A DNA stretch of 64,000 bases from Diploptera punctata. Taxonomy: Eukaryota > Arthropoda > Insecta > Blattodea > Blaberidae. Made by a program: the position numbers and the translations under genes. Location of the stretch: the NCBI GenBank assembly GCA_030220185.1, contig JASPKZ010007301.1, positions 124,001 through 188,000 on the forward strand. Reading direction: 5' to 3'. The notes beneath the pieces are model-generated. The model made no database searches. It was given only the letters and a program-made list of their open reading frames with translations, and was not told the DNA's origin. Below, piece by piece: positions 1 through 64,000 of the stretch; position 1 is the first letter of the stretch, and every line of letters begins with the position of its first letter.

Positions 1-564
1 AAATTTTCCTAAGAACTTTATTCTCAAATACTTCCTTATACACAGCTAATATTTTTCAACCATCGCCAGTGTATTTTACCTCCTCCAAATTATGGATACT
101 GTCATTGTCCTACCTCATTCTTGGTCTGTCTACTGAGCGCTTTCCTCTAGTTTTCCTAATAGAAATTCCCATGTCTCTCTTTCATTCCTCATTCATGCCA
201 CACATCCTGCCCACCATAGTTAACGAGATAAGTAAGTTATTCTTATTACATCTGGTTTCCTATAAAGCTCACTGATACGTATGTCTAGTCTTCTATATTC
301 ACTAGACTGTTTCTCTCTGTTTGGTCCAAAAAAAAAATTCTACGAACTATATTTTCAAACATACGTAATCATTTCTCTCCCCTTAAAGTAAAAGACCAAT
401 CTCCACATCCATATTACTGGAAGAATAACCGTTTTTTTTTTAATTTGATGTTTTTAGAGAAGTTGGGATGACAAGGGTCACTGCAATGCTTAATAGCATG
501 CGTTTCCAGAATTGAGCCTATGTTTAATTTTTTCCTGAGCTTCAATCCTGTTTGTAATTATTGT
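1..564 (-). mobile_element. LINE-A old copy, part 1 (degraded)
   Basis: Antisense remnant of the 3' half of the common LINE of this window (here LINE-A). The reverse strand gives pieces of the familiar C-terminal region (FGPKRDE-like and RPRMRW-like stretches) with many substitutions and indels. The same element resumes at 1185, after a younger plus-strand LINE that landed inside it. Confidence 0.75.
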
Positions 565-1174
565 AGGGATGAGATGCATGAGATGCACAAAGAAATTAAA
601 CATAGGCTCAATTCTGGAAATGCGTGCTATTATGCATTGCAGAGACTCATGATGTCCCAACTCCTTTCAAAAAAACGTTAAACTGAAAATATATAAAACT
701 ATTATTCAACCAGTTATATTATATGGGTGCGAAACATGGACTCTTACTTTAAGGGAGGAAAGGAGATTACAAGTAGGCCTATTTGAGAATAAAGTACTTA
801 GGAAAATTTTTGGACCAAAGAGAGATGAACAGACTTGTGAATGGAGAAGACTACATAACAATGAACTACATGGTCTTTATAGGAAGCCAGATATAATAAG
901 AATAGTTAAGTCTCGTAGACTGCGATGGGCAGGACATGTTGCACGTATGGGGAATGAAAGTCTTGCATGGAAGCTTCTCGTAGGAAAGCCAAAGGGAAGG
1001 CGGCCAGTTGGTAGACCAAGAATGAGGTGGGTGAATAACATTAACTATGATTTGAGGGAAGTAGATTATACAGGGAATGATTGGAAAACATTAGTTCAGG
1101 ATAGGGATGTATGGAGAGCTTATGTCCGCGCGGCCATGAACCTACGGGTCCGATAGTGCCAGTGAGTAAGTAAG
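565..1174 (+). mobile_element. LINE-A, 5'-truncated, nested in an older copy
   Basis: Plus-strand 3' end of LINE-A. The frame is broken by a base insertion near 670, but the last 69 codons (947-1156) are open and end NLRVR-stop. A GTAAGTAAG tail follows. The 10-bp sequence TAATTATTGT occurs at 555-564 and 1175-1184, which reads as the target-site duplication. It lies exactly where the minus LINE-A is interrupted, so this copy is the younger of the two. Confidence 0.85.
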
Positions 1175-1184
1175 TAATTATTGT

Positions 1185-1210
1185 TCCTAGATATTTTACG
1201 TTCAGTCACT
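1185..1210 (-). mobile_element. LINE-A old copy, part 2
   Basis: Short stretch continuing the minus-strand LINE-A after the nested plus-strand copy (reads TTCCTAG then ATTTTACGTTCAG). It is cut again by the SINE that follows. Confidence 0.65.
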
Positions 1211-1556
1211 TGTCCACCGTTGTGGTCTCGAGGTAGCGTGCTGCCTTGTTAGGCAGCAGACTCGGGATCGATCCCCGGTCGGGACAAATTACCTGGGTGA
1301 TTGTTTTTTTCAGGGTTTTCCTCACCTGTAAGACAATTGTCATGAAATTTTAAGGCCTAAACGGTCCCCGAACATCATCTGCATGTTAAGTATAGGATTT
1401 AGACCTCTCCTGCCGCATCATTACCATCACCTATGTCATTGGGGCAGCGTAATTGGTCTTCCAGGCGCCTCAACCTCAATGGTAGGTTACAATAACGCCA
1501 TACCAGGAGAGAATACCAGAATGTCGAAATGACAACGAGGTGGCTTTGAATAAAAA
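1211..1556 (+). mobile_element. SINE-1 (tRNA-headed)
   Basis: Starts with a tRNA-like head that has an A-box-like TGGTCTCGAGGTAG and a B-box-like GATCGATCCCC. The unique body contains AAACGGTCCCCGAA. The tail, with CTCTCCTG and CCAGGCGCC, ends in an A-rich run. It sits inside the minus LINE-A, which continues on both sides. Confidence 0.85.
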
Positions 1557-1730
1557 AATATACGCAACCACTTTTTCAAAATGTCCTTCATTTGTCATTA
1601 ACTGTCCATTTACATTATATAATGTATTTTTTTTTATGTGCGACTATGGCCTATAGGGCTATTTAGTTTTATTGATGTTTACTTCCAGCCATAATTCCTC
1701 AATGTTACTCAAATTGTATGCGTTGGGCGT
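1557..1730 (-). mobile_element. LINE-A old copy, part 3
   Basis: Continuation of the minus-strand LINE-A beyond the SINE (TTTGTCATTAACTGTCC and TTTAGTTTTATTGATG match other minus copies). It carries a small low-complexity insertion near 1627-1660. Confidence 0.7.
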
Positions 1731-2076
1731 TTACATCTCCTCGCTATTACTTAATAATACTAAATCATGAAATAAATATTTTATTATCAAATCGTCTACT
1801 GATAGCACTGAAGTACAATACTTATGTACTGCCTTTGAAATAATTGATGGCGCACAGATAATTTTCAAGTCTCAGAACGAAGCCACTGCGCATGATCAGA
1901 GATCAGCTCTTTGGTTCACAAGTATACAACTATTTGAGAAACTAAATCCGTTCTATTTCGTTGTGTGTCCTGCAATGGCAAACAATTCCCAGTAAATATG
2001 TAGTGCGGTAAATACTGAAAATAAAACAAAACAAAAGATATGGATCGAAAGAAAGAAAATTAATTGAAATAAGGAC
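1731..2076. other. No feature recognised
   Basis: AT-rich sequence without a convincing reading frame, RNA gene or repeat that I can match elsewhere in the window. Confidence 0.5.
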
Positions 2077-2182
2077 AGGAGAGAGAGAGAGGAAAAAAAT
2101 CATGACAGCAGAGGATCGAACACGCGACCTCATGCACGGGAAACAGAAGCTTCCTCCACTAGACCACAACCGTCTCTCCTAG
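2077..2182 (-). repeat. tRNA-like sequence (SINE head)
   Basis: On the minus strand an A-box-like TGGTCTAGTGGA and a B-box GTTCGATCC are about 45 nt apart, followed by a purine-rich tract. The arms do not fold cleanly, so it is a SINE head or tRNA pseudogene rather than a working tRNA. Confidence 0.5.
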
Positions 2183-2353
2183 AAATTGTCTATATGAAGC
2201 GATGCAGTACTTCAAGACTTACTTGTATAATGAAATTAGATAGTAATCCAATTTAATTTAATCAGACGCATGTTGTATCAGTAATGGAAATAAATAATTG
2301 CATTATGCCATATGTTTTGTAAACAAAGTAATGAGACGTTACAATCATTATCC

Positions 2354-2356
<3 letters not shown>

Positions 2357-2386
<30 letters not shown>
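2357..2386. repeat. (TA)n microsatellite
   Basis: Uninterrupted TA dinucleotide run of about 15 units. Confidence 0.95.
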
Positions 2387-2388
<2 letters not shown>

Positions 2389-2429
2389 CTGTTTCCTTTA
2401 ATTTATTTATTTCCATATATTCCATTCCA

Positions 2430-2692
2430 TAGTAATTCTGCCCGAGGGCAGGTCTTTCACTGCAATTGTAGCATCCTTATGCTATACTTTGCAGCTTTAC
2501 TAGGGAACTGTGGATGTGGTAGCTTCCCGTTTCTTTTCACACCGGTGAAGGATGCTGATGATAACGATAAAGATGATAATGATAACCGGATGATTTTCGG
2601 GGACCGTTGGGCCCTAAGCTTCCTGATATTTATCTTACAGATGAGGAAAAACCCCGAAAAAAATCTCACCCAGCAGCCTGTCCCGACCAGGA
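2430..2692 (-). mobile_element. SINE-1, head-less fragment
   Basis: Minus-strand SINE-1 with the alternative 3' module: TAATTCTGCCCGAGGGCAGG, CTTTACTAGGGAACTG and CACACCGGTGAAGGATG. The body (GGGGACCGTTGGGCC, ATGAGGAAAAACCCCG) follows. It stops at CCCGACCAGG, before the tRNA A-box, so the head is lost. Confidence 0.85.
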
Positions 2693-2784
2693 ATATTTCC
2701 ACATATATTTACAAATGTATTTATATAACGAAGTCTGGTAACATGTAGGCATTATGGAAATTAACGACGTTATTAAATAATAAA

Positions 2785-2876
2785 TAAAAAAATCTACCTG
2801 ACCAGAATCGAACGTGGGCCCGCGTCGTCGGAAAAAGAGCATCTTACCGACTGCTCCACTGAAGTAAACGATACGA
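2785..2876 (-). repeat. tRNA-like sequence (SINE head)
   Basis: On the minus strand GTGGAGCAGTCGGTAAGATG (A-box side) and CGTTCGATTCTGG (B-box side) have tRNA-like spacing. Base pairing in the arms is incomplete. This suggests a tRNA-derived repeat head. Confidence 0.45.
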
Positions 2877-3164
2877 ATGCTGCGTGAAGAGAGACTTACG
2901 CTGTCCGCTTTATACTAAAACGAGTCAGAACATGTAGGGCCTAACAACGTACCGGTGTGAATCGCTTTTCAAAACTCTCAACTTTCCATCATCAAGAGTT
3001 GCGCCATCATTTTTTTTTCAAAGGCTGTACGTAACAAGGGAAGTAAGTAATAGGCCTCTACATTACGTACCATTCGAGAACGTATTTGAGCCCTAGCAAA
3101 TATGTTGGAGACTAGTAATGTAGGTCTACTTAATTTCCGAATTGTATATATAATTTAGTTAGTA

Positions 3165-3462
3165 AAGTAAAGTAGTCCCACAACAGACCCGGAGGCCCTT
3201 GGGGTAGTAGGAGGTTAGGGCTCCCACTTTTTCTAGACAATCGGCACTTTATGTCAGCCGGGTTGTCAGCCCTGCGTGACGGCCGCCTTTACCCCCAGAA
3301 GAAGCGTCTGGTACTCATTTCCGTTAGAGGCTGAGTCGACCCCAGGGCCATAGTGCCGCCAGAGGGTTTGGGTCAGTTTAAAATTCCTGACCTTAACGGG
3401 ACTTGAACCCTCGACCCTCCGGCTTGTAGCTCAGTGCCTTAACCACTACGCTACGGCGGACT
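3165..3462 (-). mobile_element. SINE-2 (tRNA-headed)
   Basis: Read on the minus strand, the head is GTAGCGTAGTGGTTAAGGCA (A box) then GAGGGTTCAAGTCCCG (B box). The body is GC-rich (GGCGGCACTATGGCCCTG) and the end is the TTTACTTTAC type. A second long copy lies at 40633-40937. The head abuts LINE-A sequence at 3463. Confidence 0.85.
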
Positions 3463-4480
3463 TATACGAATATGTCTAAATGGCACAAAGAGTAGGGTGC
3501 GTGTAGGCAAACAGTTTTCGGACACTTTTGAAATCCAGAATGGGTTGAAGCAAGGAGATGCACTATCTCCTCTACTATTTAATTTTATATTAGAGCATGC
3601 CATTAATCTTTAGAGAATGAGGAAGGCTTACAACTGAATGGTATTAATAAGCTGTTAGTTTATGCTGATGTTGTAGTACTATTGGCCGATAGCGAGGAGA
3701 TACTAAAGGACAAACACGCACACACTATTGAGTAACACTAAGAAATTAGGACTGGAAGTAAATATCAATAAAACTAAATATATGGTCACATGTAGAAATT
3801 CATTATATAATGGAAATGGACATCTAATGACAAATGAGGGAAATTTTGAGGAAGTGGCTGAATTCAAATACCTAGGAACAATAATCACAAATAGGAATGA
3901 GATGCACAAAGAAATTAAACATGGGCTGAATTCTGGAAATGCGTGCTATTATGCATTGCAGAGACTCTTGATGTCCCAAATCCTTTCAAAACACGTTAAA
4001 CTGAAAACATATACCAGTTATATTGTATGGGTGCGAAACATGGACTCTTACATTAAGGGAGGAAAGGAGATTACAAGTATTTGAGAATAAGGTACTTAGG
4101 AAAATTTTTGGACCAAAGAGAGATGAACAGACAGGTGAATGGAGAAGACTACATAACAATGAACTATATGGTCTTTATAGGAAGCCAGATATAATAAGAA
4201 CAGTTAAGTCTCGTAGACTGCGATGTGCAGGACATGTTACACGTATGGGGAATGAAAGACTTGCATGGAAGCTTCTTGTAGGAAAGCCAGAGGGGAAAAC
4301 GCCCAGTTGGTAGACCAAGAATGAGGTGGGTGAATAACATTACCTATGATTTGAGGAAAGTAGATTATACAGGGAATGATTGGAAAGATTTAGCTCAGGA
4401 TAGGGATGTATGGAGAGCTTATGTCCGCGCGGCCATGAACCTTCGGGTTCGATAGTGCCAGTGAGTAAGTAACTAAACTA
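3463..4480 (+). mobile_element. LINE-A, 5'-truncated reverse transcriptase remnant
   Basis: Plus-strand copy starting within the RT domain (KSRVRVG, GLKQGDALSPLLFN, then a YAD-VVLLADS catalytic region lacking one codon) and running to the NLRVR C-terminus and the GTAAGTAA tail. Frameshifts near 3613, 3710, 4020 and 4300 split it into pieces at 3728-4084 and 4023-4313. It meets a minus-strand LINE-A tail to tail. Confidence 0.88.
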
Positions 4481-4486
4481 ACTAAC

Positions 4487-4981
4487 TAACTGGCACTATC
4501 GAACCCGTAGGTTCATGGCCGCGCGGACGTAAGCTCTCCATACATCCCTATCCTGAGCCAATGTTTTCCAATCATCCCCTGTATAATCTACTTCCCTCAA
4601 ATCATAGTTAATGTTATTCTCCCACCTCATTCTTGGTCTACCAACTGGCCGCCTTCCCTCTGGCTTTCCTACGAGAAGCTTCCATGAATGTCTTTCATTT
4701 CCCATTCGTGCCACATGTCCTGCCCATCGCAGTCTACGAGACAACTGTTCTCATTATATCTGGCTTCCTATAAAGACCATGCAATTCACTGTTATGCAGT
4801 CTTCTCCATTCTCCTGTCTGTTCATCTCTCTTTGGTCCAAAAATTTTCCTAAGAACTTTATTCTCAAATACCCGTAATCTCCTTTCGTCCCTTAACGTAA
4901 GAGTCCATGTTTCGCATCCATATAATATAACTGGTAGAATAATAGTTTTATATATTTTTAATTTAACGTTTTTTGAAATTC
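4487..4981 (-). mobile_element. LINE-A, 3' end, tail-to-tail with its neighbour
   Basis: Minus-strand LINE-A 3' end. An 82-codon open stretch at 4496-4744 ends NLRVR and contains WAGHVARMGNERHSWKLL. The two LINE tails meet in a TAAC-type repeat at 4473-4492. Confidence 0.88.
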
Positions 4982-6189
4982 CGTATGAATTTATATCTTA
5001 GTTTGAAGAGTTCAATTGTTTGATGGTATGAAAATGTTAACAAAACAATTGCAATTGTTTATTGTTGTCTGAATCAGTGGCAGACATTTTAAATAACAGT
5101 TTCAGACTGCGTATTAATTACATATGATTGTGATGTAGAGTAAGTGGCGAATGCTGCGGTTTATTTTCTATTACCAGCAAAGTCGAAAAAAATATATGAA
5201 AAAGTATACAGAATATTCAAGTGGGCAACATTTTACATTATTTACTAATTAAGTCAAATTTATTCCCTATGGAAGTAAGTTGAGCATTTACATCCCGTTG
5301 TTAATTGATACCAAGGCCTCTCTGGTAAATTCAACTTACTTCCCTTAAAACAGAATGATAGACTTATTAGTATAGGTGTGAAACTATTTTTGTTTCATAA
5401 CATGTCTCATTTCAGTGCATTAAGTATTTACAAAAAAAAAAAGACCGGAAAATGGAACAATGCAATAACACGTAGACCTATTCTAATATCCACAAAACAG
5501 GTACAACTTTCGCAACATAAATAAACCTTGACAGACTTAATTAACAAATGTATACGTAAACAAATAAGGTTTAATCAATAAAAATTATATGAACAAGTTT
5601 AGGCCATATAAGTTTGGGGATTCTCCACTTTAATTTACCTGATATATATTCAGTCTTATAGAACAACAGTGCGCATGCGTCAGAGTTTATAGAGCCAGCG
5701 ATAACTCACCATCGAACACATATTAATATCGTTGTTTCGATTATCTGTTTTGTTTTTGTTTTATTATTTAGACACATTTAAAATGTAACGAACCTAAAAG
5801 CTAACTAACTCACACTTAACCTAATTCAATTACTCTAACCTAGGAGGGATCCCATCAAATGCCCTTTTTTTCACTCCTTAATAATCGCAACCATCGATAA
5901 CCCACTAGTTCCAACCATATAATATACTCTATAGAGAAAATATCAAATCACCATCACAATATGTGTTTTTGAATAAATACTTTAAAATTCTAAAATAAAG
6001 TTATAAAAATTGTTTTAAATATTTTAAAATATTTAAAAATGTTACTAAACACAGAAGAAGAGTTACAATTCACAATAATAAACTGAAAAATCATGGGTAA
6101 ATCATTCTAAAGAATAGCCTTTCAATTAATTAAAAACCAAATAAAAGTAAATAAATTCACATTACAAAAATGTGATTTCTGATAGGAAC
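4982..6189. other. No feature recognised
   Basis: About 1.2 kb of AT-rich DNA with no usable reading frame. A short imperfect inverted pair around GGAAGTAAGTTGA (5271-5283, partner 5325-5340) is the only structure seen. Confidence 0.5.
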
Positions 6190-6735
6190 AAACGATGCTC
6201 CTCCGAAGAGCTATTACTTTGACGAGGTGGGGGAGGGGGAGGGGGTTAGCGCCCGATGAGCCAGACACACTCTACTGGGGAAGATTAACTTAGGTTAATC
6301 TTGCTGGTGGTAAGAGGTGAGGAGAACAAAGAATAGCTCACAACGAGGGAATGGCGTCTGTACCCATATTGGGCGGCCACATCTTCGTCAAGTATTCAAC
6401 GGTCAACAAGGCGGCAAGTAATAAGCGGAACTAAACTCGCGAGGCTTGAAAAGAGAAAGAAGTAGTCCTCTCTTGGGGGTTTAATACTCAGAGGAGTATG
6501 TTTCCTCTGAAGGAAGCAGTCCTTCCATCATCCTTGCCCTGTGAAGCGCTCATAATGCTTCCAGGAGACATATTACTGAAAAGCTTAATAGAAATCAGCC
6601 AGAATGTCAAAAGTAACGGACCCAATCAAGATTAATGTCGAAAGACCTAGAAAAGTTGGGCTAATGGAGTATTACATCGGAACGGGCAATTGCCTAATCA
6701 TTGGAGTGACGACGATGATGATGAACAAACTATCC
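6190..6735 (+). repeat. GC-richer block ending in a LINE-B-like 3' end
   Basis: A GC-rich island (G-rich run at 6225-6246) of unknown origin. Its last 90 bases (AAGACCTAGAA, AACGGGCAATTGCCTAAT, GACGATGATGATG) match the 3' end of the LINE-B copy read in reverse at 7536-7620. It may be the 3' region of another LINE. No reading frame or RNA gene was recognised in the first 400 bases. Confidence 0.45.
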
Positions 6736-7015
6736 CAGAACATAATCTGGCCAGCTATCCCCCATTTTTAGTTTGAATGGTGCATTTCGTCTTAAATGTT
6801 CGTGTTGTCTCGAAGGAGGTCCCGGATTGAGCTGATCACTCATTCGGAGAAGACCTCCATATCCTTATGTGGTCAAAATGTGCATGATGCAAGTTTAAAA
6901 TCTCTCCCCCGACAGGTCGTGCAAATGTAAAGTCCGGGTGACGTGGGATTGTAAATGGGCCTATAAGGTGAGAGGTTAAACTGTGATGGAGAATAAGAAA
7001 ACAAGCAAGGGTAAC
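6736..7015. other. No feature recognised
   Basis: Non-coding sequence with moderate GC. I could not match it to another part of the window. Confidence 0.4.
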
Positions 7016-7400
7016 TAACTTACTGGCACTGTCGAACCTATAGGTTCATGGCCGCACGGATATAATATTTCCACGCTACCTTCCAATCACCTTCTGTAGC
7101 CTATAATCTATTTCCCTCAAATCATGGTTAATGTTATTCTCGCAGCTCATTCTTGGTCTACCAACTGGGCATCTTCCCTCTGGTTTTCATACAAGAAGCA
7201 TCCATGTCCCTATTTCATTCGACATTCGTGCCACATGTCCTACCTACTGCAGTCTACGAGACTTCACTGTTATATCTGATTTCCTATAAAGATCATGCAG
7301 CTCACTTTCATGCAGTCTTCCCCATTAAATATTTCTTCCGTCTCTTTGGTCCAAAAATAATAGAACAAATTTTTGCTGTAGTATTTTTTAATAAAGTATA
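7016..7400 (-). mobile_element. LINE-A, degraded 3' end
   Basis: Minus-strand LINE-A terminus starting at the GTAACTAACTTACTGGCAC tail. It carries the antisense RPRMRW, CGRHM and FGPK regions with several deletions. It ends in AT-rich sequence near 7400. Confidence 0.75.
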
Positions 7401-7485
7401 TAATACGCCACTGAATCGTTGTGATTTTACCCTTGTTTAATACAAATAAGTTTCATTTCTTTCCTTTTAATTTAATTTGTGCTAA

Positions 7486-7486
<1 letters not shown>

Positions 7487-7532
<46 letters not shown>
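7487..7532. repeat. (TA)n microsatellite
   Basis: Long TA run directly next to the 3' end of the LINE-B copy at 7536. Confidence 0.95.
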
Positions 7533-7534
<2 letters not shown>

Positions 7535-7535
7535 T

Positions 7536-7885
7536 CACTCCAGGGATTAGGCAATTGCCCGTTCCGACTTCATAATGCATCAGCCCAACGTCTTCTAGGT
7601 CTTCCAACATCACGCCTTCCTCTTGCTTGATAATTTCTTGCTAACAATGGATCTCTCTCCTTACTCATTCCATCCATGTGATCAATCCATTTCTGTCTGT
7701 AATTCGTGACTTTATCCAATAAAGGCTGTACTTTCAATTCTTCTCTTATATCCTCATTTCTTATCCTATCAAGTTTTGTACATCCTTTTACTTGTCTTAG
7801 GAACCTCATCTCCGCCGTCTGTATTCTATCCTTCTGTCTTTTCACTGGAGCCCAAGTTTCACATCCATACAATATTGTATATATA
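7536..7885 (-). mobile_element. LINE-B, 3' end (reverse transcriptase C-terminal region)
   Basis: On the minus strand an open stretch reads ILYGCETWAPVKRQ, AEMRFLRQVKG, LDRIRNEDIREELKV and RRDVGRPRRRWADAL. This is the post-RT region of a non-LTR retrotransposon family distinct from LINE-A but of the same general type. The 5' part is missing. Confidence 0.8.
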
Positions 7886-8043
7886 TATATATAAACAAAA
7901 AAATACCAAAATAAAAATTTGTCCCATTTTACGTGTTCTATATACTGTGGGACACACAACACACACGCAACACACCAATTCTCACAATCATTATACAATC
8001 AAGAATACATTCCTGTACGATTTTTTTTCTGAGAAAGCTAAAC

Positions 8044-8440
8044 TTTTTTTTTTTTGTTCAATGCCACCTATTTGTCATTCGACATTTCAGGTATTCTCTC
8101 CTAGCATTAGCGTATTGTAACCCACTTCTGCGGTTGGGGCGCCTGGAAGGCGGGGTTACGCTGCCCTAATGATATGATGGGTGATGACGATAGGTAGATG
8201 CACCAGGAGACGCCTTAAACCTAAACTTACCTAATGAGGTGAATATGATATTGATGATAATGATGGCCAGATGGTGTTCGGGGACCGTTTGGGCCTTAAA
8301 GTATCCTGACATTTGTTTTACAGGTGAGGAAAAATCCCGAAAAACAACCTTACCCAGGAAACTTGTACCGAGCGGGGATCGAACCCGGGCCCGCTGCGTG
8401 ACAAGGCAGCACGCTACCTCGAGACCACAGCGGTGGACAT
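8044..8440 (-). mobile_element. SINE-1, full length, with target-site duplication
   Basis: Minus-strand SINE-1 from its poly-A end (T-run at 8044-8055) to the tRNA head (CTACCTCGAGACCACAGCGG). It has a good B box (GATCGAACCCGGG antisense) and the CTCTCCTGGCA-type tail. The 10-mer AAAGCTAAAC flanks it at 8034-8043 and 8441-8450. Confidence 0.9.
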
Positions 8441-8559
8441 AAAGCTAAACATTTTCAGTACAAAATGTATAAGGAATTTTGAATATATTTACTACAAGGA
8501 ATTCATAGCTAAGAACTTCCACTCTGTATAAAAAGCCACAAATTATAATTATTGAAGCC

Positions 8560-9165
8560 ATATGTGCATTACAATGCTGATGATGTATTATTAGGCGATA
8601 GCGCGGAGATAGCATACACACACTATTGAGAAACGCTCAGAAATTGTGACTGAATGAAAACAACAATAAAACTTCATACAATACATTGATCACACGTATA
8701 AATACACCATATAACGAAAATGGACAGTTAATGACAATTGAGGGACAATTTTGAAGAAGTGGCTGAATTTAAATACCTAGGAACAATAATTACAGAAAAT
8801 AATGAGGTGCACAACACAAACATAGGCTAATTCTGTAAATGCATGATGTTATGCAATACAGAGATACTTAGCGTCCCAACTTCTCTAACTAAACAAACAT
8901 TAAACTGAAAATATATAAATTGTTAATCTGCCAGTTAAAAGGACTCTTACTTCGAGGCAGAAAAAAATATTACAAGTATTTCAGAATAAAGTTGATAGGA
9001 ACATTTCTGGACAAAGAGACATGAACAGACAGGCGAATGGAGAAGACTACATAACAGTGAGCTACATGATCTTTATAGGAAGAACAGCTAAGTCTCTTGG
9101 ACTGTGGCACGAATGGGGAATGAAAGTGGTGTATGGAAATTGTGGAAAACTAGCGCGGATCGCAC
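8560..9165 (+). mobile_element. LINE-A, heavily degraded
   Basis: Plus-strand LINE-A relic. The GATAGCG-GGAGATA segment, the ACACACACTATTGAG segment, GTGGCTGAATTTAAATACC and the ATGAACAGACAGGCGAATGG segment are in the right order, with many indels. No usable frame remains. Confidence 0.75.
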
Positions 9166-9361
9166 AGGCAACAAGCCATACGTGCTTTTGACAATCCGTA
9201 TCAACAATCAATGTCTAGTAACAATATAAAAACAAAAAATAGGTAACTTTACAATTACATTATAAAATTAACAATTAAGTTAGTTCGTATAATTACGTTT
9301 TGTTCACATTATTTATTCACGAATGAGTGTTAATTTTAGTGTGTCTCGCAGATATCTCCCC
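9166..9361. repeat. Fragment of an unnamed repeat
   Basis: The stretch with GATCGCACAGGC and GCCATACGTGCTTTTGACA resembles 20366-20410 (GGTCGCACGGGC, GCCGTACGTGCTGTTGACA). They look like two copies of an interspersed repeat that I cannot name. Confidence 0.45.
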
Positions 9362-9822
9362 ATACTTACTCTTACTTACTCACTGGCACTATCCAACCCA
9401 TAGGTTCATGGCCGCGCGGACGTAAGCTCTCCATATATCCCTATCCTGGGCTAATGTTTTCAAATCATTCCCTGTATAATCTACTTCCCTCAAATCATAG
9501 TTAATTTTATTCTCCCACCTCATTCATGATCTACCAACTGGGCGTTTTCCTTCTGGCTTTCCTACAAGAAGCTTCCGTGCAATTCTTTCATTCCCCATAC
9601 GTGCAATATGTCCTGCCCATCGCAGTCTACGAGACTGTTCTTATTATATCTGGCTTCCTATAAAGACCATATAGTTCATTGTTATGTAATCTTCTCCATT
9701 CACCTGTCTGTTCATCTCTCTTTGGTCCAAAAATTTTCCCAAGAACTTTATTCTCAAATACTTGTAATCTCCTTTCCACCCTTAAAGTAAGAGTCCATGT
9801 TTCGCACCCATATAATATATTT
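9362..9822 (-). mobile_element. LINE-A, 3' end
   Basis: Minus-strand LINE-A from the ACTTACTCACTGGCAC tail through antisense copies of the RPRMRW, GRHM and FGPK blocks to CATATAATATA. It is fairly well preserved but frameshifted. Confidence 0.85.
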
Positions 9823-9858
9823 ATCCAATTTGCTGGGTTTTACCATTAACTCATAGCA

Positions 9859-10962
9859 TAAGGTGACCAGATTTTAACATTGGTAAAGCGGGACGCCATT
9901 GACTGGGGCGAGGGTTCTTGATTTAAAATTTTGTCTATATGGAGCAACAAAAATTTTATATAACGCAAAAATAGTATTGTAATATATTTATTTTAATTTC
10001 AACATAAGTACAATTTACAAATGTAATACATCTTCTTCTTCCGAATGCAGTATTGGGTGATGATGCCCATTCTGCAACTACAAAAACTGATCTTTCCATC
10101 GGTTGAAGGGTCTTCCGAGGTCTCTTTTGCCTTTAGGGTTGAGGTGGTAAATCATCTTTGGTAAACGGGAATTTTACATTCTCTGGACGTGTTGGAACCA
10201 TTTAATCTGATAATTTTGTATATGTTCAACCATTTCCCTTCTATTCCACTGCATCCTTATCTCATCACTTTTCATTCTATCCCTTAATGTTACTCCAGTT
10301 AGTGATCGGAGGAATCTCATTTGTGAACTATTAATGCGGGATTTATGTTTTGCTCGAAGTATCCAGCATTCACTTCCGTATAGTAGAGCAGGTTTGGCTA
10401 TGGCATTATGAAATCTCAATTGGATTTCTTTCCTCATTTGTACAAATGTAATACATTAAAAAAAATATGTATAGTACCGGTATTTTTTTATTCTTTGGCA
10501 TATTTCTCATTTGAATTATTTTTTAGCAGATTGCTGGCGTTGTTTAAAACGTGAATTTTTTCACGAAAATTAGTTATACTTGACACACAAAATGGCTTTT
10601 AAAGTCTCGACGCTCAATTGTGATTTTTCTAATGACCACACTTAATTTACCATACAATGGTGGTCGAATTCTAAGAACTGATCAACAATGCAAACTTTGA
10701 ATAGCAGTTTTCGATAATCAGCTCTAAACAATTATTTGTTATTATTAAAGTTTAACATTATAAAATTAACAAAAATATAAAATATCCTGGTGAAATACCC
10801 ACATGGCCGCCGAAAACCGTATATTCCATTTCCGTTCTCCCGCCGTTCCCTAGCTTGTGCATTCTTTAAAAAAATCGGGACTTTTTTTAAAACGCCGCGG
10901 GACGCGGGACAAATTGTTTAAACGGGGCTGTCCCGCCAAAATCGGGACGTCTGGTAACCTTA
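9859..10962. mobile_element. hAT-like non-autonomous DNA transposon
   Basis: Inverted ends TAAGGTGACCAG (left) and TAAGGTTACCAG (right, reverse complement), both running into CGGGAC-rich sequence. The 8-bp flanks TCATAGCA (9851-9858) and TCATATCA (10963-10970) differ at one base, as expected for an aged hAT target-site duplication. The ends resemble hAT-Tip100 type termini. No transposase is left, and a LINE is inserted at 10032-10440. Confidence 0.75.
10032..10440 (-). mobile_element. LINE-B-like insertion with perfect 16-bp duplication
   Basis: Minus strand encodes LINE C-terminal sequence (KPALLYGSECWILRAK, QMRFLRSLTGV, IKWFQHVQRM at 10174-10437). Its 3' end is a (GAA)n tail. TACAAATGTAATACAT occurs at 10016-10031 and again at 10441-10456. 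This defines the insertion exactly and shows that it is younger than the hAT-like element it lies in. Confidence 0.92.
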
Positions 10963-10970
10963 TCATATCA

Positions 10971-11414
10971 TTCCAATCTATCACGATTTAAATTTAGACA
11001 TATTTCCGGCAACAATAGCTTCTTCAAAGCTACCGTTCATTGAACATAATCTCATATCGTAATTGTGGGTAATTTTGAGAAACTTCCATTCCCCCAACTT
11101 AAAAACCATTCGAGCCCTGATCTCTCTTTCAATCTTGGACTGTATGGTTCTTTTCCCCACATCTGTTTTTTTTTTCTTTTTTCCGAGCACAGTGAACCTT
11201 TTTCCGTACAACTTGGAGATTTGGTTTATGAAAAGATAGGTTTAAATTATGAGTAAAAACTACACCATGACAGACAACCTACAGAAATACGCTAAAAAAA
11301 CAGTATTCCATATCACCCATTAAACTTAAACTAACCATAATAACTCGTCATAACCTTATAATTGTCAATTTGTGTAGCAAATTTTATTAACCATGGCAAA
11401 AAAAACCATTTAAG
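10971..11414. other. No feature recognised
   Basis: AT-rich spacer between two DNA elements. The short open frames seen here show no recognisable domain. Confidence 0.4.
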
Positions 11415-11601
11415 TATTATCGCCTCACTATGAAGGTTGTTCGTTTATATAATAGCGGGTGCCGCGCGACAATGCTTGACAATGATTAACATGCGGAATT
11501 ATTATAGTGCCGGTAGTCGGCATCTTTGTATTCAATTATATATAAAAGCTGCGGGGAAATAAAGCGAGCCGCTGGACAACCATCATAGTGAGGCGATAAT
11601 A
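11415..11601. mobile_element. MITE copy 1
   Basis: A 187-bp element whose 26-bp ends are inverted copies differing at one position (TATTATCGCCTCACTATGA, then A or T, then GGTTGT). The terminal TA may be the target duplication, which would fit a Tc1/mariner-type origin. There is no coding capacity. Confidence 0.8.
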
Positions 11602-11835
11602 CATTACATAAACATCAAATAAGTATTTTGCAATATGTCGGCAACACGAGATGTAACTGAAGTTAATCCGGAAATATTAATATAGTTATTAATTTGTTAG
11701 CAGTGGCGTAACCAGTAAGTGCACCAGATGGAAAATTGGGAATAATTCACAGCAAAATTTATGGAGCAGTTTAAATGTATTTTTGCGTTTTTTAGGGAAA
11801 ACACTGAGCATTATAAATAAATCAAAGCTACACAG

Positions 11836-11984
11836 CATCGCCTCACTATTATGGCTATCAGATTATATAAAGCATGCAGAATTATTATAGTGGCGGTAGT
11901 CGGCATCTTTGTATTTAATTATATATAACAGCTGCGGGAAAACAAAGCGAGCCACTGGACAACCATCATAGTGAGGCTGTAATA
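11836..11984. mobile_element. MITE copy 2 (internally deleted)
   Basis: Shares the ends and core (GGCGGTAGTCGGCATC, AAAGCGAGCC-CTGGACAACC) with copy 1 but is about 40 bp shorter and more diverged at its left end. It lies inside the hAT-like element that starts at 11701. Confidence 0.75.
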
Positions 11985-12139
11985 CAATCGATAGAATTTA
12001 TACTTTTAAAATTAATGGTAGACCACAGTTGATGTTATTGATTAAAATGTTTAAAAATTTAAAATTTGTATCTGATTTATCAGTCGTCCTCAAATAAAAC
12101 AAACATCTGTTTAAAAAACTTCGTCAAACATTAAAAAAT

Positions 12140-12795
12140 GTAGGCGTTTCAGAAAACAATGCTCTATCATCAGCATTAAAAATGGTACAATTTAAAATGC
12201 TGAGACTGAACATTAAGATAAAAGATCGTAATAGACAACAAACCTCTGGAACAAGTAACACATTTTAATTATTTGGGTTGTAATTTTACTATAAACACAA
12301 AAACTGAAAGAGACATACATATGAAACTGTCGAAATTTCAAATGATATGCGGAACTATACATAAAACATTAAAGAATAAACAAGAAGAGATACTAGATTG
12401 AAGTTTTATAAAACATTGGCAGTCCCTGCATTACTTTATGGGAGCGAAACTTTGGTAATGACCAAAAAATTGCAAAGTAGAATACAAAGCTCAGAAATGA
12501 ACTTCCTTAGAAGAACAAAAGGGCGCACAAGATTGGATCGGATAAGGAATGAAGATATAAGAACGGAGCTAAATATATATCCATTGGATGAGAAAATCAG
12601 ATAATATAGAGAGAAATGGTTTACACATATGGAAAGAATGAATGTAACAAGATTACCAAGATCAGCATTCAACTATAAGCCAAGAGGTTCAAGGAAAGTA
12701 GGAAGACCAGTGAAAAGATGGACAGAACAATTGTGAGGCGGAACAGGCAAATTTGCCTAGCCCATGAAGTGAAGAAGAAGAAGAATAAAAAGAAG
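12140..12795 (+). mobile_element. LINE-B, 3' half
   Basis: Plus-strand LINE-B remnant. The 12398-12604 frame reads LKFYKTLAVPALLYGSE, RIQSSEMNFLRRTKG, LDRIRNEDIRTEL; past a stop come RGSRKVGRPVKRWTEQL and a (GAA)n tail at 12765-12797. The upstream part is frameshifted. It lies between the two inverted 100-bp segments of the surrounding element. Confidence 0.82.
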
Positions 12796-12955
12796 AAGAG
12801 ACTGAGCATTATCTTCTGAAAGACCTATATTGTTTAATGTTTGACGAAGTTTTCTAAACAGAAGTTTTAGTTGAGGACGACTGAATATCAAATACGAATT
12901 TTAAAATTCTAAATATTTCAATAGAATTAATATACCTAAGTAAAAAATGAGTTGA

Positions 12956-14415
12956 AAATTATATTTTGTTATGTAGAAAACTACAGTCCAGTATTCTAGT
13001 GTTGCTGTTAAATTCCAATTGTTGGCAGTGAGAAATAAAGACCGACCATATTTGTCAAGTCGAATGTTAACTTTATGAATGTTAATATCTAGATTAATCC
13101 AGAATAATCTGGCTACGCCACTGCTTGTTAATAATTTTTATTCCGTTCAGAATTTCTGAGAAAAAAAGGAACATCTCCGAAACTTTGAAAATTTTAGAAA
13201 AAAATGTCAAAAGAAACCCCGACTTTTAGAAATTCTAAAAAAAAATCAATGCTAAATTATATTTTGTTATGTAGAGAACTACAGTACAGTATTCTAGTGA
13301 TGCTGTTAAATTCCGATTGTTGGTGGTGAGCAATAACAAAGACCAAACAGATTTGTCAAATCGAATGTTAACATCTAGATTAATCCAGAATAATCTGGCT
13401 ACGCCACTGCTTGTTAGTAATTTTTATTCCGTTCAGAATTTCTGAGAAAAAAAGGAACATCTCCGAAACTTTGAAAATTTTAGAAAAAAATGTCAAAAGA
13501 AACCCCGACTTTTAGAAATTCTAAAAAAAATCAATGCTAAATTATATTTTGTTATGTAGAGAACTACAGTACAGTATTCTAGTGATGCTGTTAAATTCCG
13601 ATTGTTGGTGGTGAGCAATAACAAAGACCAAACAGATTTGTCAAATCGAAAGCTAACATCTAGATTAATCCAGAATAATCTGGCTACGCCACTGCTTGTT
13701 AGTAATTTTTATTCCGTTCAGAATTTCTGAGAAAAAAAGGAACATCTCCGAAACTTTGAAAATTTTAGAAAAAAATGTCAAAAGAAACCCCGACTTTTAG
13801 AAATTCTAAAAAAAAATCAATGCTAAATTATATTTTGTTATGTAGAGAACTACAGTACAGTATTCTAGTGATGCTGTTAAATTCCGATTGTTGGTGGTGA
13901 GCAATAACAAAGACCAAACAGATTTGTCAAATCGAATGTTAACATCTAGATTAATCCAGAATAATCTGGCTACGCCACTGCTTGTTAGTAATTTTTATTC
14001 CGTTCAGAATTTCTGAGAAAAAAAGGAACATCTCCGAAACTTTGAAAATTTTAGAAAAAAATGTCAAAAGAAACCGACTTTTAGAAATTCTAAAAAAAAA
14101 ATCAATGCTAAATTATATTTTGTTATGTAGAGAACTACAGTACAGTATTCTAGTGATGCTGTTAAATTCCGATTGTTGGTGGTGAGCAATAACAAAGACC
14201 AAACAGATTTGTCAAATCGAATGTTAACATAATGAATGTTAACATCTAGATTAATCCAGAATAATCTGGCTACGCCACTGCTTGTTAGTAATTTTTATTC
14301 CGTTCAGAGTTTCTGAGAAAAAAAAAAAGGAACATCTTCGAAACTTTCAAAATGTTAGAAAAAAATGTCAAAAGAAACCCCGACTTTTAAAAATTCTAAA
14401 AAAAAATCAATGCTA
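12956..14415. repeat. Five tandem copies of a 285-bp unit
   Basis: Units begin at about 12956, 13254, 13539, 13825 and 14110 (spacing 298, 285, 286, 285, last unit 305). Each contains TTGTTATGTAGA, GTTAACATCTAG, the hAT-like terminus CTGGCTACGCCACTG and TTCCGTTCAGA-TTTCTGAG. Units 2-5 are nearly identical; the first is more diverged. The unit is the right end plus flank of the hAT-like element. Confidence 0.93.
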
Positions 14416-14861
14416 GAATACTGTAATCCTATATTATTATTATCTTTATTTAAAATTACTGTAAATGTATATTTACCAACCTAGTTGTAAAGACACCTAG
14501 AGTCGTTGATGTTGTGATGGAAATAACGGAAGCACAATGGTTTTAATATTCAGCATCTCGTTCTCTATGCTCAGCGTTACCAACATTTTAATTACAATAT
14601 TCTTAATTTGTATTTTAACAGTATAACTTTCAGAACGCGCCCTTAAAACATTTACGCTGGAAATATTATATTGTATTGTTTTGATCACTGTATAGGTAAT
14701 CCACAATTTAAAAAATACATTTAAATTATATATTTACTTCAAATAAATAAATTATCAAAAATGCATCAGTTAATTAGGTATATTTATAGCATTTTCTTAT
14801 GAAAATAAAATATTGGAGAGTTTTTACATCCTGTATCATATGCATAATAATAAAAAATACA
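14416..14861. other. No feature recognised
   Basis: AT-rich. A short ATC run sits at its right edge (14861-14878), next to the following LINE. Confidence 0.4.
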
Positions 14862-14869
14862 TCATCATC

Positions 14870-15570
14870 ATCATCATCCAGGGATAAAGCCTGTTGGCTC
14901 GTTCCGGTTTCATGAAAGCTAGAATTGTTAAAATTGTTCAGACCATCTTCTGTGTGGGCGTCTATCGTTTCTCCTTCCGTGCGGTTTATAATTTAGCAAT
15001 AATTTTGGAAATCTTCCTTCTGGCATTCTATCAATATGTTCTTTTCAGTCGTTCCTACATTTAATTATTTGTGCTGTAAGTTTGAAAATATTTAGTTCCT
15101 TTCTTATATCTACATTTCTTTTCTTATCCAGCAGAGTATATCCTGCTATATTTCTTAAAAATCGCATCTCAGCTGCTTCCAATCTTTGTTCTTGTCTTTT
15201 AGTGATCGTCCAACATTCTGATCCATACATCAATACAGGAACAGTTATTACTTTATAAAATTTCATTTTTGTTTCTTTTCTTGTGTTTTCAAGAGTTCTT
15301 TTAATAGTGCCACACAATAGATTAAATTTATTTATTTTGTCATTAATATCTTCAATTTTAACATATGATAAATTGAGACCTAGATATTTAAAACTGTTCA
15401 CCTGCTCTAAAATTTTATCATCAATTACTATTTTTGCTCTTAAGGTATCATGTCCTTTAAATGCTACAATTTTAGTTTTATTTATTTAAATTTTTAAATT
15501 GTAATTGGCACTTATTTTTTCCAAATTAAAAATAGCTCTTTGTAGATCATCTTCTGAACTGGAAAATACA
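14870..15570 (-). mobile_element. LINE-B relative, 3' half
   Basis: Minus strand at 15045-15401 gives FKYLGLNLSYVKIEDINDK, KMKFYKVITVPVLMYGSECW, EAAEMRFLRNIAGYTLLD and NVDIRKELNIF. After a frame break come RMPEGRFPKLLL and RRPHRRW. Upstream KTKIVAFKG is visible. It is a post-RT region of the same kind as LINE-B but a separate subfamily. Confidence 0.82.
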
Positions 15571-15596
15571 TATTGTTATTAAAACAATAAGCTGAA

Positions 15597-15918
15597 CCTG
15601 CGGTTCCCAACCTTTTTCGACTCGCGAACCCCTTCCACAACGATCTGAGTTGGGCGAACCACTGACTTTAAATACACATACAATAGACATGCATAAAATT
15701 TAATTCCATGCAAAATGTTTAATAACCTTAAATTAACTTAACCCTTAACGGTTAAAACCTAATGTTACTCTAGTTACGGCTTAAAAGTTACACAACGTGT
15801 ATGCCTAGTTGTAGCGAAATCAAAAATTCCTAACATTGTTACATATTGTGGAAATAATGTGAACATGCCCGATCTTACATATATGTAACAGGTGCATTAT
15901 AGGGTTAATTAAATTTTA
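15597..15918 (+). mobile_element. Possible hAT terminal fragment
   Basis: Begins CTGCGGTTCCCAACCTTTTT, resembling the common hAT start CAGTGGTTCCCAACC. The opposite end was not found, and no transposase reading frame is present. Confidence 0.35.
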
Positions 15919-15919
15919 A

Positions 15920-15952
<33 letters not shown>

Positions 15953-15966
15953 TATTATTATTATTT
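15920..15966. repeat. (TAA)n / (TTA)n microsatellite
   Basis: TAA run that turns into TTA repeats, giving a short inverted simple repeat. Confidence 0.9.
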
Positions 15967-15999
15967 TTATTAAATATAAAAAAAAATGGGCATACCCAT

Positions 16000-16968
16000 A
16001 CAAAATACACATGTATATTCGCTAAATTTTGCAGATGACCAGGTATTAATAGCACAGGACCACGATGACTAGAATATATGGTTAAAAAACTAAAAGAAGA
16101 ATATGAAAAGTGGGGACTTTATATAAACATTGAGAAAACTAAATACATTTTGTAGATGTAGTATGACTATTCCTCTATATTTCAATTTACTGATGAGGAA
16201 GATAATATAATATATTATTTATCTAATATATTAAGTATATTTGACTTCCAATCAAAAAGTTTGTATCTACAAGATAAATAATCTTTATAATAATAATTAT
16301 GACCTTATTCATTATTATTCCTGTGTATAGGAGAAGAAATGGAAAATATAAATTTCAACAATGGAGAAGAACTAAAACCTAATATTGAATGCACTTATTT
16401 AGGAACAAAATTAGACTATTCAGGCGATAACACAGTGGAAATTAAAAATAGAATCGCACAAACAAAACAAGCAATAAATGCCTTAAACTCTGTTTGGTGG
16501 AGCAAAAATATTACAAAAATAGAAAATTACAAATATATCAAACTATAATTCAGAGCATTTTAACGTATGGTGCTGAAGTCTGGCAAATTCCTACCAGGGA
16601 AATGAAAAGAATTTTAAGTACAGAAATGGATGTTTTAAGAAGATCAGCTGCAAAATCTAGAATGGATAGAATACGAAATAAAGAAATAAGGGAAATTATG
16701 GGTGTACAAGAGGAGCCGGACATCATAGACATTATAGAACAGAAAATATTGCAGTGGTATGGTCATGTCAAACGAATGCCAGAGCAAAGATTGCCAAAAA
16801 TTGTTATGGAATGGATCCCAATGGAAAGGAGGAAGACCGAAGAAAACTTGGATAGAAGGGTACAAGCAGCTATGAATATCAGAGGAATTGAGGAAGATCA
16901 ATGGAAGGATAGAGAGGAATGGCGTTTGGTTTCCGGAAGACGGCGGCAGTTGCCATTATACCGGATGG
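16000..16968 (+). mobile_element. LINE-C, RT C-terminal half
   Basis: Carries the RT motif NFADDQVLIAQD (about 16027), then INIEKTKY. After a non-matching stretch of about 160 bp come CTYLGTKLDYSGD, LTYGAEVWQIP, MDVLRRSAAKSRMDRIRNKE, LQWYGHVKRMPEQRLPK and GRRRQLPLYR. Frames are split at about 16540. An ATT-repeat tail follows, as in several RTE-like LINEs. It is distinct from LINE-A and LINE-B. Confidence 0.83.
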
Positions 16969-16970
16969 TG

Positions 16971-17044
<74 letters not shown>
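16969..17044. repeat. (ATT)n microsatellite, LINE-C tail
   Basis: About 24 ATT units immediately after the LINE-C coding end. A SINE-1 is inserted at its right edge, and ATT repeats resume beyond it. Confidence 0.95.
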
Positions 17045-17375
17045 CCACCGCTGTGGTTTCGAGGTAGCGTGCTGCCTTGTCACGCAGCGGGCCCGGGTTC
17101 GATCCCCAGTCGGGGCAGTTTTTCTGGGTGAGGTTTTTATTGGGGTTTTTCCTCACCTATAAAGCAAATGCCAGGAAAACATTAAGGCCCAAACGGTCCC
17201 CGAAACTATATCGCCATCATTATCATCATCATCCTTATCATTATCATCATCATCATCCTTCACCGGTGTGGAAAGCAACGGGAAGTTACCACACCTACAA
17301 TTCCCTAGTAAAGCTGCAAAGAATAGCATGAAAATTCTATGATTGCAGTGAAAGACCTGCCCTCGTGCAGAATTA
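17045..17375 (+). mobile_element. SINE-1, nearly complete
   Basis: tRNA-like head with A box (GTGGTTTCGAGGTAGCG) and B box (GGTTCGATCCC), body with CTCACCTATAAAGCAAATG and AAACGGTCCCCGAA, a CAT/ATC-rich bridge, CACCGGTGTGGAAAGCAACG, and the 3' end CAGAATTACTATTGATGG. ATT repeats on both sides suggest insertion into the LINE-C tail. Confidence 0.9.
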
Positions 17376-17381
17376 CTATTG

Positions 17382-17398
17382 ATGGATTATTATTATTA

Positions 17399-17453
<55 letters not shown>
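17382..17453. repeat. (ATT)n microsatellite
   Basis: Second block of ATT repeats with one G interruption. It continues the tail seen before the SINE. Confidence 0.95.
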
Positions 17454-17454
<1 letters not shown>

Positions 17455-17733
17455 TCCCTTGTTGTTAGAGTGTTTTTTTGTGATAAATTGGGTACGCATC
17501 TGAGCCATGACTAATATATACTTCCATTGTGAATATGGCGATTTTAGGTTACTTTGAACTTAATTTCTCACTTTTTTGGAAACAAATTCACGTAATTATT
17601 CACATACTGCAACAATAGTGTGTTTTTCAGTTTTTATTTGAAAATTATACTCCAAGAGCAAATTTGACAGAACTTGGGTGAGGTATTTTAATAGTCGTGT
17701 CACATGTTGGCTAACTTGAGCCAAATTATAATA

Positions 17734-18923
17734 CAGTAAAACTTGTTCAAAGCGGAATCGCATGGGACCAATTTTTTTCCACATTATACAACATTCCGCA
17801 TTATAAAAATATTAAACAATCTTAGATTAGAGAGCACCGTATGTGTCTTTTTTATGTACCTTGGATTAATTTTAGTTCCGCTGCCGTTGGAAAGTGAAGT
17901 ATAATATGTAGAGCGATTTCGAGGTAACGCGCGAAAAAACAGCCCCGTTTCGTGAGCGTTAAAATGTCTCTTCGGCGCGTATCCTGAAATTAATGTATGC
18001 AGTTTCGGTTTCCGCTAATTATACTTCCGTCCACATACTTTGATTCCCCGCAAATTTCATTCCACACTACATTGTGTCGCTTTTTAAAACTGTCCACAAC
18101 CAACCTGACGATGCCTTCAAATCGTTATTTCCTACGGATATAGAAACAGCTAGAGCTTGACTTTGGAGCATCGGTCCAGAAATTTGAAGATTTTTTATCA
18201 TGGACTTGTAAAACACACCTCGTTGATTTTTCTTCTTCTTCTTCTCTTTTCTCTCTTCATTTGACCATTTCCTTGCATCCATTCATTCGTTATTTTTCTT
18301 TGTGGTTTAAAATCTCACAAACTTGGGTTTTTCCATATTTAAATTTAGTTATTATTTCGCGTACTGAGAATTTGTTTTTCTTTATCTTCAATCACTTTCA
18401 CTTTTCCGTTTATTGACAATATATACATACGATTTAGCCATCTTTATTCCGTAAATTCAGAACGCTACCTGTGTAAGATACGTACACAAACAGTCTCAGA
18501 TCTTTAACTAATTTAAGATTTTACAGTGCACTGGTTATTTTAAGACAGATGTCACACGCCAAATATTTGTTAAACGAACCCGTATTTCGCAAAACGGGTA
18601 TGCAGTGAGGCCGAAAAAAATTAAAGATATAGGTATAAACTCTACTTCACCCGGCGCAGGCGGCAGGAATCATCACTTATTGTTAATTCGCGTAACGGGA
18701 ATTCAATGAAGTGAAAACTAATTTATTTCTCTCTCTCTTTCCCCTTATAAACATTTTTTCATGAATTGTGTAGAAATGTTCTTCCGTTTCCGCTTTGGAC
18801 AGATTCCGTTTTATACGAAATAAATACACGTAAAATTACTATTATTTTGCCGGGACCAATACATTTCTTTACTTTGGACAGATTTCCGCATTATTAACGT
18901 TCCGGATTAAACACGTTTTACTG
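17734..18923 (-). mobile_element. Tigger/pogo-like DNA transposon remnant
   Basis: A 1,190-bp element bounded by TA on both sides, with ends CAGTAAAACTTGTT and (reverse complement) CAGTAAAACGTGTT. The ends resemble pogo/Tigger termini. The minus strand holds broken transposase coding: REIITKFKYGKTQVCEILNH near 18300-18360, then ISGPMLQSQAL and DLKASSGWLWTVLK at 18067-18180. These match the two CENP-B-type DNA-binding helices. The catalytic domain is missing, so it cannot be autonomous. Confidence 0.78.
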
Positions 18924-19993
18924 TATAAGTACTTAAACATAACGATTAAGATTTTTAGTGTTGCGTCAGTTACCAACATAACACCTACCAAACTATAGCA
19001 ATGAACTTATAAATTGATATGAGTATAAATAACTATACACATTTTATTATACCTAGCATGACTGTACACCTTGTCAGAATAACTTTTAAAGGAAATTGGA
19101 ACTGACGTAACCAATTTATACACGATATTTATGTCCAATTTTGTATAAAATAATTAATGGCAACATATTATATTCCATTACAATACCTTATACTTAATTA
19201 TGTATCTTCTGAAGAATACATTATTTGAAAAAAGAAAAAAAATTGAAAATCGTGAACTAAAATCAATGCTCTTTGTCAAGATCAACCATGATATATTAAG
19301 ATAGTTCAATAACATACCACCATGTGGGAGCTATTACTTTATCACTTCATATACTTAGATTAGCACAGAGATAGGATTAGCATATTAACGGGTTATCGCT
19401 GGATTACCTTAGCCCATAGATTAAAGGAATGTCATAGCCAACACCTATCATGATAATAGAGAACCATGACAGATGCCAAATATACCACTTTGGGTAGCAG
19501 AGAAGGAATTTCCATGTGTTATGCCAAATTTTACATGGAATTCACCTACAGTAAACATAACAAGAGTGTGACGTGTTCTGTGACGTGTTGGCGCGAGGTA
19601 AGTTTTCATTAGTCTGGAAGAATAATGTTTAACATTCCGCGGCCGCAGATTTTTTTTATTTTTCAGAACCAGGCACGCTGTAGCATTCAATTAAGAAAAG
19701 TAAAGTCGAATCTGTTAATGAGAAAAATCTGAACATTAGAAAAGAGGTTTAACCTGAAACGAAGATTTAAATATCGCTCTAACGGCAGTAATTTCCGATT
19801 TTTTTCGTAACAAATCTCGCATATGCTATTTAAATAAAACGAAAAAGACATCATCAAGAGTTGCGCCATAATTTTTGTCAAAGGCTGTAAATAAAATGGG
19901 CAATTTCAAGTCGTTGAGAAATATTTGTGCTACGATAGATGTAGTAGTAGTAGTTGGACTTTATTAGACAAAAAGTAACATATTTACAATATT
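18924..19993. other. No feature recognised
   Basis: AT-rich DNA. The stretch at 19855-19890 (CATCATCAAGAGTTGCGCCA, then TCAAAGGCTGTA) repeats 2990-3034, so a short unnamed repeat is present. No gene was recognised. Confidence 0.45.
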
Positions 19994-20004
19994 ATTTACA
20001 AATA

Positions 20005-20351
20005 GTCCACCGCTGTGGTCTCGAGGTAGCGTGCTGCCTTGTCACGCAGCGGGCCCGGGTTCGATGCCCGGTCGGGGCAGTTTTTCTGGGTGAGGTTTTT
20101 ATCGGGGTTTTTCCTACCTGTAAGACACATGTCAGGAAAACTTTAAGGCCCAAACGGTCCCCGAAATCATATGGCCACCATCCTTATCATTATCATCCTT
20201 ACCATTATCATCATCATCCTTCATCGGTGTGGAAAGCAACGGGAAGCTACCACACCTACACAATTCCCTAGTAAAGCTGCAAGCATAGCATGAAAGTGCT
20301 GTGATTGCAGTGAAGAACCTGCCTTCGGGCAGAATTATTATGGATGGATGG
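20005..20351 (+). mobile_element. SINE-1, full length, 11-bp duplication
   Basis: Head with A box (GTGGTCTCGAGGTAGCG) and B box (GGTTCGATGCCCGG), body, CAT-rich bridge and 3' end GCAGAATTATTATGGATGG. ATTTACAAATA flanks it at 19994-20004 and 20352-20362. This is one of the cleanest copies for defining the family's boundaries. Confidence 0.93.
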
Positions 20352-20506
20352 ATTTACAAATATGGGTCGCACGGGCAGTAAGCCGTACGTGCTGTTGACA
20401 GTCCGTTACAATAAAATAATAATTGGTAATAGTAATAGATTGACACATTAACATTCTTAATAAGAATTCCGTATCTGAAATTGTTTGTACTATACTTACC
20501 ATATCC

Positions 20507-20785
20507 ATCCATAGTAATTCTGCCCAAAGGCAGGTTCTTCACTGCAATAATAGCATTTTCATGCTATGCTTGCAGCTTTACTAGGGAATTGTAGGTGTGG
20601 TAGCTTCCCGTTGCTTTCCACACCGGTGAAGGATGATGATGGCCATATGATTTCGGGGACCGTTTGGGCCTTAAAGTTTTCCTCACATTTGTCTTACAGG
20701 TGAGGAAAAACCCCAATAAAAACCTCACCCAGAAACACTGCCCCGACCGGGGATCGAACTCGGGCCCCGCTGCGTGACAAGGCAG
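20507..20785 (-). mobile_element. SINE-1, head truncated
   Basis: Minus-strand copy from CATAGTAATTCTGCCC through CACACCGGTGAAGG and GGGGACCGTTTGGGCC to CGAACTCGGGCCCCGCTGCG. The A-box side of the tRNA head is replaced by unrelated bases before the LINE-A tail at 20806. Confidence 0.88.
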
Positions 20786-20805
20786 AAACGTCATAACGCA
20801 ACCTG

Positions 20806-21240
20806 GTACTTACTTACTTACTCACTGGCACTATCGAACCCGTAGGTTCATGGCCGCGCGGACATAAGCTCTCCATACATCCCTATCCTGAGCTAATGCT
20901 TTCCAATCATTTCCTGTATAATCTACTTCCCTCAAATCATAGTTAATGTTGTTCTCCCACCTCATTCTTGGTCTACCAACTGGGCGTTTTCCTTCTGGCT
21001 TTCCTACAAGAAGTTTCCATGCACGTCTTTCATTCCCCATACGCGCAACATGTCCTGCCCATCGCAGTCTACGGGACTTAACTGTTCTTATTATATCTGG
21101 CTTCCTATAAAGACCATGTAGTTCATTGTTATGTAGTCTTCTCCATTCACCTGTCTGTTCATCTCTCTTTGGTCCAAAAATTTTCCTAAGAACTTTATTC
21201 TCAAATACTCGTAATCTCCTTTCCTCCCTTAAAGTAAGAG
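20806..21240 (-). mobile_element. LINE-A, 3' end, well preserved
   Basis: Minus-strand LINE-A with a (TACT)n tail, then an open 69-codon stretch at 20831-21040 (MGNERRAWKLLVGKPEGKRP to NLRVR), then antisense FGPKRDEQTGEW and TLREERRL regions. It breaks off at an A-rich run at 21241. Confidence 0.9.
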
Positions 21241-21595
21241 AAAAAAAAACATCATTGTCATCAGAATAAAACCATTTCTGATAATAATGTAGTGGTAACT
21301 ATGGAAAGTAATTGAAAGATACTGTATTTTATAATGAATTAGATATTGCTAATAGTGTTTTGAAGAAATATTTGAGCAGATGGAACAGAATTCGCGAAGT
21401 TAATCTGTTGAAATTACAATAGGTTATTACTCAAGATAATATCAATAGATCGATGAACATAAATACGTTAACATTTATTAAAATTAAAGGACAAGTACAA
21501 AATACGTACGTATTAATTAAAATATATTTTAATAGTTCAGGATGTTTTATAGGTCCCTAACTTAACAATTATGTTATATATATATTCGGGTTTTT
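21241..21595. other. No feature recognised
   Basis: AT-rich spacer without recognisable coding or repeat structure. Confidence 0.4.
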
Positions 21596-21885
21596 ACAGC
21601 TGCTGCCGTCTTTCCGTGTCAAACCTCCAAAGTCTACGATCTTCGGCATCTTCAATGCTTAGCCCACTTGCTTGCATTACTATCTTCATGTTTTCATTCC
21701 ATGTTAACTTTGGTCTCCCTCTTTTCTTCTTTCTGGTCGGTTGTCATTGATATAGTTGCTTCGGCCATCGTTCATCTTCCATTCTTAAAATATGTTCTAA
21801 CCACTTTAACTCCTTCTCCTCAATTCTTTCAATTATGCTTTCTTCTGCTTCCATTATATTTCAAATTTCCTTATTTGTGACATGT
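21596..21885 (-). mobile_element. LINE-C-like 3' end
   Basis: The reverse strand reads RGRPKLTWNENMK, ASGLSIEDAEDRRLWRF and RRQQL. These correspond to the C-terminal end seen in LINE-C at 16850-16960. It is a short 5'-truncated relic. Confidence 0.65.
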
Positions 21886-22084
21886 TATAGATTTTAACTT
21901 TCTGACACTTCTGCGTAAATAATCCATTTATATATATTTTTTTTTATTTATTTATTTTTCTCTTTAATTTGCTTACTTGTTATTGTCAGCTACTAGATGG
22001 TAGTGAAGACCGAGTTCTCGCGACATCTAGTAATAATGGAGAATATAATACATATATAAGAAAGATAAGTGTTTGAATTGGATT

Positions 22085-22155
22085 TGCCTGGTGATGTAAT
22101 GGATAACACGCTGGGGTACCAACCCAGAGGTCCGGGTTCAAATCCCGTTCAGACA
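22085..22155 (+). repeat. tRNA-like sequence (anticodon loop GTACCAA)
   Basis: Folds partly as a tRNA: perfect 5-bp anticodon stem CTGGG/CCCAG with loop GTACCAA (anticodon ACC) and T-loop TTCAAAT on a 4-bp CGGG/CCCG stem. The acceptor has one mismatch and one wobble, and the D arm is poor. A TTTATTTTTCTT stretch and a TA run follow. It belongs with the short tRNA-like repeats at 42236, 51568 and 57211 rather than being a safe tRNA gene. Confidence 0.5.
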
Positions 22156-22167
22156 TTTATTTTTCTT

Positions 22168-22169
<2 letters not shown>

Positions 22170-22199
<30 letters not shown>
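22170..22199. repeat. (TA)n microsatellite
   Basis: About 15 TA units downstream of the tRNA-like sequence. Confidence 0.95.
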
Positions 22200-22201
<2 letters not shown>

Positions 22202-22280
22202 CTATATTTCTTAATTTTAATTGTATTTTCTTACTTATTAAGTTATATGACGTAAGTAGGGTAATTATAAGATACGAACA

Positions 22281-22915
22281 TAGCTAAAATTATAAAATAG
22301 TTATTCTATAATGTCAATTTAAAAGCAGGAACTCCAAATCGATGTAAAAACTTGATTTACAAGGCTGACTTATCTAGTATAAAATAATCTGGAGGAATTG
22401 ATAATAAATGTGATGCTGGGATAGTTTTAGAAGCTGCCTCTCTGTTCAGTGATGGGATAACATGGCTAAAATTATAAAATAGTTATTCTATAATGTCAAT
22501 TTAAAAGCAGGAACTCCAAATCGATGTAAAGAATTGATTTACAATGATAACTTATCTAGTATAAAATAATCTAGAGGAATTGATAATAAATGTGTTGCTG
22601 GGCTAGTTATAGAAGCTGCTTCTCTATTTATTGATGAAGCAACCTAGCTAACATTAAAAACAAATTGTGGGTCAGTCCAGATTATCGATATTAAAGCAGA
22701 TGCTTAAAATCAATGTGAAAAATAGTTTGGAAGAAGTGAGAATATTCTAGTATATAATAATCTGGAACATGTGTAATAAACATGTTGCTGGGCTAGTTTT
22801 AGAAGCTGCCTCTCTATTCAATGATAAAACACCAAAGCTAAAATTATAAAATAGTTATTCTATAATGTCGATTTGAGAGATGGAACTCAAAATCGATTTC
22901 AAAAATTGATGATAT
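22281..22915. repeat. Tandem array of an approximately 182-bp unit
   Basis: Three and a half units starting near 22283, 22465, 22647 and 22837. Each begins GCTAAAATTATAAAATAG or a variant, then AAATCGATGT and GAAGCTGCCTCTCT. The first two units are close, the third is diverged, and the fourth is partial. No coding sequence was found. Confidence 0.9.
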
Positions 22916-23579
22916 GAATTACGACCCGCAAGGTGTGTGCGGCAAACTATTAACAGATTACTTATCAAATTTTTATGAGATACCGATATTAGCCATATGT
23001 ATTGAAAATATTCTGGCATTAAATTATGTGTTATCAAATTCAAGAATTTACTAATTATGTAAATAAAATATATTTAAACATTTTAAAACGCGGATAATTA
23101 ACAAATTAACCAAGTTTTATTATTCAAAATCCATCAATAACAATTATAATAACAATTTAGTGATTGGTCTGCCATCTATGTTGGAGAATTACAATAAACC
23201 TTACAAACAACAGAACCTGCGTCCAGAGTGATCATGAATTCATAAATTAACTATTCAGCGCGTTTTATTGATCAAGGAATTTATCTATGGTTTTACTCAA
23301 GCGATAGTTTTTTTTCTTCTAATTTTTGCACTAATAATAAATCTTATTTCATACTATGACGAATTTCATATGTTTATGTTAATAAAATGAGTGTTGATAA
23401 TAGATTATTACAGTTAACAAATCCTTTCCTACTTAACATATGAACTAAGGTGTGGCTTGTGGTGATTTATTTTCAACACTAGCATCACCGGCACTTCTTA
23501 AATACAGCACACCGGTCATTTTAACAGGTTCTGTTATATCTGAGCTCAATTTCCGAGTTTATTGATATTTTAGGAGTAT
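22916..23579. other. No feature recognised
   Basis: AT-rich DNA with no recognised gene or repeat. Confidence 0.4.
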
Positions 23580-23692
23580 ATAGTGTGTGTGTTAACTTAT
23601 CTCTGTTAAACAAGATGACAAATTATCTTCTTGGGAAAAAATCAGCACTGGAGTAAGACAGGGATTGGGACTTTCACCGGTGCTTTTTCATT

Positions 23693-23723
<31 letters not shown>

Positions 23724-24522
23724 GAATAAATTAATAAACGAATGGAGGAAAACACAACGAGGATATATACCCATCAATAGGAACCTCAAACTCGATGCTA
23801 TTCTTTTTGCAGACGATTTAGCTCTTCTGGCACTTTCCGAAAATGATATGCAACGATAAATTTATAATTTACAAAAAATACGTGCGAAATTTAATATGGA
23901 AATATCAATTAACAAAACTAAATTATGGTATTTCATGGGAAGGACCCCATACAAAGTAAAATCTGTCTCCAGAATAAAATTTTAGAGAGATCTAATCAAT
24001 TTAAATACCTTGGATATTATCTCTCTATCTGGGATGAAAAAGATATCCCTGAAAAAATTACTAGTTATAATAAAAGTTTAGGAATTATTAATCAAGTTAT
24101 GAAACCATCCCTTGTACAAAAAAACACCAGATTACGTTTATATAACACTTTGGCTAGACCAGTGTTGACCTATGGTAGTGAAGCATGGACAGTAAAAAGA
24201 CAACATAAAAGCAGAATAACGGCTTGTGAAATGAGATTCATGCGCAGAACAGCGGGTTACACCAGATGGGATCAGAAAAGGAACATCGATATCTTAAAAG
24301 AATTGAAGACTACGCCAATTTTGGAATATATTGAACAGTACCAACTAAATTGAAAACACCATCTTGAAAGAATGAGTTCAAATCGGATCCCCAAAGATAT
24401 TTATAATTATATACCAAGAGGACGAAGATCACTGGGCCGTCCTATGAAACGCTGGAGGGAAAATTTTCTATAGGATCGTAACAGGCCTTGGCCTAATACT
24501 TGGGAAGGAAGAAGAAGAAGAT
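23580..24522 (+). mobile_element. LINE-B2 copy with RT motifs
   Basis: Reads SWEKISTGVRQGLGLSPVLF, then a TA microsatellite translated as IYIYIY, then AILFADDLALLALSENDMQR (catalytic FADD at about 23812), FKYLGYYLS, LARPVLTYGSEAW, ACEMRFMRRTAGYTRWD. It ends with RGRRSLGRPMKRW and a (GAA)n tail. Stops or frameshifts occur at about 23858, 23925 and 24352. A close relative lies at 47115-48045. Confidence 0.87.
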
Positions 24523-24529
24523 TATATAA

Positions 24530-24752
24530 ACTTCCAGTTCGCTGTAAGAGTAATTGGTTAAGACAATACACTACAGCTCATAAATTAGAGGGTTCGAGTA
24601 CCGGTGGTGTCAGGATTTTTAAACTGGCTTAAACCTTCTAGCGGCACCATGATCCTGGGTCGACTGTTCCTCTAATAGAAAAGAGTGTCAGACTTATGAT
24701 CTGGGGATAAAGGCAACCGCCACACAGGACTGACTTCTCGTACCGATTGTCT
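24530..24752 (+). mobile_element. SINE-2, degraded
   Basis: Plus-strand copy: AATTGGTTAAGACAATACAC (A-box side), AGAGGGTTCGAGTACCGG (B box), TTTAAACTGGCTTAAACC, GCGGCACCATGATCCTGG, ACCGATTGTCT. The order is the same as in the copies at 3165 and 40633, with several deletions. Confidence 0.75.
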
Positions 24753-24764
24753 AATAAATAATAG

Positions 24765-25195
24765 TTAAAAAACTAAAACAACACGCTTTATTAGAAAACC
24801 GAACTAACAAATGAAAAATAATTTCAATTTCCAACACGCTTGGGATGAAATTAAAGTGGTCAACAAAAAAAAAAAATCATCTCCAACACATCTAGAATAA
24901 AACTAGAGTTATCTACAAAAACAAAATAATTTTACCATCAAAAGCGTGGGGTGCTTCTTATGGGTTTTTACGTTTTCTTCTTAGAGACTTTACTTTTACC
25001 AATATATGTTTATTATGAAATATATTAATTGATATAGAGCACCACACGCTTTTAATGGTAATTTTTTTGAAGATAACTCTAGTTTTATTCTAGATGTGTT
25101 GGAATGATTTTTTTGTTGACCGTTTTAATTTTATCCCAAGCGCGTTGGAAATTAAAATTATTTTTCATTTTTTAGTTTGGTTTTCTAAAAATGTA
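24765..25195. repeat. Foldback element, copy 1
   Basis: Two long imperfect inverted arms (about 24770-24955 and 25035-25195) around a short AT-rich spacer. Arm landmarks are AACACGCTT, CATCTAGAATAAAACTAG and CCATCAAAAGCGTGG with their reverse complements. A tRNA-Tyr-like sequence lies just beyond. The same arrangement, inverted, is at 26954-27625. Confidence 0.88.
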
Positions 25196-25255
25196 AATAT
25201 CTTTAAATTCAATACTATTTTAGTATGAGCTAAAAGTAATACTCTTCTAAAAAAA

Positions 25256-25346
25256 TCCTCCGGGCCGGATTTGAACCAGCGACCTATGGATTACTGAAAT
25301 TATATAGTACTATAGTCCACCACTCTACCAACTGAGCTACCACAAC
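25256..25346 (-). repeat. tRNA-Tyr-like sequence with intron, inside a repeat
   Basis: On the minus strand TAGCTCAGTTGGTAGAG, GTGGACTATAG, an intron-like 18-nt insert, ATCCATAGGTCGCTGG and TTCAAATCCGGC follow the layout of eukaryotic tRNA-Tyr, including the intron position after the anticodon. The anticodon is ATA instead of GTA and the acceptor stem does not pair, so it is not a working tRNA gene. Its flanks are shared with the copy at 26954. Confidence 0.78.
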
Positions 25347-25399
25347 GATAGACTAAAAAATCGATACGTCCGCAACCTATTATACCGGTCTTTATTTCT

Positions 25400-25592
25400 T
25401 TGATGTCCTCATGATCCTGGCCAGGATCTTAGAACAAATTTATGAAATGATTGTATTGTCATTGGTCCCTTACAAGTATACAAAGTTTCAAGTCGATCCA
25501 ATGTTTTTAAGTGGGTGAAAATCGTGTTGAAAGATTCCGTTAGATAGATGTATACTGGTCAAGCTAATATAAAGCGTGTAAAAAAGGCGGTT
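25400..25592 (-). repeat. Composite repeat tail (one 165-bp-type unit)
   Basis: On the minus strand this reads ACGCTTTATATTAGCTTGAC, TAACGGAATCTTTCAACACG, TTGGATCGACTTGAAACTTT and ATCCTGGCCAGGATCATGAG. The same unit occurs three times at 26395-26900 and once at 27627-27835. It is part of the composite repeat that carries the tRNA-Tyr-like sequence. Confidence 0.8.
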
Positions 25593-25804
25593 AATAGGTG
25601 GTGAAGATTTCCATTTTTCTATATAATCAACACTATTTGTCATCCCTGCGTGACGACTGTCTTGTCCTCCAGAACAAGTGTCAAATACTTATATAAATAT
25701 GTAAGTATATCAATAAATAAGTACATAATGTAATAATAAATACTTATAATAAAATTAAATAAACTAAATTGTAGGTCTATATAAACATCTAGTTTTTTTA
25801 TTAT

Positions 25805-26172
25805 TCAATGCCCCAGGTTATCATTTCGACATTTCTGGTGTTCTCTCTTGGTATTGACGTAATTGTAACCCTGCCTGGAAGGCGGGATTACGCTGCCCCC
25901 GTAATATGATGATGATGAATATGATAATGGTGCGCCAGGAGAGTCCTTAATCCTAAACTTATTCTAAGGCGAATATGAATGATGATGATTATGATGGCCA
26001 TATGATGTTCGAGGACCGTTTGGGACTTAGGTTTTCCTGACATTGGTTTTACTAGTGAAAAAAAAACAAAAACAAACTCTCACTCAAGGAACGTATAACG
26101 ACCGAGACATGAACACGGGCCAGCTCCTTGACAAAGCAGCACGTTAACTCGAAACCACCGAAGTGTACCGTT
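25805..26172 (-). mobile_element. SINE-1 with the CTCTCCTGG-type tail
   Basis: Minus-strand copy from TTCAATGCCCCAGG (tail) via GGCGGGATTACGCTGCCCC and GAGGACCGTTTGGGAC to a degraded tRNA head ending CGAAACCACCG. Long but diverged. Confidence 0.82.
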
Positions 26173-26327
26173 GTACATAAATATGTAAATAAATAAGCTG
26201 TAAAATAATCCAGAGAATTAATAAAATAGAAATAACGCAGATAATTAAGGTAAAATATTATTGTTGGATACATCTTATGTGTAATCAAAGCAATTACAAT
26301 ATTTACTTAAGTAACGGCAATCAAAGA

Positions 26328-26398
26328 AGTAAAGTAATCCCACCACAGGCCATAGGAGATACTTGGAGTAGTAGGATGTTAAGGCTCCCGCCTTTTTA
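26328..26398 (-). mobile_element. SINE-2 3' fragment
   Basis: AGTAAAGTAATCCCACCACAGG to GTTAAGGCTCCCGCC matches the 3' end of SINE-2 on the minus strand. It ends where the composite repeat begins. A separate scrap (CCCTGCGTGACGACTGTC) lies near 25645. Confidence 0.65.
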
Positions 26399-26905
26399 CA
26401 CGCTTTATATTAGCTTGACCTGTATCTATCTATGTAACTGAATTTTTCAACGCGATTTTTACCCACTTAACATAATTGGATCGACTTGAAATTTTGTATA
26501 CTTGTAAAGGACCCGTGACAATACAATAATTTCATATTTATTTTCTAAAATCCTGGCCAGAATCATCAGAAAATAAAAAAAGTGTCTTTGTATTTATGTA
26601 ACGGAATTTTTTAACACGATTTTCACCCACTTAGATACATTGGATCGACTTGAAACTTTGTATACTTGTAAAGGATCCAGGACAATACAATAATTTCATA
26701 TTTGCTTTCTAAAATCCTGGCCAGAATCATCAGAAAATCAAAAAAGTGTCTTTATATTTACGTAACGGAATCTTTGAACACGATTTACACCCACTTAGAA
26801 ACTTTGTGTACTTGTAAAGGACCCGTGACACTACAATAATTTCATATTTAGTTTCTAAAATCCTGGCCAGAATCACCAGAAAATCAAAAAAATGAATAAA
26901 AATAA
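26395..26905 (+). repeat. Three tandem units of the composite repeat
   Basis: About 165-bp units starting near 26425, 26590 and 26755. Each has GTAACGGAATNTTT, CACTTAG, ATTGGATCGACTTGAAA, ACTTGTAAAGGA and ATCCTGGCCAGAATCA. They lead into the tRNA-Tyr-like sequence on the same strand. Confidence 0.88.
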
Positions 26906-26953
26906 ATAAAACTGGTATAATAGGTTGCGGACTTGTCGACTTTTTAGTCAATC

Positions 26954-27043
26954 GTTGTAAGACCTCAGTTGGTAGAGCGGTGAACTAGTGGTATATAATT
27001 TCAGTAATCCGTAGGTCACTCTTTCAAATCCGGCTGGGGAGGA
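26954..27043 (+). repeat. tRNA-Tyr-like sequence with intron, second copy
   Basis: CCTCAGTTGGTAGAGCGGTG, a damaged anticodon region, the same intron-like TATATAATTTCAGTA, ATCCGTAGGTC and TTTCAAATCCGGC. It is more degraded than the copy at 25256, with the same surrounding sequence in opposite orientation. Confidence 0.75.
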
Positions 27044-27149
27044 TTTTTTTTAAGAGTAATACTTTTAGCCCATACTACAATAGTATGGAATTTAAAGACA
27101 TTTACATTTTTATCTTATTCTGTAAAATATTAAAACTAAAAAAATAAAA

Positions 27150-27625
27150 AATAAATAATAGTTTTAAAAAACTAAAACAGCACGCTTTATTAGAAAACCG
27201 AACTCAAAAAAATGAAAAATAATTTTAATTTCCAACATGCTTGGGATAAATTTAAAGTGGCCAACAAAAAATCATCTCCAACACATATAGAATAAAACTA
27301 GAGTTATCAACAAAAAGAAAATAATTTTACCATCAAAAGCGTGGGGTGCTTTTTATGATTTTTAAATTTTATTCTTAGAGACTTTACTTTTACCAATATC
27401 TGTTTATTATCAAATATATTAATTGATATAGAGCAACCCACGCTTTTGATGGTAAAATTATTTTCTTTTTTGTTGATAACTCTAGTTTTATTCTATGTGT
27501 TGGAGACGATTTTTTGTTGGCCACTTTAAATTTATCCCAAGTGTGTTGGAAATTAAAATTATTTTTCATTTTTGAGTTCGGTTTTCTAATAAAGCATGCT
27601 GTTTTATTTTTTAAAACTATTATTT
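27150..27625. repeat. Foldback element, copy 2
   Basis: Inverted arms at about 27165-27345 and 27425-27620 with the same landmarks as copy 1 (CACGCTTTATTAGAAAACCG, CCATCAAAAGCGTGG). The arms match each other closely, so the DNA can form a long hairpin. Confidence 0.88.
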
Positions 27626-27626
27626 A

Positions 27627-27836
27627 TTTACACGCTTTATATTAGCTTGACTAGTATATATCTATGTAACGGAATCTTTCAACACGATTTTCACCAACAT
27701 AAAAACATTGGATCGACTTGAAACTTTGTATACTTATAAGGGACCAATGACTATTCAAAAATTTCATAAATTTGTTCTAAGATCCTAGTCAGGATCATGA
27801 GGACATCAAAGAAATAAAGACCGGTGTAATAGGTTA
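27627..27836 (+). repeat. Composite repeat unit after foldback 2
   Basis: One more 165-bp-type unit (ACACGCTTTATATTAGCTTG to GACCGGTGTAATAGG) on the far side of the foldback. Confidence 0.8.
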
Positions 27837-28205
27837 AAGTGCTCCTAATGTTTTAGTTACACAATGTATTATTTAATTAAATGTAAAAAAATTCACCATA
27901 GTATGAAATAAATTATAACACCAAACATGGATGGAAGACTTTTACTTATTCGTTGAAAAAAATGTCCTCGTTTATTGACATTTCAAGTCATACCGGTATG
28001 TAAAACAATGTCTCGTAAACGTTATAAGCTGGTTTACGGTATATGATATAAACCGGCTACAATGAACAGAAAGCATTCTGTGATACCCGTTCCAATGGTG
28101 TCGCATTCAACTGTAACATCATTGGACTTAATGCAGCTTTCTTCTTCAACAAGATGAACGCTGGGGGACCGGGTGCCATATCATATACCACATAACGTCC
28201 AATAA
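27837..28205. other. No feature recognised
   Basis: Mixed-composition DNA with no reading frame or repeat that I recognise. Confidence 0.4.
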
Positions 28206-28868
28206 TCTTTATAGTCTATATACAATTCTTCTGTACGTGTATTTGCCACTGATCTCCTCCTAAACGGCTGGACTGATTTTGATGCAATTTTTTGTGTATG
28301 TCTGATTAGGTCCGTCGATGATTTTTAGATTCATAATTGGACCCTCTAAAACCATTAGGCATAGGAGTTCATCTGAAGTGAAAATTGAAAAAAAAAAAAA
28401 AAAAAAAAAAACGCTCTAGCGGTCATATTTTTTGACGCAACGAAACTTAGTATATGCTATTCAAATAAACCGAGGTAGACTATTTGTCCAAAAATGAGCA
28501 AACTCCGACAATTAGAAGTGTAGGTTTACTAGAAACCCGAAAAAACTGCCTAAACTACTGGACCGATTTTTATTGTTTTGCGCATATTTGAGTGGGTGCC
28601 TGAATGATTAGGATTCACAACTGGACTCGGTATATGGCGCTGCGATCGGGTTACAGGATTTTTTGTCACATATGTAGTCAACTGCATTACCGACAAATTC
28701 CGCGCGACAACAATGTGACGTTATCATGCACGCGTCTTAAACCACAACAGGTGACAGTGAGGAGTTTTCTTGCGAAATTATTAATTAGTGAATTTTATGG
28801 TAAAAAAGTAACATATTTTTATCGTCCAGCCATGACATGAGAATTGAATGTTCGGCCGGGTCCGCTAG
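28206..28868 (+). mobile_element. Non-autonomous Helitron
   Basis: Starts TC after a host A. It carries two arthropod-Helitron-like phrases, TGATCTCCTCCTAAACGGCT and GGACTGATTTTGATGCAA, and ends GGGTCCGCTAG followed by T. CTAG fits the CTRR 3' terminus, and A/T flanks fit Helitron insertion. A poly-A run lies at 28389-28411. No Rep/helicase sequence, so it would depend on a helper. The 5' boundary is less sure than the 3' one. Confidence 0.7.
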
Positions 28869-28869
28869 T

Positions 28870-29057
28870 ATATTTATATATTAGTATTATATAATTGTCC
28901 ATCTAATTGAATTTCTCTTTTAGGTACCATAAAATCGGAAACGTAATGCAAGTTTCTATTAAAGAAGCGAGGAACTATATCATTAGAAGACGAGATATAG
29001 GAACTTTTAACGTCATTATTCATTACGAACATTTTAAATGTAATAACCTGCAACACC
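28870..29057. other. Spacer between Helitron and satellite
   Basis: AT-rich, nothing recognised. Confidence 0.4.
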
Positions 29058-31345
29058 AAGACTATATATAGCCGTGGAACTCATTTTGAAATTTTGGATT
29101 TTTTCCATTATTAATCCCTCCAGATAGTATTTTTGCAGTTTTCGAAAATTTTGACATTTTTTGGAAAAACACCAAGACTATAGCCTTGGAAAACGCAATT
29201 TTGAAATTTTGGATTTTTTGCATTATAAATCCCGGATACACCCTCTAGATAGTATTTTTGCAGTTTTTAAATTTCGAAAAACCAAGAATATAGCCTTGGA
29301 AAACTCAATTTCAAAATTATGGATTTAGACCGGATTTTTTGCATTACAAATCCCGGATACATCCTCTAGATAGTGTTTTTGCAGTTTTTGAAATTTCGAA
29401 AATTTTGACATTTTTTTTTGAAAATTCAATTTTGAAATTTTGGATTTAGACGGAATTTTTTGCATTATAAATATCGGCTACACCCTCTAGATAGTATTTT
29501 TGCAGTTCTTGAAATTTCGCAAATGTTGACATTTTATGGAAATACACCAAGACTATAGCCTTGGAAAAATTATTTTGAAATTTTGGATTTAGACCGGATT
29601 TTTTTGCAACCTGTAAATAGCATTTTGCTGTTTCGAAATTTTGACACTTTTTGGAAAAACACTAAGATTATAGCCTTGAAAAAACTCAATTTTGAAATTT
29701 TGGATTTAAACTGGATTTCTTTCATTATAAATCCCGGATACACCTTCTAGATAGTATTTTTGCAGTTTTTGAAATTTCGAAAATTTGACTTTTTTTGGAG
29801 AAACATCAAGACTATATAGCCTTGGAAAACTCAATTTTGGATTTAGACAGGATTTTTTGCATTATAAATCCCGGATACACCCTCTACATAGTATTTTTGC
29901 AATTTCGAAAATTTTTATATTTTTCGAAAAACACCAAGAATATAGCCTTGGAAAACTCAATTTCGAAATTATGGATTTAGGCCGGATTTTTTGCATTATA
30001 AATTCCGGATACATCCTCTAGATAGTGTTTTTGCAGTTTTTGAAATTTCAAAAATTTTGACACTTTTTGGAAAATCACTATAGCCTTGGAAAATTCAATT
30101 TTGGATTTAGACGGATTTTTTGCATTATAAATCCCGGATATACTCTCTAGATAGTATTTTTGCAGTTTTTGAAATTTCGAAAATTTGACTTTTTTTGGAA
30201 AAACCCCAGGACCATAGCCTTGGAAAACTCAATTTTGGATTTAGAACGGATTTTTTGCATTATAAATCCCGGATACACTCTCTAGATAGTATTTTTGCAG
30301 TTTTTGAATATTAAAAAATTTTGACATTTTTTGGAAAAACACCAAGCTATATACAGCTGTGGAACTCAATTTTGAAATTTTTTATTTAGGCCGGATTTCT
30401 TGCATTATAAATCCCTGATCCACCTTCTAGATAGTATTTTTGCAGTTTTATGAAATTTTGACATTTTTTGAATAAACAACAAAACTAAATTTTGGATTTA
30501 GACCAGATTTTTTTGCATTATAAATCACGGATACACCCTCCAGATAGTATTTTTGCAGTTTTTGAAATTTCGAAAATTTTGACATTTTTTGGAAAAACAC
30601 CAAGACTATAGTCTTCGAAAACTCAATTTTGAAATTTTGGATTTAGACCGGACTTTTTGCATTATCAATCCCGCATACACCCTCTACATACTACTTTTGC
30701 AGTTTTTGAAATTTCGAAAATTGACATTTTTTTGGAAAAACACCAAAAATAAATTTTGAAATTTTGGGTTTTTACCGGATTTTTTTGCATTATAAATCCC
30801 TAATACATCCTCTAGATAGTATTTTTGCAGTTTTGAAATTTTTGACATTTGGAAAACTCAAATTTGAAATTTTGGATTTGAACTGGATTTTTGCATCATA
30901 AATCCTGGGTACACCTTCTAGATAGTATTTTGCAGTTTTTGAAATTTCGAAGATTTTGACATTTTTTGGAAAAACGAGAAGAGTATAGCCTTGGAAAACT
31001 CAATTTTGAAATTTTGGATTTGAACTGGATTTTTTCCATTTTAAATCCTGGGTATACCTTCTAGATAGTATTTTGCAGTTTTTGAAATTTCAAAAATTTT
31101 GACATTTTTTGGAAAAACACCAAATTTTAGCCTTGGTAAACTCAGTTTTCAAATTTTGGATTTAGACCAGACTTTTTTTGCATTTTAAATCCTGGATACA
31201 CCCTCCAGATAGTATTCTTGCAGTTTTTGAAATTTCGAAATTTTTTGGAAAAACACCAAGACTATAATATATATAGCCGTGGAACTCAATTTTGGATTTA
31301 AACCGGATTTTTTCGAAATTTTGACATTTTTTTAAAAAAAACACG
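29058..31345 (+). repeat. Satellite array, direct part (about 17 units)
   Basis: Tandem units of about 110-150 bp, marked by TAGATAGTATTTTTGCAG, TTTTGACATTTTTTGG, AACACCAAGACTATAGCC and GGATTTAGACCGGATTTTTT-like phrases. Units vary through small indels and substitutions. No protein is encoded; the short frames inside are products of the repeat. Confidence 0.95.
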
Positions 31346-31840
31346 AAGACTATGACCTTTTTCCAAAAAATGTCAAAATTTTCGAAATTTCAAAAACTGC
31401 AAAAATACTATCTAGAGGGTGTATCCGGGATTTATAATGCAAAAAATCCGGTCTAAATCCAAAATTTCAATATTGAATTTTCCAAGGTCATAGTCTTCGT
31501 GTTTTTTAAAAAAATGTCAAAATTTTCGAAATTTCAAAAACTGAAAAAATACTATCTGGAGGGTGTATCCGGGATTAATAATGTAAAAAATCCGGTCTAA
31601 ATCCAAAATTGAGTTCCACGGCTATATATAGTCTTGGTGTTTTCCAAAAAATTTCGAAATTTCAAAAACTGCAAGAATACTATCTGGAGGGTGTGTCCGG
31701 GATTTATTATGCAAAAAATTCGGTCTACATCCAAAATCTGAAAATTGAGTTTTCCAAGGCTTTGGTCTTGGTGTTTTTCCAAAAATGAGATATAATGTAA
31801 AAAATCCGGCCTAAATCCAAAATTTCAAAATTGAGTTCCA
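31346..31840 (-). repeat. Satellite array, inverted part (about 3 units)
   Basis: The same unit in reverse orientation (CTGCAAAAATACTATCTAGA, GGATTTATAATGCAAAAAAT, CCAAGGTCATAGTC). The orientation switch lies at about 31345-31360, so the last direct and first inverted units form a potential hairpin. Confidence 0.93.
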
Positions 31841-31844
31841 CGGC

Positions 31845-32014
31845 TGGTGAAAGCTCGATTACATGGGAAGCGGTTTTCAACACCTGAAGATGCGATTGCA
31901 GCAAACTATGGGAGCTCTATGCACAAGATGAAAGTGGCTGGTGCCAGTATTTCCAGTTGTTCAGAAGGATGCAACAATGCATAGATGCTCAGGGAGAGTA
32001 CTTTGAGAAGATGT
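31845..32014 (+). pseudogene. Mariner-like transposase C-terminal fragment
   Basis: One frame reads KARLHGKRFSTPEDAIAA then NYGSS; after a frameshift another reads ESGWCQYFQLFRRMQQCID and AQGEYFEKM-stop. This matches the C-terminal tail typical of Tc1/mariner-family transposases. No catalytic region and no terminal repeats were found nearby. Confidence 0.6.
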
Positions 32015-32148
32015 AATGCTAAGTTTTATATTATTTCTAAAATTTTGCCAGTATCTGGAAACTATCTGGAGTGACCCTCGTAAATGTAACCATCTTGGTT
32101 CCCACTACACATACTCAAAATCTGTAATGGGAATTTAATTATACCCTA

Positions 32149-32525
32149 TATATCATAAACCAATTAAGTAATTATAAATAAATAAAAGTTGTTAATAGTG
32201 AGTGGAGAACTTATTTTTAACGACTCACCTCATATAATTTCAAATTTCTTTGATACCGGCGATTTCAGACAATATCTTGTCCCTCTTCAGTCATGGTTTC
32301 CACTGATGAAATTCTATGGTTGTTGATTTCTCTAAGGACACCACCTCTTGTGCTGCCATCTTTGGTTGGGATTATAAACTTTGTAATTCAATTTTTATCC
32401 ACCAGAATATCGAAGTTCATAGATCGATATTTATTCTTCTGAATGAATATCTTTTCCCAAATTGTCAATTCCAACGGTTTATCCAATTGTTTCAAAAGTT
32501 TTGCCTCTTGTTCAATTTTATGATG
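32149..32525 (-). mobile_element. Penelope-like element 3' end (left copy of a 377-bp duplication)
   Basis: Minus strand encodes the region after the GIY-YIG core (EKEAKLLKQLDKP-like, TIWEKIF-like, MNFDIPVDKNLITKF-like), then a hammerhead core (32254-32290) and the end TATATGAGGTGAG. The whole 377-bp block recurs at 33889-34265 with about 3% differences, and a LINE-A sits between the two. Confidence 0.85.
32254..32290 (-). ncRNA. Hammerhead ribozyme core in PLE end
   Basis: Minus strand: box CTGAAGA, stem II GACA/TGTC around a short loop, GAAA, a 3-bp stem III (ATC/GGT, one wobble), then cleavage triplet GTA. PLEs are known to carry minimal hammerheads in their terminal repeats. Stem I is weak (TGA/TCA). 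Confidence 0.7.
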
Positions 32526-33888
32526 ATGTGGGATCACTTTACATTTAAAACTGATTGCAACAACTACAGGGGCATCTCATTACTTTCAACTTCGTACAAA
32601 ATTCTAACAAATATATTAATAAGCAGACTTACTCCCTATATTGATGACATTCTAGGAGATCATCAATGTGCATTTAGAAGAAACAGGTCTACAACAGATC
32701 AGATTTTTAGTATAAGACAGATTTTAGAAAAGAAATGGGAATATAATGGTACTGTACATCAACTATATGTAGACTTCAAAAAAGCATATGATTCAATTAA
32801 GAGGGAGAAGTTATATAGTATCCTGCTGGAGTTCGGAATTCCTAATAAGTTAGTTAGACTTATACGAATGTGTCTAAATGGCTCAAAGAGTAGGGTGCGT
32901 GTAGGCAAACAGTTTTCAGACACTTTTGAAATCCAGAATGGGTTGAAGCAAGGAGATGCACTATCTCCTCTACTATTTAATTTTGTACTAGAGCATGCCA
33001 TTAACTCTTTAGAGAATGAGGAAGGCTTACAACTGAATGGTATTAATAAGCTGTTAGTTTATGCTGATGATGTAGTACTACTGGCCGATAGCGAGGAGAT
33101 ACTAAAGGCCAACACGCACACACTATTGAGTAACACTAAGAAATTGGGACTGGAAGTAAATATCAGTAAAACTAAATATATGGTCACACGTAGAAATTCA
33201 GTATATAATGGAAATGGACAGCTAATGACAAATGAGGGAAATTTTGAGGAAGTGGTTGAATTCAGGTACATAGGAACAATAATCACAAATAGAAATGAGA
33301 TGCACAAAGAAATTAAACATAGGCTCAATTCTGGAAATGCATGCTATTATGCATTGCAGAGACTTTTGATGTCCCAACTCCTTTCAAAAAACGTTAAGCT
33401 GAAAATATATAAAACTATTATTCTACCAGTTATATTATATGGGTGCGAAACATGGACTCTTACTTTAAGGGAGGAAAGGAGATTACGAGTATTTGAGAAT
33501 AAAGTTCTTAGGAAAATTTTTGGACCAAAGAGAGATGAACAGACAGGTGAATGGAGAAGACTTCATAACAATGAACTACATGGTCTTTATAGGAAGCCAG
33601 ATATAATAAAAACAGTTAAGTCTCGTAGACTGCGATGGGCAGGACATGTTGCGCGTATGGGGAATGAAAGACGTGCATGGAAACTTCTTGTAGGAAAGCC
33701 AGAAGGAAAACGCCCAGTTGGTAGACCAAGAATGAGGTGGGAGAACAATATTAACTATGATTTGAGGGAAGTAGATTATACAGGGAATGATTGGAAAGCA
33801 TTAGCTCAGGATAGGGATGTATGGAGAGCTTATGTCCGCGCGGCCATGAACCTACGGGTTTGATAGTGCCAGTGAGTAAGTAAGTAAG
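32526..33888 (+). CDS. LINE-A reverse transcriptase, best-preserved copy (5'-truncated)
   Basis: A single open frame runs to the stop at 33863. True LINE sequence starts near residue 77 of the 515-codon frame that opens at 32316; earlier residues are antisense PLE. RT motifs in order: NNYRGISLL, LGDHQCAFRRNRSTTDQIF, YVDFKKAYDS, NGLKQGDALSPLLFN (about residue 209) and YADDVVLLAD (YADD at 249-252, catalytic Asp pair). The common C-terminus follows: LPVILYGCETW, FGPKRDEQTGEW, RWAGHVARMGNERRAWKLL, NLRV-stop. A (GTAA)n tail ends the element. The endonuclease domain is absent. Clade is uncertain; the tetranucleotide tail suggests an RTE-like element. Confidence 0.85.
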
Positions 33889-34343
33889 TATATCATAAAC
33901 CAATTAGGTAATTATAAATAAATAAAAGTTGTTAATAGTGAGTGGAGAACTTGTTTTTAATGACCCACCTCATATAATTTCAAATTTCTTTGATACCGGC
34001 GGTTTCAGACAATATCTTGTCCCTCTTCAATCATGGCTTCCACCGATGAAATTCTATGGTTATTGATTTCTCTAAGGACACCACCTCTTGTGCTGCCATC
34101 TTTGGTTGGGATTATAAACTTTGTAATTCAATTTTTATCCACCGGAATATCAAAGTTCATAGATCGATATTTATTCTTCTGAATGAATATCTTTTCCCAA
34201 ATTGTCAATTCCAACGGTTTATCCAATTGTTTCAAAAGTTTTGCCTCTTTTTCAATTTTATGATGTTCTAGCAAACTATGTGCAGCAATTGCTGATTTTT
34301 CAATTTCACAATTTTTAATATTTCTAAAATGTTCTTTATTCCG
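33889..34343 (-). mobile_element. PLE 3' end (right copy of the duplication, continuing further)
   Basis: Repeats 32149-32525 and continues through antisense EN sequence (SAIAAHS-like, RNIKN-like) until it meets an inverted copy at 34344. The hammerhead box here is TTGAAGA (first base changed), with GAAACC-GCC-GGTA intact at about 33994-34030. Confidence 0.85.
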
Positions 34344-34608
34344 GTGGATAAAAATTTAATTACAAAGTTTATAATCACAACCAAAGATGGCAGCACAAGA
34401 GGTGGTGTCCTTAGAGAAATCAACAACCATAGAATTTCATCAGTGGAAGCCATGACTGAAGTGGGACAAGATATTGTCTGAAACCGCCGGTATCAAAGAT
34501 ATTTGAAATTATATGAGGTGAGTCGTTAAAAATATATTCTCCACTCACTATTAATGATAAAACCTCATAATGTTTACTTCCCAATATTAATTTAAATATA
34601 AATAAAAG
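34344..34608 (+). mobile_element. PLE 3' end, plus-strand arm of a foldback
   Basis: Plus-strand copy of the same PLE end: antisense-to-sense turnover at CCGGTGGATAAAAATTTAAT, then ATGACTGAAGTGGGAC (box with last base changed), GAAACCGCCGGTATC, TATATGAGGTGAGTCG, and beyond it the AACCTCATAATGTTTACTTC motif that recurs at PLE borders. With 33889-34343 it forms a long palindrome. Confidence 0.82.
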
Positions 34609-34930
34609 TTGATCACTTTATTCAGATTGCACACTATTCAATTTAGATTACTAGTCTGTTCAATTATTGTTCTAAGTAGTACAACACAAGTTCAAAATTG
34701 TCATTCTGTAATTCTTCTGAAAAGTATATGTTAAGAGCTTGAATTCAGCGGAGCTATCTTCTGAATTAACCGTCCATTAAAATACAAGCAGTTAGAGTTC
34801 AGCTTTCAAAGCCAGTGGGTTAAATTAATGTGCTTACAAGCAGATTCATTCATTTATTCTCACTAGTAACAAGAAGAACACAACAAGACGCAAAGTAGCA
34901 TGAACTCTTGAAACTCATTGGATGATCGGT
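34609..34930 (-). other. Presumed 3' UTR/downstream region of HELQ
   Basis: Lies just after the HELQ stop on the minus strand. No other feature recognised. Confidence 0.45.
34853..34858 (-). promoter_or_regulatory. HELQ: Candidate polyadenylation signal for HELQ
   Basis: AATAAA on the minus strand, about 75 bp past the HELQ stop codon. Position and sequence fit; use of the site is inferred. Confidence 0.45.
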
Positions 34931-35002
34931 TTAAATATTCAAACCTTCAAGGACTTCCTCAGCTTCTTCTCGCAGATTATCTGCTTTCTGTTTCAGCATG
35001 AG
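34931..35002 (-). CDS. HELQ: HELQ last exon
   Basis: Minus-strand exon of 72 nt after an acceptor with a pyrimidine run (TTTTTTTTTTTACAG). It encodes LMLKQKADNLREEAEEVLEG then LNI and a TAA stop at 34931-34933. In vertebrate HELQ the C-terminus has the same pattern, with a lysine-glutamate-rich helix after a QIV-SAK motif. The preceding exon ends IVAAAK in phase 0, so the junction reads VAAAK-LMLKQ. Confidence 0.88.
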   Translation of the reverse strand, partial: LMLKQKADNLREEAEEVLEGLNI

Positions 35003-35035
35003 CTGTAAAAAAAAAAAAAGTAAAATAAGAATTTC

Positions 35036-35090
35036 AAATTATATCTGAAGAGAAAAATATATGCCTAGGCTGGGAATTGAACTCAGGACA
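35036..35090 (-). repeat. Fragment of a short tRNA-like repeat
   Basis: CTGAAGAGAAAAATATATGCC, then antisense T-arm TTGAACTCAGGAC. It matches the 3' part of the tRNA-like repeat at 57211-57284. Confidence 0.5.
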
Positions 35091-35104
35091 TTTAGTTTTA
35101 TACA

Positions 35105-35256
35105 TTAATGGCCTTAAAGTTTTCCTGACATTTGTCTTACAGGTGAGGAAAAACCCCTATAAAAACCTCACCCAGAAAAACTACCCAACCGAGGATCGAA
35201 CCCAGGCCCGCTGTATGACAAGGCAGCACGCTACCTCGAGACCACAGCTGTGGACA
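35105..35256 (-). mobile_element. SINE-1, 5' half
   Basis: Minus-strand SINE-1 containing the body start (GTGAGGAAAAACCCCTATAA) and the full tRNA head (GGATCGAACCCAGGCCCGC, CTACCTCGAGACCACAGC). The 3' half is missing. It lies in the last HELQ intron. Confidence 0.85.
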
Positions 35257-35780
35257 TGACAACATAATGGGAAAATAAATATTCATATATCTCAATTTGT
35301 GTAATTTTTTTATACTTATGACGTGTAGTCATTATCATCATCCATGCAAGTATTAGTCTCAAAGAAGAATTTTCCATCCAGCGCTTTTTTGGACCTCCCA
35401 GCGATCTTTTGCCTTGGGGGCAGTAGCGAAGTATAGCTTTTGGAATGATGTGTAGTAAATTTCAAAATAATCAGAACTGGCACAAAAAAAAAACATGGGT
35501 CCCCTTTTACCCTTAGAAAACATATAAGAAATTTAAACATTTTTAAAAATATGAGGTCAAAATTATCCAGAAAATTTAGACATATCTCATGTGGGGGTAC
35601 TATTTAGTCATTAGATGTGTCTACAGAAGATAATTATCTTTAATCTCAGATGTACTATATGACTGTATTTAATAAATGAGAAAATATGAGGACACATAAC
35701 AAGAAGAATATATTTAATAAACGAGACAACAATACTATGAACATAAGATCATACAAACATACAAAAACATAAATATGTAC

Positions 35781-35915
35781 CTTAGCTGCTGCAACAATTT
35801 GAGTGGCAACTTTCTTTGGCATATGATCAATTGAATTTACAATTTCTAATGGATTAGCATTTGCTATGTGCAGCAAAGATTTGTAGCCAGCTTTGTAAAG
35901 TTGTCTAGCACGTCC
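35781..35915 (-). CDS. HELQ: HELQ exon (helix-hairpin-helix region)
   Basis: A 135-nt minus-strand exon between TTCATTTCAG and GTACATATTT. It encodes GRARQLYKAGYKSLLHIANA, NPLEIVNSIDHMP and KKVATQIVAAAK. This is the DNA-binding helix-hairpin-helix-like stretch near the HELQ C-terminus (family pattern GRA-QLY-AGY-SL-H-ANA). Both ends are phase 0. It is the strongest single piece of evidence for the gene assignment. Confidence 0.93.
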
Positions 35916-36116
35916 CTGAAATGAAGACAAAATTAATACTGAGAAAACACGAAAAAAAAAAAAGCAAGTTGAATTTATTTCAATACATGAAAGAAGAGAG
36001 ATTGATTTCATGATAACACAAAAACTTTTTATTACTGTGAGACATTATATGAAACTGAATTGTTTTCACAAGACTGAAAAAATTAATAAACAGAACATTG
36101 TTTATTTTTTCTTTCA

Positions 36117-36207
36117 CTCACCTCATACTTCATAACTTCTCTCAGACCTGGGTTTCGTCACATCATTTGCGACATTCTCAATGCTGTGTCACGTTCACAC
36201 AGTGTCA
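36117..36207 (-). mobile_element. PLE terminal fragment
   Basis: CACCTCATACTTCATAAC to GTCACGTTCACA is the reverse complement of the end of the PLE at 38335-39018 (hammerhead-like variant box TTGAGAA, then GAAACCCAGGTC). It is joined head to head to a plus-strand PLE fragment. Confidence 0.75.
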
Positions 36208-36600
36208 TGTTCCTGAGATGAAAACTAGAGTGAAAGAACATCTAAGGAATGTCAAGAAAGGGGAAGTAGAAAAATCTGCAGTGGCTGCCCATGCAGGGTC
36301 TGAAAAACATCTTATCGAGAAAGAAGCTAAATTATTAAAACAAATAGAAAAACCAAAAGAACTTACTGTTTGGGAAAAGATCTACATTCAAAAGAGGGAA
36401 AAGAAGAAATTGATAAACTTTGAAATTCCCGGCGAGAATTACCCGGTTTCGAGGTTTTTCAGTCAGCCAATGGAAGGAGCGAAGGACAGCTCTTCAAGAT
36501 GACAGAACAACGGTCGTGATGATACTGAGGATGGAACAGAAACTATGTTCCGAAACTAGTTTATAGTCAAATAAGAACAATATGAGGTGAATGATAAAAA
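36208..36600 (+). mobile_element. PLE GIY-YIG C-terminal part and 3' end
   Basis: Plus-strand frame reads MKTRVKEHLRNVKKGEVEKS, HAGSEKHLIEKEAKLLKQI, ELTVWEKIYIQ and NFEIPGENYPVSRFF, the part of the PLE endonuclease after the YIG motif. A hammerhead core follows at 36525-36568, then CAATATGAGGTGA. The RT domain and first half of the endonuclease are missing. Confidence 0.85.
36525..36568 (+). ncRNA. Hammerhead ribozyme core in PLE end
   Basis: CTGAGGA; stem II GGAACA/TGTTCC (6 bp); GAAA; stem III ACTA/TAGT (4 bp, loop GTTTA); cleavage triplet GTC. This is the best-paired stem II and III of the set. No convincing stem I was found. Confidence 0.78.
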
Positions 36601-36707
36601 TTCTACCTTAATGAATATATCTCATAGTGAGAATTCCTAAAATAAGTGATATATCTAATGTTATTACAAAGTATAATGGACTTTAATAGGATTGAATTTG
36701 AGTTTTA

Positions 36708-36780
36708 TTTTGACTCACCTCATATTTCTTGATTTTTATGCAGACTCGAGTCTGCATAAAACCTGATAGTGTTATTGCCT
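36708..36780 (-). mobile_element. PLE terminal scrap
   Basis: GACTCACCTCATATTTCTTG is the reverse complement of the usual TATGAGGTGAGTC end. It is followed by a small palindrome (ATGCAGACTCGAGTCTGCAT). No coding part. Confidence 0.6.
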
Positions 36781-37570
36781 ACCTAACTAACTAACTAACT
36801 CACTGGCACTATCGAACCCGTAGGTTCATGGCCGCACGGACATAAGCTCTCCATACATCCCTAACCTGAGCCAATGTTTTCCAATCATTCCCTGTATAAT
36901 CTACTACCCTCAAATCATAGTTAATGTTATTCTCCCACCTCATTCTTGGTCTACCAACTGGGCATTTTCCCTCTGCCTTTCCTACAAGAAGCTTCCATGC
37001 ATGTCTTTCATTCCCCATTCGTGCCACATGTCCTACCCATCGCAGTCTACAAGACTTAACTGTTCTCATTATATCTGACTTCCTATAAAGACCATGTAAT
37101 TCATTGTTATGTAGTCTTCTCCATTCACCTGTCTGTTCATCTCTCTTTGGTCCAAAAATATTTCTAAGAACTTTATTCTCAAACACCCGTAATCTCCTTT
37201 CCTCCCTTAAAGTAAGAGTCCATGTTTCACATCCATATAATATAACTGGTAGAATAATAGTTTTATATATTTTCAGTTTAACGTTTTTTGAAAGGAGTTG
37301 GGAAGTCAATAGTCTCTGTAATGCATAATAGCACGCATTTCCATAATTGAGCCTATGTTTAATTTCCTTGTACATCTCATTCCTACTTGTGATTATTGTT
37401 CCTAGGTATTTGAATTCAGCCACTTCTTCAAAATTTCCCTCATTTGTCATTAACTGTCCATTTCCATTCTATAATGTATTTCTATGTATGATCATACATT
37501 TAGTTTTATTGATATTTACTTCCAGTCCCAATTTCTTAGTGTTACTCAGTAGAGTGGTCATTGTCTACCT
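36781..37570 (-). mobile_element. LINE-A, 213-codon open remnant
   Basis: Minus-strand copy with a (TAAC)n tail. An uninterrupted frame at 36809-37450 runs from MTNEGNFEEVAEFKYLGTI through LYGCETWTLTLREERRL and FGPKRDEQTGEW to NLRVR-stop. It begins downstream of the RT catalytic motif. Lies in a HELQ intron. Confidence 0.9.
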
Positions 37571-37837
37571 ACATAATTTAATAGAATTACTATTCTCCAG
37601 AACCAAACCTGGGTGAATTTATAAATTGATTGTCAGGGATAAATTTATAAATCCACAGTATTATTGACTATAATATCATGTGCAGTTAATAAAAGAAATA
37701 TTATGTAAGTTAATCCTAATTGCATAAGGAATTAAAAATTAAAAGGGAGAGTAAAAAAGTATTTAACTCAGAATAACACAAAATGACATTTTATAGATTT
37801 GGGAATTTTTAACATTATGAGGTTTAATTCATGAGAA
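37571..37837. other. No feature recognised
   Basis: AT-rich intronic DNA. The stretch TTTGGGAATTTTTAACATTATGAGG at its right side recurs at 61820, so it belongs to the border of the next PLE-derived foldback. Confidence 0.45.
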
Positions 37838-38234
37838 TTAAATGAATCGTGATTTCTTCTTACCTCATACTTCTATGTTTTTTAAACACAGCACTGCAGT
37901 ATCAGCAACCATCGTCACCACGTCAGTTGTTTTCACGACTGTCAATTTTTTCTTTTTTCAGTAATTATCCAAACTGCCATCTGGTGTTCTTTTGAAGGAA
38001 TCATTTTCTAAACTGCCATCTGTTCTTCAAAAATACAACAGATGGCAGTTTAGAAAATGATTCCTTCAAAAGAACACCAGATGGCAGTTTGGATAATTAC
38101 CAAAAAAATAAAAAAATGTACAGTCGTGAAAACAGCTGAGAATGGTGACGATGGTCGCTGATACTGCAGTGCTGTGTTTAAAAAAAACATAGAAGTATGT
38201 GGTAAGAAGAAATCACGATTCATTTAATTCTTAC
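37838..38234. repeat. PLE-end foldback
   Basis: Near-perfect inverted arms of about 190 bp around TTCTTCAAAAATACAA. Each arm runs from GAATCGTGATTTCTTCTTAC through the CACTGCAGTATCAG variant hammerhead to a 39-bp-type coding repeat (FKRTPDGSLE). It is two copies of the 3' end seen at 39841-40110, facing each other. Confidence 0.9.
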
Positions 38235-38334
38235 AAAATTACATTTTTATTTTAAAAAAATGTAACTATCATTCTTGAGAATAGACAATTTTTTGCTGTT
38301 GGCCATTGACATATAAATAAATTAAGTTATGTAG

Positions 38335-39018
38335 ATAGGAAATAACACTATGAGAACAAAAAATGATTAATGAAAGTACTCTTCAGACAGATAAAAATAT
38401 TGGTAAAAAATTCAAGAAGTTCACATACCATCCTTTAGTATTTGACAAGTTTCAAAAAATCTTCAACAAATTCAACATTAAATTAGCACCGAAAAATGAT
38501 TACAGCTTAGGTAATTTAATAAAAACCAACAAAAATGCAAAGATTGAAGACTGCAAAAAATCAGGAATTTATCAAATTAATTGTAAAGATTGTGAAAAGA
38601 TATACATAGGAAAAACAAAAATGAATCTAAATACAAGATTAAAGGAACACCTCAGAAATGTTAAAAATGGAGAAACCTAAAAATCTGCAATAGCTGCACA
38701 CGCCTGGTCAGAAAAACATAGAATAGAAACCAAAACAAAATTACTTAAACAATTGGAAAAACTGAAGGAACTCACAATTTGGGAAAAAATTTACATATGC
38801 AATAATGAAAATACAACCATGAATTTTGAAATACCCGGTTGTAAGGAGAGAGGACTGATTTGGAAGTTCGTCGGTCAGCCATCAGATGGCGCAGAGGTCA
38901 GTCTGCAGGATAGAAGGCAGCCGGACGTCAGTTGTGAACGTGACACAGCATTGAGAATGTCACAAAGGATGTGATGAAACCCTGGGTCTGCTAGGAGTTA
39001 TGAAGTATGAGATGAGTG
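38335..39018 (+). mobile_element. PLE with GIY-YIG endonuclease, one stop
   Basis: Starts near GGAAATAACACTATGAG. It then encodes KKFTYHPLVFDKFQKIFNK, IKLAPKNDYSLGNL, KSGIYQINCKDCEKIYIGK (GIY-YIG with its CxxC zinc pair), LNTRLKEHLRNVKNGET, stop, KSAIAAHAWSEKH, ELTIWEKIYI and NFEIPGCKERGLIWKFVGQP. The end has a hammerhead-like variant (TTGAGAA box, GAAACCCTGGGTC) and AAGTATGAGATGAG. No RT domain. A close copy is at 46015-46487. Confidence 0.88.
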
Positions 39019-39061
39019 AAATAAAAAATAAACAATATAAATAAATTATTACAGAACTCAC

Positions 39062-39175
39062 TCTTTTTACAGCTGGTAGATCCATCAAAGGTAGCAGTTC
39101 GGCAGTACAACAATGAGAAAGTTGTTGTGAAAAATTAACCAGCAGTTCTTTAAAAGCCCAAAAATCTTTTATCTC
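39062..39175 (-). CDS. HELQ: HELQ exon
   Basis: A 114-nt minus-strand exon between TTTGTCTTTCAG and GTGAGTTCTG. It encodes EIKDFWAFKELLVNFSQQLS, HCCTAELLPLMDL and PAVKR. In HELQ this segment (E-FW-Y-LL, then C-AEL-PLM) directly precedes the GRA-QLY motif. Both ends are phase 0. It lies only about 45 bp from the PLE end upstream. Confidence 0.9.
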
Positions 39176-39359
39176 CTGAAAGACAAAAATAAAGTGAGAT
39201 AAAAACAAATCAATACAAATATTAAAGTGAGGAGATCAATGTTAAAATTAGAGGTCAGACTGCAGACCACATCTATGTGCACTTTAATTTAATCCTCCTG
39301 TAACAAATTCAAAATTACGATTACTACATTCAAAAGTCAAAATCATATAACTTTAAAAA

Positions 39360-39440
39360 AAAAATTGATGCTTGAACCGCAATTTGAATCTTGGACCTCT
39401 CATTCTCTGTATAAGTATGCTGTCCATTACATCATTCAAA
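39360..39440 (-). repeat. Degraded tRNA-like sequence
   Basis: Antisense B-box-like TTTGAATCTTGGACC and an A-box-like region near 39420, with poor pairing. Probably an old SINE head. Confidence 0.35.
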
Positions 39441-39495
39441 CGACTATACAAATGTTAACAATTCTTAAGAATTAAATGAATCGTGATTTCTTCTT

Positions 39496-39840
39496 GTCCC
39501 GCGCCGTAGCCGAGCGGTTAAGATAGGAAGCCTTGGCGCAGAGCTATGGGACTTGCGCTGGTTCGAGTCTCCATGGGGGAAGAAATTTTCTCATGGTATT
39601 TCGGCCAGTATGGGACCGGTGCCCACCCAGCATCGTGAGGCAATTGGGTAGCTACAATAAGTAGCGGCTCCAGGTTGAGGAACCAGCTATAACGGCTGGG
39701 GGACTCGACATGCTAACCACATGTCACCCCTACACTGGCTGTTGATCATCTACCTCTGTGATTGACACATGTGGATGTGAAGGGCCAGCAGCCGGCTGGT
39801 AAAAGGGCAACCGCTGAAAAGTGGAAAGACCCTCAATCGA
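39496..39840 (+). mobile_element. SINE-5 (class II tRNA-headed), 17-bp duplication
   Basis: Head CGCCGTAGCCGAGCGGTTAA with B box GGTTCGAGTCTCC, the spacing of a long-variable-arm tRNA (Leu/Ser type). The body is GC-rich (GACCGGTGCCCACCCAGCAT, CAGCAGCCGGCTGG). AATCGTGATTTCTTCTT flanks it at 39479-39495 and 39841-39857. Only one copy was seen in the window. Confidence 0.92.
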
Positions 39841-40277
39841 AATCGTGATTTCTTCTTACCTCATACTTCTATGTTTTTTTAAACACAGTACTGCAGTATC
39901 AGTGACCATTGTCACCATCCTCAGCTGTTTTCACGACTGTCAGTTTTTTCTTTTGCCAGTAATTATCCAAACTGCCATCTGGTGTTCTTTTGAAGGAATT
40001 GTTTTTTAAACTGCCATCTGGTGTTCTTTTGAAGGAATCATTTTCTAAACTGCCATCTGTTGTATTTTTGAGGAACTTTGTAATCAAGCTCAGTTCGTCT
40101 GGAATCTCAAAGTTCATGGTTCTGGTATGGTTTTTTTTTAATATATATTTTTTCCCAAACTGTTAAATCCAAAGGCTTGGATAGATGTTTCAAAAGTTTT
40201 GCTTCTTTTTCAATTTCTCCATTCTTTATGTTTCTGAAGTGTTCTTTTTTACGAGTTTCCAAGTTCCTTTTTGTTTT

Positions 40278-40278
40278 T

Positions 40279-40314
<36 letters not shown>
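40278..40314. repeat. (TA)n microsatellite inside PLE coding sequence
   Basis: TA run at the codons for the tyrosine-isoleucine pair of the YIG motif. It shifts the frame between the two halves of the PLE endonuclease. Confidence 0.92.
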
Positions 40315-40317
<3 letters not shown>

Positions 40318-40632
40318 TGTTGCAATCAATTTGATAAATTCCAGATTTTTTGTTGTCTGGGATGTTAACTTTATTATTAACTAACAGAAGATTATCCAGG
40401 CTGAATTTGTTAATTGGAGCCAATGTTATATTACATTTTCTGAAATTTTTTTGAAACTTGTTATGAACTTCAGGATGGTAAGTAAATTTCTTGAATTTTT
40501 CATCTTTCTTGGAATCATGTTGTAGGGTGGTGTACTCCTGTAATCTTTTCTGTTGTATACATTTCTTTAATTTAATCTTTATCATGTCTTCATCAAAATC
40601 ATTTATTTTAGCAACATGTACAATATGTTTAT

Positions 40633-40937
40633 ATAAAAGTAAAGTAAAACGATCCCACAACAGGCCCGGAGGCACTTGGGGTAGTAGGAGGTTAAGGCTC
40701 CCACTTTTTCTAGACAATCGGCACTTTATGTCAGCCGGGTTGTCAACCCTGCGTGACGGCCAGCTTTACTCCCAGAACAAGCGTCTGGTACTCATTTCCA
40801 TTAGAGGCTGAGTCGACCCCAGGGCCATAATGCCGCCAGAGGGTTTGGTTCAGTTTAAAAATCCTGACCCCAACGGGACTTGAACCCTCGACCCTCCGGC
40901 TTGTAGCTCAGTGCCTTAACCACTACGCTACAGCTCA
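40633..40937 (-). mobile_element. SINE-2, full length
   Basis: Same family as 3165-3462 and highly similar. Read on the minus strand: head GTAGCGTAGTGGTTAAGGCA, B box GGGTTCAAGTCCCG, GC-rich body, and the end GTTTTACTTTACTTTTA. Lies in a HELQ intron next to the PLE above. Confidence 0.9.
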
Positions 40938-41139
40938 TTATCAAAGTCTTTTTATTCCACTTAATGAGAAATTGAGAAATGACACGTCCACATATTTTAT
41001 TTTTCCTCCTTTTTTACATTATGTTTCATGCCAATACTGGGACCAGATAAACTAAAACAACTGATCCAGAAAATGTACTGTTGAAATTGAAAGCCATATT
41101 GGATATGGGATAATAATTTAATATTTAAAGGAAGTGACA
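40938..41139. other. No feature recognised
   Basis: AT-rich intronic sequence. Confidence 0.4.
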
Positions 41140-41345
41140 CTATGAGGTTTATTTTAAATAATATGAATTAGAAAATACACAACTCACCTCATATTTGTAG
41201 TTTATTGAAGACCCAGGGTTTCAGCACTCTATGTGTCATATGAATCAACAGTTGGAAAGAATTGACAATGACACATAGAGTGCCGAAACCCTGTCTCTTC
41301 AATAAACTACAAATATGAGGTGAGTTGTGTATTTTCCAACTCGCA
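41140..41345. repeat. PLE-end foldback
   Basis: Preceded by GGAAGTGACACTATGAGG. Arms at about 41165-41233 and 41268-41340 are inverted copies (AACTCACCTCATATTTGTAG and its reverse). The hammerhead box is lost (TTGACAA) although GAAACCC and the stem II remnant CAC/GTG remain. Confidence 0.82.
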
Positions 41346-41373
41346 TTATTTATGGAATAATAAGTTTATATTT

Positions 41374-41557
41374 TATATTATTTTTAGTCTGGACATCTTA
41401 CCTCAATATTAATGTTGATTTGTTCTTGGACATGTTTCAAAACAATTCTGTTTTATCGTCAGCTTTCCCAGACGATAAAACAGAATTGTTTTGAAACATG
41501 TCCAAGAACAAATCAACATTAATATTGAGGTAAGATGTCCAGACTAAAAATAATATA
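41374..41557. repeat. Perfect 87-bp palindrome of PLE ends
   Basis: Arms 41374-41460 and 41471-41557 are exact inverted copies by eye, separated by AGCTTTCCCA. Each arm ends in a hammerhead core and contains ATTGAGGTAAGATG. The lack of differences between arms suggests a recent origin or ongoing correction. Confidence 0.92.
41429..41462 (-). ncRNA. Hammerhead ribozyme core in palindrome
   Basis: Minus strand: CTGACGA, stem II AAAACA/TGTTTT (6 bp, loop GAAT), GAAA, stem III ACATGT (3 bp), cleavage triplet GTC. The plus-strand mirror at 41469-41502 differs only in its box (CAGACGA) because the first bases fall in the spacer. Confidence 0.72.
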
Positions 41558-41766
41558 ATTAAAATAACCTCAAAATATAACTTCCTAAAATTAAATATTA
41601 AGTTTATATGTGTTTCTGAGAACCTTTGTTTTATAGATGGTTCATTTCTCAATTTCATGATTTAAATGTTGGTATATCAAATTTAATACAGTACGATAAA
41701 ATCATTAATAGTGAGTGGAGAACATATTTTAATCGACTCACCTCATACATTTTCAAACTTCTTTGA

Positions 41767-41803
41767 TACCAATGGTTTCAGACAATATCATGTCCTTCTT
41801 CAG
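41767..41803 (-). ncRNA. Hammerhead ribozyme core in PLE end
   Basis: Minus strand: CTGAAGA, stem II GACA/TGTC, GAAA, stem III ACC/GGT with loop ATT, cleavage triplet GTA; TGA/TCA can start stem I. It lies in the longest PLE copy, about where PLE terminal repeats carry such ribozymes. Confidence 0.75.
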
Positions 41804-42235
41804 TCATGGCTTCCACTGATGAAATTCCGTGATTGTTGATTTCTTTAGTGACATCACCTCTTGTGCTGCCATCTTTCATTGGGATTATAAACTTTGTAAT
41901 TAAATTTTTATCCACCGGAATATCGAAATTCATAGATCGATATTTATTCTTCTGAATGAATATCATTTCCCAAATTGTCAATTCCAACGGTTTATCCAAT
42001 TGTTTCAAAAGTTTTGCTTCTTTTTCAATTTTATGATGTTCTAGTAAACTATGTGCAGCAATTGCTGATTTTTCAATTTCACAATTTTTAATATTTCTAA
42101 AATGTTCTTTAGTGCGTGTTTCCAAATTCGTTTTTGTTTTTCCTATGTATACTTTGCTACAATCATTACAATTAATTTGAATGTGGGACCAAGACAGTAA
42201 GGTAAAGGAAGGATTTATGCTTGGATGGGAAGGAA

Positions 42236-42309
42236 GCCTGGATTAGCTCAATGGTTAGAGCATCAGCACGGAAAGCTGAAGGTTCGGGGTTCGATTCCCG
42301 GTTCAGGCA
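42236..42309 (+). repeat. tRNA-like sequence with good cloverleaf, in PLE
   Basis: Acceptor GCCTGGA/TTCAGGC pairs over 7 bp (one wobble), D stem GCTC/GAGC, anticodon stem TCAGC/GCTGA, loop ACGGAAA, T loop TTCGATT. Position 33 is C instead of T, which argues against a functional tRNA. It interrupts the PLE at 41700-43060 and is followed by AAATTTTTCTCTTTACC, as in other short tRNA-like repeats here. Confidence 0.6.
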
Positions 42310-43332
42310 TAAATTTTTCTCTTTACCATTTGATTACAATAATTTAGTAGTGTACTTTAATATACTTATTTCAATCATAGTAACAGCTCTAGCTTCTTAA
42401 TATTAATTTAACAATTAATTTGATAAATTCCAGATTTCTTACTGTCTGGGATGTTGATTTTTTTATTGATATTTAAAAGTTTTTCCAGACTAAATTTATT
42501 AATTGGTGCCAAAGTAATGCCGTATTTGACAAATATTTTTTTGAAATTTCCCATGTACTATTGGATGGTAAGTAATTTTCTTGAAATTCTTCTTTTCTTT
42601 ACTAACAATTTGTAGGGTAGAGCATTCTTTAAGTTGTTTTATCTTTCTGAATTTCTTTAATTTGTTAGATATTATATTCTTATTAAAACCATTTAATCTG
42701 GCTATATTTATGATATTCTCGTATTCTTTCTTAAAATTGTCTCCTTTTAATGGGACCTTTATCAATCTATATAAGAGGCTATTAAATATTGCATGTTTAT
42801 GCGCCAGAGGATTGACAAGCCGTTGATTTAATATAATTATCAGTATGTGTACCCTTCCTACATACATCAAATTCAATTTTTTGAGTTTTTTCATTCCTAA
42901 TTATGTATAAATCCAGAAACAGAATTTTGTTTTCAATTTCTGATTCTATGGTAAATTTAATTGATACATCTTGTAGATTAAGTAATTTCAATGCATCATC
43001 AACATGTTTAAAATTTATTATCGAAAAAATATCATCAACACTATTAATGATAAAACCTCATAATGTTTACTTCCCAATATTAATTTAAATATAATGATAA
43101 AATTATTTTGAGTTCATTTTTAAAGCAGTCTTTGCTTACTTCTTGCTACAAAAAGTCAAGAGATTTTTTGGTATATCAAATTTAATACAGTACAATAAAA
43201 TCATTTTGAGTTCATTTTTAAAGCAGTCTTTGCTTACTTCCTGCTACAAAAAATTAAGAGATTTTCATTCTACATAAAAACCACATATATTTTTTAAAGA
43301 TAACAAAAGTTTAATAATTAGATTGTAAATAC

Positions 43333-43506
43333 CTCACAGAAACGCAATACACATGTAGAGAAAGTAGCAGCACTTGTCATTAAAGTCTGAACGAAGCCTC
43401 GAGGAACTTCAAACTTATCAGCTACATCCCACAAAGACTTCTGGTTCCACAAATCATACAGCATCAAAGTTAAGTAGAAACGATGTAACACTCGCTCTGG
43501 AACTGA
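43333..43506 (-). CDS. HELQ: HELQ exon
   Basis: A 174-nt minus-strand exon between GATACTTAAAG and GTATTTACAA. It encodes SVPERVLHRFYLTLMLYDLW, NQKSLWDVADKFEVPRG and FVQTLMTSAATFSTCVLRFC, then E. HELQ proteins have the pattern RLYL-F-LY-L, K-F--PRG--Q-LL, A-SF-SCVL-FCE here. Phase 0 at both ends. The acceptor lacks a strong pyrimidine tract, so the exact start is slightly less sure. Confidence 0.9.
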
Positions 43507-43549
43507 CTTTAAGTATCAAAATAAAATTAATTATATCAATAAATTTCAA

Positions 43550-43990
43550 TAGGAAGTAACATTACAAGGTTCTTTTTAATATAAATGTGAGTTGTTTACA
43601 TCTTACCTCATAATTTAATTGTTTTCACGAGAACATGTTTCAATAAGTGTGCATATTAACTGCAATCAAAATCAAAGAGGGAAGTAACACTATGAGGTAT
43701 TTACATTAATGAATGACTTGGAGAAAATGCTTTAACATCTCACCTCATAAAGTTGTCTTCACGATACCAGTTTCAAAAGTATAATTTTATTTCCATCTTC
43801 AGTCAAACTCCAATTGAGTTGGAGCAACTTTATGAGGTGAGATTTTAAAACATTTTCTCCAACTCATTCATTAATATAATCTTTCAGCTCGTTCAGATAA
43901 ACTAAAGATAATATGCATGCATAATGAAACATGCTCTCATGAAAACAACTAAATTATGAGGCAAGATGTAAAAAGATTCATATTTATATT
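43550..43990. repeat. Two nested PLE-end foldbacks
   Basis: The outer pair is 43590-43640 with 43925-43980 (TTACATCTTACCTCATAATT and its reverse). The inner pair is 43730-43765 with 43825-43875 (TCTCACCTCATAAAGTTG and its reverse). Border motifs GGAAGTAACATTACAAGG and GGAAGTAACACTATGAGG precede each. A weak hammerhead lies at 43765-43802. Confidence 0.82.
43765..43802 (-). ncRNA. Hammerhead-like core, weak stem II
   Basis: Minus strand: CTGAAGA, then a poorly paired stem II region, GAAA, stem III AC/GT, triplet GTA. The conserved core is intact but folding is doubtful. Confidence 0.45.
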
Positions 43991-44023
43991 AAAATAAATT
44001 ATGTTAATTTAGTATTAAACAAG

Positions 44024-44330
44024 ACCAGCCTCATGGGCTAGTGGTCAACGTTCCTGACTACTGTTCATGAGGTCCCGGGTTTGATTCCCTGTCAAACCAT
44101 AGGAATTTTTCCTTAAAGGGAATTATTCCTGTGGTTGCCCATGGTCTGGAATTTAGGTTAAGAACTCTCCTGGCACTTCATTATCATCTATCACCCATCG
44201 TATCATCGGGGTAACGTAACTCCACCTTCTAGGCGCCCCAACTTCTGAAGTGGGTTACAATTAAGCCAATGCCAGGAGAGAACACCAGAAATGTCGAAAT
44301 GACAACCTGGGGCATTGAAAAAAAAAATAT
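44024..44330 (+). mobile_element. SINE-3 (tRNA-headed)
   Basis: Head GCCTCATGGGCTAGTGGTCA (A box) and CCCGGGTTTGATTCCC (B box). The body is GGAATTTTTCCTTAAAGGGA. The tail AAGAACTCTCCTGGCACTTC to GAACACCAGAAATGTCGAAA is shared with some SINE-1 copies, and an A-run ends it. A second copy lies at 61416-61690. Confidence 0.9.
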
Positions 44331-44528
44331 TAAAACAATGCAATGAATAAGAAATGTTTTTAACAAATTTATAAAATTGAGTTTCCCAGTGGAATAGAGG
44401 CACATGCCACAAGAAAACTATTTTACAGAAACAAGGAATTTCTGAAAGTTGTTGATCTGTGGAATATGGACACTATGTTTTAATTTTTTAACCAGGATCT
44501 TGAATTAGATGATGCATTGAATATCTTA

Positions 44529-44810
44529 TTAAATATTAGTTGAAATATTCCTAGTATTAAGTGTTTTTATGTAATAGGACAGGTAATTTGTGCAAATTAA
44601 GTAGTGGCATATGCCCCACATAATGCCTCTTCTATCTTCAGTGGGTGTATGGACACAAATTTCTGATGTTGATTCACTCTCTTCTTCATCAACAGAAACT
44701 TCCCTAACACATTCTTCACTTTTCCGAACAGTTCCTAAACATTTTATTGATATTTCGTGGACTGCAAAAAATGCATTTCTACAGACTTCAATCTTCTTAT
44801 TGTTATACAC
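44529..44810 (-). pseudogene. Fragment of an insect transposon-associated protein
   Basis: Minus-strand frame with KKIEVCRNAFFAVHEIS, then an acidic serine-rich stretch (SVDEEESESTSE). The VCR--F---H-IS pattern is familiar from a multicopy insect protein family found with DNA transposons. I cannot name it with certainty. TTGTGGCATGTGCCTCTTTT-like sequences of opposite orientation near 44395 and 45260 may be remains of the element's ends. Confidence 0.4.
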
Positions 44811-44962
44811 TATTTCTCAGACTTTTCTTTCATTATCCTCCCACTTATTTTCATGATGAGTCCTTCTTTTACTATTAACTAGCCTTTTCTTCTTCACAAA
44901 ACGCATTAAACCTCAACATCTATGTAAGACATATTGGAAATGTAGGTAATTTGAGAACTACC

Positions 44963-45004
44963 ACTGCCCTCTGGATCTATAATATTATAGATCCAGAGGG
45001 CAGT
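44963..45004. repeat. Perfect 42-bp palindrome
   Basis: ACTGCCCTCTGGATCTATAAT is followed directly by its exact reverse complement (21 bp per arm, no spacer), leaving a cruciform-prone site in a HELQ intron. Confidence 0.95.
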
Positions 45005-45424
45005 AGAACTATATTCTGATTGGTTAGTTTCATTTCTGCCAACCTATCAGGAACATTGACTGTAACCACTTGAGATAAAAGAGAAAGAAGGTGGCATGTG
45101 CCTTTTTTCCACTAGCTATTTCTATAATTCAGAATCTTCAAGTTTTATTATGCTCCTTGTCAAAGAATAGACACATACCACCATGCAAATAGTTATTGGA
45201 ATTGATGCAAGATAGCAGGATCTACTTAACCATAACAAAAACTCACAATCGACAGATTTGTGGCATGTGCCTCTTTTCCACTGAGCAACTCAATTATAGA
45301 CCATGTGGCAAAATAAGCAACTTGTTATATTTTCATAAAGTTTATTTTTTAACTTCCTCACATCCTGTTACAGCTTGGTTCACTAATAAAAACTTAATGC
45401 ATTATTCATATTTCTGCTTCCACT

Positions 45425-45480
45425 GGGGGTGGGGTGAAAACATTGCAACCCTATGGACTAGTGGTTATCATGCTTACCCT
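45425..45480 (+). mobile_element. SINE head fragment
   Basis: CCCTATGGACTAGTGGTTAT resembles the A-box side of the SINE-3 head. It stops at an A-run and is followed directly by PLE sequence. Confidence 0.45.
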
Positions 45481-45490
45481 GAAAAAAAAA

Positions 45491-45925
45491 AAAATCTGGG
45501 ATTTATTGGATTAAATGCGGAAAATGTGAGATGGTCTACATAGGGAAAACAAAAAATTTAAAAACCAGGGTGAAAGAACATCTCAGGATGTCAAAAATGG
45601 GGAAGTAGAAAAATCTGCAGTAGCTGCCCATGCATGGTCAGAAGAACATCAAATCAAAAGAAAGGCTAAATTAATAAACCAAATAGAAAAACCTAAAAGC
45701 TGACAATTCAGGAGTAAATCTACATTCAAAAGAATGAAAAGGAGAAATTAATGAATTTTGAAATTCCCAGGGAAAGTTAATTGATTTGGAGGTTCCTCAG
45801 TCTACCAACAGAGGGAACAGGAGGTGGTTTCTCAAGACGACAAATAAATGGTAGTGAAAGCACTGAGAATGGAACCTAATAAGGTTCCAAAACTGTCTAA
45901 TAAGGAGGTGGATATGAGATGAGGT
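45491..45925 (+). mobile_element. PLE GIY-YIG region, frameshifted
   Basis: Broken frames give SGIYWIKCGKCEMVYIGKTK (CxxC and YIG present), LKTRVKEHLR, EVEKSAVAAHAWSEEH and MNFEIP. The end has a damaged hammerhead (CTGAGAA, stem II GGAACC/GGTTCC, CAAA) and TGAGATGAGGTGATA. Confidence 0.8.
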
Positions 45926-46014
45926 GATACAATCTTTCTTAAATAAAATATGCTACATGTTATTTGGGCATCTTGAAATACAATGTTAATTAATCAACAT
46001 AATGAATGAAATTA

Positions 46015-46487
46015 TGTAGATAGGAAATAACACTATGAGATTGTGAAAAGATATACAAAGGAAAACAAAAATGAATCTAAATACAAGATTAAAGGAACAC
46101 CTCAGAAATGTTAAAAATGGAGAAACCGAAAAATCTGCAATAGCTGCACATGCCTGGTCAGAAAAACATAGAATAGAAACCAAAACAAAATTACTTAAAC
46201 AATTGGAAAAACCGAAGGAACTCACAATTTAGGAAAAAAATTACATATGCAAGAATGAAAATACAACTATGAATTTTGAAATACCCAGTTATAAGGAGAG
46301 AGGACTGATTTGGAAGTTCGTCGGTCAGCCATCAGATGGCACGGAGGTCAGTTTGCAGGATAGAAGGCAGTCGAACGTCAGTTGTGAACGTGACACAGCA
46401 TTGAGAATGTCACAAAGGATGTGACAAAACTCTGGGTTTGCTAGGAGTTATGAAGTATGAGGTGAGTGAAATGAAAAATAAACAATA
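46015..46487 (+). mobile_element. PLE GIY-YIG C-terminal part, close copy of 38570-39018
   Basis: Plus strand: CEKIYKGKQK (YIG damaged), LNTRLKEHLRNVKNGETEKS, HAWSEKHRIETKTKLLKQL, EIPSYKERGLIWKFVGQP-like, then variant hammerhead (TTGAGAA) and AAGTATGAGGTGAGTGAAAT. It differs from the 38.6-kb copy by only a few per cent and keeps the codon that is a stop there. Confidence 0.85.
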
Positions 46488-46624
46488 ATGAATGAAATTT
46501 TAAAGTGTTGCCAATAGTATAAATTAAAAATTCATCTAATAAAATTTTTAATTTACCATAGGATCTTGAACTGGTGATTCAGACTCATTTTTATAGCATT
46601 ATACATATATACAACATTGCTTAC

Positions 46625-46720
46625 CTTGATATTTAAGCCTTTCATTAAGAGTGTCATAACTCTCTCATTGATTCCTAATATCCTTGCAGTCTGCAATTCA
46701 TTTTCACCCATATTATTATA
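46625..46720 (-). CDS. HELQ: HELQ exon
   Basis: A 96-nt minus-strand exon between TTTTTTTCAG and GTAAGCAATG. It encodes YNNMGENELQTARILGINER then VMTLLMKGLNIK. It aligns with the HELQ segment Y---S--E---A-ILG--E-FI between the VTPYDL exon and the RLYL exon. Phase 0 on both sides. Short, but placed exactly where the family needs it. Confidence 0.85.
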
Positions 46721-47114
46721 CTGAAAAAAATAATAACTTAGTAAATAACTATTTAACTAAAATTATTATCAACAAATAAAATTTCAATGTTTTTATTATT
46801 AATTAATACTTCCCATTGAAGAATAAATTATATCTGAAGAGAAAAATATACCCAAATCTGGGTGTATATTTTTCTCTTCAAATAAAAATAACATTTCATT
46901 ATTTTAATAAATTAATATTAACATGTATGTATTCAAAAACTGACATAAAACACACACCTAAAAAATTTGCTCAGTAAAGTATTTAAGTGCAAAATAGCAT
47001 GAAATAGTAAGTTTTGATTAATGTTCTGCATGAATGTATAAGTAAATTTAATATGGTATTCTGGAGTATTGTTTAATTTTAACTTAACTGATTTCTTCAG
47101 TATTTATAGTCATA

Positions 47115-48045
47115 AGGGAAATAATCTATAAAGATAATGAAATCTCTGTTAAACAAGATGGCAAATTATCTTCTTGGGAAAGGATCAACACTGGAGTAAG
47201 ACAGGGATGAGGACTTTCACCGGTGCTTTTCATTATATATATATGAATAAATTAATAAACGAATGGAGGAAAACACAATGAGGATATATACCCATCAATA
47301 GGAACCTCAAACTCGATGCTATTCTTTTTGCAGACGATTTAGCTCTTCTGGCACTTTCCAAAAATGATTTGAAATGATCAATTTATAATTTACAAAAAAT
47401 AGGTGCCAAATTTAATATGGAAATATCAATTAACAAAACTAAAATTATGGCATTTCATGGGAAGGACCCCATACAAAGTAAAATCTGTCTCCAGAATTAA
47501 ATTTTAGAGAGATCTAATCAATTTAAATATCTTGGATATTATCTCTCTATCTGGGATGAAAAGGATATCCCTGAAAAAATTACTAGTTATAATAAAAGTT
47601 TACGAATTATTAATCAAGTTATGAAACCATCCCTTGTACAAAAAAAACACCAGATTACGTTTACGTAACACTTTGGCTAGACCGTGTTGACCTATGGTAG
47701 TGAAGCATGGACACTAAAAAGACAACATGAAAGCCGAATAACGGCTTGTGAAATGAGATTCATGCGCAGAACAGTGGGTTACACCAGATGGGATCGGAAA
47801 AAGGAACACCGATATCTTAAAAGAATTGAAGACTACGCCAATTTTGGAATATATTAAACAGTACCAACTAAATTGGAAACACCATCTTGAAAGAATGAGT
47901 TCAAATCGCATCCCCAAAGCTGTTTATAATTATATACCAAGAGGATCGAAGATCTCTGGGCCATCCTATGAAACGCTGTAGGGAAAATTTTCTATAGGAC
48001 CATAACAGGCCTTGGCCTAATACTTGGAAGGAAGAAGAAGAAACA
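47115..48045 (+). mobile_element. LINE-B2, second copy
   Basis: Matches 23580-24522 nearly base for base over long stretches: SWERINTGVRQG, AILFADDLALLALSKND, FKYLGYYLS, TYGSEAWT, (GAA)n tail. It has its own stops and indels (for example near 47208 and 47815). It lies in a HELQ intron. Confidence 0.88.
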
Positions 48046-48267
48046 GTAAAGAAGTTTTAAGATCCCCATGAACCACTCATCAGCTTCACTGTTACACTTT
48101 ATATTTACAGAAAAATTAAAATTAATAAGAACATGTGAGAAACTCCAAGTTGTAAAATAATTAAATGAATGCAGTGATAGAATGCAGATAATCATCAAGG
48201 TTGAGAACACATATTTTATCAGATCATAACAATCTTTTTTTTTAAATACAATAGGAAGTAAGACTAA

Positions 48268-48831
48268 GGGTTGTATCTATGAACGCATTAGACCGTAAAA
48301 GTCGTTCTCAGCTTGTACTCTGCTGAGAAAGTTGCATCCAAAGACGTTTCTGCAGTACTCAAAAATCTGTTCATGCGATAATAATTGCCAAAATTCCTAA
48401 GCTACCTGGCGAGGTGACTTTGCAGAGAACGAATCGTGAGCAACCCAATGGGAACCGATGTACTTTGAAACCTTGCTGCTTTATCCAAGATGTCGGACCT
48501 TGAAGACTTTGATCATGTTCTTGGTATATGCGGAGAAGAGGAAAAGAGTCTACCAAAGAATTCAACTGGAAGAACAGGAAAACCGGCATAATATCGTGCG
48601 ATGCAGACGTCGTACACAGTTTTATTTGTGGGATGCAAGCGTAAATGCGTTTCTCTAGCAGACGAAAATATCGGAAGTGATTTTATCACTGAGAATTCTG
48701 GGTAATTTCTTGCCAATATTACGAAAAAAACTACTTTCATGCATGACCAGTCAGCTACTCGCTAATTCGAACTTTGCACGTTCTCACGGAAAACTCAGCT
48801 CACCAGAGACTAATGTATTTGCATGCAGCCC
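48268..48831 (+). mobile_element. PIF/Harbinger-like non-autonomous element
   Basis: Ends GGGTTGTATCTATGAACG and, reverse complement, GGGCTGCATGCAAATAC; both arms continue to CATTAG. TAA is duplicated at 48265-48267 and 48832-48834, the 3-bp target typical of PIF/Harbinger. Inside, a short frame MSDLEDFDHVLGICGEEEK and, after a shift, RVYQRIQLEEQENRHNIVR look like a transposase N-terminus; that protein match is only an impression. The catalytic part is absent. Confidence 0.65.
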
Positions 48832-48842
48832 TAAGAGGTTTG

Positions 48843-48985
48843 TTTAATAATTAAAACATTTTGTCTCTTCATTCTTACCTCTTATAGTTGTTTTTGTCGA
48901 ACATATGTTTCAGGACTTTTTAGCCCCATCGTTAGCAATTACAGACTGAGGTAAGAATGAACAGACAAAATGTTTTAATTACATA
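48843..48985. repeat. PLE-end foldback with damaged hammerhead
   Basis: Arms TTTTGTCTCTTCATTCTTAC (left) and GTAAGAATGAACAGACAAAA (right). In between, the minus strand reads CTAACGA, stem II GGGGC/GTCCT, GAAACATATGTTC: box damaged at one base. Confidence 0.72.
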
Positions 48986-49299
48986 ACAATCTTGTTAGAG
49001 ATATTAGCGTTTTTCAGATAATGTTGGCTTAATTGATGAGTTTGGATTATTCTTATTTCAGTCACTACAGATTAAACTTTACAATCATTTTGATTTACAT
49101 ATATACTGTTTTTTATCTTTCAGTAAACATCAGTTTATGATTACAGCACTATAAAATGGATTACTGTAGTCAAAATTGGTTTTCATTCATATAGAAAATG
49201 TAACCTTAGGATGGGTGAATGGTTTATTAGGAACTTTTGAATAGAATATTTATACAGTATATAAGAGAAAAATATTTTTATCATAAATGAATTATGGGA

Positions 49300-49605
49300 A
49301 ATAATATTAAGAGGTTTTACAAGTTAATAACTAACAAAAAGTGAGTCGTATCTCACCTCATACTTCATGTTCTTTAAACACAGAACCGCAGTTTCTGGAG
49401 GCATCTCTCCCATCTTTACCCATCTTTACGATTGTTGAATTCTGGTCTATAACTTTGAAGATGAAGATGTAAACCAGAATTCAACAGTCATAAAGATAGC
49501 TGAAGATGGGAAGGATGCCTCCAGAAACTGCAGTTCCATGCTTGAAGAACAAGAAGTATGAGATTAGATACAACTCACTTTTTATTAGTTATTAAGAAAA
49601 ATATT
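49300..49605. repeat. PLE-end foldback
   Basis: Preceded by GGGAAATAATATTAAGAGG. Arms at about 49345-49450 and 49465-49575 (GTATCTCACCTCATACTTC, CTGGAGGCATC, AATTCTGGT and reverses). The plus arm keeps a hammerhead core at 49500-49535. Confidence 0.82.
49500..49535 (+). ncRNA. Hammerhead ribozyme core in PLE end
   Basis: CTGAAGA, stem II TGGG/TCCA with an inner GG/CC, GAAA, stem III ACTGCAGT (3 bp), triplet GTT. Core complete, stems short. Confidence 0.55.
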
Positions 49606-49889
49606 TGCCTAAACTAAGATTTTAACCCAATAATATATATATATATACCCTTTTTTCTCTTAAAATTCCTAATTATCTTAGTAACCCAAAAAAAAAAGCC
49701 TCAAAATTCAACTTGAAAACGTGTTGTGGCTTAATTTGCCATGTGGTTTTTAAAAAGTAGTATTTCATTGCAAGTAAACACTAATAGTAAATATGTAAGT
49801 AATATTTTTATTTAATTATGTTCTTTAATTATTCATGCCTTTAGTGTCATAATTCAAATTTGAGTGTGAAAGGGCCAAAAAACTTTGCT

Positions 49890-50095
49890 CAGATATATCA
49901 TATTTCAGGCTTGAGGTTCTTTAATGTGCCTTAAATTTATGATAGGATTCATTGGCTTTACTTCCCGTCCAAAGGAAGCCATACTGAAAATTTTTGCACT
50001 CTTACAAATCCATTGGCCCCAGCCAGTTTGAATCCACAAACCTCAGAACTATATATCAACATGGCGATCACTAGTCCTTAGAATCAAACAAATAT
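49890..50095 (-). mobile_element. SINE-4 (tRNA-headed)
   Basis: On the minus strand: GGACTAGTGATCGCCATG (A box), TTTGTGGATTCAAACTGGC (B box), CTTCCTTTGGACGGGAAGTA and AAGCCAATGAATCC. The last two phrases resemble a widespread insect SINE body. One copy only. Confidence 0.65.
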
Positions 50096-50765
50096 AGCAT
50101 CGTAAAATCCATAATGACAACACAGATGGCAGTGAATAAGACAATGGAAATGTGTTAAGTGGCAGTATACTCTACCATTTAAGAAAAAAGAAGATAAATA
50201 TGTAAGATAACTTTTCTTTTCTTAAAATCTTTGATTATTAAATTTTATTTTATATTCAAATTCTTAGAATATGGCTTATTTTGGGTCAATATGATAATTA
50301 GTGAATTAAATTTGAAATGTAAAAGTCAACCTTCTAAACACATGAATTAATTGTTTTCCTGTAAGTTCTAAGGAAAATGCATATTTTTTTACAGGACATA
50401 TTTTGAGAATTGATGTGTTTGCAATGAAAAGATAAAAACAAAAAAAAAAATCTTATTGTGACAATTTATTTCCTTTGTTGCTATGTTACTATGCAACATA
50501 ATGTGTTAAAAGTTATAAATAAGATGTAAATGTCAGATTTAAATTAAAGTAAATGAGTGTTAACTGCAGAAAAACAAAAATCATCATTTTCCATACAAGT
50601 ATAAGAGCTGGTGACTTGTTACGATCTCAAGGTAGGATTTTCAATCCATCTATTTCCCATATGGCCTAAATAACTCTTTCCATGTGGATGGTTGTGAAGC
50701 ATGGCTTTTGAGATTCTATTTTCGGACATATGTTGTACATGAGTTTTCCAATTGCACTGGTACTT
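50096..50765. other. No feature recognised
   Basis: AT-rich intronic DNA without recognised elements. Confidence 0.4.
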
Positions 50766-50858
50766 GTTTTCCTAGTAAAGCTACAAAGCATAGCATGAAA
50801 ATACTATGATTGCAATGAAAGACCTGCCCTCAGGCAGAATTACTATGGATGGCTGTAT
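50766..50858 (+). mobile_element. SINE-1 3' end fragment
   Basis: CTTGTTTTCCTAGTAAAGC, GATTGCAATGAAAGACCTGC, CAGGCAGAATTACTATGGAT: the 3' module of SINE-1 only. Confidence 0.8.
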
Positions 50859-50936
50859 AATAGAAATTATGAATGTAAATGCAAATATAATAAGTTTTAT
50901 CTGTTTAATTCTTACCTCATATCATTCTTTCTGTTA

Positions 50937-50972
50937 GACATATGTTTCAAGGCACGTTTGCCTCATCTTCAG
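50937..50972 (-). ncRNA. Hammerhead ribozyme core, left arm
   Basis: Minus strand: CTGAAGA, stem II AGGC/GCCT with a 6-nt loop, GAAA, stem III ACATATGT (3 bp), triplet GTC. Stem I can pair TA/TA and CTGT/ACAG around a 3-nt bulge. Confidence 0.78.
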
Positions 50973-51229
50973 TAGTTACAGACTGATTTTTCGCAAATTG
51001 TCAGCCCTGGATCTCGACTTCTGCTCGCTCTTTCTGTGGTCCAAAGAATTTGTTAATTAGATTCCTCTCCCCAAGAATTTCAAAATTCATAATTCTCTCC
51101 TTGTTCTTCTGTATGTAGATTTTTTACATCATTTTGTGTTTTCTAACTGTTTTAATAATTTTGTGTTTTCTGATCAAACGTGAGCAGCTACTGCAGATTT
51201 TTCTACTGGGAAAAATCAGTCTGTAACTA

Positions 51230-51265
51230 CTGACGATGAGGCTAATATGCCTTGAAACATATGTC
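51230..51265 (+). ncRNA. Hammerhead ribozyme core, right arm
   Basis: CTGACGA, stem II AGGC/GCCT, GAAA, stem III ACATATGT, triplet GTC. Same stem I as the left-arm copy (CTGT-AAC-TA with TA-ACAG). The loop of stem II differs from the left arm, so the two are not exact mirror images. Confidence 0.78.
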
Positions 51266-51339
51266 TAACAGAAACAATGATAGGAGGTAAGAATTAAACA
51301 GACCAAACTATTACTATTACTATTAAGTAAAACTTCTCG

Positions 51340-51380
51340 AATCTTGGTCTGGGCAAAAATTTTTCTCTTCAAATATAATG
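51340..51380 (+). repeat. 3' scrap of a short tRNA-like repeat
   Basis: AATCTTGGTCTGGGCAAAAA then TTTTTCTCTTCAAATATAAT, matching the end of the tRNA-like sequence at 51568. Confidence 0.5.
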
Positions 51381-51567
51381 TATCCTTCAGTGAGAATTGT
51401 TAAATTAATAATAAAAACATCAATAGAAGCCCTACTGGCTTTATAAAGTAGTGTTTATATTCCCAATAAATGTCTTCTTAACTAAGAAGATAGAAGCAAA
51501 GGCTTCATAGCATTTGGTGCTGGGATTACAACATATATGAGAGAAATTTGTATCTAGATTTGAACTC

Positions 51568-51641
51568 ACTCCAGTAGCTCAGATGGTAGAGCATTTGGCC
51601 TGGCAAGCCAAAGGTCCCGGGTTAGAGTCTCGGTGTGGGCA
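51568..51641 (+). repeat. tRNA-like sequence
   Basis: D arm GCTC/GAGC, anticodon stem TTGGC/GCCAA with loop CTGGCAA, T arm CCGGG/CTCGG with loop TTAGAGT. The acceptor stem barely pairs. ATTTTTCTCTTCAAATATAAT follows, the shared tail of this repeat group. Confidence 0.55.
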
Positions 51642-51968
51642 AACATTTTTCTCTTCAAATATAATGTAACTTCCTATTGTATTTTCAAATAAATGCAAAT
51701 ATTGAGTAAATAAATACACAAAGGAAAAAAGGTAGCTATAAATACGCAATCTAATGAAAATTTACAACATCTGCATTTGAATTCAAGCATAGATATGGAA
51801 GTGGGAGACAATAAACAATCATACAACACATATCTCCACCAGCACACTACAAGTAACATAATTCCTCGACTGAATCATAAGATTTAACAATTATAAAAAG
51901 GCAAATACATAGATATTTATATTACAGTTATAGAAATAATGAGATACTTGTAACAAAAATTTACTCAC

Positions 51969-52125
51969 CACTGAAACATATGTAGAAGTGTTTGGCTTAA
52001 CATGACTTATAAGATCGTAAGGTGTGACTAAATATAAAAGATGCAAACAAGTTACTAAAACAAGACTGTTCTGAGCTTGAAGTAATCTTGATACAAAGTG
52101 TGAGCACGACTTAAATGTATACAAC
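51969..52125 (-). CDS. HELQ: HELQ exon with probable 1-base deletions
   Basis: A 157-nt minus-strand exon between TTGTTTTGTTGCAG and GTGAGTAAAT. Most of it encodes LLQAQNSLVLVTCLHLLYLV then TPYDLISHVKPN, a signature HELQ stretch (LVL---LHL-YL-TPYDL). The first 40 nt read better in another frame, CIHLSRAHTLYQD, which fits the family pattern before LLQAQ. One missing T near 52085 would join the two frames, and one more base is missing at the junction with the upstream exon. Either the gene is broken here or the assembly has homopolymer errors. Confidence 0.85.
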
Positions 52126-52486
52126 CTGCAACAAAACAAACTCTTTATGCTGCATGTAAGTTCACCAAAAATAAATTAAAATATTTATAAAGACTGTGGC
52201 TTGGTAGCGATGGATTAAAGTTTGATAAAAGTTTTCTAGTATCCAGTATCAATCACTTAAGTATTTTTTAATTATAAATATATGTGTGTTAATTATTTAA
52301 AAACTTTGGTGGTTCTGTTATCTGTGAGTCATCCCGAACCTTAAGAACCATCTCTAAATGAATATTTCTATACCTATGAGCAAAGAAAATTATGAAAAAG
52401 AATACATAATTAATGTTGCAATAGATAAGGTTAGGAAGAAAATATGGTATACAAGAAAATAAATAGATTTAAAAGACAAGAATTAA

Positions 52487-53192
52487 TTAATGAAAGCACT
52501 AAGAAATTAGGACTGGAAGTAAATATCAATAAAATTAAATATATGGTCACACGTAGAAATTCATTATATAATGTAAATGGACAGCTAATGACAAATGAGG
52601 GAAATTTTGAGGAAGTGGCTGAATTCAAATACCTATGAACAATGATCACAAATAGGAATGAGATGCACAAAGAAATTAAACATAGGCTCAATTCTGGAAA
52701 TGCATGCTATTATGCATTGCAGAGACTCTTGATGTCCCAACTCCTTTCAAAAAACGTTAAACTGAAAATATATAAAACTATTATTCTACCAGTTATATTA
52801 TATGGGTGCGAAACATGGACTCTTACTTTAAGAGAGGAAAGGAGATTACAAGTATTTGAGAATAAAGTACTTAGGAAAATTTTTGGACCAAAGAGAGATG
52901 AACAGACAGGTGAATGGAGAAGACTACAAAACAATGAACTACATGGTCTTTATAGGAAGCCAGATATAATAAGAACAGTTAAGTCTCGTAGACTGCGTTG
53001 GGCAGGACATGTTGCACGTATGGGAAATGAAAGACTTGTATGGAAGCTTCTTGTAGGAAAGCCAGAGGGAAAACGCCCAGTTGGTAGACCAAGAATGATT
53101 GGAAATCATTAGCTCAGGATAGGGATGTATGGAGAGCTTATGTCCGTGCGGCCATGAACCTACGGGTTCGATAGTGCCAGTGAGTAAGTAAG
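52487..53192 (+). mobile_element. LINE-A, 5'-truncated
   Basis: Plus-strand copy from KKLGLEVNINKIKYMVTRR through YGCETWTLTLREERRL, FGPKRDEQTGEW and GKPEGKRPVGRPRM. A 60-bp deletion then joins to TTAGCTCAGGATAGGG and the GTAAGTAAGTAAG tail. Two pieces, 52444-52638 and 52642-53112, are separated by one stop. Confidence 0.9.
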
Positions 53193-53204
53193 TAAGTACA
53201 CTTA

Positions 53205-53317
53205 TAAAACAAACAGCAAAAATAAAATTCAAGAAGTTCACTTACCATCCATTGAAACACCACAAGTTGGCACCGAAGAACGAATACAGCCTTAATAGTT
53301 TGAGTTTGTATTTTTTA
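53205..53317 (+). mobile_element. PLE fragment before the LINE-A insertion
   Basis: KIKFKKFTYHPLKHHKLAPK-like coding (the conserved FTYHP block of these PLEs), then AACATTCTTACCTCA that continues after the LINE-A at 53661. Confidence 0.65.
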
Positions 53318-53331
53318 ACATTCTTACCTCA

Positions 53332-53660
53332 CTTACTTACTTACTCACTGGCACTATCGAACTCGTAGGTTCATAGCCACACGGACATAAGCTCTCCATA
53401 CATCCCTATCCTGAGCTAATCCTTTCCAATCATTCCCTGTATAATCTACTTCCCTCAAATCATAGTTAATATTGTTCTCCCGTCTCATTCTTGGTCTACC
53501 AACAGGGCGTTTTCCTTCTGGCTTTCCTACAAGAAGTTTCCATCCACGTCTTTCATTCCCCATATGCGCAACATGTCCTGCCCATCGCAGTCTATGAGAC
53601 TTAACTGTTATTATATCTGGCTTCGTATAAAGACCATGTAGTTCATTGTTATGTAGTCTT
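53332..53660 (-). mobile_element. LINE-A inserted in a PLE end, 14-bp duplication
   Basis: Minus-strand LINE-A 3' end, (ACTT)n tail to TGTAGTCTT. An open 69-codon stretch at 53354-53563 ends NLRVR. ACATTCTTACCTCA is present at 53318-53331 and 53661-53674, so the insertion split the PLE terminus exactly. Confidence 0.92.
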
Positions 53661-53900
53661 ACATTCTTACCTCATATGTTTATTTTGTTGGACGATCGTT
53701 TCAAAGCTATTGCTCCATCTTCAGCTTGTCCCAAACTAGTTTTTTTCTTTTCTTCAAGTTGCCGGCCCTGGATCTGTGTTCCAAAGAACTTGGTAATGAG
53801 GTTCCTTTCTCCGGGAATTTCAAAGTTCATAATTTTCTCCTTGTTCTTCTGTATATAGATTTTTTCCCCATATTATGAATTCATTGGTATTTTCTAACTG
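53661..53900 (-). mobile_element. PLE 3' end with hammerhead
   Basis: Minus-strand: MNFEIPGERNLITKFFGTQI-like coding, then a hammerhead at 53691-53724 and CATATGAGGTAAGAATG. It faces the plus-strand PLE ends at 53935-54590. Confidence 0.82.
53691..53724 (-). ncRNA. Hammerhead ribozyme core
   Basis: Minus strand: CTGAAGA, stem II GGAGC/GCTTT (two wobbles), GAAA, stem III ACG/CGT (palindromic ACGATCGT), triplet GTC. Confidence 0.7.
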
Positions 53901-53934
53901 TTTAATAATTTTGTATTTATATCTATTTTATGTT

Positions 53935-54590
53935 GAAGAAATGTAATAAAAAAGGGTGAAGTAGAAAAATCTGCAGTAGCAGCTCATGTTTGGACAGAGA
54001 AACACAAAATAGATATAAATACAAAATTATTAAAACCGTTAGAAAATACCAATGAACTCACAATATGGGAAAAAATCTATATACAGAAGAACAAGGAGAA
54101 AATTATGAACTTTGAAATTCCTGGAGAAAGGAGCCTCATTACCAAGTTCTTTGAAACACAGATCCAGGGCTGACAACTTGAAGAAAAGAAAAAACCATTG
54201 AAGAAATGTAAAAAAGGGAGAAGTAGAAAAATCTGCAGTAGCAGCTCATGTTTGGACAGAGACACACAAAATAGATATAAATACAAAATTATTAAAACAG
54301 TTAGAAAATACCAATGAACTCACAATATGGGAAGAAACATCTACATACAGAAGAACAAGGAGAAAATGATGAACTTTGAAATTCCCGGAGAAACGAAAGC
54401 CTCATTACCAAGTTCTTTGGAACACAGATCCAGGGTCGCACAACTTGAAGAAAAGAAAAAACCAGTTTGGGACAAGCTGAAGATGGAGCAATAGCTTTGA
54501 AACAATCGTCCAACAAAATAATATATCAGGTAAGAATGTTAAAAAATACAAACTCAAATATTAAATTAAACCTCATAATGAAACTTCCTA
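53935..54590 (+). mobile_element. Two tandem PLE 3' segments
   Basis: The same block, AAGAAATGTAA, EVEKSAVAAHVWTEKHKI, LENTNELTIWEKIYIQKNKE, MNFEIPGERSLITKFFETQI, occurs at 53935-54180 and again at 54200-54440. The second copy has frameshifts but continues into a hammerhead (54477-54510), TATCAGGTAAGAATG and the AACCTCATAATGAAACTTCC border motif. Confidence 0.85.
54477..54510 (+). ncRNA. Hammerhead ribozyme core
   Basis: CTGAAGA, stem II GGAGC/GCTTT, GAAA, stem III only AC/GT (ACAATCGT), triplet GTC. Mirror partner of 53691-53724 with one change in stem III. Confidence 0.65.
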
Positions 54591-54599
54591 ATGATTTAA

Positions 54600-55110
54600 A
54601 AAAAACAGCCTTAATAGGATAATGAAAACTAATAAAAAAATGAAAAAATGGAAGAAGAAAACAAATCAGAAATTTATCAGATCAAATGCAGGGATTGTGA
54701 CAAAATTTATATGGGAAAAACAAAAATAAATTTGAAAACAAGGGTGAAAAAACATCTTAGAAATGTCAAAAATGGAGAAGTGGAAAAGTCAGCAATAGCT
54801 ACTCATGCTTGGCCCTAAAAACATTGAATTGAATCAAAAGCTAGTCTAATTAAACAAATAGATAAACATAAAGGAACTCACGGTTTGAGAAAAAATCGAC
54901 ATTGAGAAAAACAAAGAAAGAAAACTTATGAACTTCGAAATTCCTGCAAATTCTGACCTGATCCAGAGGTTCATCGGTCCATCAAAAGAGGGAAGAAGTG
55001 GTTCTTCCGATCGACATAACATCAGTCGGAAAAATAGTACTGAAGATGGATTCACCATGAACCTGAAATCGCGATCTACTTAGAAGATCAATTATGAGGA
55101 AAGGTATGAA
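54600..55110 (+). mobile_element. PLE GIY-YIG region and 3' end
   Basis: Plus strand: SEIYQIKCRDCDKIYMGKTK (CxxC; YIG reads YMG, GIY reads EIY), LKTRVKKHLRNVKNGEVEKS, AIATHAW, then broken frames. A hammerhead at 55040-55076 and ATTATGAGGAAAGG close it. Confidence 0.83.
55040..55076 (+). ncRNA. Hammerhead ribozyme core
   Basis: CTGAAGA, stem II GGATTC/GAACCT (one mismatch), GAAA, stem III ATC/GAT (ATCGCGAT), triplet ATC. Confidence 0.62.
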
Positions 55111-55183
55111 ACATTTTAATTTATCTTGAATATTTCTTACATACAAAAAAAATCTAAGCCATCTAAACATAAAGTTCATTATC

Positions 55184-55393
55184 TTGACAACAATGGTAAT
55201 TATAAACTATTTGGCCAAACATTTATATAAAATAGGAATCTACACGAATCCAAATTGTCCTCTATGCAATAAAGACGAAGAAATGAATGAAGAACACCTA
55301 CAAACCTGTGAAGTATTACCTGTTGGATCCACCATAGAGAAATATTGGAGAGCAAGAACGCTAATGGCTTCGGTGCCAAGACCCAGCATTTGA
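55184..55393 (+). mobile_element. LINE C-terminal fragment with zinc-finger motif
   Basis: YLAKHLYKIGIYTNPNCPLC, NKDEEMNEEHLQTCEVLP and EKYWRARTLM. The C-x2-C-x12-H-x4-C knuckle and the YWRAR ending are typical of the region after RNase H in some LINEs. Short and isolated. Confidence 0.62.
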
Positions 55394-55539
55394 AAACAAC
55401 AACATGGTAATTATGATAAATTCATTGTCTTAGCAATATTGTGATAAATATGCATTGTCTTAGCGAGTGTAATTTCTAAACATTCAAGCAGTAAAAAACA
55501 TAGATTTCACAATATTGAAGCATCAAACATCAACAACTA

Positions 55540-55993
55540 CTAATTAAATAAAAATAAAACGTAGTTTTATTTGATTTTCATATTTATTATATAATTCAGT
55601 GACAGCTGTTTCGGTACACTGTACCTTCTACTACATATATCCCGCATAACATCAGATAGAATTATACACATAGTAAGAGATATGTTGCCAGCAGATGGAA
55701 GAAGGATACCTGTAAAGATCTATTTATGATGCCATCTTTCAGTAGATGTTCAAAAACACCATGGAATTTTCTCATTGGAAATCTATGTTTCACATAGATT
55801 TCCAATAAATAGATCTTTACAGGTATCCTTCTTCCATCTGCTGGTAACATATCTCTTACTATGTGTATAATTCTATCTGATGTTATGCGGGATATATGTA
55901 GTAGAAGGTACAGTTGTACCGAAACAGCTGTCACTGAATTATATAATAAATATGAAAATCAAATAAAACTACGTTTTATTTTTATTTAATTAA
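55540..55993. repeat. Long palindrome (about 180-bp arms)
   Basis: Arms about 55552-55730 and 55800-55980 are near-exact inverted copies (CGTAGTTTTATTTGATTTTC, ATCCCGCATAACATCAG, ATACCTGTAAAGATC). The spacer contains its own hairpin (GGAAATCTATG/CATAGATTTCC). Near the outer side, GGTAC/GTACC followed by GAAACAGCTGTC looks like hammerhead stem II, GAAA and stem III, but no CTGANGA box precedes it. Confidence 0.9.
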
Positions 55994-56149
55994 TAAATAT
56001 GGATTTTCATCAAGTAAACACCAACTCAATTGATTATCAACAACTACTATAACATCCTTTTGCAGATGTACAGCTGAGAAAAGTAAAAGTCTCTGCTGTC
56101 TTCAAATCTAAGGTTTATTTGAATGTTTTTGCTACTTTTCGGAGAATGT

Positions 56150-57080
56150 GTTGGATCTAGGTCTGAAGCATCCTCATATCTTCTTCTTCACTTCCTGGTT
56201 TAGGCAAGAGTTGCCTGTTCCGTCTTCACTAATAGATCTAAGACCATCTCTTCCGAGGACGTCTGACATCTCTTCTTCCTCTTGGAAAATAATGGAAGAT
56301 TTTATTTGGAAATCTTCTTTCTTCCATTCTTTCTACATGTTCTTTCCACTGTATCTTGTTGTTAAATATATTTTCTTTTATGGAGTAGATCTGCAGTTCT
56401 TCACGGATATCCTCGTTTCTTGTCTGGTCCATTCTAGTGGAGCCTTTTACTCTTCTTAAAAATTTCATCTCGGCTGCTTGGATTTTACTTTCTTGTTTGG
56501 TAGTGGTAATCCAAGATTCACTCCCATACAAAAGGACAGGGACAGCCATTGTTTTATAAAATTTTAATTTTGTTTGTTTATGGGCTTTATTATTCAATGT
56601 TCTATTTATTGTACCACAAATAGCTTGAAACTGATGTGTTTTGTGTTCAATATCTTTATCATACCCATAGCTGATGTCCCATTCCTAAATATTTAAAGTG
56701 GGATACTTGTTCAATAATTTCGTCTCTAATTACTATTTTTGCACGCAGAGTATTTCTTCCACAAAATGCCATTACTTTTGTTTTAATTTAGTTTGTAAGC
56801 AGCCAATTGTAACAGATCTTCATCATGGTGCAGTAAGACCAAATCATAAGAGAAAAGTAAGTTATTAATACTTGAGTTGTTGTTCAATCTAAGGCCATTG
56901 TCCATTATAATTTTCCACTGTTTCATAATGTCGTCGATATATATATTAAAAAGAGTGGGTGATAGACTACACCCTTGTCTAACTCCTTGATTTATTAAAA
57001 TTTCTTCTGACCTTTTTCCATCAGTTTTTATCACAACTTTAGTTTCTTCATATAAGCCTTGGACTGATTTTATTAGATGG
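56150..57080 (-). mobile_element. LINE-B, RT and C-terminal part
   Basis: Minus strand: ILINQGVRQGCSLSPTLFN and IYIDDIMKQW, then NLLFSYDLVLLHHDED where FADD is expected (catalytic Asp pair damaged). After a gap come KLKFYKTMAVPVLLYGSESW, AAEMKFLRRVKGSTRMD, DIREELQIYSI and RGRRDVRRPRKRW. This is the largest LINE-B copy. Confidence 0.87.
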
Positions 57081-57205
57081 GCATCCTCATATCTATATTT
57101 ATAATGGAGAGCACTACGTGTTAGTGTTATAATTTAATGGTAAAGTTGTGGAATGGTATTTATGAGGTCATGCATTTGAACACATGATCTAGTTTGAAAA
57201 GAAAA
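57081..57205. other. No feature recognised
   Basis: Short AT-rich spacer. Confidence 0.4.
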
Positions 57206-57210
57206 ATATA

Positions 57211-57284
57211 CACCTAGACTGGGGTTTGAACCCAGGACCTTTGACTTTCTATGTCAATGCTCTATCCAAGTGAGCTACCTAGGC
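57211..57284 (-). repeat. tRNA-like sequence with intact cloverleaf
   Basis: Minus strand: acceptor GCCTAGG/TCTAGGT pairs 7 bp (two wobbles), D stem GCTC/GAGC, anticodon stem TTGAC/GTCAA with loop ATAGAAA (anticodon AGA), T stem CTGGG/CCCAG with loop TTCAAAC. AGA would read serine, but the variable arm is short, unlike real tRNA-Ser. A TATATTTTTCTTTTC tail follows, as in the other copies. Probably a repeat, but the best folding one. Confidence 0.6.
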
Positions 57285-57299
57285 CTCCAATCTAAATGT

Positions 57300-58371
57300 G
57301 TATTTTTCTCTTATACATAGTTAATTCCCTAACCCCAAATGCTACGAGTCGTTGCTACAATTTTTTGCAAATGGTGGTTTCTTTATTAAGAAGACTTTTT
57401 ATTGGAAATTTAAACATTACTTATAAAGCCAGTACTGCTTCTTACAATGTTGATATTATTCGTTTTTCAACATCGTTCATCATTAAGATGTTTAAAAAGA
57501 ATAATATCAACATGATCTAGTATTTCTTTAGAAAGAGAAAAATAATTATTTCTGTCTCTTTTATGATTATTTTAATAATTAACACTAGTTTAATGATTTT
57601 ATTATGCCAGGATCTGACCATTATTTATTTTTAAATTATGGCTGTAAATAGAAAGAAGAGAGATTTTATTATCAGTAAAAATATATTTATGGCATAAACC
57701 AAAAATCATGCTGGCAACTGCTTTAGAAAATGCAAACAATTAAAAGAAAAAAAAAACACACAATTAGATATGTGGTCCATTTTCCACATCTTGAATGCAT
57801 CTTGCAATCGAATGGGCATGATTCATCTAGTCTTTCCAAATAAGGACTGTTCTCCTGGACATTTAACTTTCCATAAAGCAATTATATCCAAGTGAGATTT
57901 ATTCTATTTCTATGTTAATGTTTTCTAGTACCCCAGAATTATAACGTCCCAATATTCCATGTTGATAGGAACATGTCCCTATGTTTGAGCCTTTGTAATG
58001 GATTCTTTGAAGTATTTCCTATCCAGAGATCCAAATAGGGGACTATTTTATCTTCAGAAAATTTTACCCTGGTGAAACCAAATATCCACATTTCTTGATG
58101 GTTATATTTTTTATGGTGAAAGATTATCACTCTTTTAACCATGATACTTTGACCTGTCCAGCAAGGGTGACCCTTCTGACAGCAATGCTACATAGTTCTT
58201 GGGAGTCATTTAAGCACCCCAGTCACTTCATCATGACAAAGTACCTAAATTCGATAGAACTAATGGATCTAAACATAGTAAATATTTAGGACTCTAAATA
58301 TAAATGATTTAATTAGATCCAATACTGAGCTAAGCAAACCTAACACAGTTTTAAGAAAACAAATTAATTAT
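57300..58371. other. No feature recognised
   Basis: AT-rich HELQ intron sequence. A short inverted pair (ATTATTCGTTTTTCAACATC region, 57448-57515) was noted. No gene recognised. Confidence 0.45.
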
Positions 58372-58440
58372 TTCTTCTTCTTCTTCCTTCCAAGTATTAG
58401 GCCAAGGCCTGTTACGATCCTATAGAAAATTTCTGGGAAA
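58372..58440 (-). mobile_element. LINE-B2 3' scrap
   Basis: CTTCTTCTTCTTCCTTCCAA to CCTATAGAAAATTT is the reverse complement of the 3' end of the LINE-B2 copies (tail plus last 40 bp). Confidence 0.75.
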
Positions 58441-58790
58441 TTCTCCTATAAGACTTGAAAGCATAATAATAGTCCCTTCGATTGGTTGCTGGCCAAAGGA
58501 AGGCAAGACCAGTGATGGGGCTGCCATCTTACAGTCTCTGGTCAGGCTTTTCTGGAGAAGAAAAGAAAATAAAGGAAAGAAGAAATGGAAGAAAGGAAAG
58601 ACTCCCTAGCCCTCGGATGTCCTAATAGCGTAGGGGTCGAAAAAACAAGAGTTAACCAAGAGAGGTTATTTAGTAAAGTTAAAAGAGTGCAAAACACAAG
58701 TAAGTGGAAGAAATGTTTTGCTCAGCTTGGGCACCTTGTGGTTGCCATCCACATATCCCCTAGATGAGGACCCCTGAGGGTATTTAAAAT
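58441..58790. repeat. Possible interspersed repeat
   Basis: A purine-rich, less AT-biased block with CTGGTCAGGCTTTTCTGGAG and CCTCGGATGTCCTAATAGCG. It looks like a dispersed insect repeat but I could not assign it. The open frame at 58585-58767 has no domain that I recognise. Confidence 0.35.
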
Positions 58791-58809
58791 GATAAATAAG
58801 TAGTATATT

Positions 58810-58930
58810 AAAATTAATGTCGGGAAGTAAACATTATGAGGTAATTTTTAGAATCAAATTTAATTTATTTATAAATTATGAGGTAATAATCATTTAAATT
58901 CATCGCAGAAAATTTATGAGGCGAGTTTTC
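58810..58930 (+). repeat. PLE border motifs
   Basis: GGGAAGTAAACATTATGAGG, then two more ATTATGAGG/TTATGAGGCGAG sequences within 110 bp: border motifs of the PLEs without coding sequence. Confidence 0.5.
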
Positions 58931-59369
58931 AAAAATTGCTCCTATAATTTTAAATTAAAAAAAATGTAGCAGTTATTTTGGTTATTATATTACATCCTAC
59001 ATCTTTAATTTCTTTCTATTGTACATTGTTTTGTTATTTTATTTTCAATTATAATAATTCACTTTTGTGTGTCAGAGCTCAATTTTCTATTTTGAAAATT
59101 GCTCCTAAATTTGCATTTTCTGTTTTCCTTCTCTAATTTACTATAAAACTTTATAATGTATATTCGGTAAATAAATTGCACCCGAGCACATGCACTTTCT
59201 CATTTGGGTATCAATAATGTGTACAAAAATTTATTCAAAATAAAATTAATTCTTATATTGAAACTTTTGGAATAAGCTTGGCATACATAAAAGTAAATAC
59301 TATTTTTCATTCAAAATAATTATTGTCTGAAGCTAAAAGATGTTTGAAATTAAATTTAACAAATCTTAC

Positions 59370-59562
59370 CTTTAATAGCAGCTTACCAAGACTGCTTACT
59401 TTAAGAATTGTGTTATCTTTTATTTTGATTATTCTTTTAGTTTTCTTATCCTTTCTGCCGTATACAGTTTTATACTGTTCATCCAATTCTATTCCACTTG
59501 GTGATATGTTCGTAATATGTGTGGAAGTATTATTATTTCCAATAGAAAAGCTTGATTGAGAA
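59370..59562 (-). CDS. HELQ: HELQ exon, most upstream recognised
   Basis: A 193-nt minus-strand exon between TTTAAATTGCAG and GTAAGATTTG. It encodes SQSSFSIGNNNTSTHITNIS, ELDEQYKTVYGRKDKKTKRI and ILKVSSLGKLLLK. HELQ has I--LG-A--KG just before the LY-DL...LVL segment, and here LGKLLLK precedes the exon at 51969-52125. The middle is variable in the family, so assignment rests on position and the LGK end. Upstream exons must lie beyond 59562; none was found before the window ends. Confidence 0.72.
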
Positions 59563-59649
59563 CTGCAATTTAAAAAATACAATGTCCTAAATTTATAAGA
59601 CCTTGAAATTTAATACCTTCATTACTTATGGAAACCATAGGTTATTAAA

Positions 59650-59882
59650 AAAGCTACATCTTGTAGACAGCAATGGGGACGACATATGACATGAATGGGA
59701 AATGAGAGAGATGCATGGAAACTTGTAGGAAAAATAGAGGAAATGCAAACAATAGGTACCCCAAGAATGATGGGAGAATAAATTTAACCATGATTATATA
59801 GAAAATAATTGAAAAACATGAGCTCATGATAGGAATGTATGAAGAGCTTATGTCTACACAACCATGAAGTTTCAGTGAGTTA
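59650..59882 (+). mobile_element. LINE-A, very degraded 3' end
   Basis: CAATGGGGACGACATATGAC, ATGGAAACTTGTAGG, CCAAGAATGATGGGAGAATA, GAAGAGCTTATGTC and TTTCAGTGAGTTAATTAG follow LINE-A order, with heavy decay. Confidence 0.7.
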
Positions 59883-59929
59883 ATTAGATATCTTAAAATA
59901 TCAATGATTAATTCATAGTTAAATATGGG

Positions 59930-59990
59930 AAAACTAGTTCCAGTGTTTAAAGAAAACATGAAATATGAGGTAAGATGTAAAAAATGACTC
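59930..59990 (+). mobile_element. PLE terminal scrap
   Basis: GAAATATGAGGTAAGATGTA, the usual PLE end motif, preceded by a remnant without a complete hammerhead. Confidence 0.55.
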
Positions 59991-60074
59991 ATTAATAACG
60001 AATCAATGATTAATGTTTGGTTTCATCCAATGCAAAATTCAACAACTTTCCAATTTTTTTATAGAAGATATATA

Positions 60075-61404
60075 CAGGGTGGACCGCTCGAATGGACCTA
60101 ATTTCAATTGCTTGTTACTGGCAAACGGTTGAAGATAGAAACTTAAAACAACGTTCATAGTACAGAAAAACTCACCAAGTTTCGAATCCTGTCGGTAGAT
60201 GGCACAAAGATACGTTTCTCGTTCTTAGATTTAATTGTTTGTGAAAATGGCGACTCCGCAGATGAAAGCGCAAGCTGTTTTGTGGTATGCGGAGTTTAAA
60301 TCAATCATTAGAGTTCAAAGGGAGTTCCGGCGTGTGTTTAACCGTGATGCTCCAACTGCTAGAAGCATAAAGAAGTGGCGTGAATACATTATTAGCTACA
60401 GGATCTGTGTTGAAGAAGCATGGTGGTGGTCGCAGAGCATCCGATGAAATGGTAGCAAATGTTCAAGCCGCATTTGAGCGAAGCCCCCGGAAGTCATTAA
60501 GAAGAGCTTCGCGGGAACTTCAAATACCAAAATCGACATTACAACGGATTGTCCACAAACGCCTCAAACTGCACGCATATAAAGTGCAGTTAGTGCAACG
60601 TCTGGAGCCGAATGACATGCCGAAACGAGTGGAATTCGCCAATACGATGCTGGACCGTCTCGGCGCTGATCCTGACTTCATGACCAAGATTTTCTTCTCG
60701 GACGAAGCCACTTTCCATTTGTCAGGCAAGGTAAACCGGCATAATGTGCGGATCTGGGGATCGGAGAATCCTCACGCTATTCAAGAGCATGTTCGTGATA
60801 GTCCGAAGATGAATGTTTGGTGCAGTTTGTCACATAATAAGGTCATTGGACCGTTTTTCTTCGCCGAGAAAACTGTTCGTGGTACCACATATCTTGACAT
60901 GCTGGAGCAGTTCTTCTTTCCACAAATTGAACAACTGCACTGCACCTAACATCGTTTTCCAGCAAGATGGTGCTCCTCCCCACTGGTCCAATGAAGTTCG
61001 TACGACTTTGGACAACATTTTCCCTGGCCGTTGGATTGGTAGGGGAGGACCAATCGCGTGGCCCCCGAGATCTCCCGATTTAACACCACTGGATTTCTTT
61101 CTCTGGGGCTATGTCAAAGATAAAGTTTACACCACCCCAGTCAAAGACCTTCGTGATCTTCGTGAGCGCATCATAGAGGCTATTGAGAACATTCCAGAAG
61201 ACATACTCCAACGTACTTGGCAAGAAATTGTTCATCGCTTTGATATCGTCACAGTGACTGCTGGGGCTCATATAGAGATGTGGTGATCTGGATATCAAAA
61301 CTTGGTGAGTTTTTCTGTAATATGAACGTTGTTTTAAGTTTCTATCTTCAACCGTTTGCCAGTAACAAGCAATTGAAATTAGGTCCATTCGAGCGGTCCA
61401 CCTG
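60075..61404 (+). mobile_element. Mariner-like element, DD41D type
   Basis: A 1,330-bp element flanked by TA (60073-60074 and 61405-61406). Terminal inverted repeats 60075-60183 and 61298-61404 start CAGGGTGGACCGCTCGAATG and CAGGTGGACCGCTCGAATGG and differ by one indel and one or two substitutions over about 107 bp. It holds a frameshifted transposase. The matching ends suggest recent mobility. Confidence 0.95.
60247..61286 (+). pseudogene. Mariner-family transposase, two frameshifts
   Basis: Starts ATG at 60247 (MATPQMKAQAVLWYAEFKSI). The frame shifts near 60390 and again near 60935. DNA-binding part: ASRELQIPKSTLQRIVHKRL. Catalytic residues: D in FFSDEATFHL (60701), D in FQQDGAPPHW (60966) and D in SPDLTPLDFFLWG (61092). 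The last two are separated by 41 residues, and both lie in the same unbroken frame. So the triad is DD41D, not the DD34D of classical mariner. All three acidic residues are kept; only the frameshifts inactivate it. Confidence 0.9.
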
Positions 61405-61415
61405 TATTTTCCATA

Positions 61416-61690
61416 AGACCAGCCTCAGTATTACTGACTACAGTTCATGAGAACCTGGTCAAACCACAGGAATTTTTCCTTAAAGGAAATATTCCTGTGG
61501 TTGCCCATGGTCTGGAATTAGGTTAAGAACTCTCCTGGCACTTCATTATCATATATCACCCATCATATCATCGGGGAAACATAACTCTGCCCTCCAGGTG
61601 CCTCAACTAAGAAATGGATTACAATTCCTCCAATGCCAAGGGCGAAAACCAGAAATGTCATAAAAGACAACCTGGTGGCATTAGATAAAA
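61416..61690 (+). mobile_element. SINE-3, second copy, head deleted in part
   Basis: AAGACCAGCCTCAGTATTAC, GGAATTTTTCCTTAAAGG, GTTGCCCATGGTCTGG, CTCTCCTGGCACTTC, ATCGGGGAAACATAACTC, ACCAGAAATGTC and an A-run. The head lacks about 40 bp compared with 44024-44330. Confidence 0.85.
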
Positions 61691-61814
61691 AAAATATTTT
61701 TCTTAATTGTTCATAAAGTGAGGACAGATTTTAATTTACTCTAATGCCACAGTACCAAACCCACAAAATTCTTTAACCTTAATAAATATTTTCTGAGTTA
61801 AAAAAATACATATA

Positions 61815-62268
61815 TCAAATTTGGGAATTTTTAACATTATGAGCTTCAATTCATAAGAATTAAATGAATCGTGATTTCTTCTTACCTCAAACTTCTATGT
61901 TTTTTTAAACACAGCACTGCAGTATCAGTGACCCATTGTCACCATCGTCAGCTGTTTTCACGACTGTCAATTTTTTCTTTTGCCGGTAATTATCCAAACT
62001 GCCATCTGGTGTTCTTTTGAAGGAATTATTCAAAAATACAACAGATGGCAGTTTAGAAAATGATTCATTCAAAAGAACACCAGATGGCAGTTTAGAAAAT
62101 AATTCCTTCAAAAGAACACCAGATGGCAGTTTGGATAATTACTGGCAAAAGAAAAAATTGGCAGTCATGAAAACAGCTGACGATGGTGACAATGGGTCAC
62201 TGATACTGCAGTGCTGTGTTTAAAAAACATAAAAGTATGAGGTAAGAAGAAATCACGATTCATTTTTT
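61815..62268. repeat. PLE-end foldback with 39-bp repeats
   Basis: Inverted arms (GAATCGTGATTTCTTCTTAC and its reverse), each with CACTGCAGTATCAGTGACCC. The plus arm encodes FKNTTDGSLENDSFKRTPDG and further GSLENNSFKRTPDG repeats. Relative of 37838-38234 with one more 39-bp unit. The hammerhead box CTGACGA is complete on both strands but GAAA is GATA. Confidence 0.9.
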
Positions 62269-62429
62269 ATGAGTTTTACAGAAATTATGAACATTAAAGT
62301 TAATAAATAAATGCAGAGTGAACATGTCTGATGAAATATATGAGTCAGATTTGATTTGCTCTAAATAATTATATTAAAACATTATGTACGTATCTGCATG
62401 TGGCTTTATGTATCAATGAAATCAAGTCT

Positions 62430-63130
62430 CACATCTCTGTAAGAAATCCAAGACTATTAAACTCCATAACCAATAGCAATATGCCGGCTATCATGTTAGA
62501 TAATGAACAAATTCCTTATACCGACATTGTTAAAAACTTGGGACTTTACTTAGATTCTAATTTAAATTGGATTTAATTTCTCTTCAAATTTAAATTGGAA
62601 TACTCAAATAAAACAAACATCTAAAATGATCTCCTTAATGCATTCCCTAAAGAGTCTCAAAAACTTTCTTCCTACAGCTCTTAAAAGAATTTTAATTCAA
62701 ACTTTAGTAATGCCGCATTTTGACTATTGTGACGTTCTACTAACTGACATAAGTGACCGATTGTCGGACAAACTGCAGCATGTCCATAATATGTGTATCA
62801 GATTCATATTTAATGTCCGAAAATACTATCACATTTCTTCATTTTTTCACGAATTGTCATGTCTACATCTAAAAGAGAGAAGAAAATTACACTGCCTAAT
62901 TCTCTTATTTAAGATCCTACATATCTCGACTCCCAATTATTTATCATTAGGTTTCCAGTATCTATCCTCCAACCATAACTTAAGCACAAGATCACAACAT
63001 AGTCTCCTGCTTAATATACCGCAACATAGGACATCACATCGCTCCATGTCATATACTATTTTCACTTCTTGCAATTGAAATTCACAACAAATAAGGGGCT
63101 GCTGGACATTGGCATCGTTTAAGAGATATC
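62430..63130 (+). mobile_element. Jockey/CR1-like LINE, RT C-terminal region
   Basis: NPRLLNSITNSN, DIVKNLGLYLDSNLNW, then after a 28-bp duplication LKRILIQTLVMPHFDYCDVL, RLSDKLQHVHNMCIRFIF and HLKERRKLHCLILLFKIL. The LG-YLD--L-W and L---I-P--YC----- patterns are those of jockey/CR1-type elements. A stop at 63078 precedes the last motif (FKRYLNLYLL). Confidence 0.82.
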
Positions 63131-63474
63131 TAAATTTATATTTGCTCTAACCTCGACTTCATCGTTACCCACTGAAAGGTACATATGTTAATTGGTGTTT
63201 CTCATATAATTTATCATATTTATATTAATATTATCATTATTTATATTATTATACTCTTATCATAAGTATTGTCATTGTTATTATCGTTTAAAATTTTGTT
63301 TGTGCAAGAAATTTACACTGCAACATTTAATATATTTTTAACTCTTTATAATTAGTATAATATATATCTATATTTGTCAAATATTTATTTGTATTTGTGC
63401 CGGTTCAGTGTAAGAGAAAGCCTAATGGCCTTAACTCTGCCAGAATAAATAGATTGTTGCTGCCATCAATGCTG
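63131..63474. other. No feature recognised
   Basis: AT-rich. Contains short ATT/TTA-rich stretches only. Confidence 0.4.
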
Positions 63475-64000
63475 CCACCACCACCGCCATCATCATCATG
63501 ATTACCATCACCATCATCATCATTGTCATCACCAACATGATCAACACCACCACCAACATGATCAACACCACCATCATGATCACCACCACCACCACCACCA
63601 TCATGATCACCACCACCACCACAATCATCATGATCACCATCATCACCACCACCACCATCATCATCATCACCAACATGATCAACACCACCACCAACATCAT
63701 GATCACCACCACCACCACAATCATCATGATCACCATCACCACCACCATCATCATCATCACCAACATGATCAACACCACCACCAACATCATGATCACCACA
63801 CCACCACAATCATCATGATCACCATCATCACCACCACCACCATCATCATCATCACCAACATGATCAACACCACCACCATCATGATCACCACCACCACAAT
63901 CATTATCACCATCATCACCACCACCACCACCACCACCACCATCATCATCACCAACAAGATCAACACCACCACCAACATCATGATCACCATCACCACCACC
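63475..64000. repeat. (CAC/CAT/ATC)n microsatellite reaching the window end
   Basis: More than 520 bp of CAC, CAT and ATC triplets with a higher-order pattern (CACCAACATGATCAACACCA recurs). Long frames on both strands (Gly-Asp-His-rich or Val-Met-rich) are by-products of the repeat. Confidence 0.97.

Follow-up and report, generated by a model that had tools for sequence, protein, structure and literature searches.

Minimal hammerhead ribozymes and outward-facing ends of Penelope-like elements in a cockroach-like genome

The stretch of 64,000 nucleotides from Diploptera punctata which we analysed (the window) raises the question why hammerhead ribozyme cores cluster at the ends of Penelope-like elements (PLEs), and what part they take in insertion. 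The reading preferred here is that the sites are minimal type I hammerheads in the pseudo-LTR module of GIY-YIG PLEs in a cockroach-like genome; we give this whole explanation, inferred steps included, a probability of about 0.88. The cluster of at least eleven sites named in the original prediction is confirmed in position and strand, and 11/11 have CTGANGA, stem II, GAAA, a short stem III and an NUH triplet, with the core in type I order (CUGANGA, GAAA, NUH). The sites are as follows (E, custom-model E-value; EN, endonuclease).

32254..32290, minus: core, family A, stem III word ATCGCCGGT; E 7.7e-6; EN coding extends into the core
36525..36568, plus: core, family F; E 1.6e-3; EN coding overlaps; stem III could form an ordinary hairpin (4 bp, 5-nt loop)
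41429..41462, minus: core, stem III word ACATGT, arm of foldback insertion 41372-41598; descriptor, custom model, 11-bp duplication
41767..41803, minus: core, family A, ACCATTGGT; descriptor, custom model; GIY-YIG ORF 41778-42239 terminates within the core
43765..43802, minus: core, family C, solo arm; descriptor, custom model E 3e-5
49500..49535, plus: core, family G, ACTGCAGT, arm of foldback insertion 49278-49594; descriptor, custom model
50937..50972, minus: core, family D, ACATATGT, left arm of an outward pair; E 1.9e-7; EN coding upstream
51230..51265, plus: core, family D, right arm of the outward pair with 50937..50972; E 6.7e-7
53691..53724, minus: core, family E, ACGATCGT, left arm; custom model; EN coding overlaps; tail of the arm interrupted by a LINE at about 53331-53660
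54477..54510, plus: core, family E, right arm of the insertion shared with 53691..53724; descriptor, custom model; EN coding upstream
55040..55076, plus: core, family H, ATCGCGAT, bulged stem II; E 0.032; EN coding upstream

One rival explanation is that the cores arose by chance in AT-rich repeats. Under a strict descriptor (CTGANGA, stem II of at least 3 contiguous pairs, GAAA, stem III of at least 2 pairs, NUH) the whole window yields 11 distinct sites, ten of those above and 12127-12173 minus, whereas 100 first-order Markov sequences averaged 1.27 and never exceeded 5. The site at 55040 plus is missed because its stem II, read by eye, is bulged. When stem II is ignored and CTGANGA has to be followed at 42-66 nt by TATGAGGTRAG with at most 2 mismatches, the window has 14 matches (Markov mean 0.15, maximum 2), namely the eleven sites and three in which GATA replaces GAAA (39924 minus, 61951 minus and 62177 plus). 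The host genome of 3.1 Gb holds 13,527 exact matches to the core pattern CTGAAGATGGN{8,30}GAAAC and 35 to the reversed pattern.

Covariance models had been proposed as a check, with two outcomes. The hammerhead models of Rfam release 15 match none of the sites, neither in the whole window at E 10 nor in short stretches with four of the sites; minimal PLE hammerheads appear to lie beyond the reach of these models. A custom model built from 26 copies outside the window, one of which (L079) is in the same family as 41462 minus, recovers 11/11 sites, ten with E-values from 1.9e-7 to 1.6e-3 and 55040 plus with 0.032. It gives 26 matches in the window at E of at most 1, and some of the 15 additional ones are PLE ends which the original prediction had overlooked; beyond the eleven sites, the window has at least nine PLE ends with decayed or variant cores. 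Also among the 15 is the core at 12146-12173 minus, inside the descriptor match 12127-12173; it scores better (E 0.0048) than 55040 plus, has no end motif and is probably a chance match. This match and the silence of Rfam are what chance has in its favour. The Markov controls, the reversed-pattern count and the covariation described below refute it for the eleven sites as a set, the custom model also speaks against it, and we give it practically no weight.

That stem II keeps its pairing while its sequence varies is borne out by compensatory change. Among 31 aligned copies (alignment A4) 87.6% of the stem II cells are paired against 62.7% after shuffling, with 62 double-change cells against 25, and none of 500 shuffles reaches either value. 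Stem II covaries also in alignment A5, with 26 rows, none from the window. Over both alignments 3/5 measures exceed every shuffle. The count of further pair types is reached by 132/500 shuffles in A4 and by 74/500 in A5, and the number of A5 pairs changed on both sides by 321/500. At least 4 contiguous pairs are found in 79% of 77 distinct stem II segments, against 18.5% of shuffled ones. In stem I covariation is not significant and pairing among 8 family representatives is no better than chance (permutation p 0.51), with 0-3 contiguous pairs beside the core at the 10 descriptor-found sites.

Stem III had been described as 2-4 bp long. The description needs correcting: the stem is short in the monomer, and in the larger share of ends it is a self-complementary word that would suit the pairing of two RNAs with each other. 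The A15.1-U16.1 pair which stem III requires is present, in the form of such words. Among 103 fetched ends, mostly loci picked by an intact core and with one end (L057) counted twice, stem III is a fully Watson-Crick palindrome of 6-10 nt in 60, with 10 distinct words; shuffled sequence gives 4.6%. In a separate count by family the background in the window is 7.4% over all GAAA sites and 12.5% (20/160) over GAAAC sites. Many of the remaining 43 look by eye like one-base decay of a palindrome, often at CpG. Perfect palindromes fit the expectation for ribozymes which pair as dimers. Two-strand folding, for which no shuffled control was made, gave an inter-strand stem III in 5 of the 9 RNAs tried, and the RNA of 50972 minus folded as a complete double hammerhead.

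The core itself occurs in variant forms.

38951..38988, plus: variant core TTGAGAA, with U3-A8 replacing C3-G8, stems and GAAA kept
36145..36181, minus: second copy of the U3-A8 variant core

The U3-A8 core marks one PLE lineage, with 5 distinct copies. A GATA in place of GAAA is expected to inactivate a hammerhead, and two of the three PLE ends with GATA have G at position 17. An extra base, usually U, follows A9, so that the core contains an AUG (A9-U-G), as it does at 8/11 sites.

These observations bear on the possibility that the hammerhead shape is a relic or a side effect, that the region is conserved for the end of the endonuclease ORF, the start codon, an initiator or a start signal for reverse transcription (RT), and that the RNA no longer cleaves. 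A GATA core common to three copies and the weak pairing of stem I would agree with this, and so does the accessible part of a study on an anole element, where ribozyme mutants still insert in vitro (PMC11167929). All of 32 partner arms start more than 5 nt away from the predicted cleavage site, which points the same way; these are the arms without an exact intact core pattern, a selection favouring arms which stop inside the ribozyme, several are non-independent, and the starts given by BLAST have an uncertainty of a few bases. A relic would however hardly preserve the pairing of stems II and III through sequence change, and in the one lineage where C3 and G8 are altered, the change is a compensating one to U3-A8 which leaves the stems intact. 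The core is moreover constant across families among the sampled copies, most of which were picked by an intact core pattern and are therefore uninformative on how often cores decay. We regard loss of function as unlikely.

The association with PLEs holds: coding sequence for a GIY-YIG endonuclease precedes or overlaps 7/11 sites. The automated test named four (41462 minus, 50972 minus, 54477 plus and 55040 plus), of which 41462 minus is discounted because its match is part of the element next to it; inspection by eye added four further sites, at which the core and the match overlap.

41778..42239, minus: GIY-YIG endonuclease coding of a PLE; Pfam PF01541, 24.5 bits against a cut-off of 22.6

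Relatives of this endonuclease are found in Diploptera punctata with at most 72% identity. Further PLE traits present are inverted pseudo-LTRs, an optional tail and a short target duplication. In locus L018 a family C site is preceded by an ORF which resembles by eye the region between RT and EN; it matches 42411-42949 of the window, upstream of the EN ORF, and has no Pfam family above cut-off. The RVT_1 match in the window was judged by eye to belong to a LINE.

The original prediction placed all sites just before a PLE end motif, and 11/11 are indeed followed by the conserved motif. It does not end the element: termini placed by target duplication lie beyond it, at 29-49 or 68-92 nt past its start in 26/29 pairs with a duplication. 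The motif is one arm of a covarying hairpin which frames the known PLE "tail".

34512..34569, plus: example of the hairpin framing the tail, TATGAGGT, 42-nt loop, ACCTCATA
48832..48884, minus: compensated form of the hairpin, TAAGAGGT, 37-nt loop, ACCTCTTA

The compensated form occurs in the window and also in L015 and L065. In the same 103 ends the hairpin is paired 8/8 in 14 (13 distinct), against 0.13% for neighbouring 8-mers, and at 7 or more positions in 33 (32 distinct), against 2.4%. A reading of the motif as a splice donor (ATGAG/GTRAG) was set aside because the pairing with ACCTCATA and the compensated forms account for the conserved arm. On the other side of the core NCAGT begins 14-18 nt ahead in 12/17 ends, as TCAGT in 7, and may be an initiator-like element. 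The order of the module is then the initiator-like CAGT, about 15 nt, the core, the cleavage site, and the hairpin TATGAGGT...ACCTCATA framing two alternative 3' termini.

How such modules are arranged with respect to each other was followed in the fetched loci and the window. Among 98 adjacent ends, overlapping loci included, 48 pairs are outward, 23 inward and 27 tandem, where random orientation predicts 25%, 25% and 50%. The outward-facing pairs are single insertions with target duplications of 10-15 bp, of which the window has examples.

33932..34597, no strand: double-ended PLE insertion with its short end on the left and its long end on the right, between 14-bp duplications (33918-33931, 34598-34611); both cores decayed, TTGAAGA at 34030 minus and CTGAAGT at 34456 plus
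41372..41598, no strand: foldback PLE insertion; 11-bp duplications 41361-41371 and 41599-41609
49278..49594, no strand: foldback PLE insertion; 12-bp duplications 49266-49277 and 49595-49606
53299..54604, no strand: double-ended PLE insertion, afterwards split by a LINE; 13-bp duplications 53286-53298 and 54605-54617

The analysis on which we rely used no labels. It covered 146 candidate outward pairs. An exact duplication of at least 10 nt, the search floor, flanks the termini in 30 of them (29 unique words), of which chance would supply about 6 (control 4.1%). Of the 29 unique pairs, 26 join a short terminus to a long one and 3 break the rule; the short-long boundary of 62 nt was chosen after inspection of earlier pair data, and two L011 pairs have part of one duplication word in common. 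Classed by motif, 44 unique outward pairs comprise 35 long-short, 9 short-short and no long-long. A hand-typed subset comprises 38 of these; left out were six, namely three of the window's pairs and those of L006, L015 and L037, and L020 and L025 were relabelled from short-short to short-long. A duplication of at least 10 nt is found in 19/38 against 1.35% in crossed controls; all 5 short-short pairs of the subset are without one.

Small non-autonomous units of the retrozyme type, spreading as ribozyme-made circular RNAs with the PLE fragments incidental, would explain the solo arms without coding sequence at 4/11 sites, the fairly common tandem neighbours (27/98) and the L044 array, in which three hammerhead regions lie about 110 bp apart. 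The L044 units begin, by eye, near the initiator-like motif rather than at the cleavage site, outward pairs outnumber tandem ones, and PLE endonuclease coding is joined to 7/11 sites, all of which makes this explanation very improbable. Type I hammerheads and small, sometimes tandem units are shared with metazoan retrozymes as far as the accessible part of PMC7229834 describes them, from which our sites differ in that the seven belong to coding PLE ends.

For minimal type I hammerheads in PLE ends we picture the following course of events. The RNA would cleave, mainly as a dimer joined via stem III. The element would cut both DNA strands and prime reverse transcription from each, once at the near site and once at the far site; such two-strand priming would therefore leave two outward-facing ends with hammerheads on both strands. 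Cleavage would not be the step which makes the 5' end of the inserted RNA. A bolder version, tentative and rather doubtful, is that an insertion uses two template RNAs joined by the palindromic stem III, one primed per cut DNA strand, with the hairpin assigning the near or far start and the hammerhead serving first as dimer-linkage signal and later as cutter. The dimer initiation site of retroviruses is an analogue for the linkage role. The link between the short-long rule and RNA dimers is a conjecture.

Minimal type I hammerheads of PLEs were reportedly described by Cervera and de la Pena in 2014 and by Lunse et al. in 2017. The suggestion that the kind found here may be uncatalogued finds no support, since PLE hammerheads with a reduced stem III are a published form (accessible parts of PMC7761336 and PMC7229834). 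As far as these sources go, the core, type I order, reduced stem III, pseudo-LTR position and likely dimeric action are the same; in the window perfect palindromes, in several different sequences, are frequent among the stem III words, and the extra base after A9 gives the AUG. Natural hammerheads with U3-A8 replacing C3-G8 are likewise in the accessible part of Perreault et al., 2011 (PMC3088659), so that this core is no novelty; here the substitution marks one PLE lineage. PAc, a Poseidon PLE of Anolis carolinensis, carries in the text available to us its hammerhead where pLTR and ORF meet, and the start codon lies where stem II begins; a pair of RT start sites explains the tail, and both DNA strands are cleaved and extended (PMC11167929). 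These features are shared, the last as proposed above, whereas the present host is cockroach-like, the subfamilies are many, and the short-long terminus rule was not found stated in that text. The Penelope families of Adineta vaga, as given in the available part of PMC3846280, have inverted (head-to-head) pLTRs, duplications of 8-10 bp and a 31-bp tail optional on one of the inverted pLTRs. Inverted pLTRs and tail are common to both; in our elements the duplications measure 10-15 bp, with 10 as the search floor, and 26/29 duplication pairs have the tail at one end and not at the other. Titles and abstract openings, in a search which left most subscription papers outside, gave no cockroach PLE hammerheads.

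The association of hammerheads with PLEs is thus already known, and the copies in the window show in addition insertion as two outward ends of unequal length. With more than 13,000 core-pattern matches and recognisable target duplications in a 3.1-Gb genome, the question can be tested by counting: copy starts against the cleavage site, the use of both start sites per insertion, and core and palindrome changes which travel together. The small sample so far argues against cleavage creating the 5' end of the template and suggests a fixed asymmetry within each insertion. The viral and prokaryote collections, searched for PLE relatives, gave two loci, L001 and L002, in one search and none in another; the first 600 bases of L001 read by eye as a phage-type GIY-YIG gene.

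All eleven hammerhead sites predicted just before the end motif of Penelope-like elements (PLEs) were confirmed when the window sequence was read back. A strict descriptor found 10 of the 11 plus one extra site (Markov sequences gave a mean of 1.27), and CTGANGA combined with the end motif, ignoring stem II, found all of them and three GATA variants (Markov mean 0.15). A covariance model trained on A5, an alignment of 26 copies located outside the window, elsewhere in the genome, recovered 11/11, with E-values between 1.9e-7 and 0.032, and gave 26 matches in all up to E 1; 12146-12173 on the minus strand, which has no end motif, reached E 0.0048 in this search and ranks above the weakest of the eleven. 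The proposed covariance-model check is thus positive with a family-specific model but not with the stock Rfam hammerhead models, which found 0/11 sites in the window at the thresholds tried. The observation behind the original prediction is sound; its interpretation is correct in kind, and that kind was already known.

The minus-strand GIY-YIG endonuclease (EN) fragment at 41778-42239 has a Pfam GIY-YIG match over the cut-off. Among named proteins its nearest relatives come from the cockroach Diploptera punctata, at no more than 72% identity; a second stretch, 38354-38971, shows a 92% match to a D. punctata protein. Seven of the 11 sites have EN coding that either overlaps them (taken from the listed match intervals) or stops at most about 80 nt upstream; four are solo arms. 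In the 3.12 Gb assembly the pattern CTGAAGATGGN{8,30}GAAAC occurs 13,527 times and the reversed pattern 35 times. From about 100 places among the matches listed, 89 loci were fetched. The first 80, with or without the window, were used for the counts on stem II, stem III, A4 (see below), the hairpin, termini, orientation and partner arms, and all 89 together with the window for the terminal-duplication test of outward pairs.

The claim that stem II varies in sequence while its pairing is kept is borne out. Among 103 fetched PLE ends, 79% of the 77 distinct segments have at least 4 contiguous pairs, versus 18.5% when shuffled. In A4, an alignment of 31 equally spaced copies, 5 of them from the window, 87.6% of the stem II cells are paired (62.7% shuffled, 16-53% in slid registers), both sides have changed in 62 cells versus 25 shuffled, and the covariation score is above 500/500 shuffles. 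A5, with no window copies, gives 87.8% paired cells and 47 double-change cells versus 21, and its covariation was again exceeded by 0/500 shuffles. The count of further pair types in stem II was unremarkable relative to shuffles in both alignments, and in A5 no more pairs showed a double change than shuffles allow. Stem I is weakly supported. An extra base, usually U, lies between A9 and stem II; as a result, 8 of the 11 sites contain an AUG formed by A9-U-G.

In one lineage U3-A8 replaces C3-G8, a natural swap reported previously (PMC3088659). Five distinct copies occur among the ends with an intact stem II; the others are C3-G8 (92 rows), C3-A8 (three) and U3-G8 (three).

Copies with U3-A8
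38951, plus strand, window
36181, minus strand, window
L013, fetched locus
L019, fetched locus
L049, fetched locus

By eye, all five copies retain GAAA and stem II, and four have a self-complementary stem III word, one of them only if GU is allowed. In three window PLE ends (39924 minus, 61951 minus and 62177 plus) CTGANGA is combined with GATA where GAAA is expected, and two of them also have G at the cleavage position. Given these changes, the core of this GATA subfamily may have been inactive while the subfamily spread.

By Watson-Crick pairing, 7 of the 8 families of window PLE ends have a self-complementary stem III word (A15.1 to U16.1), and all 8 do when GU is allowed; the background is 7.4% and 13.1%, respectively, at all GAAA sites in the window and 12.5% (Watson-Crick) at GAAAC sites. 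Of the fetched ends, 60/103 have a perfect palindrome as their stem III word, versus 4.6% shuffled, with ten distinct palindromes, for example ACCGGT, ACATATGT, ACGATCGT, ACTGCAGT and ACTAGT. In a hairpin the middle bases of such a palindrome must stay unpaired, but two RNA strands can pair through them. When nine RNAs were folded as two strands, without a shuffled control, an inter-strand stem III was predicted in 5/9 and a complete double hammerhead in 1/9. The inter-strand stem is consistent with the view in the literature (Lunse et al. 2017) that small PLE hammerhead variants cleave as dimers.

In 6 of 20 window ends the motif TATGAGGT pairs with ACCTCATA 35-43 nt downstream (four with 8/8 pairs, two with 7). 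This hairpin is fully paired (8/8) in 14/103 fetched ends (13 distinct, loops of 31-46 nt) versus 0.13% for neighbouring 8-mers, and has at least 7 pairs in 33/103 versus 2.4%. A compensated form, TAAGAGGT / ACCTCTTA, is found at 48935 (minus) in the window and at two fetched loci, L015 and L065. Compared by eye, 69 copies from families A, C, D and E agree to just before the second hairpin arm, beyond which they either diverge or extend some 40 nt more. The two termini match the optional PLE tail described in PMC3846280, and also the pair of RT start sites that in vitro work identified (PMC11167929).

The 98 adjacent end pairs, overlapping loci included, comprise 48 outward, 23 inward and 27 tandem pairs. 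The outward-facing pairs would account for hammerhead sites occurring on both strands. Termini were placed solely by an exact terminal duplication of at least 10 nt, which 30 of 146 candidate outward pairs possess (about 6 expected by chance; 29 unique words). Measured from where the end motif begins, 26 of the 29 unique pairs have a short terminus at 29-49 nt and a long one at 68-92 nt; the exceptions are two long-long and one short-short. Were each end chosen evenly and independently, about half would be short-long.

Outward pairs in the window
33932-34597, short-long, exact terminal duplication
41372-41598, short-long, exact terminal duplication
49278-49594, short-long, exact terminal duplication
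53299-54604, short-long, exact terminal duplication, split later by a LINE
50937/51230, short-long less sure, duplication of just 10 nt

Allowing for a small sample chosen mainly by intact cores, what these counts add is the near-constant combination of one short and one long terminus. The truncated LINE at 53331-53660 is inserted in a PLE tail and has, by eye, an apparent target duplication of its own. At L036 (about 318-441) the stem II strands of an outward pair look, by eye, recombined between two subfamilies, like a template switch. L044:322-620 is a tandem array in which three hammerhead regions recur at intervals of about 110 bp, one of them with a mutated core; its units appear by eye to begin near an initiator-like motif and stop at the short terminus.

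If the cleaved RNA were the template, copies would be expected to start at the cleavage site. Among the 32 partner arms (those without the exact intact core pattern), the nearest start is 6 nt from that site, in one arm, and none falls within 5 nt. These starts accord with in vitro results (PMC11167929) in which mainly unprocessed RNA serves as substrate and insertion persists in ribozyme mutants. The ribozyme most likely acts at a step other than template making, possibly as a dimer together with protein. The PLE copies here are a useful resource for studying both the insertion of PLEs and the reasons for retaining the ribozyme.

The window also holds tRNA-like matches at 22085-22156, 25262-25341, 42237-42308, 51568-51641 and 57211-57284, some perhaps tRNA-derived SINE heads. 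At 13034-14420 lie at least 4 tandem copies of a unit of about 285 bp, and an AT-rich array with units of about 110-145 bp lies at 29088-31590, with an inverted copy near its end. At 60371-61286 two overlapping frames resemble, by eye, a mariner-type transposase.
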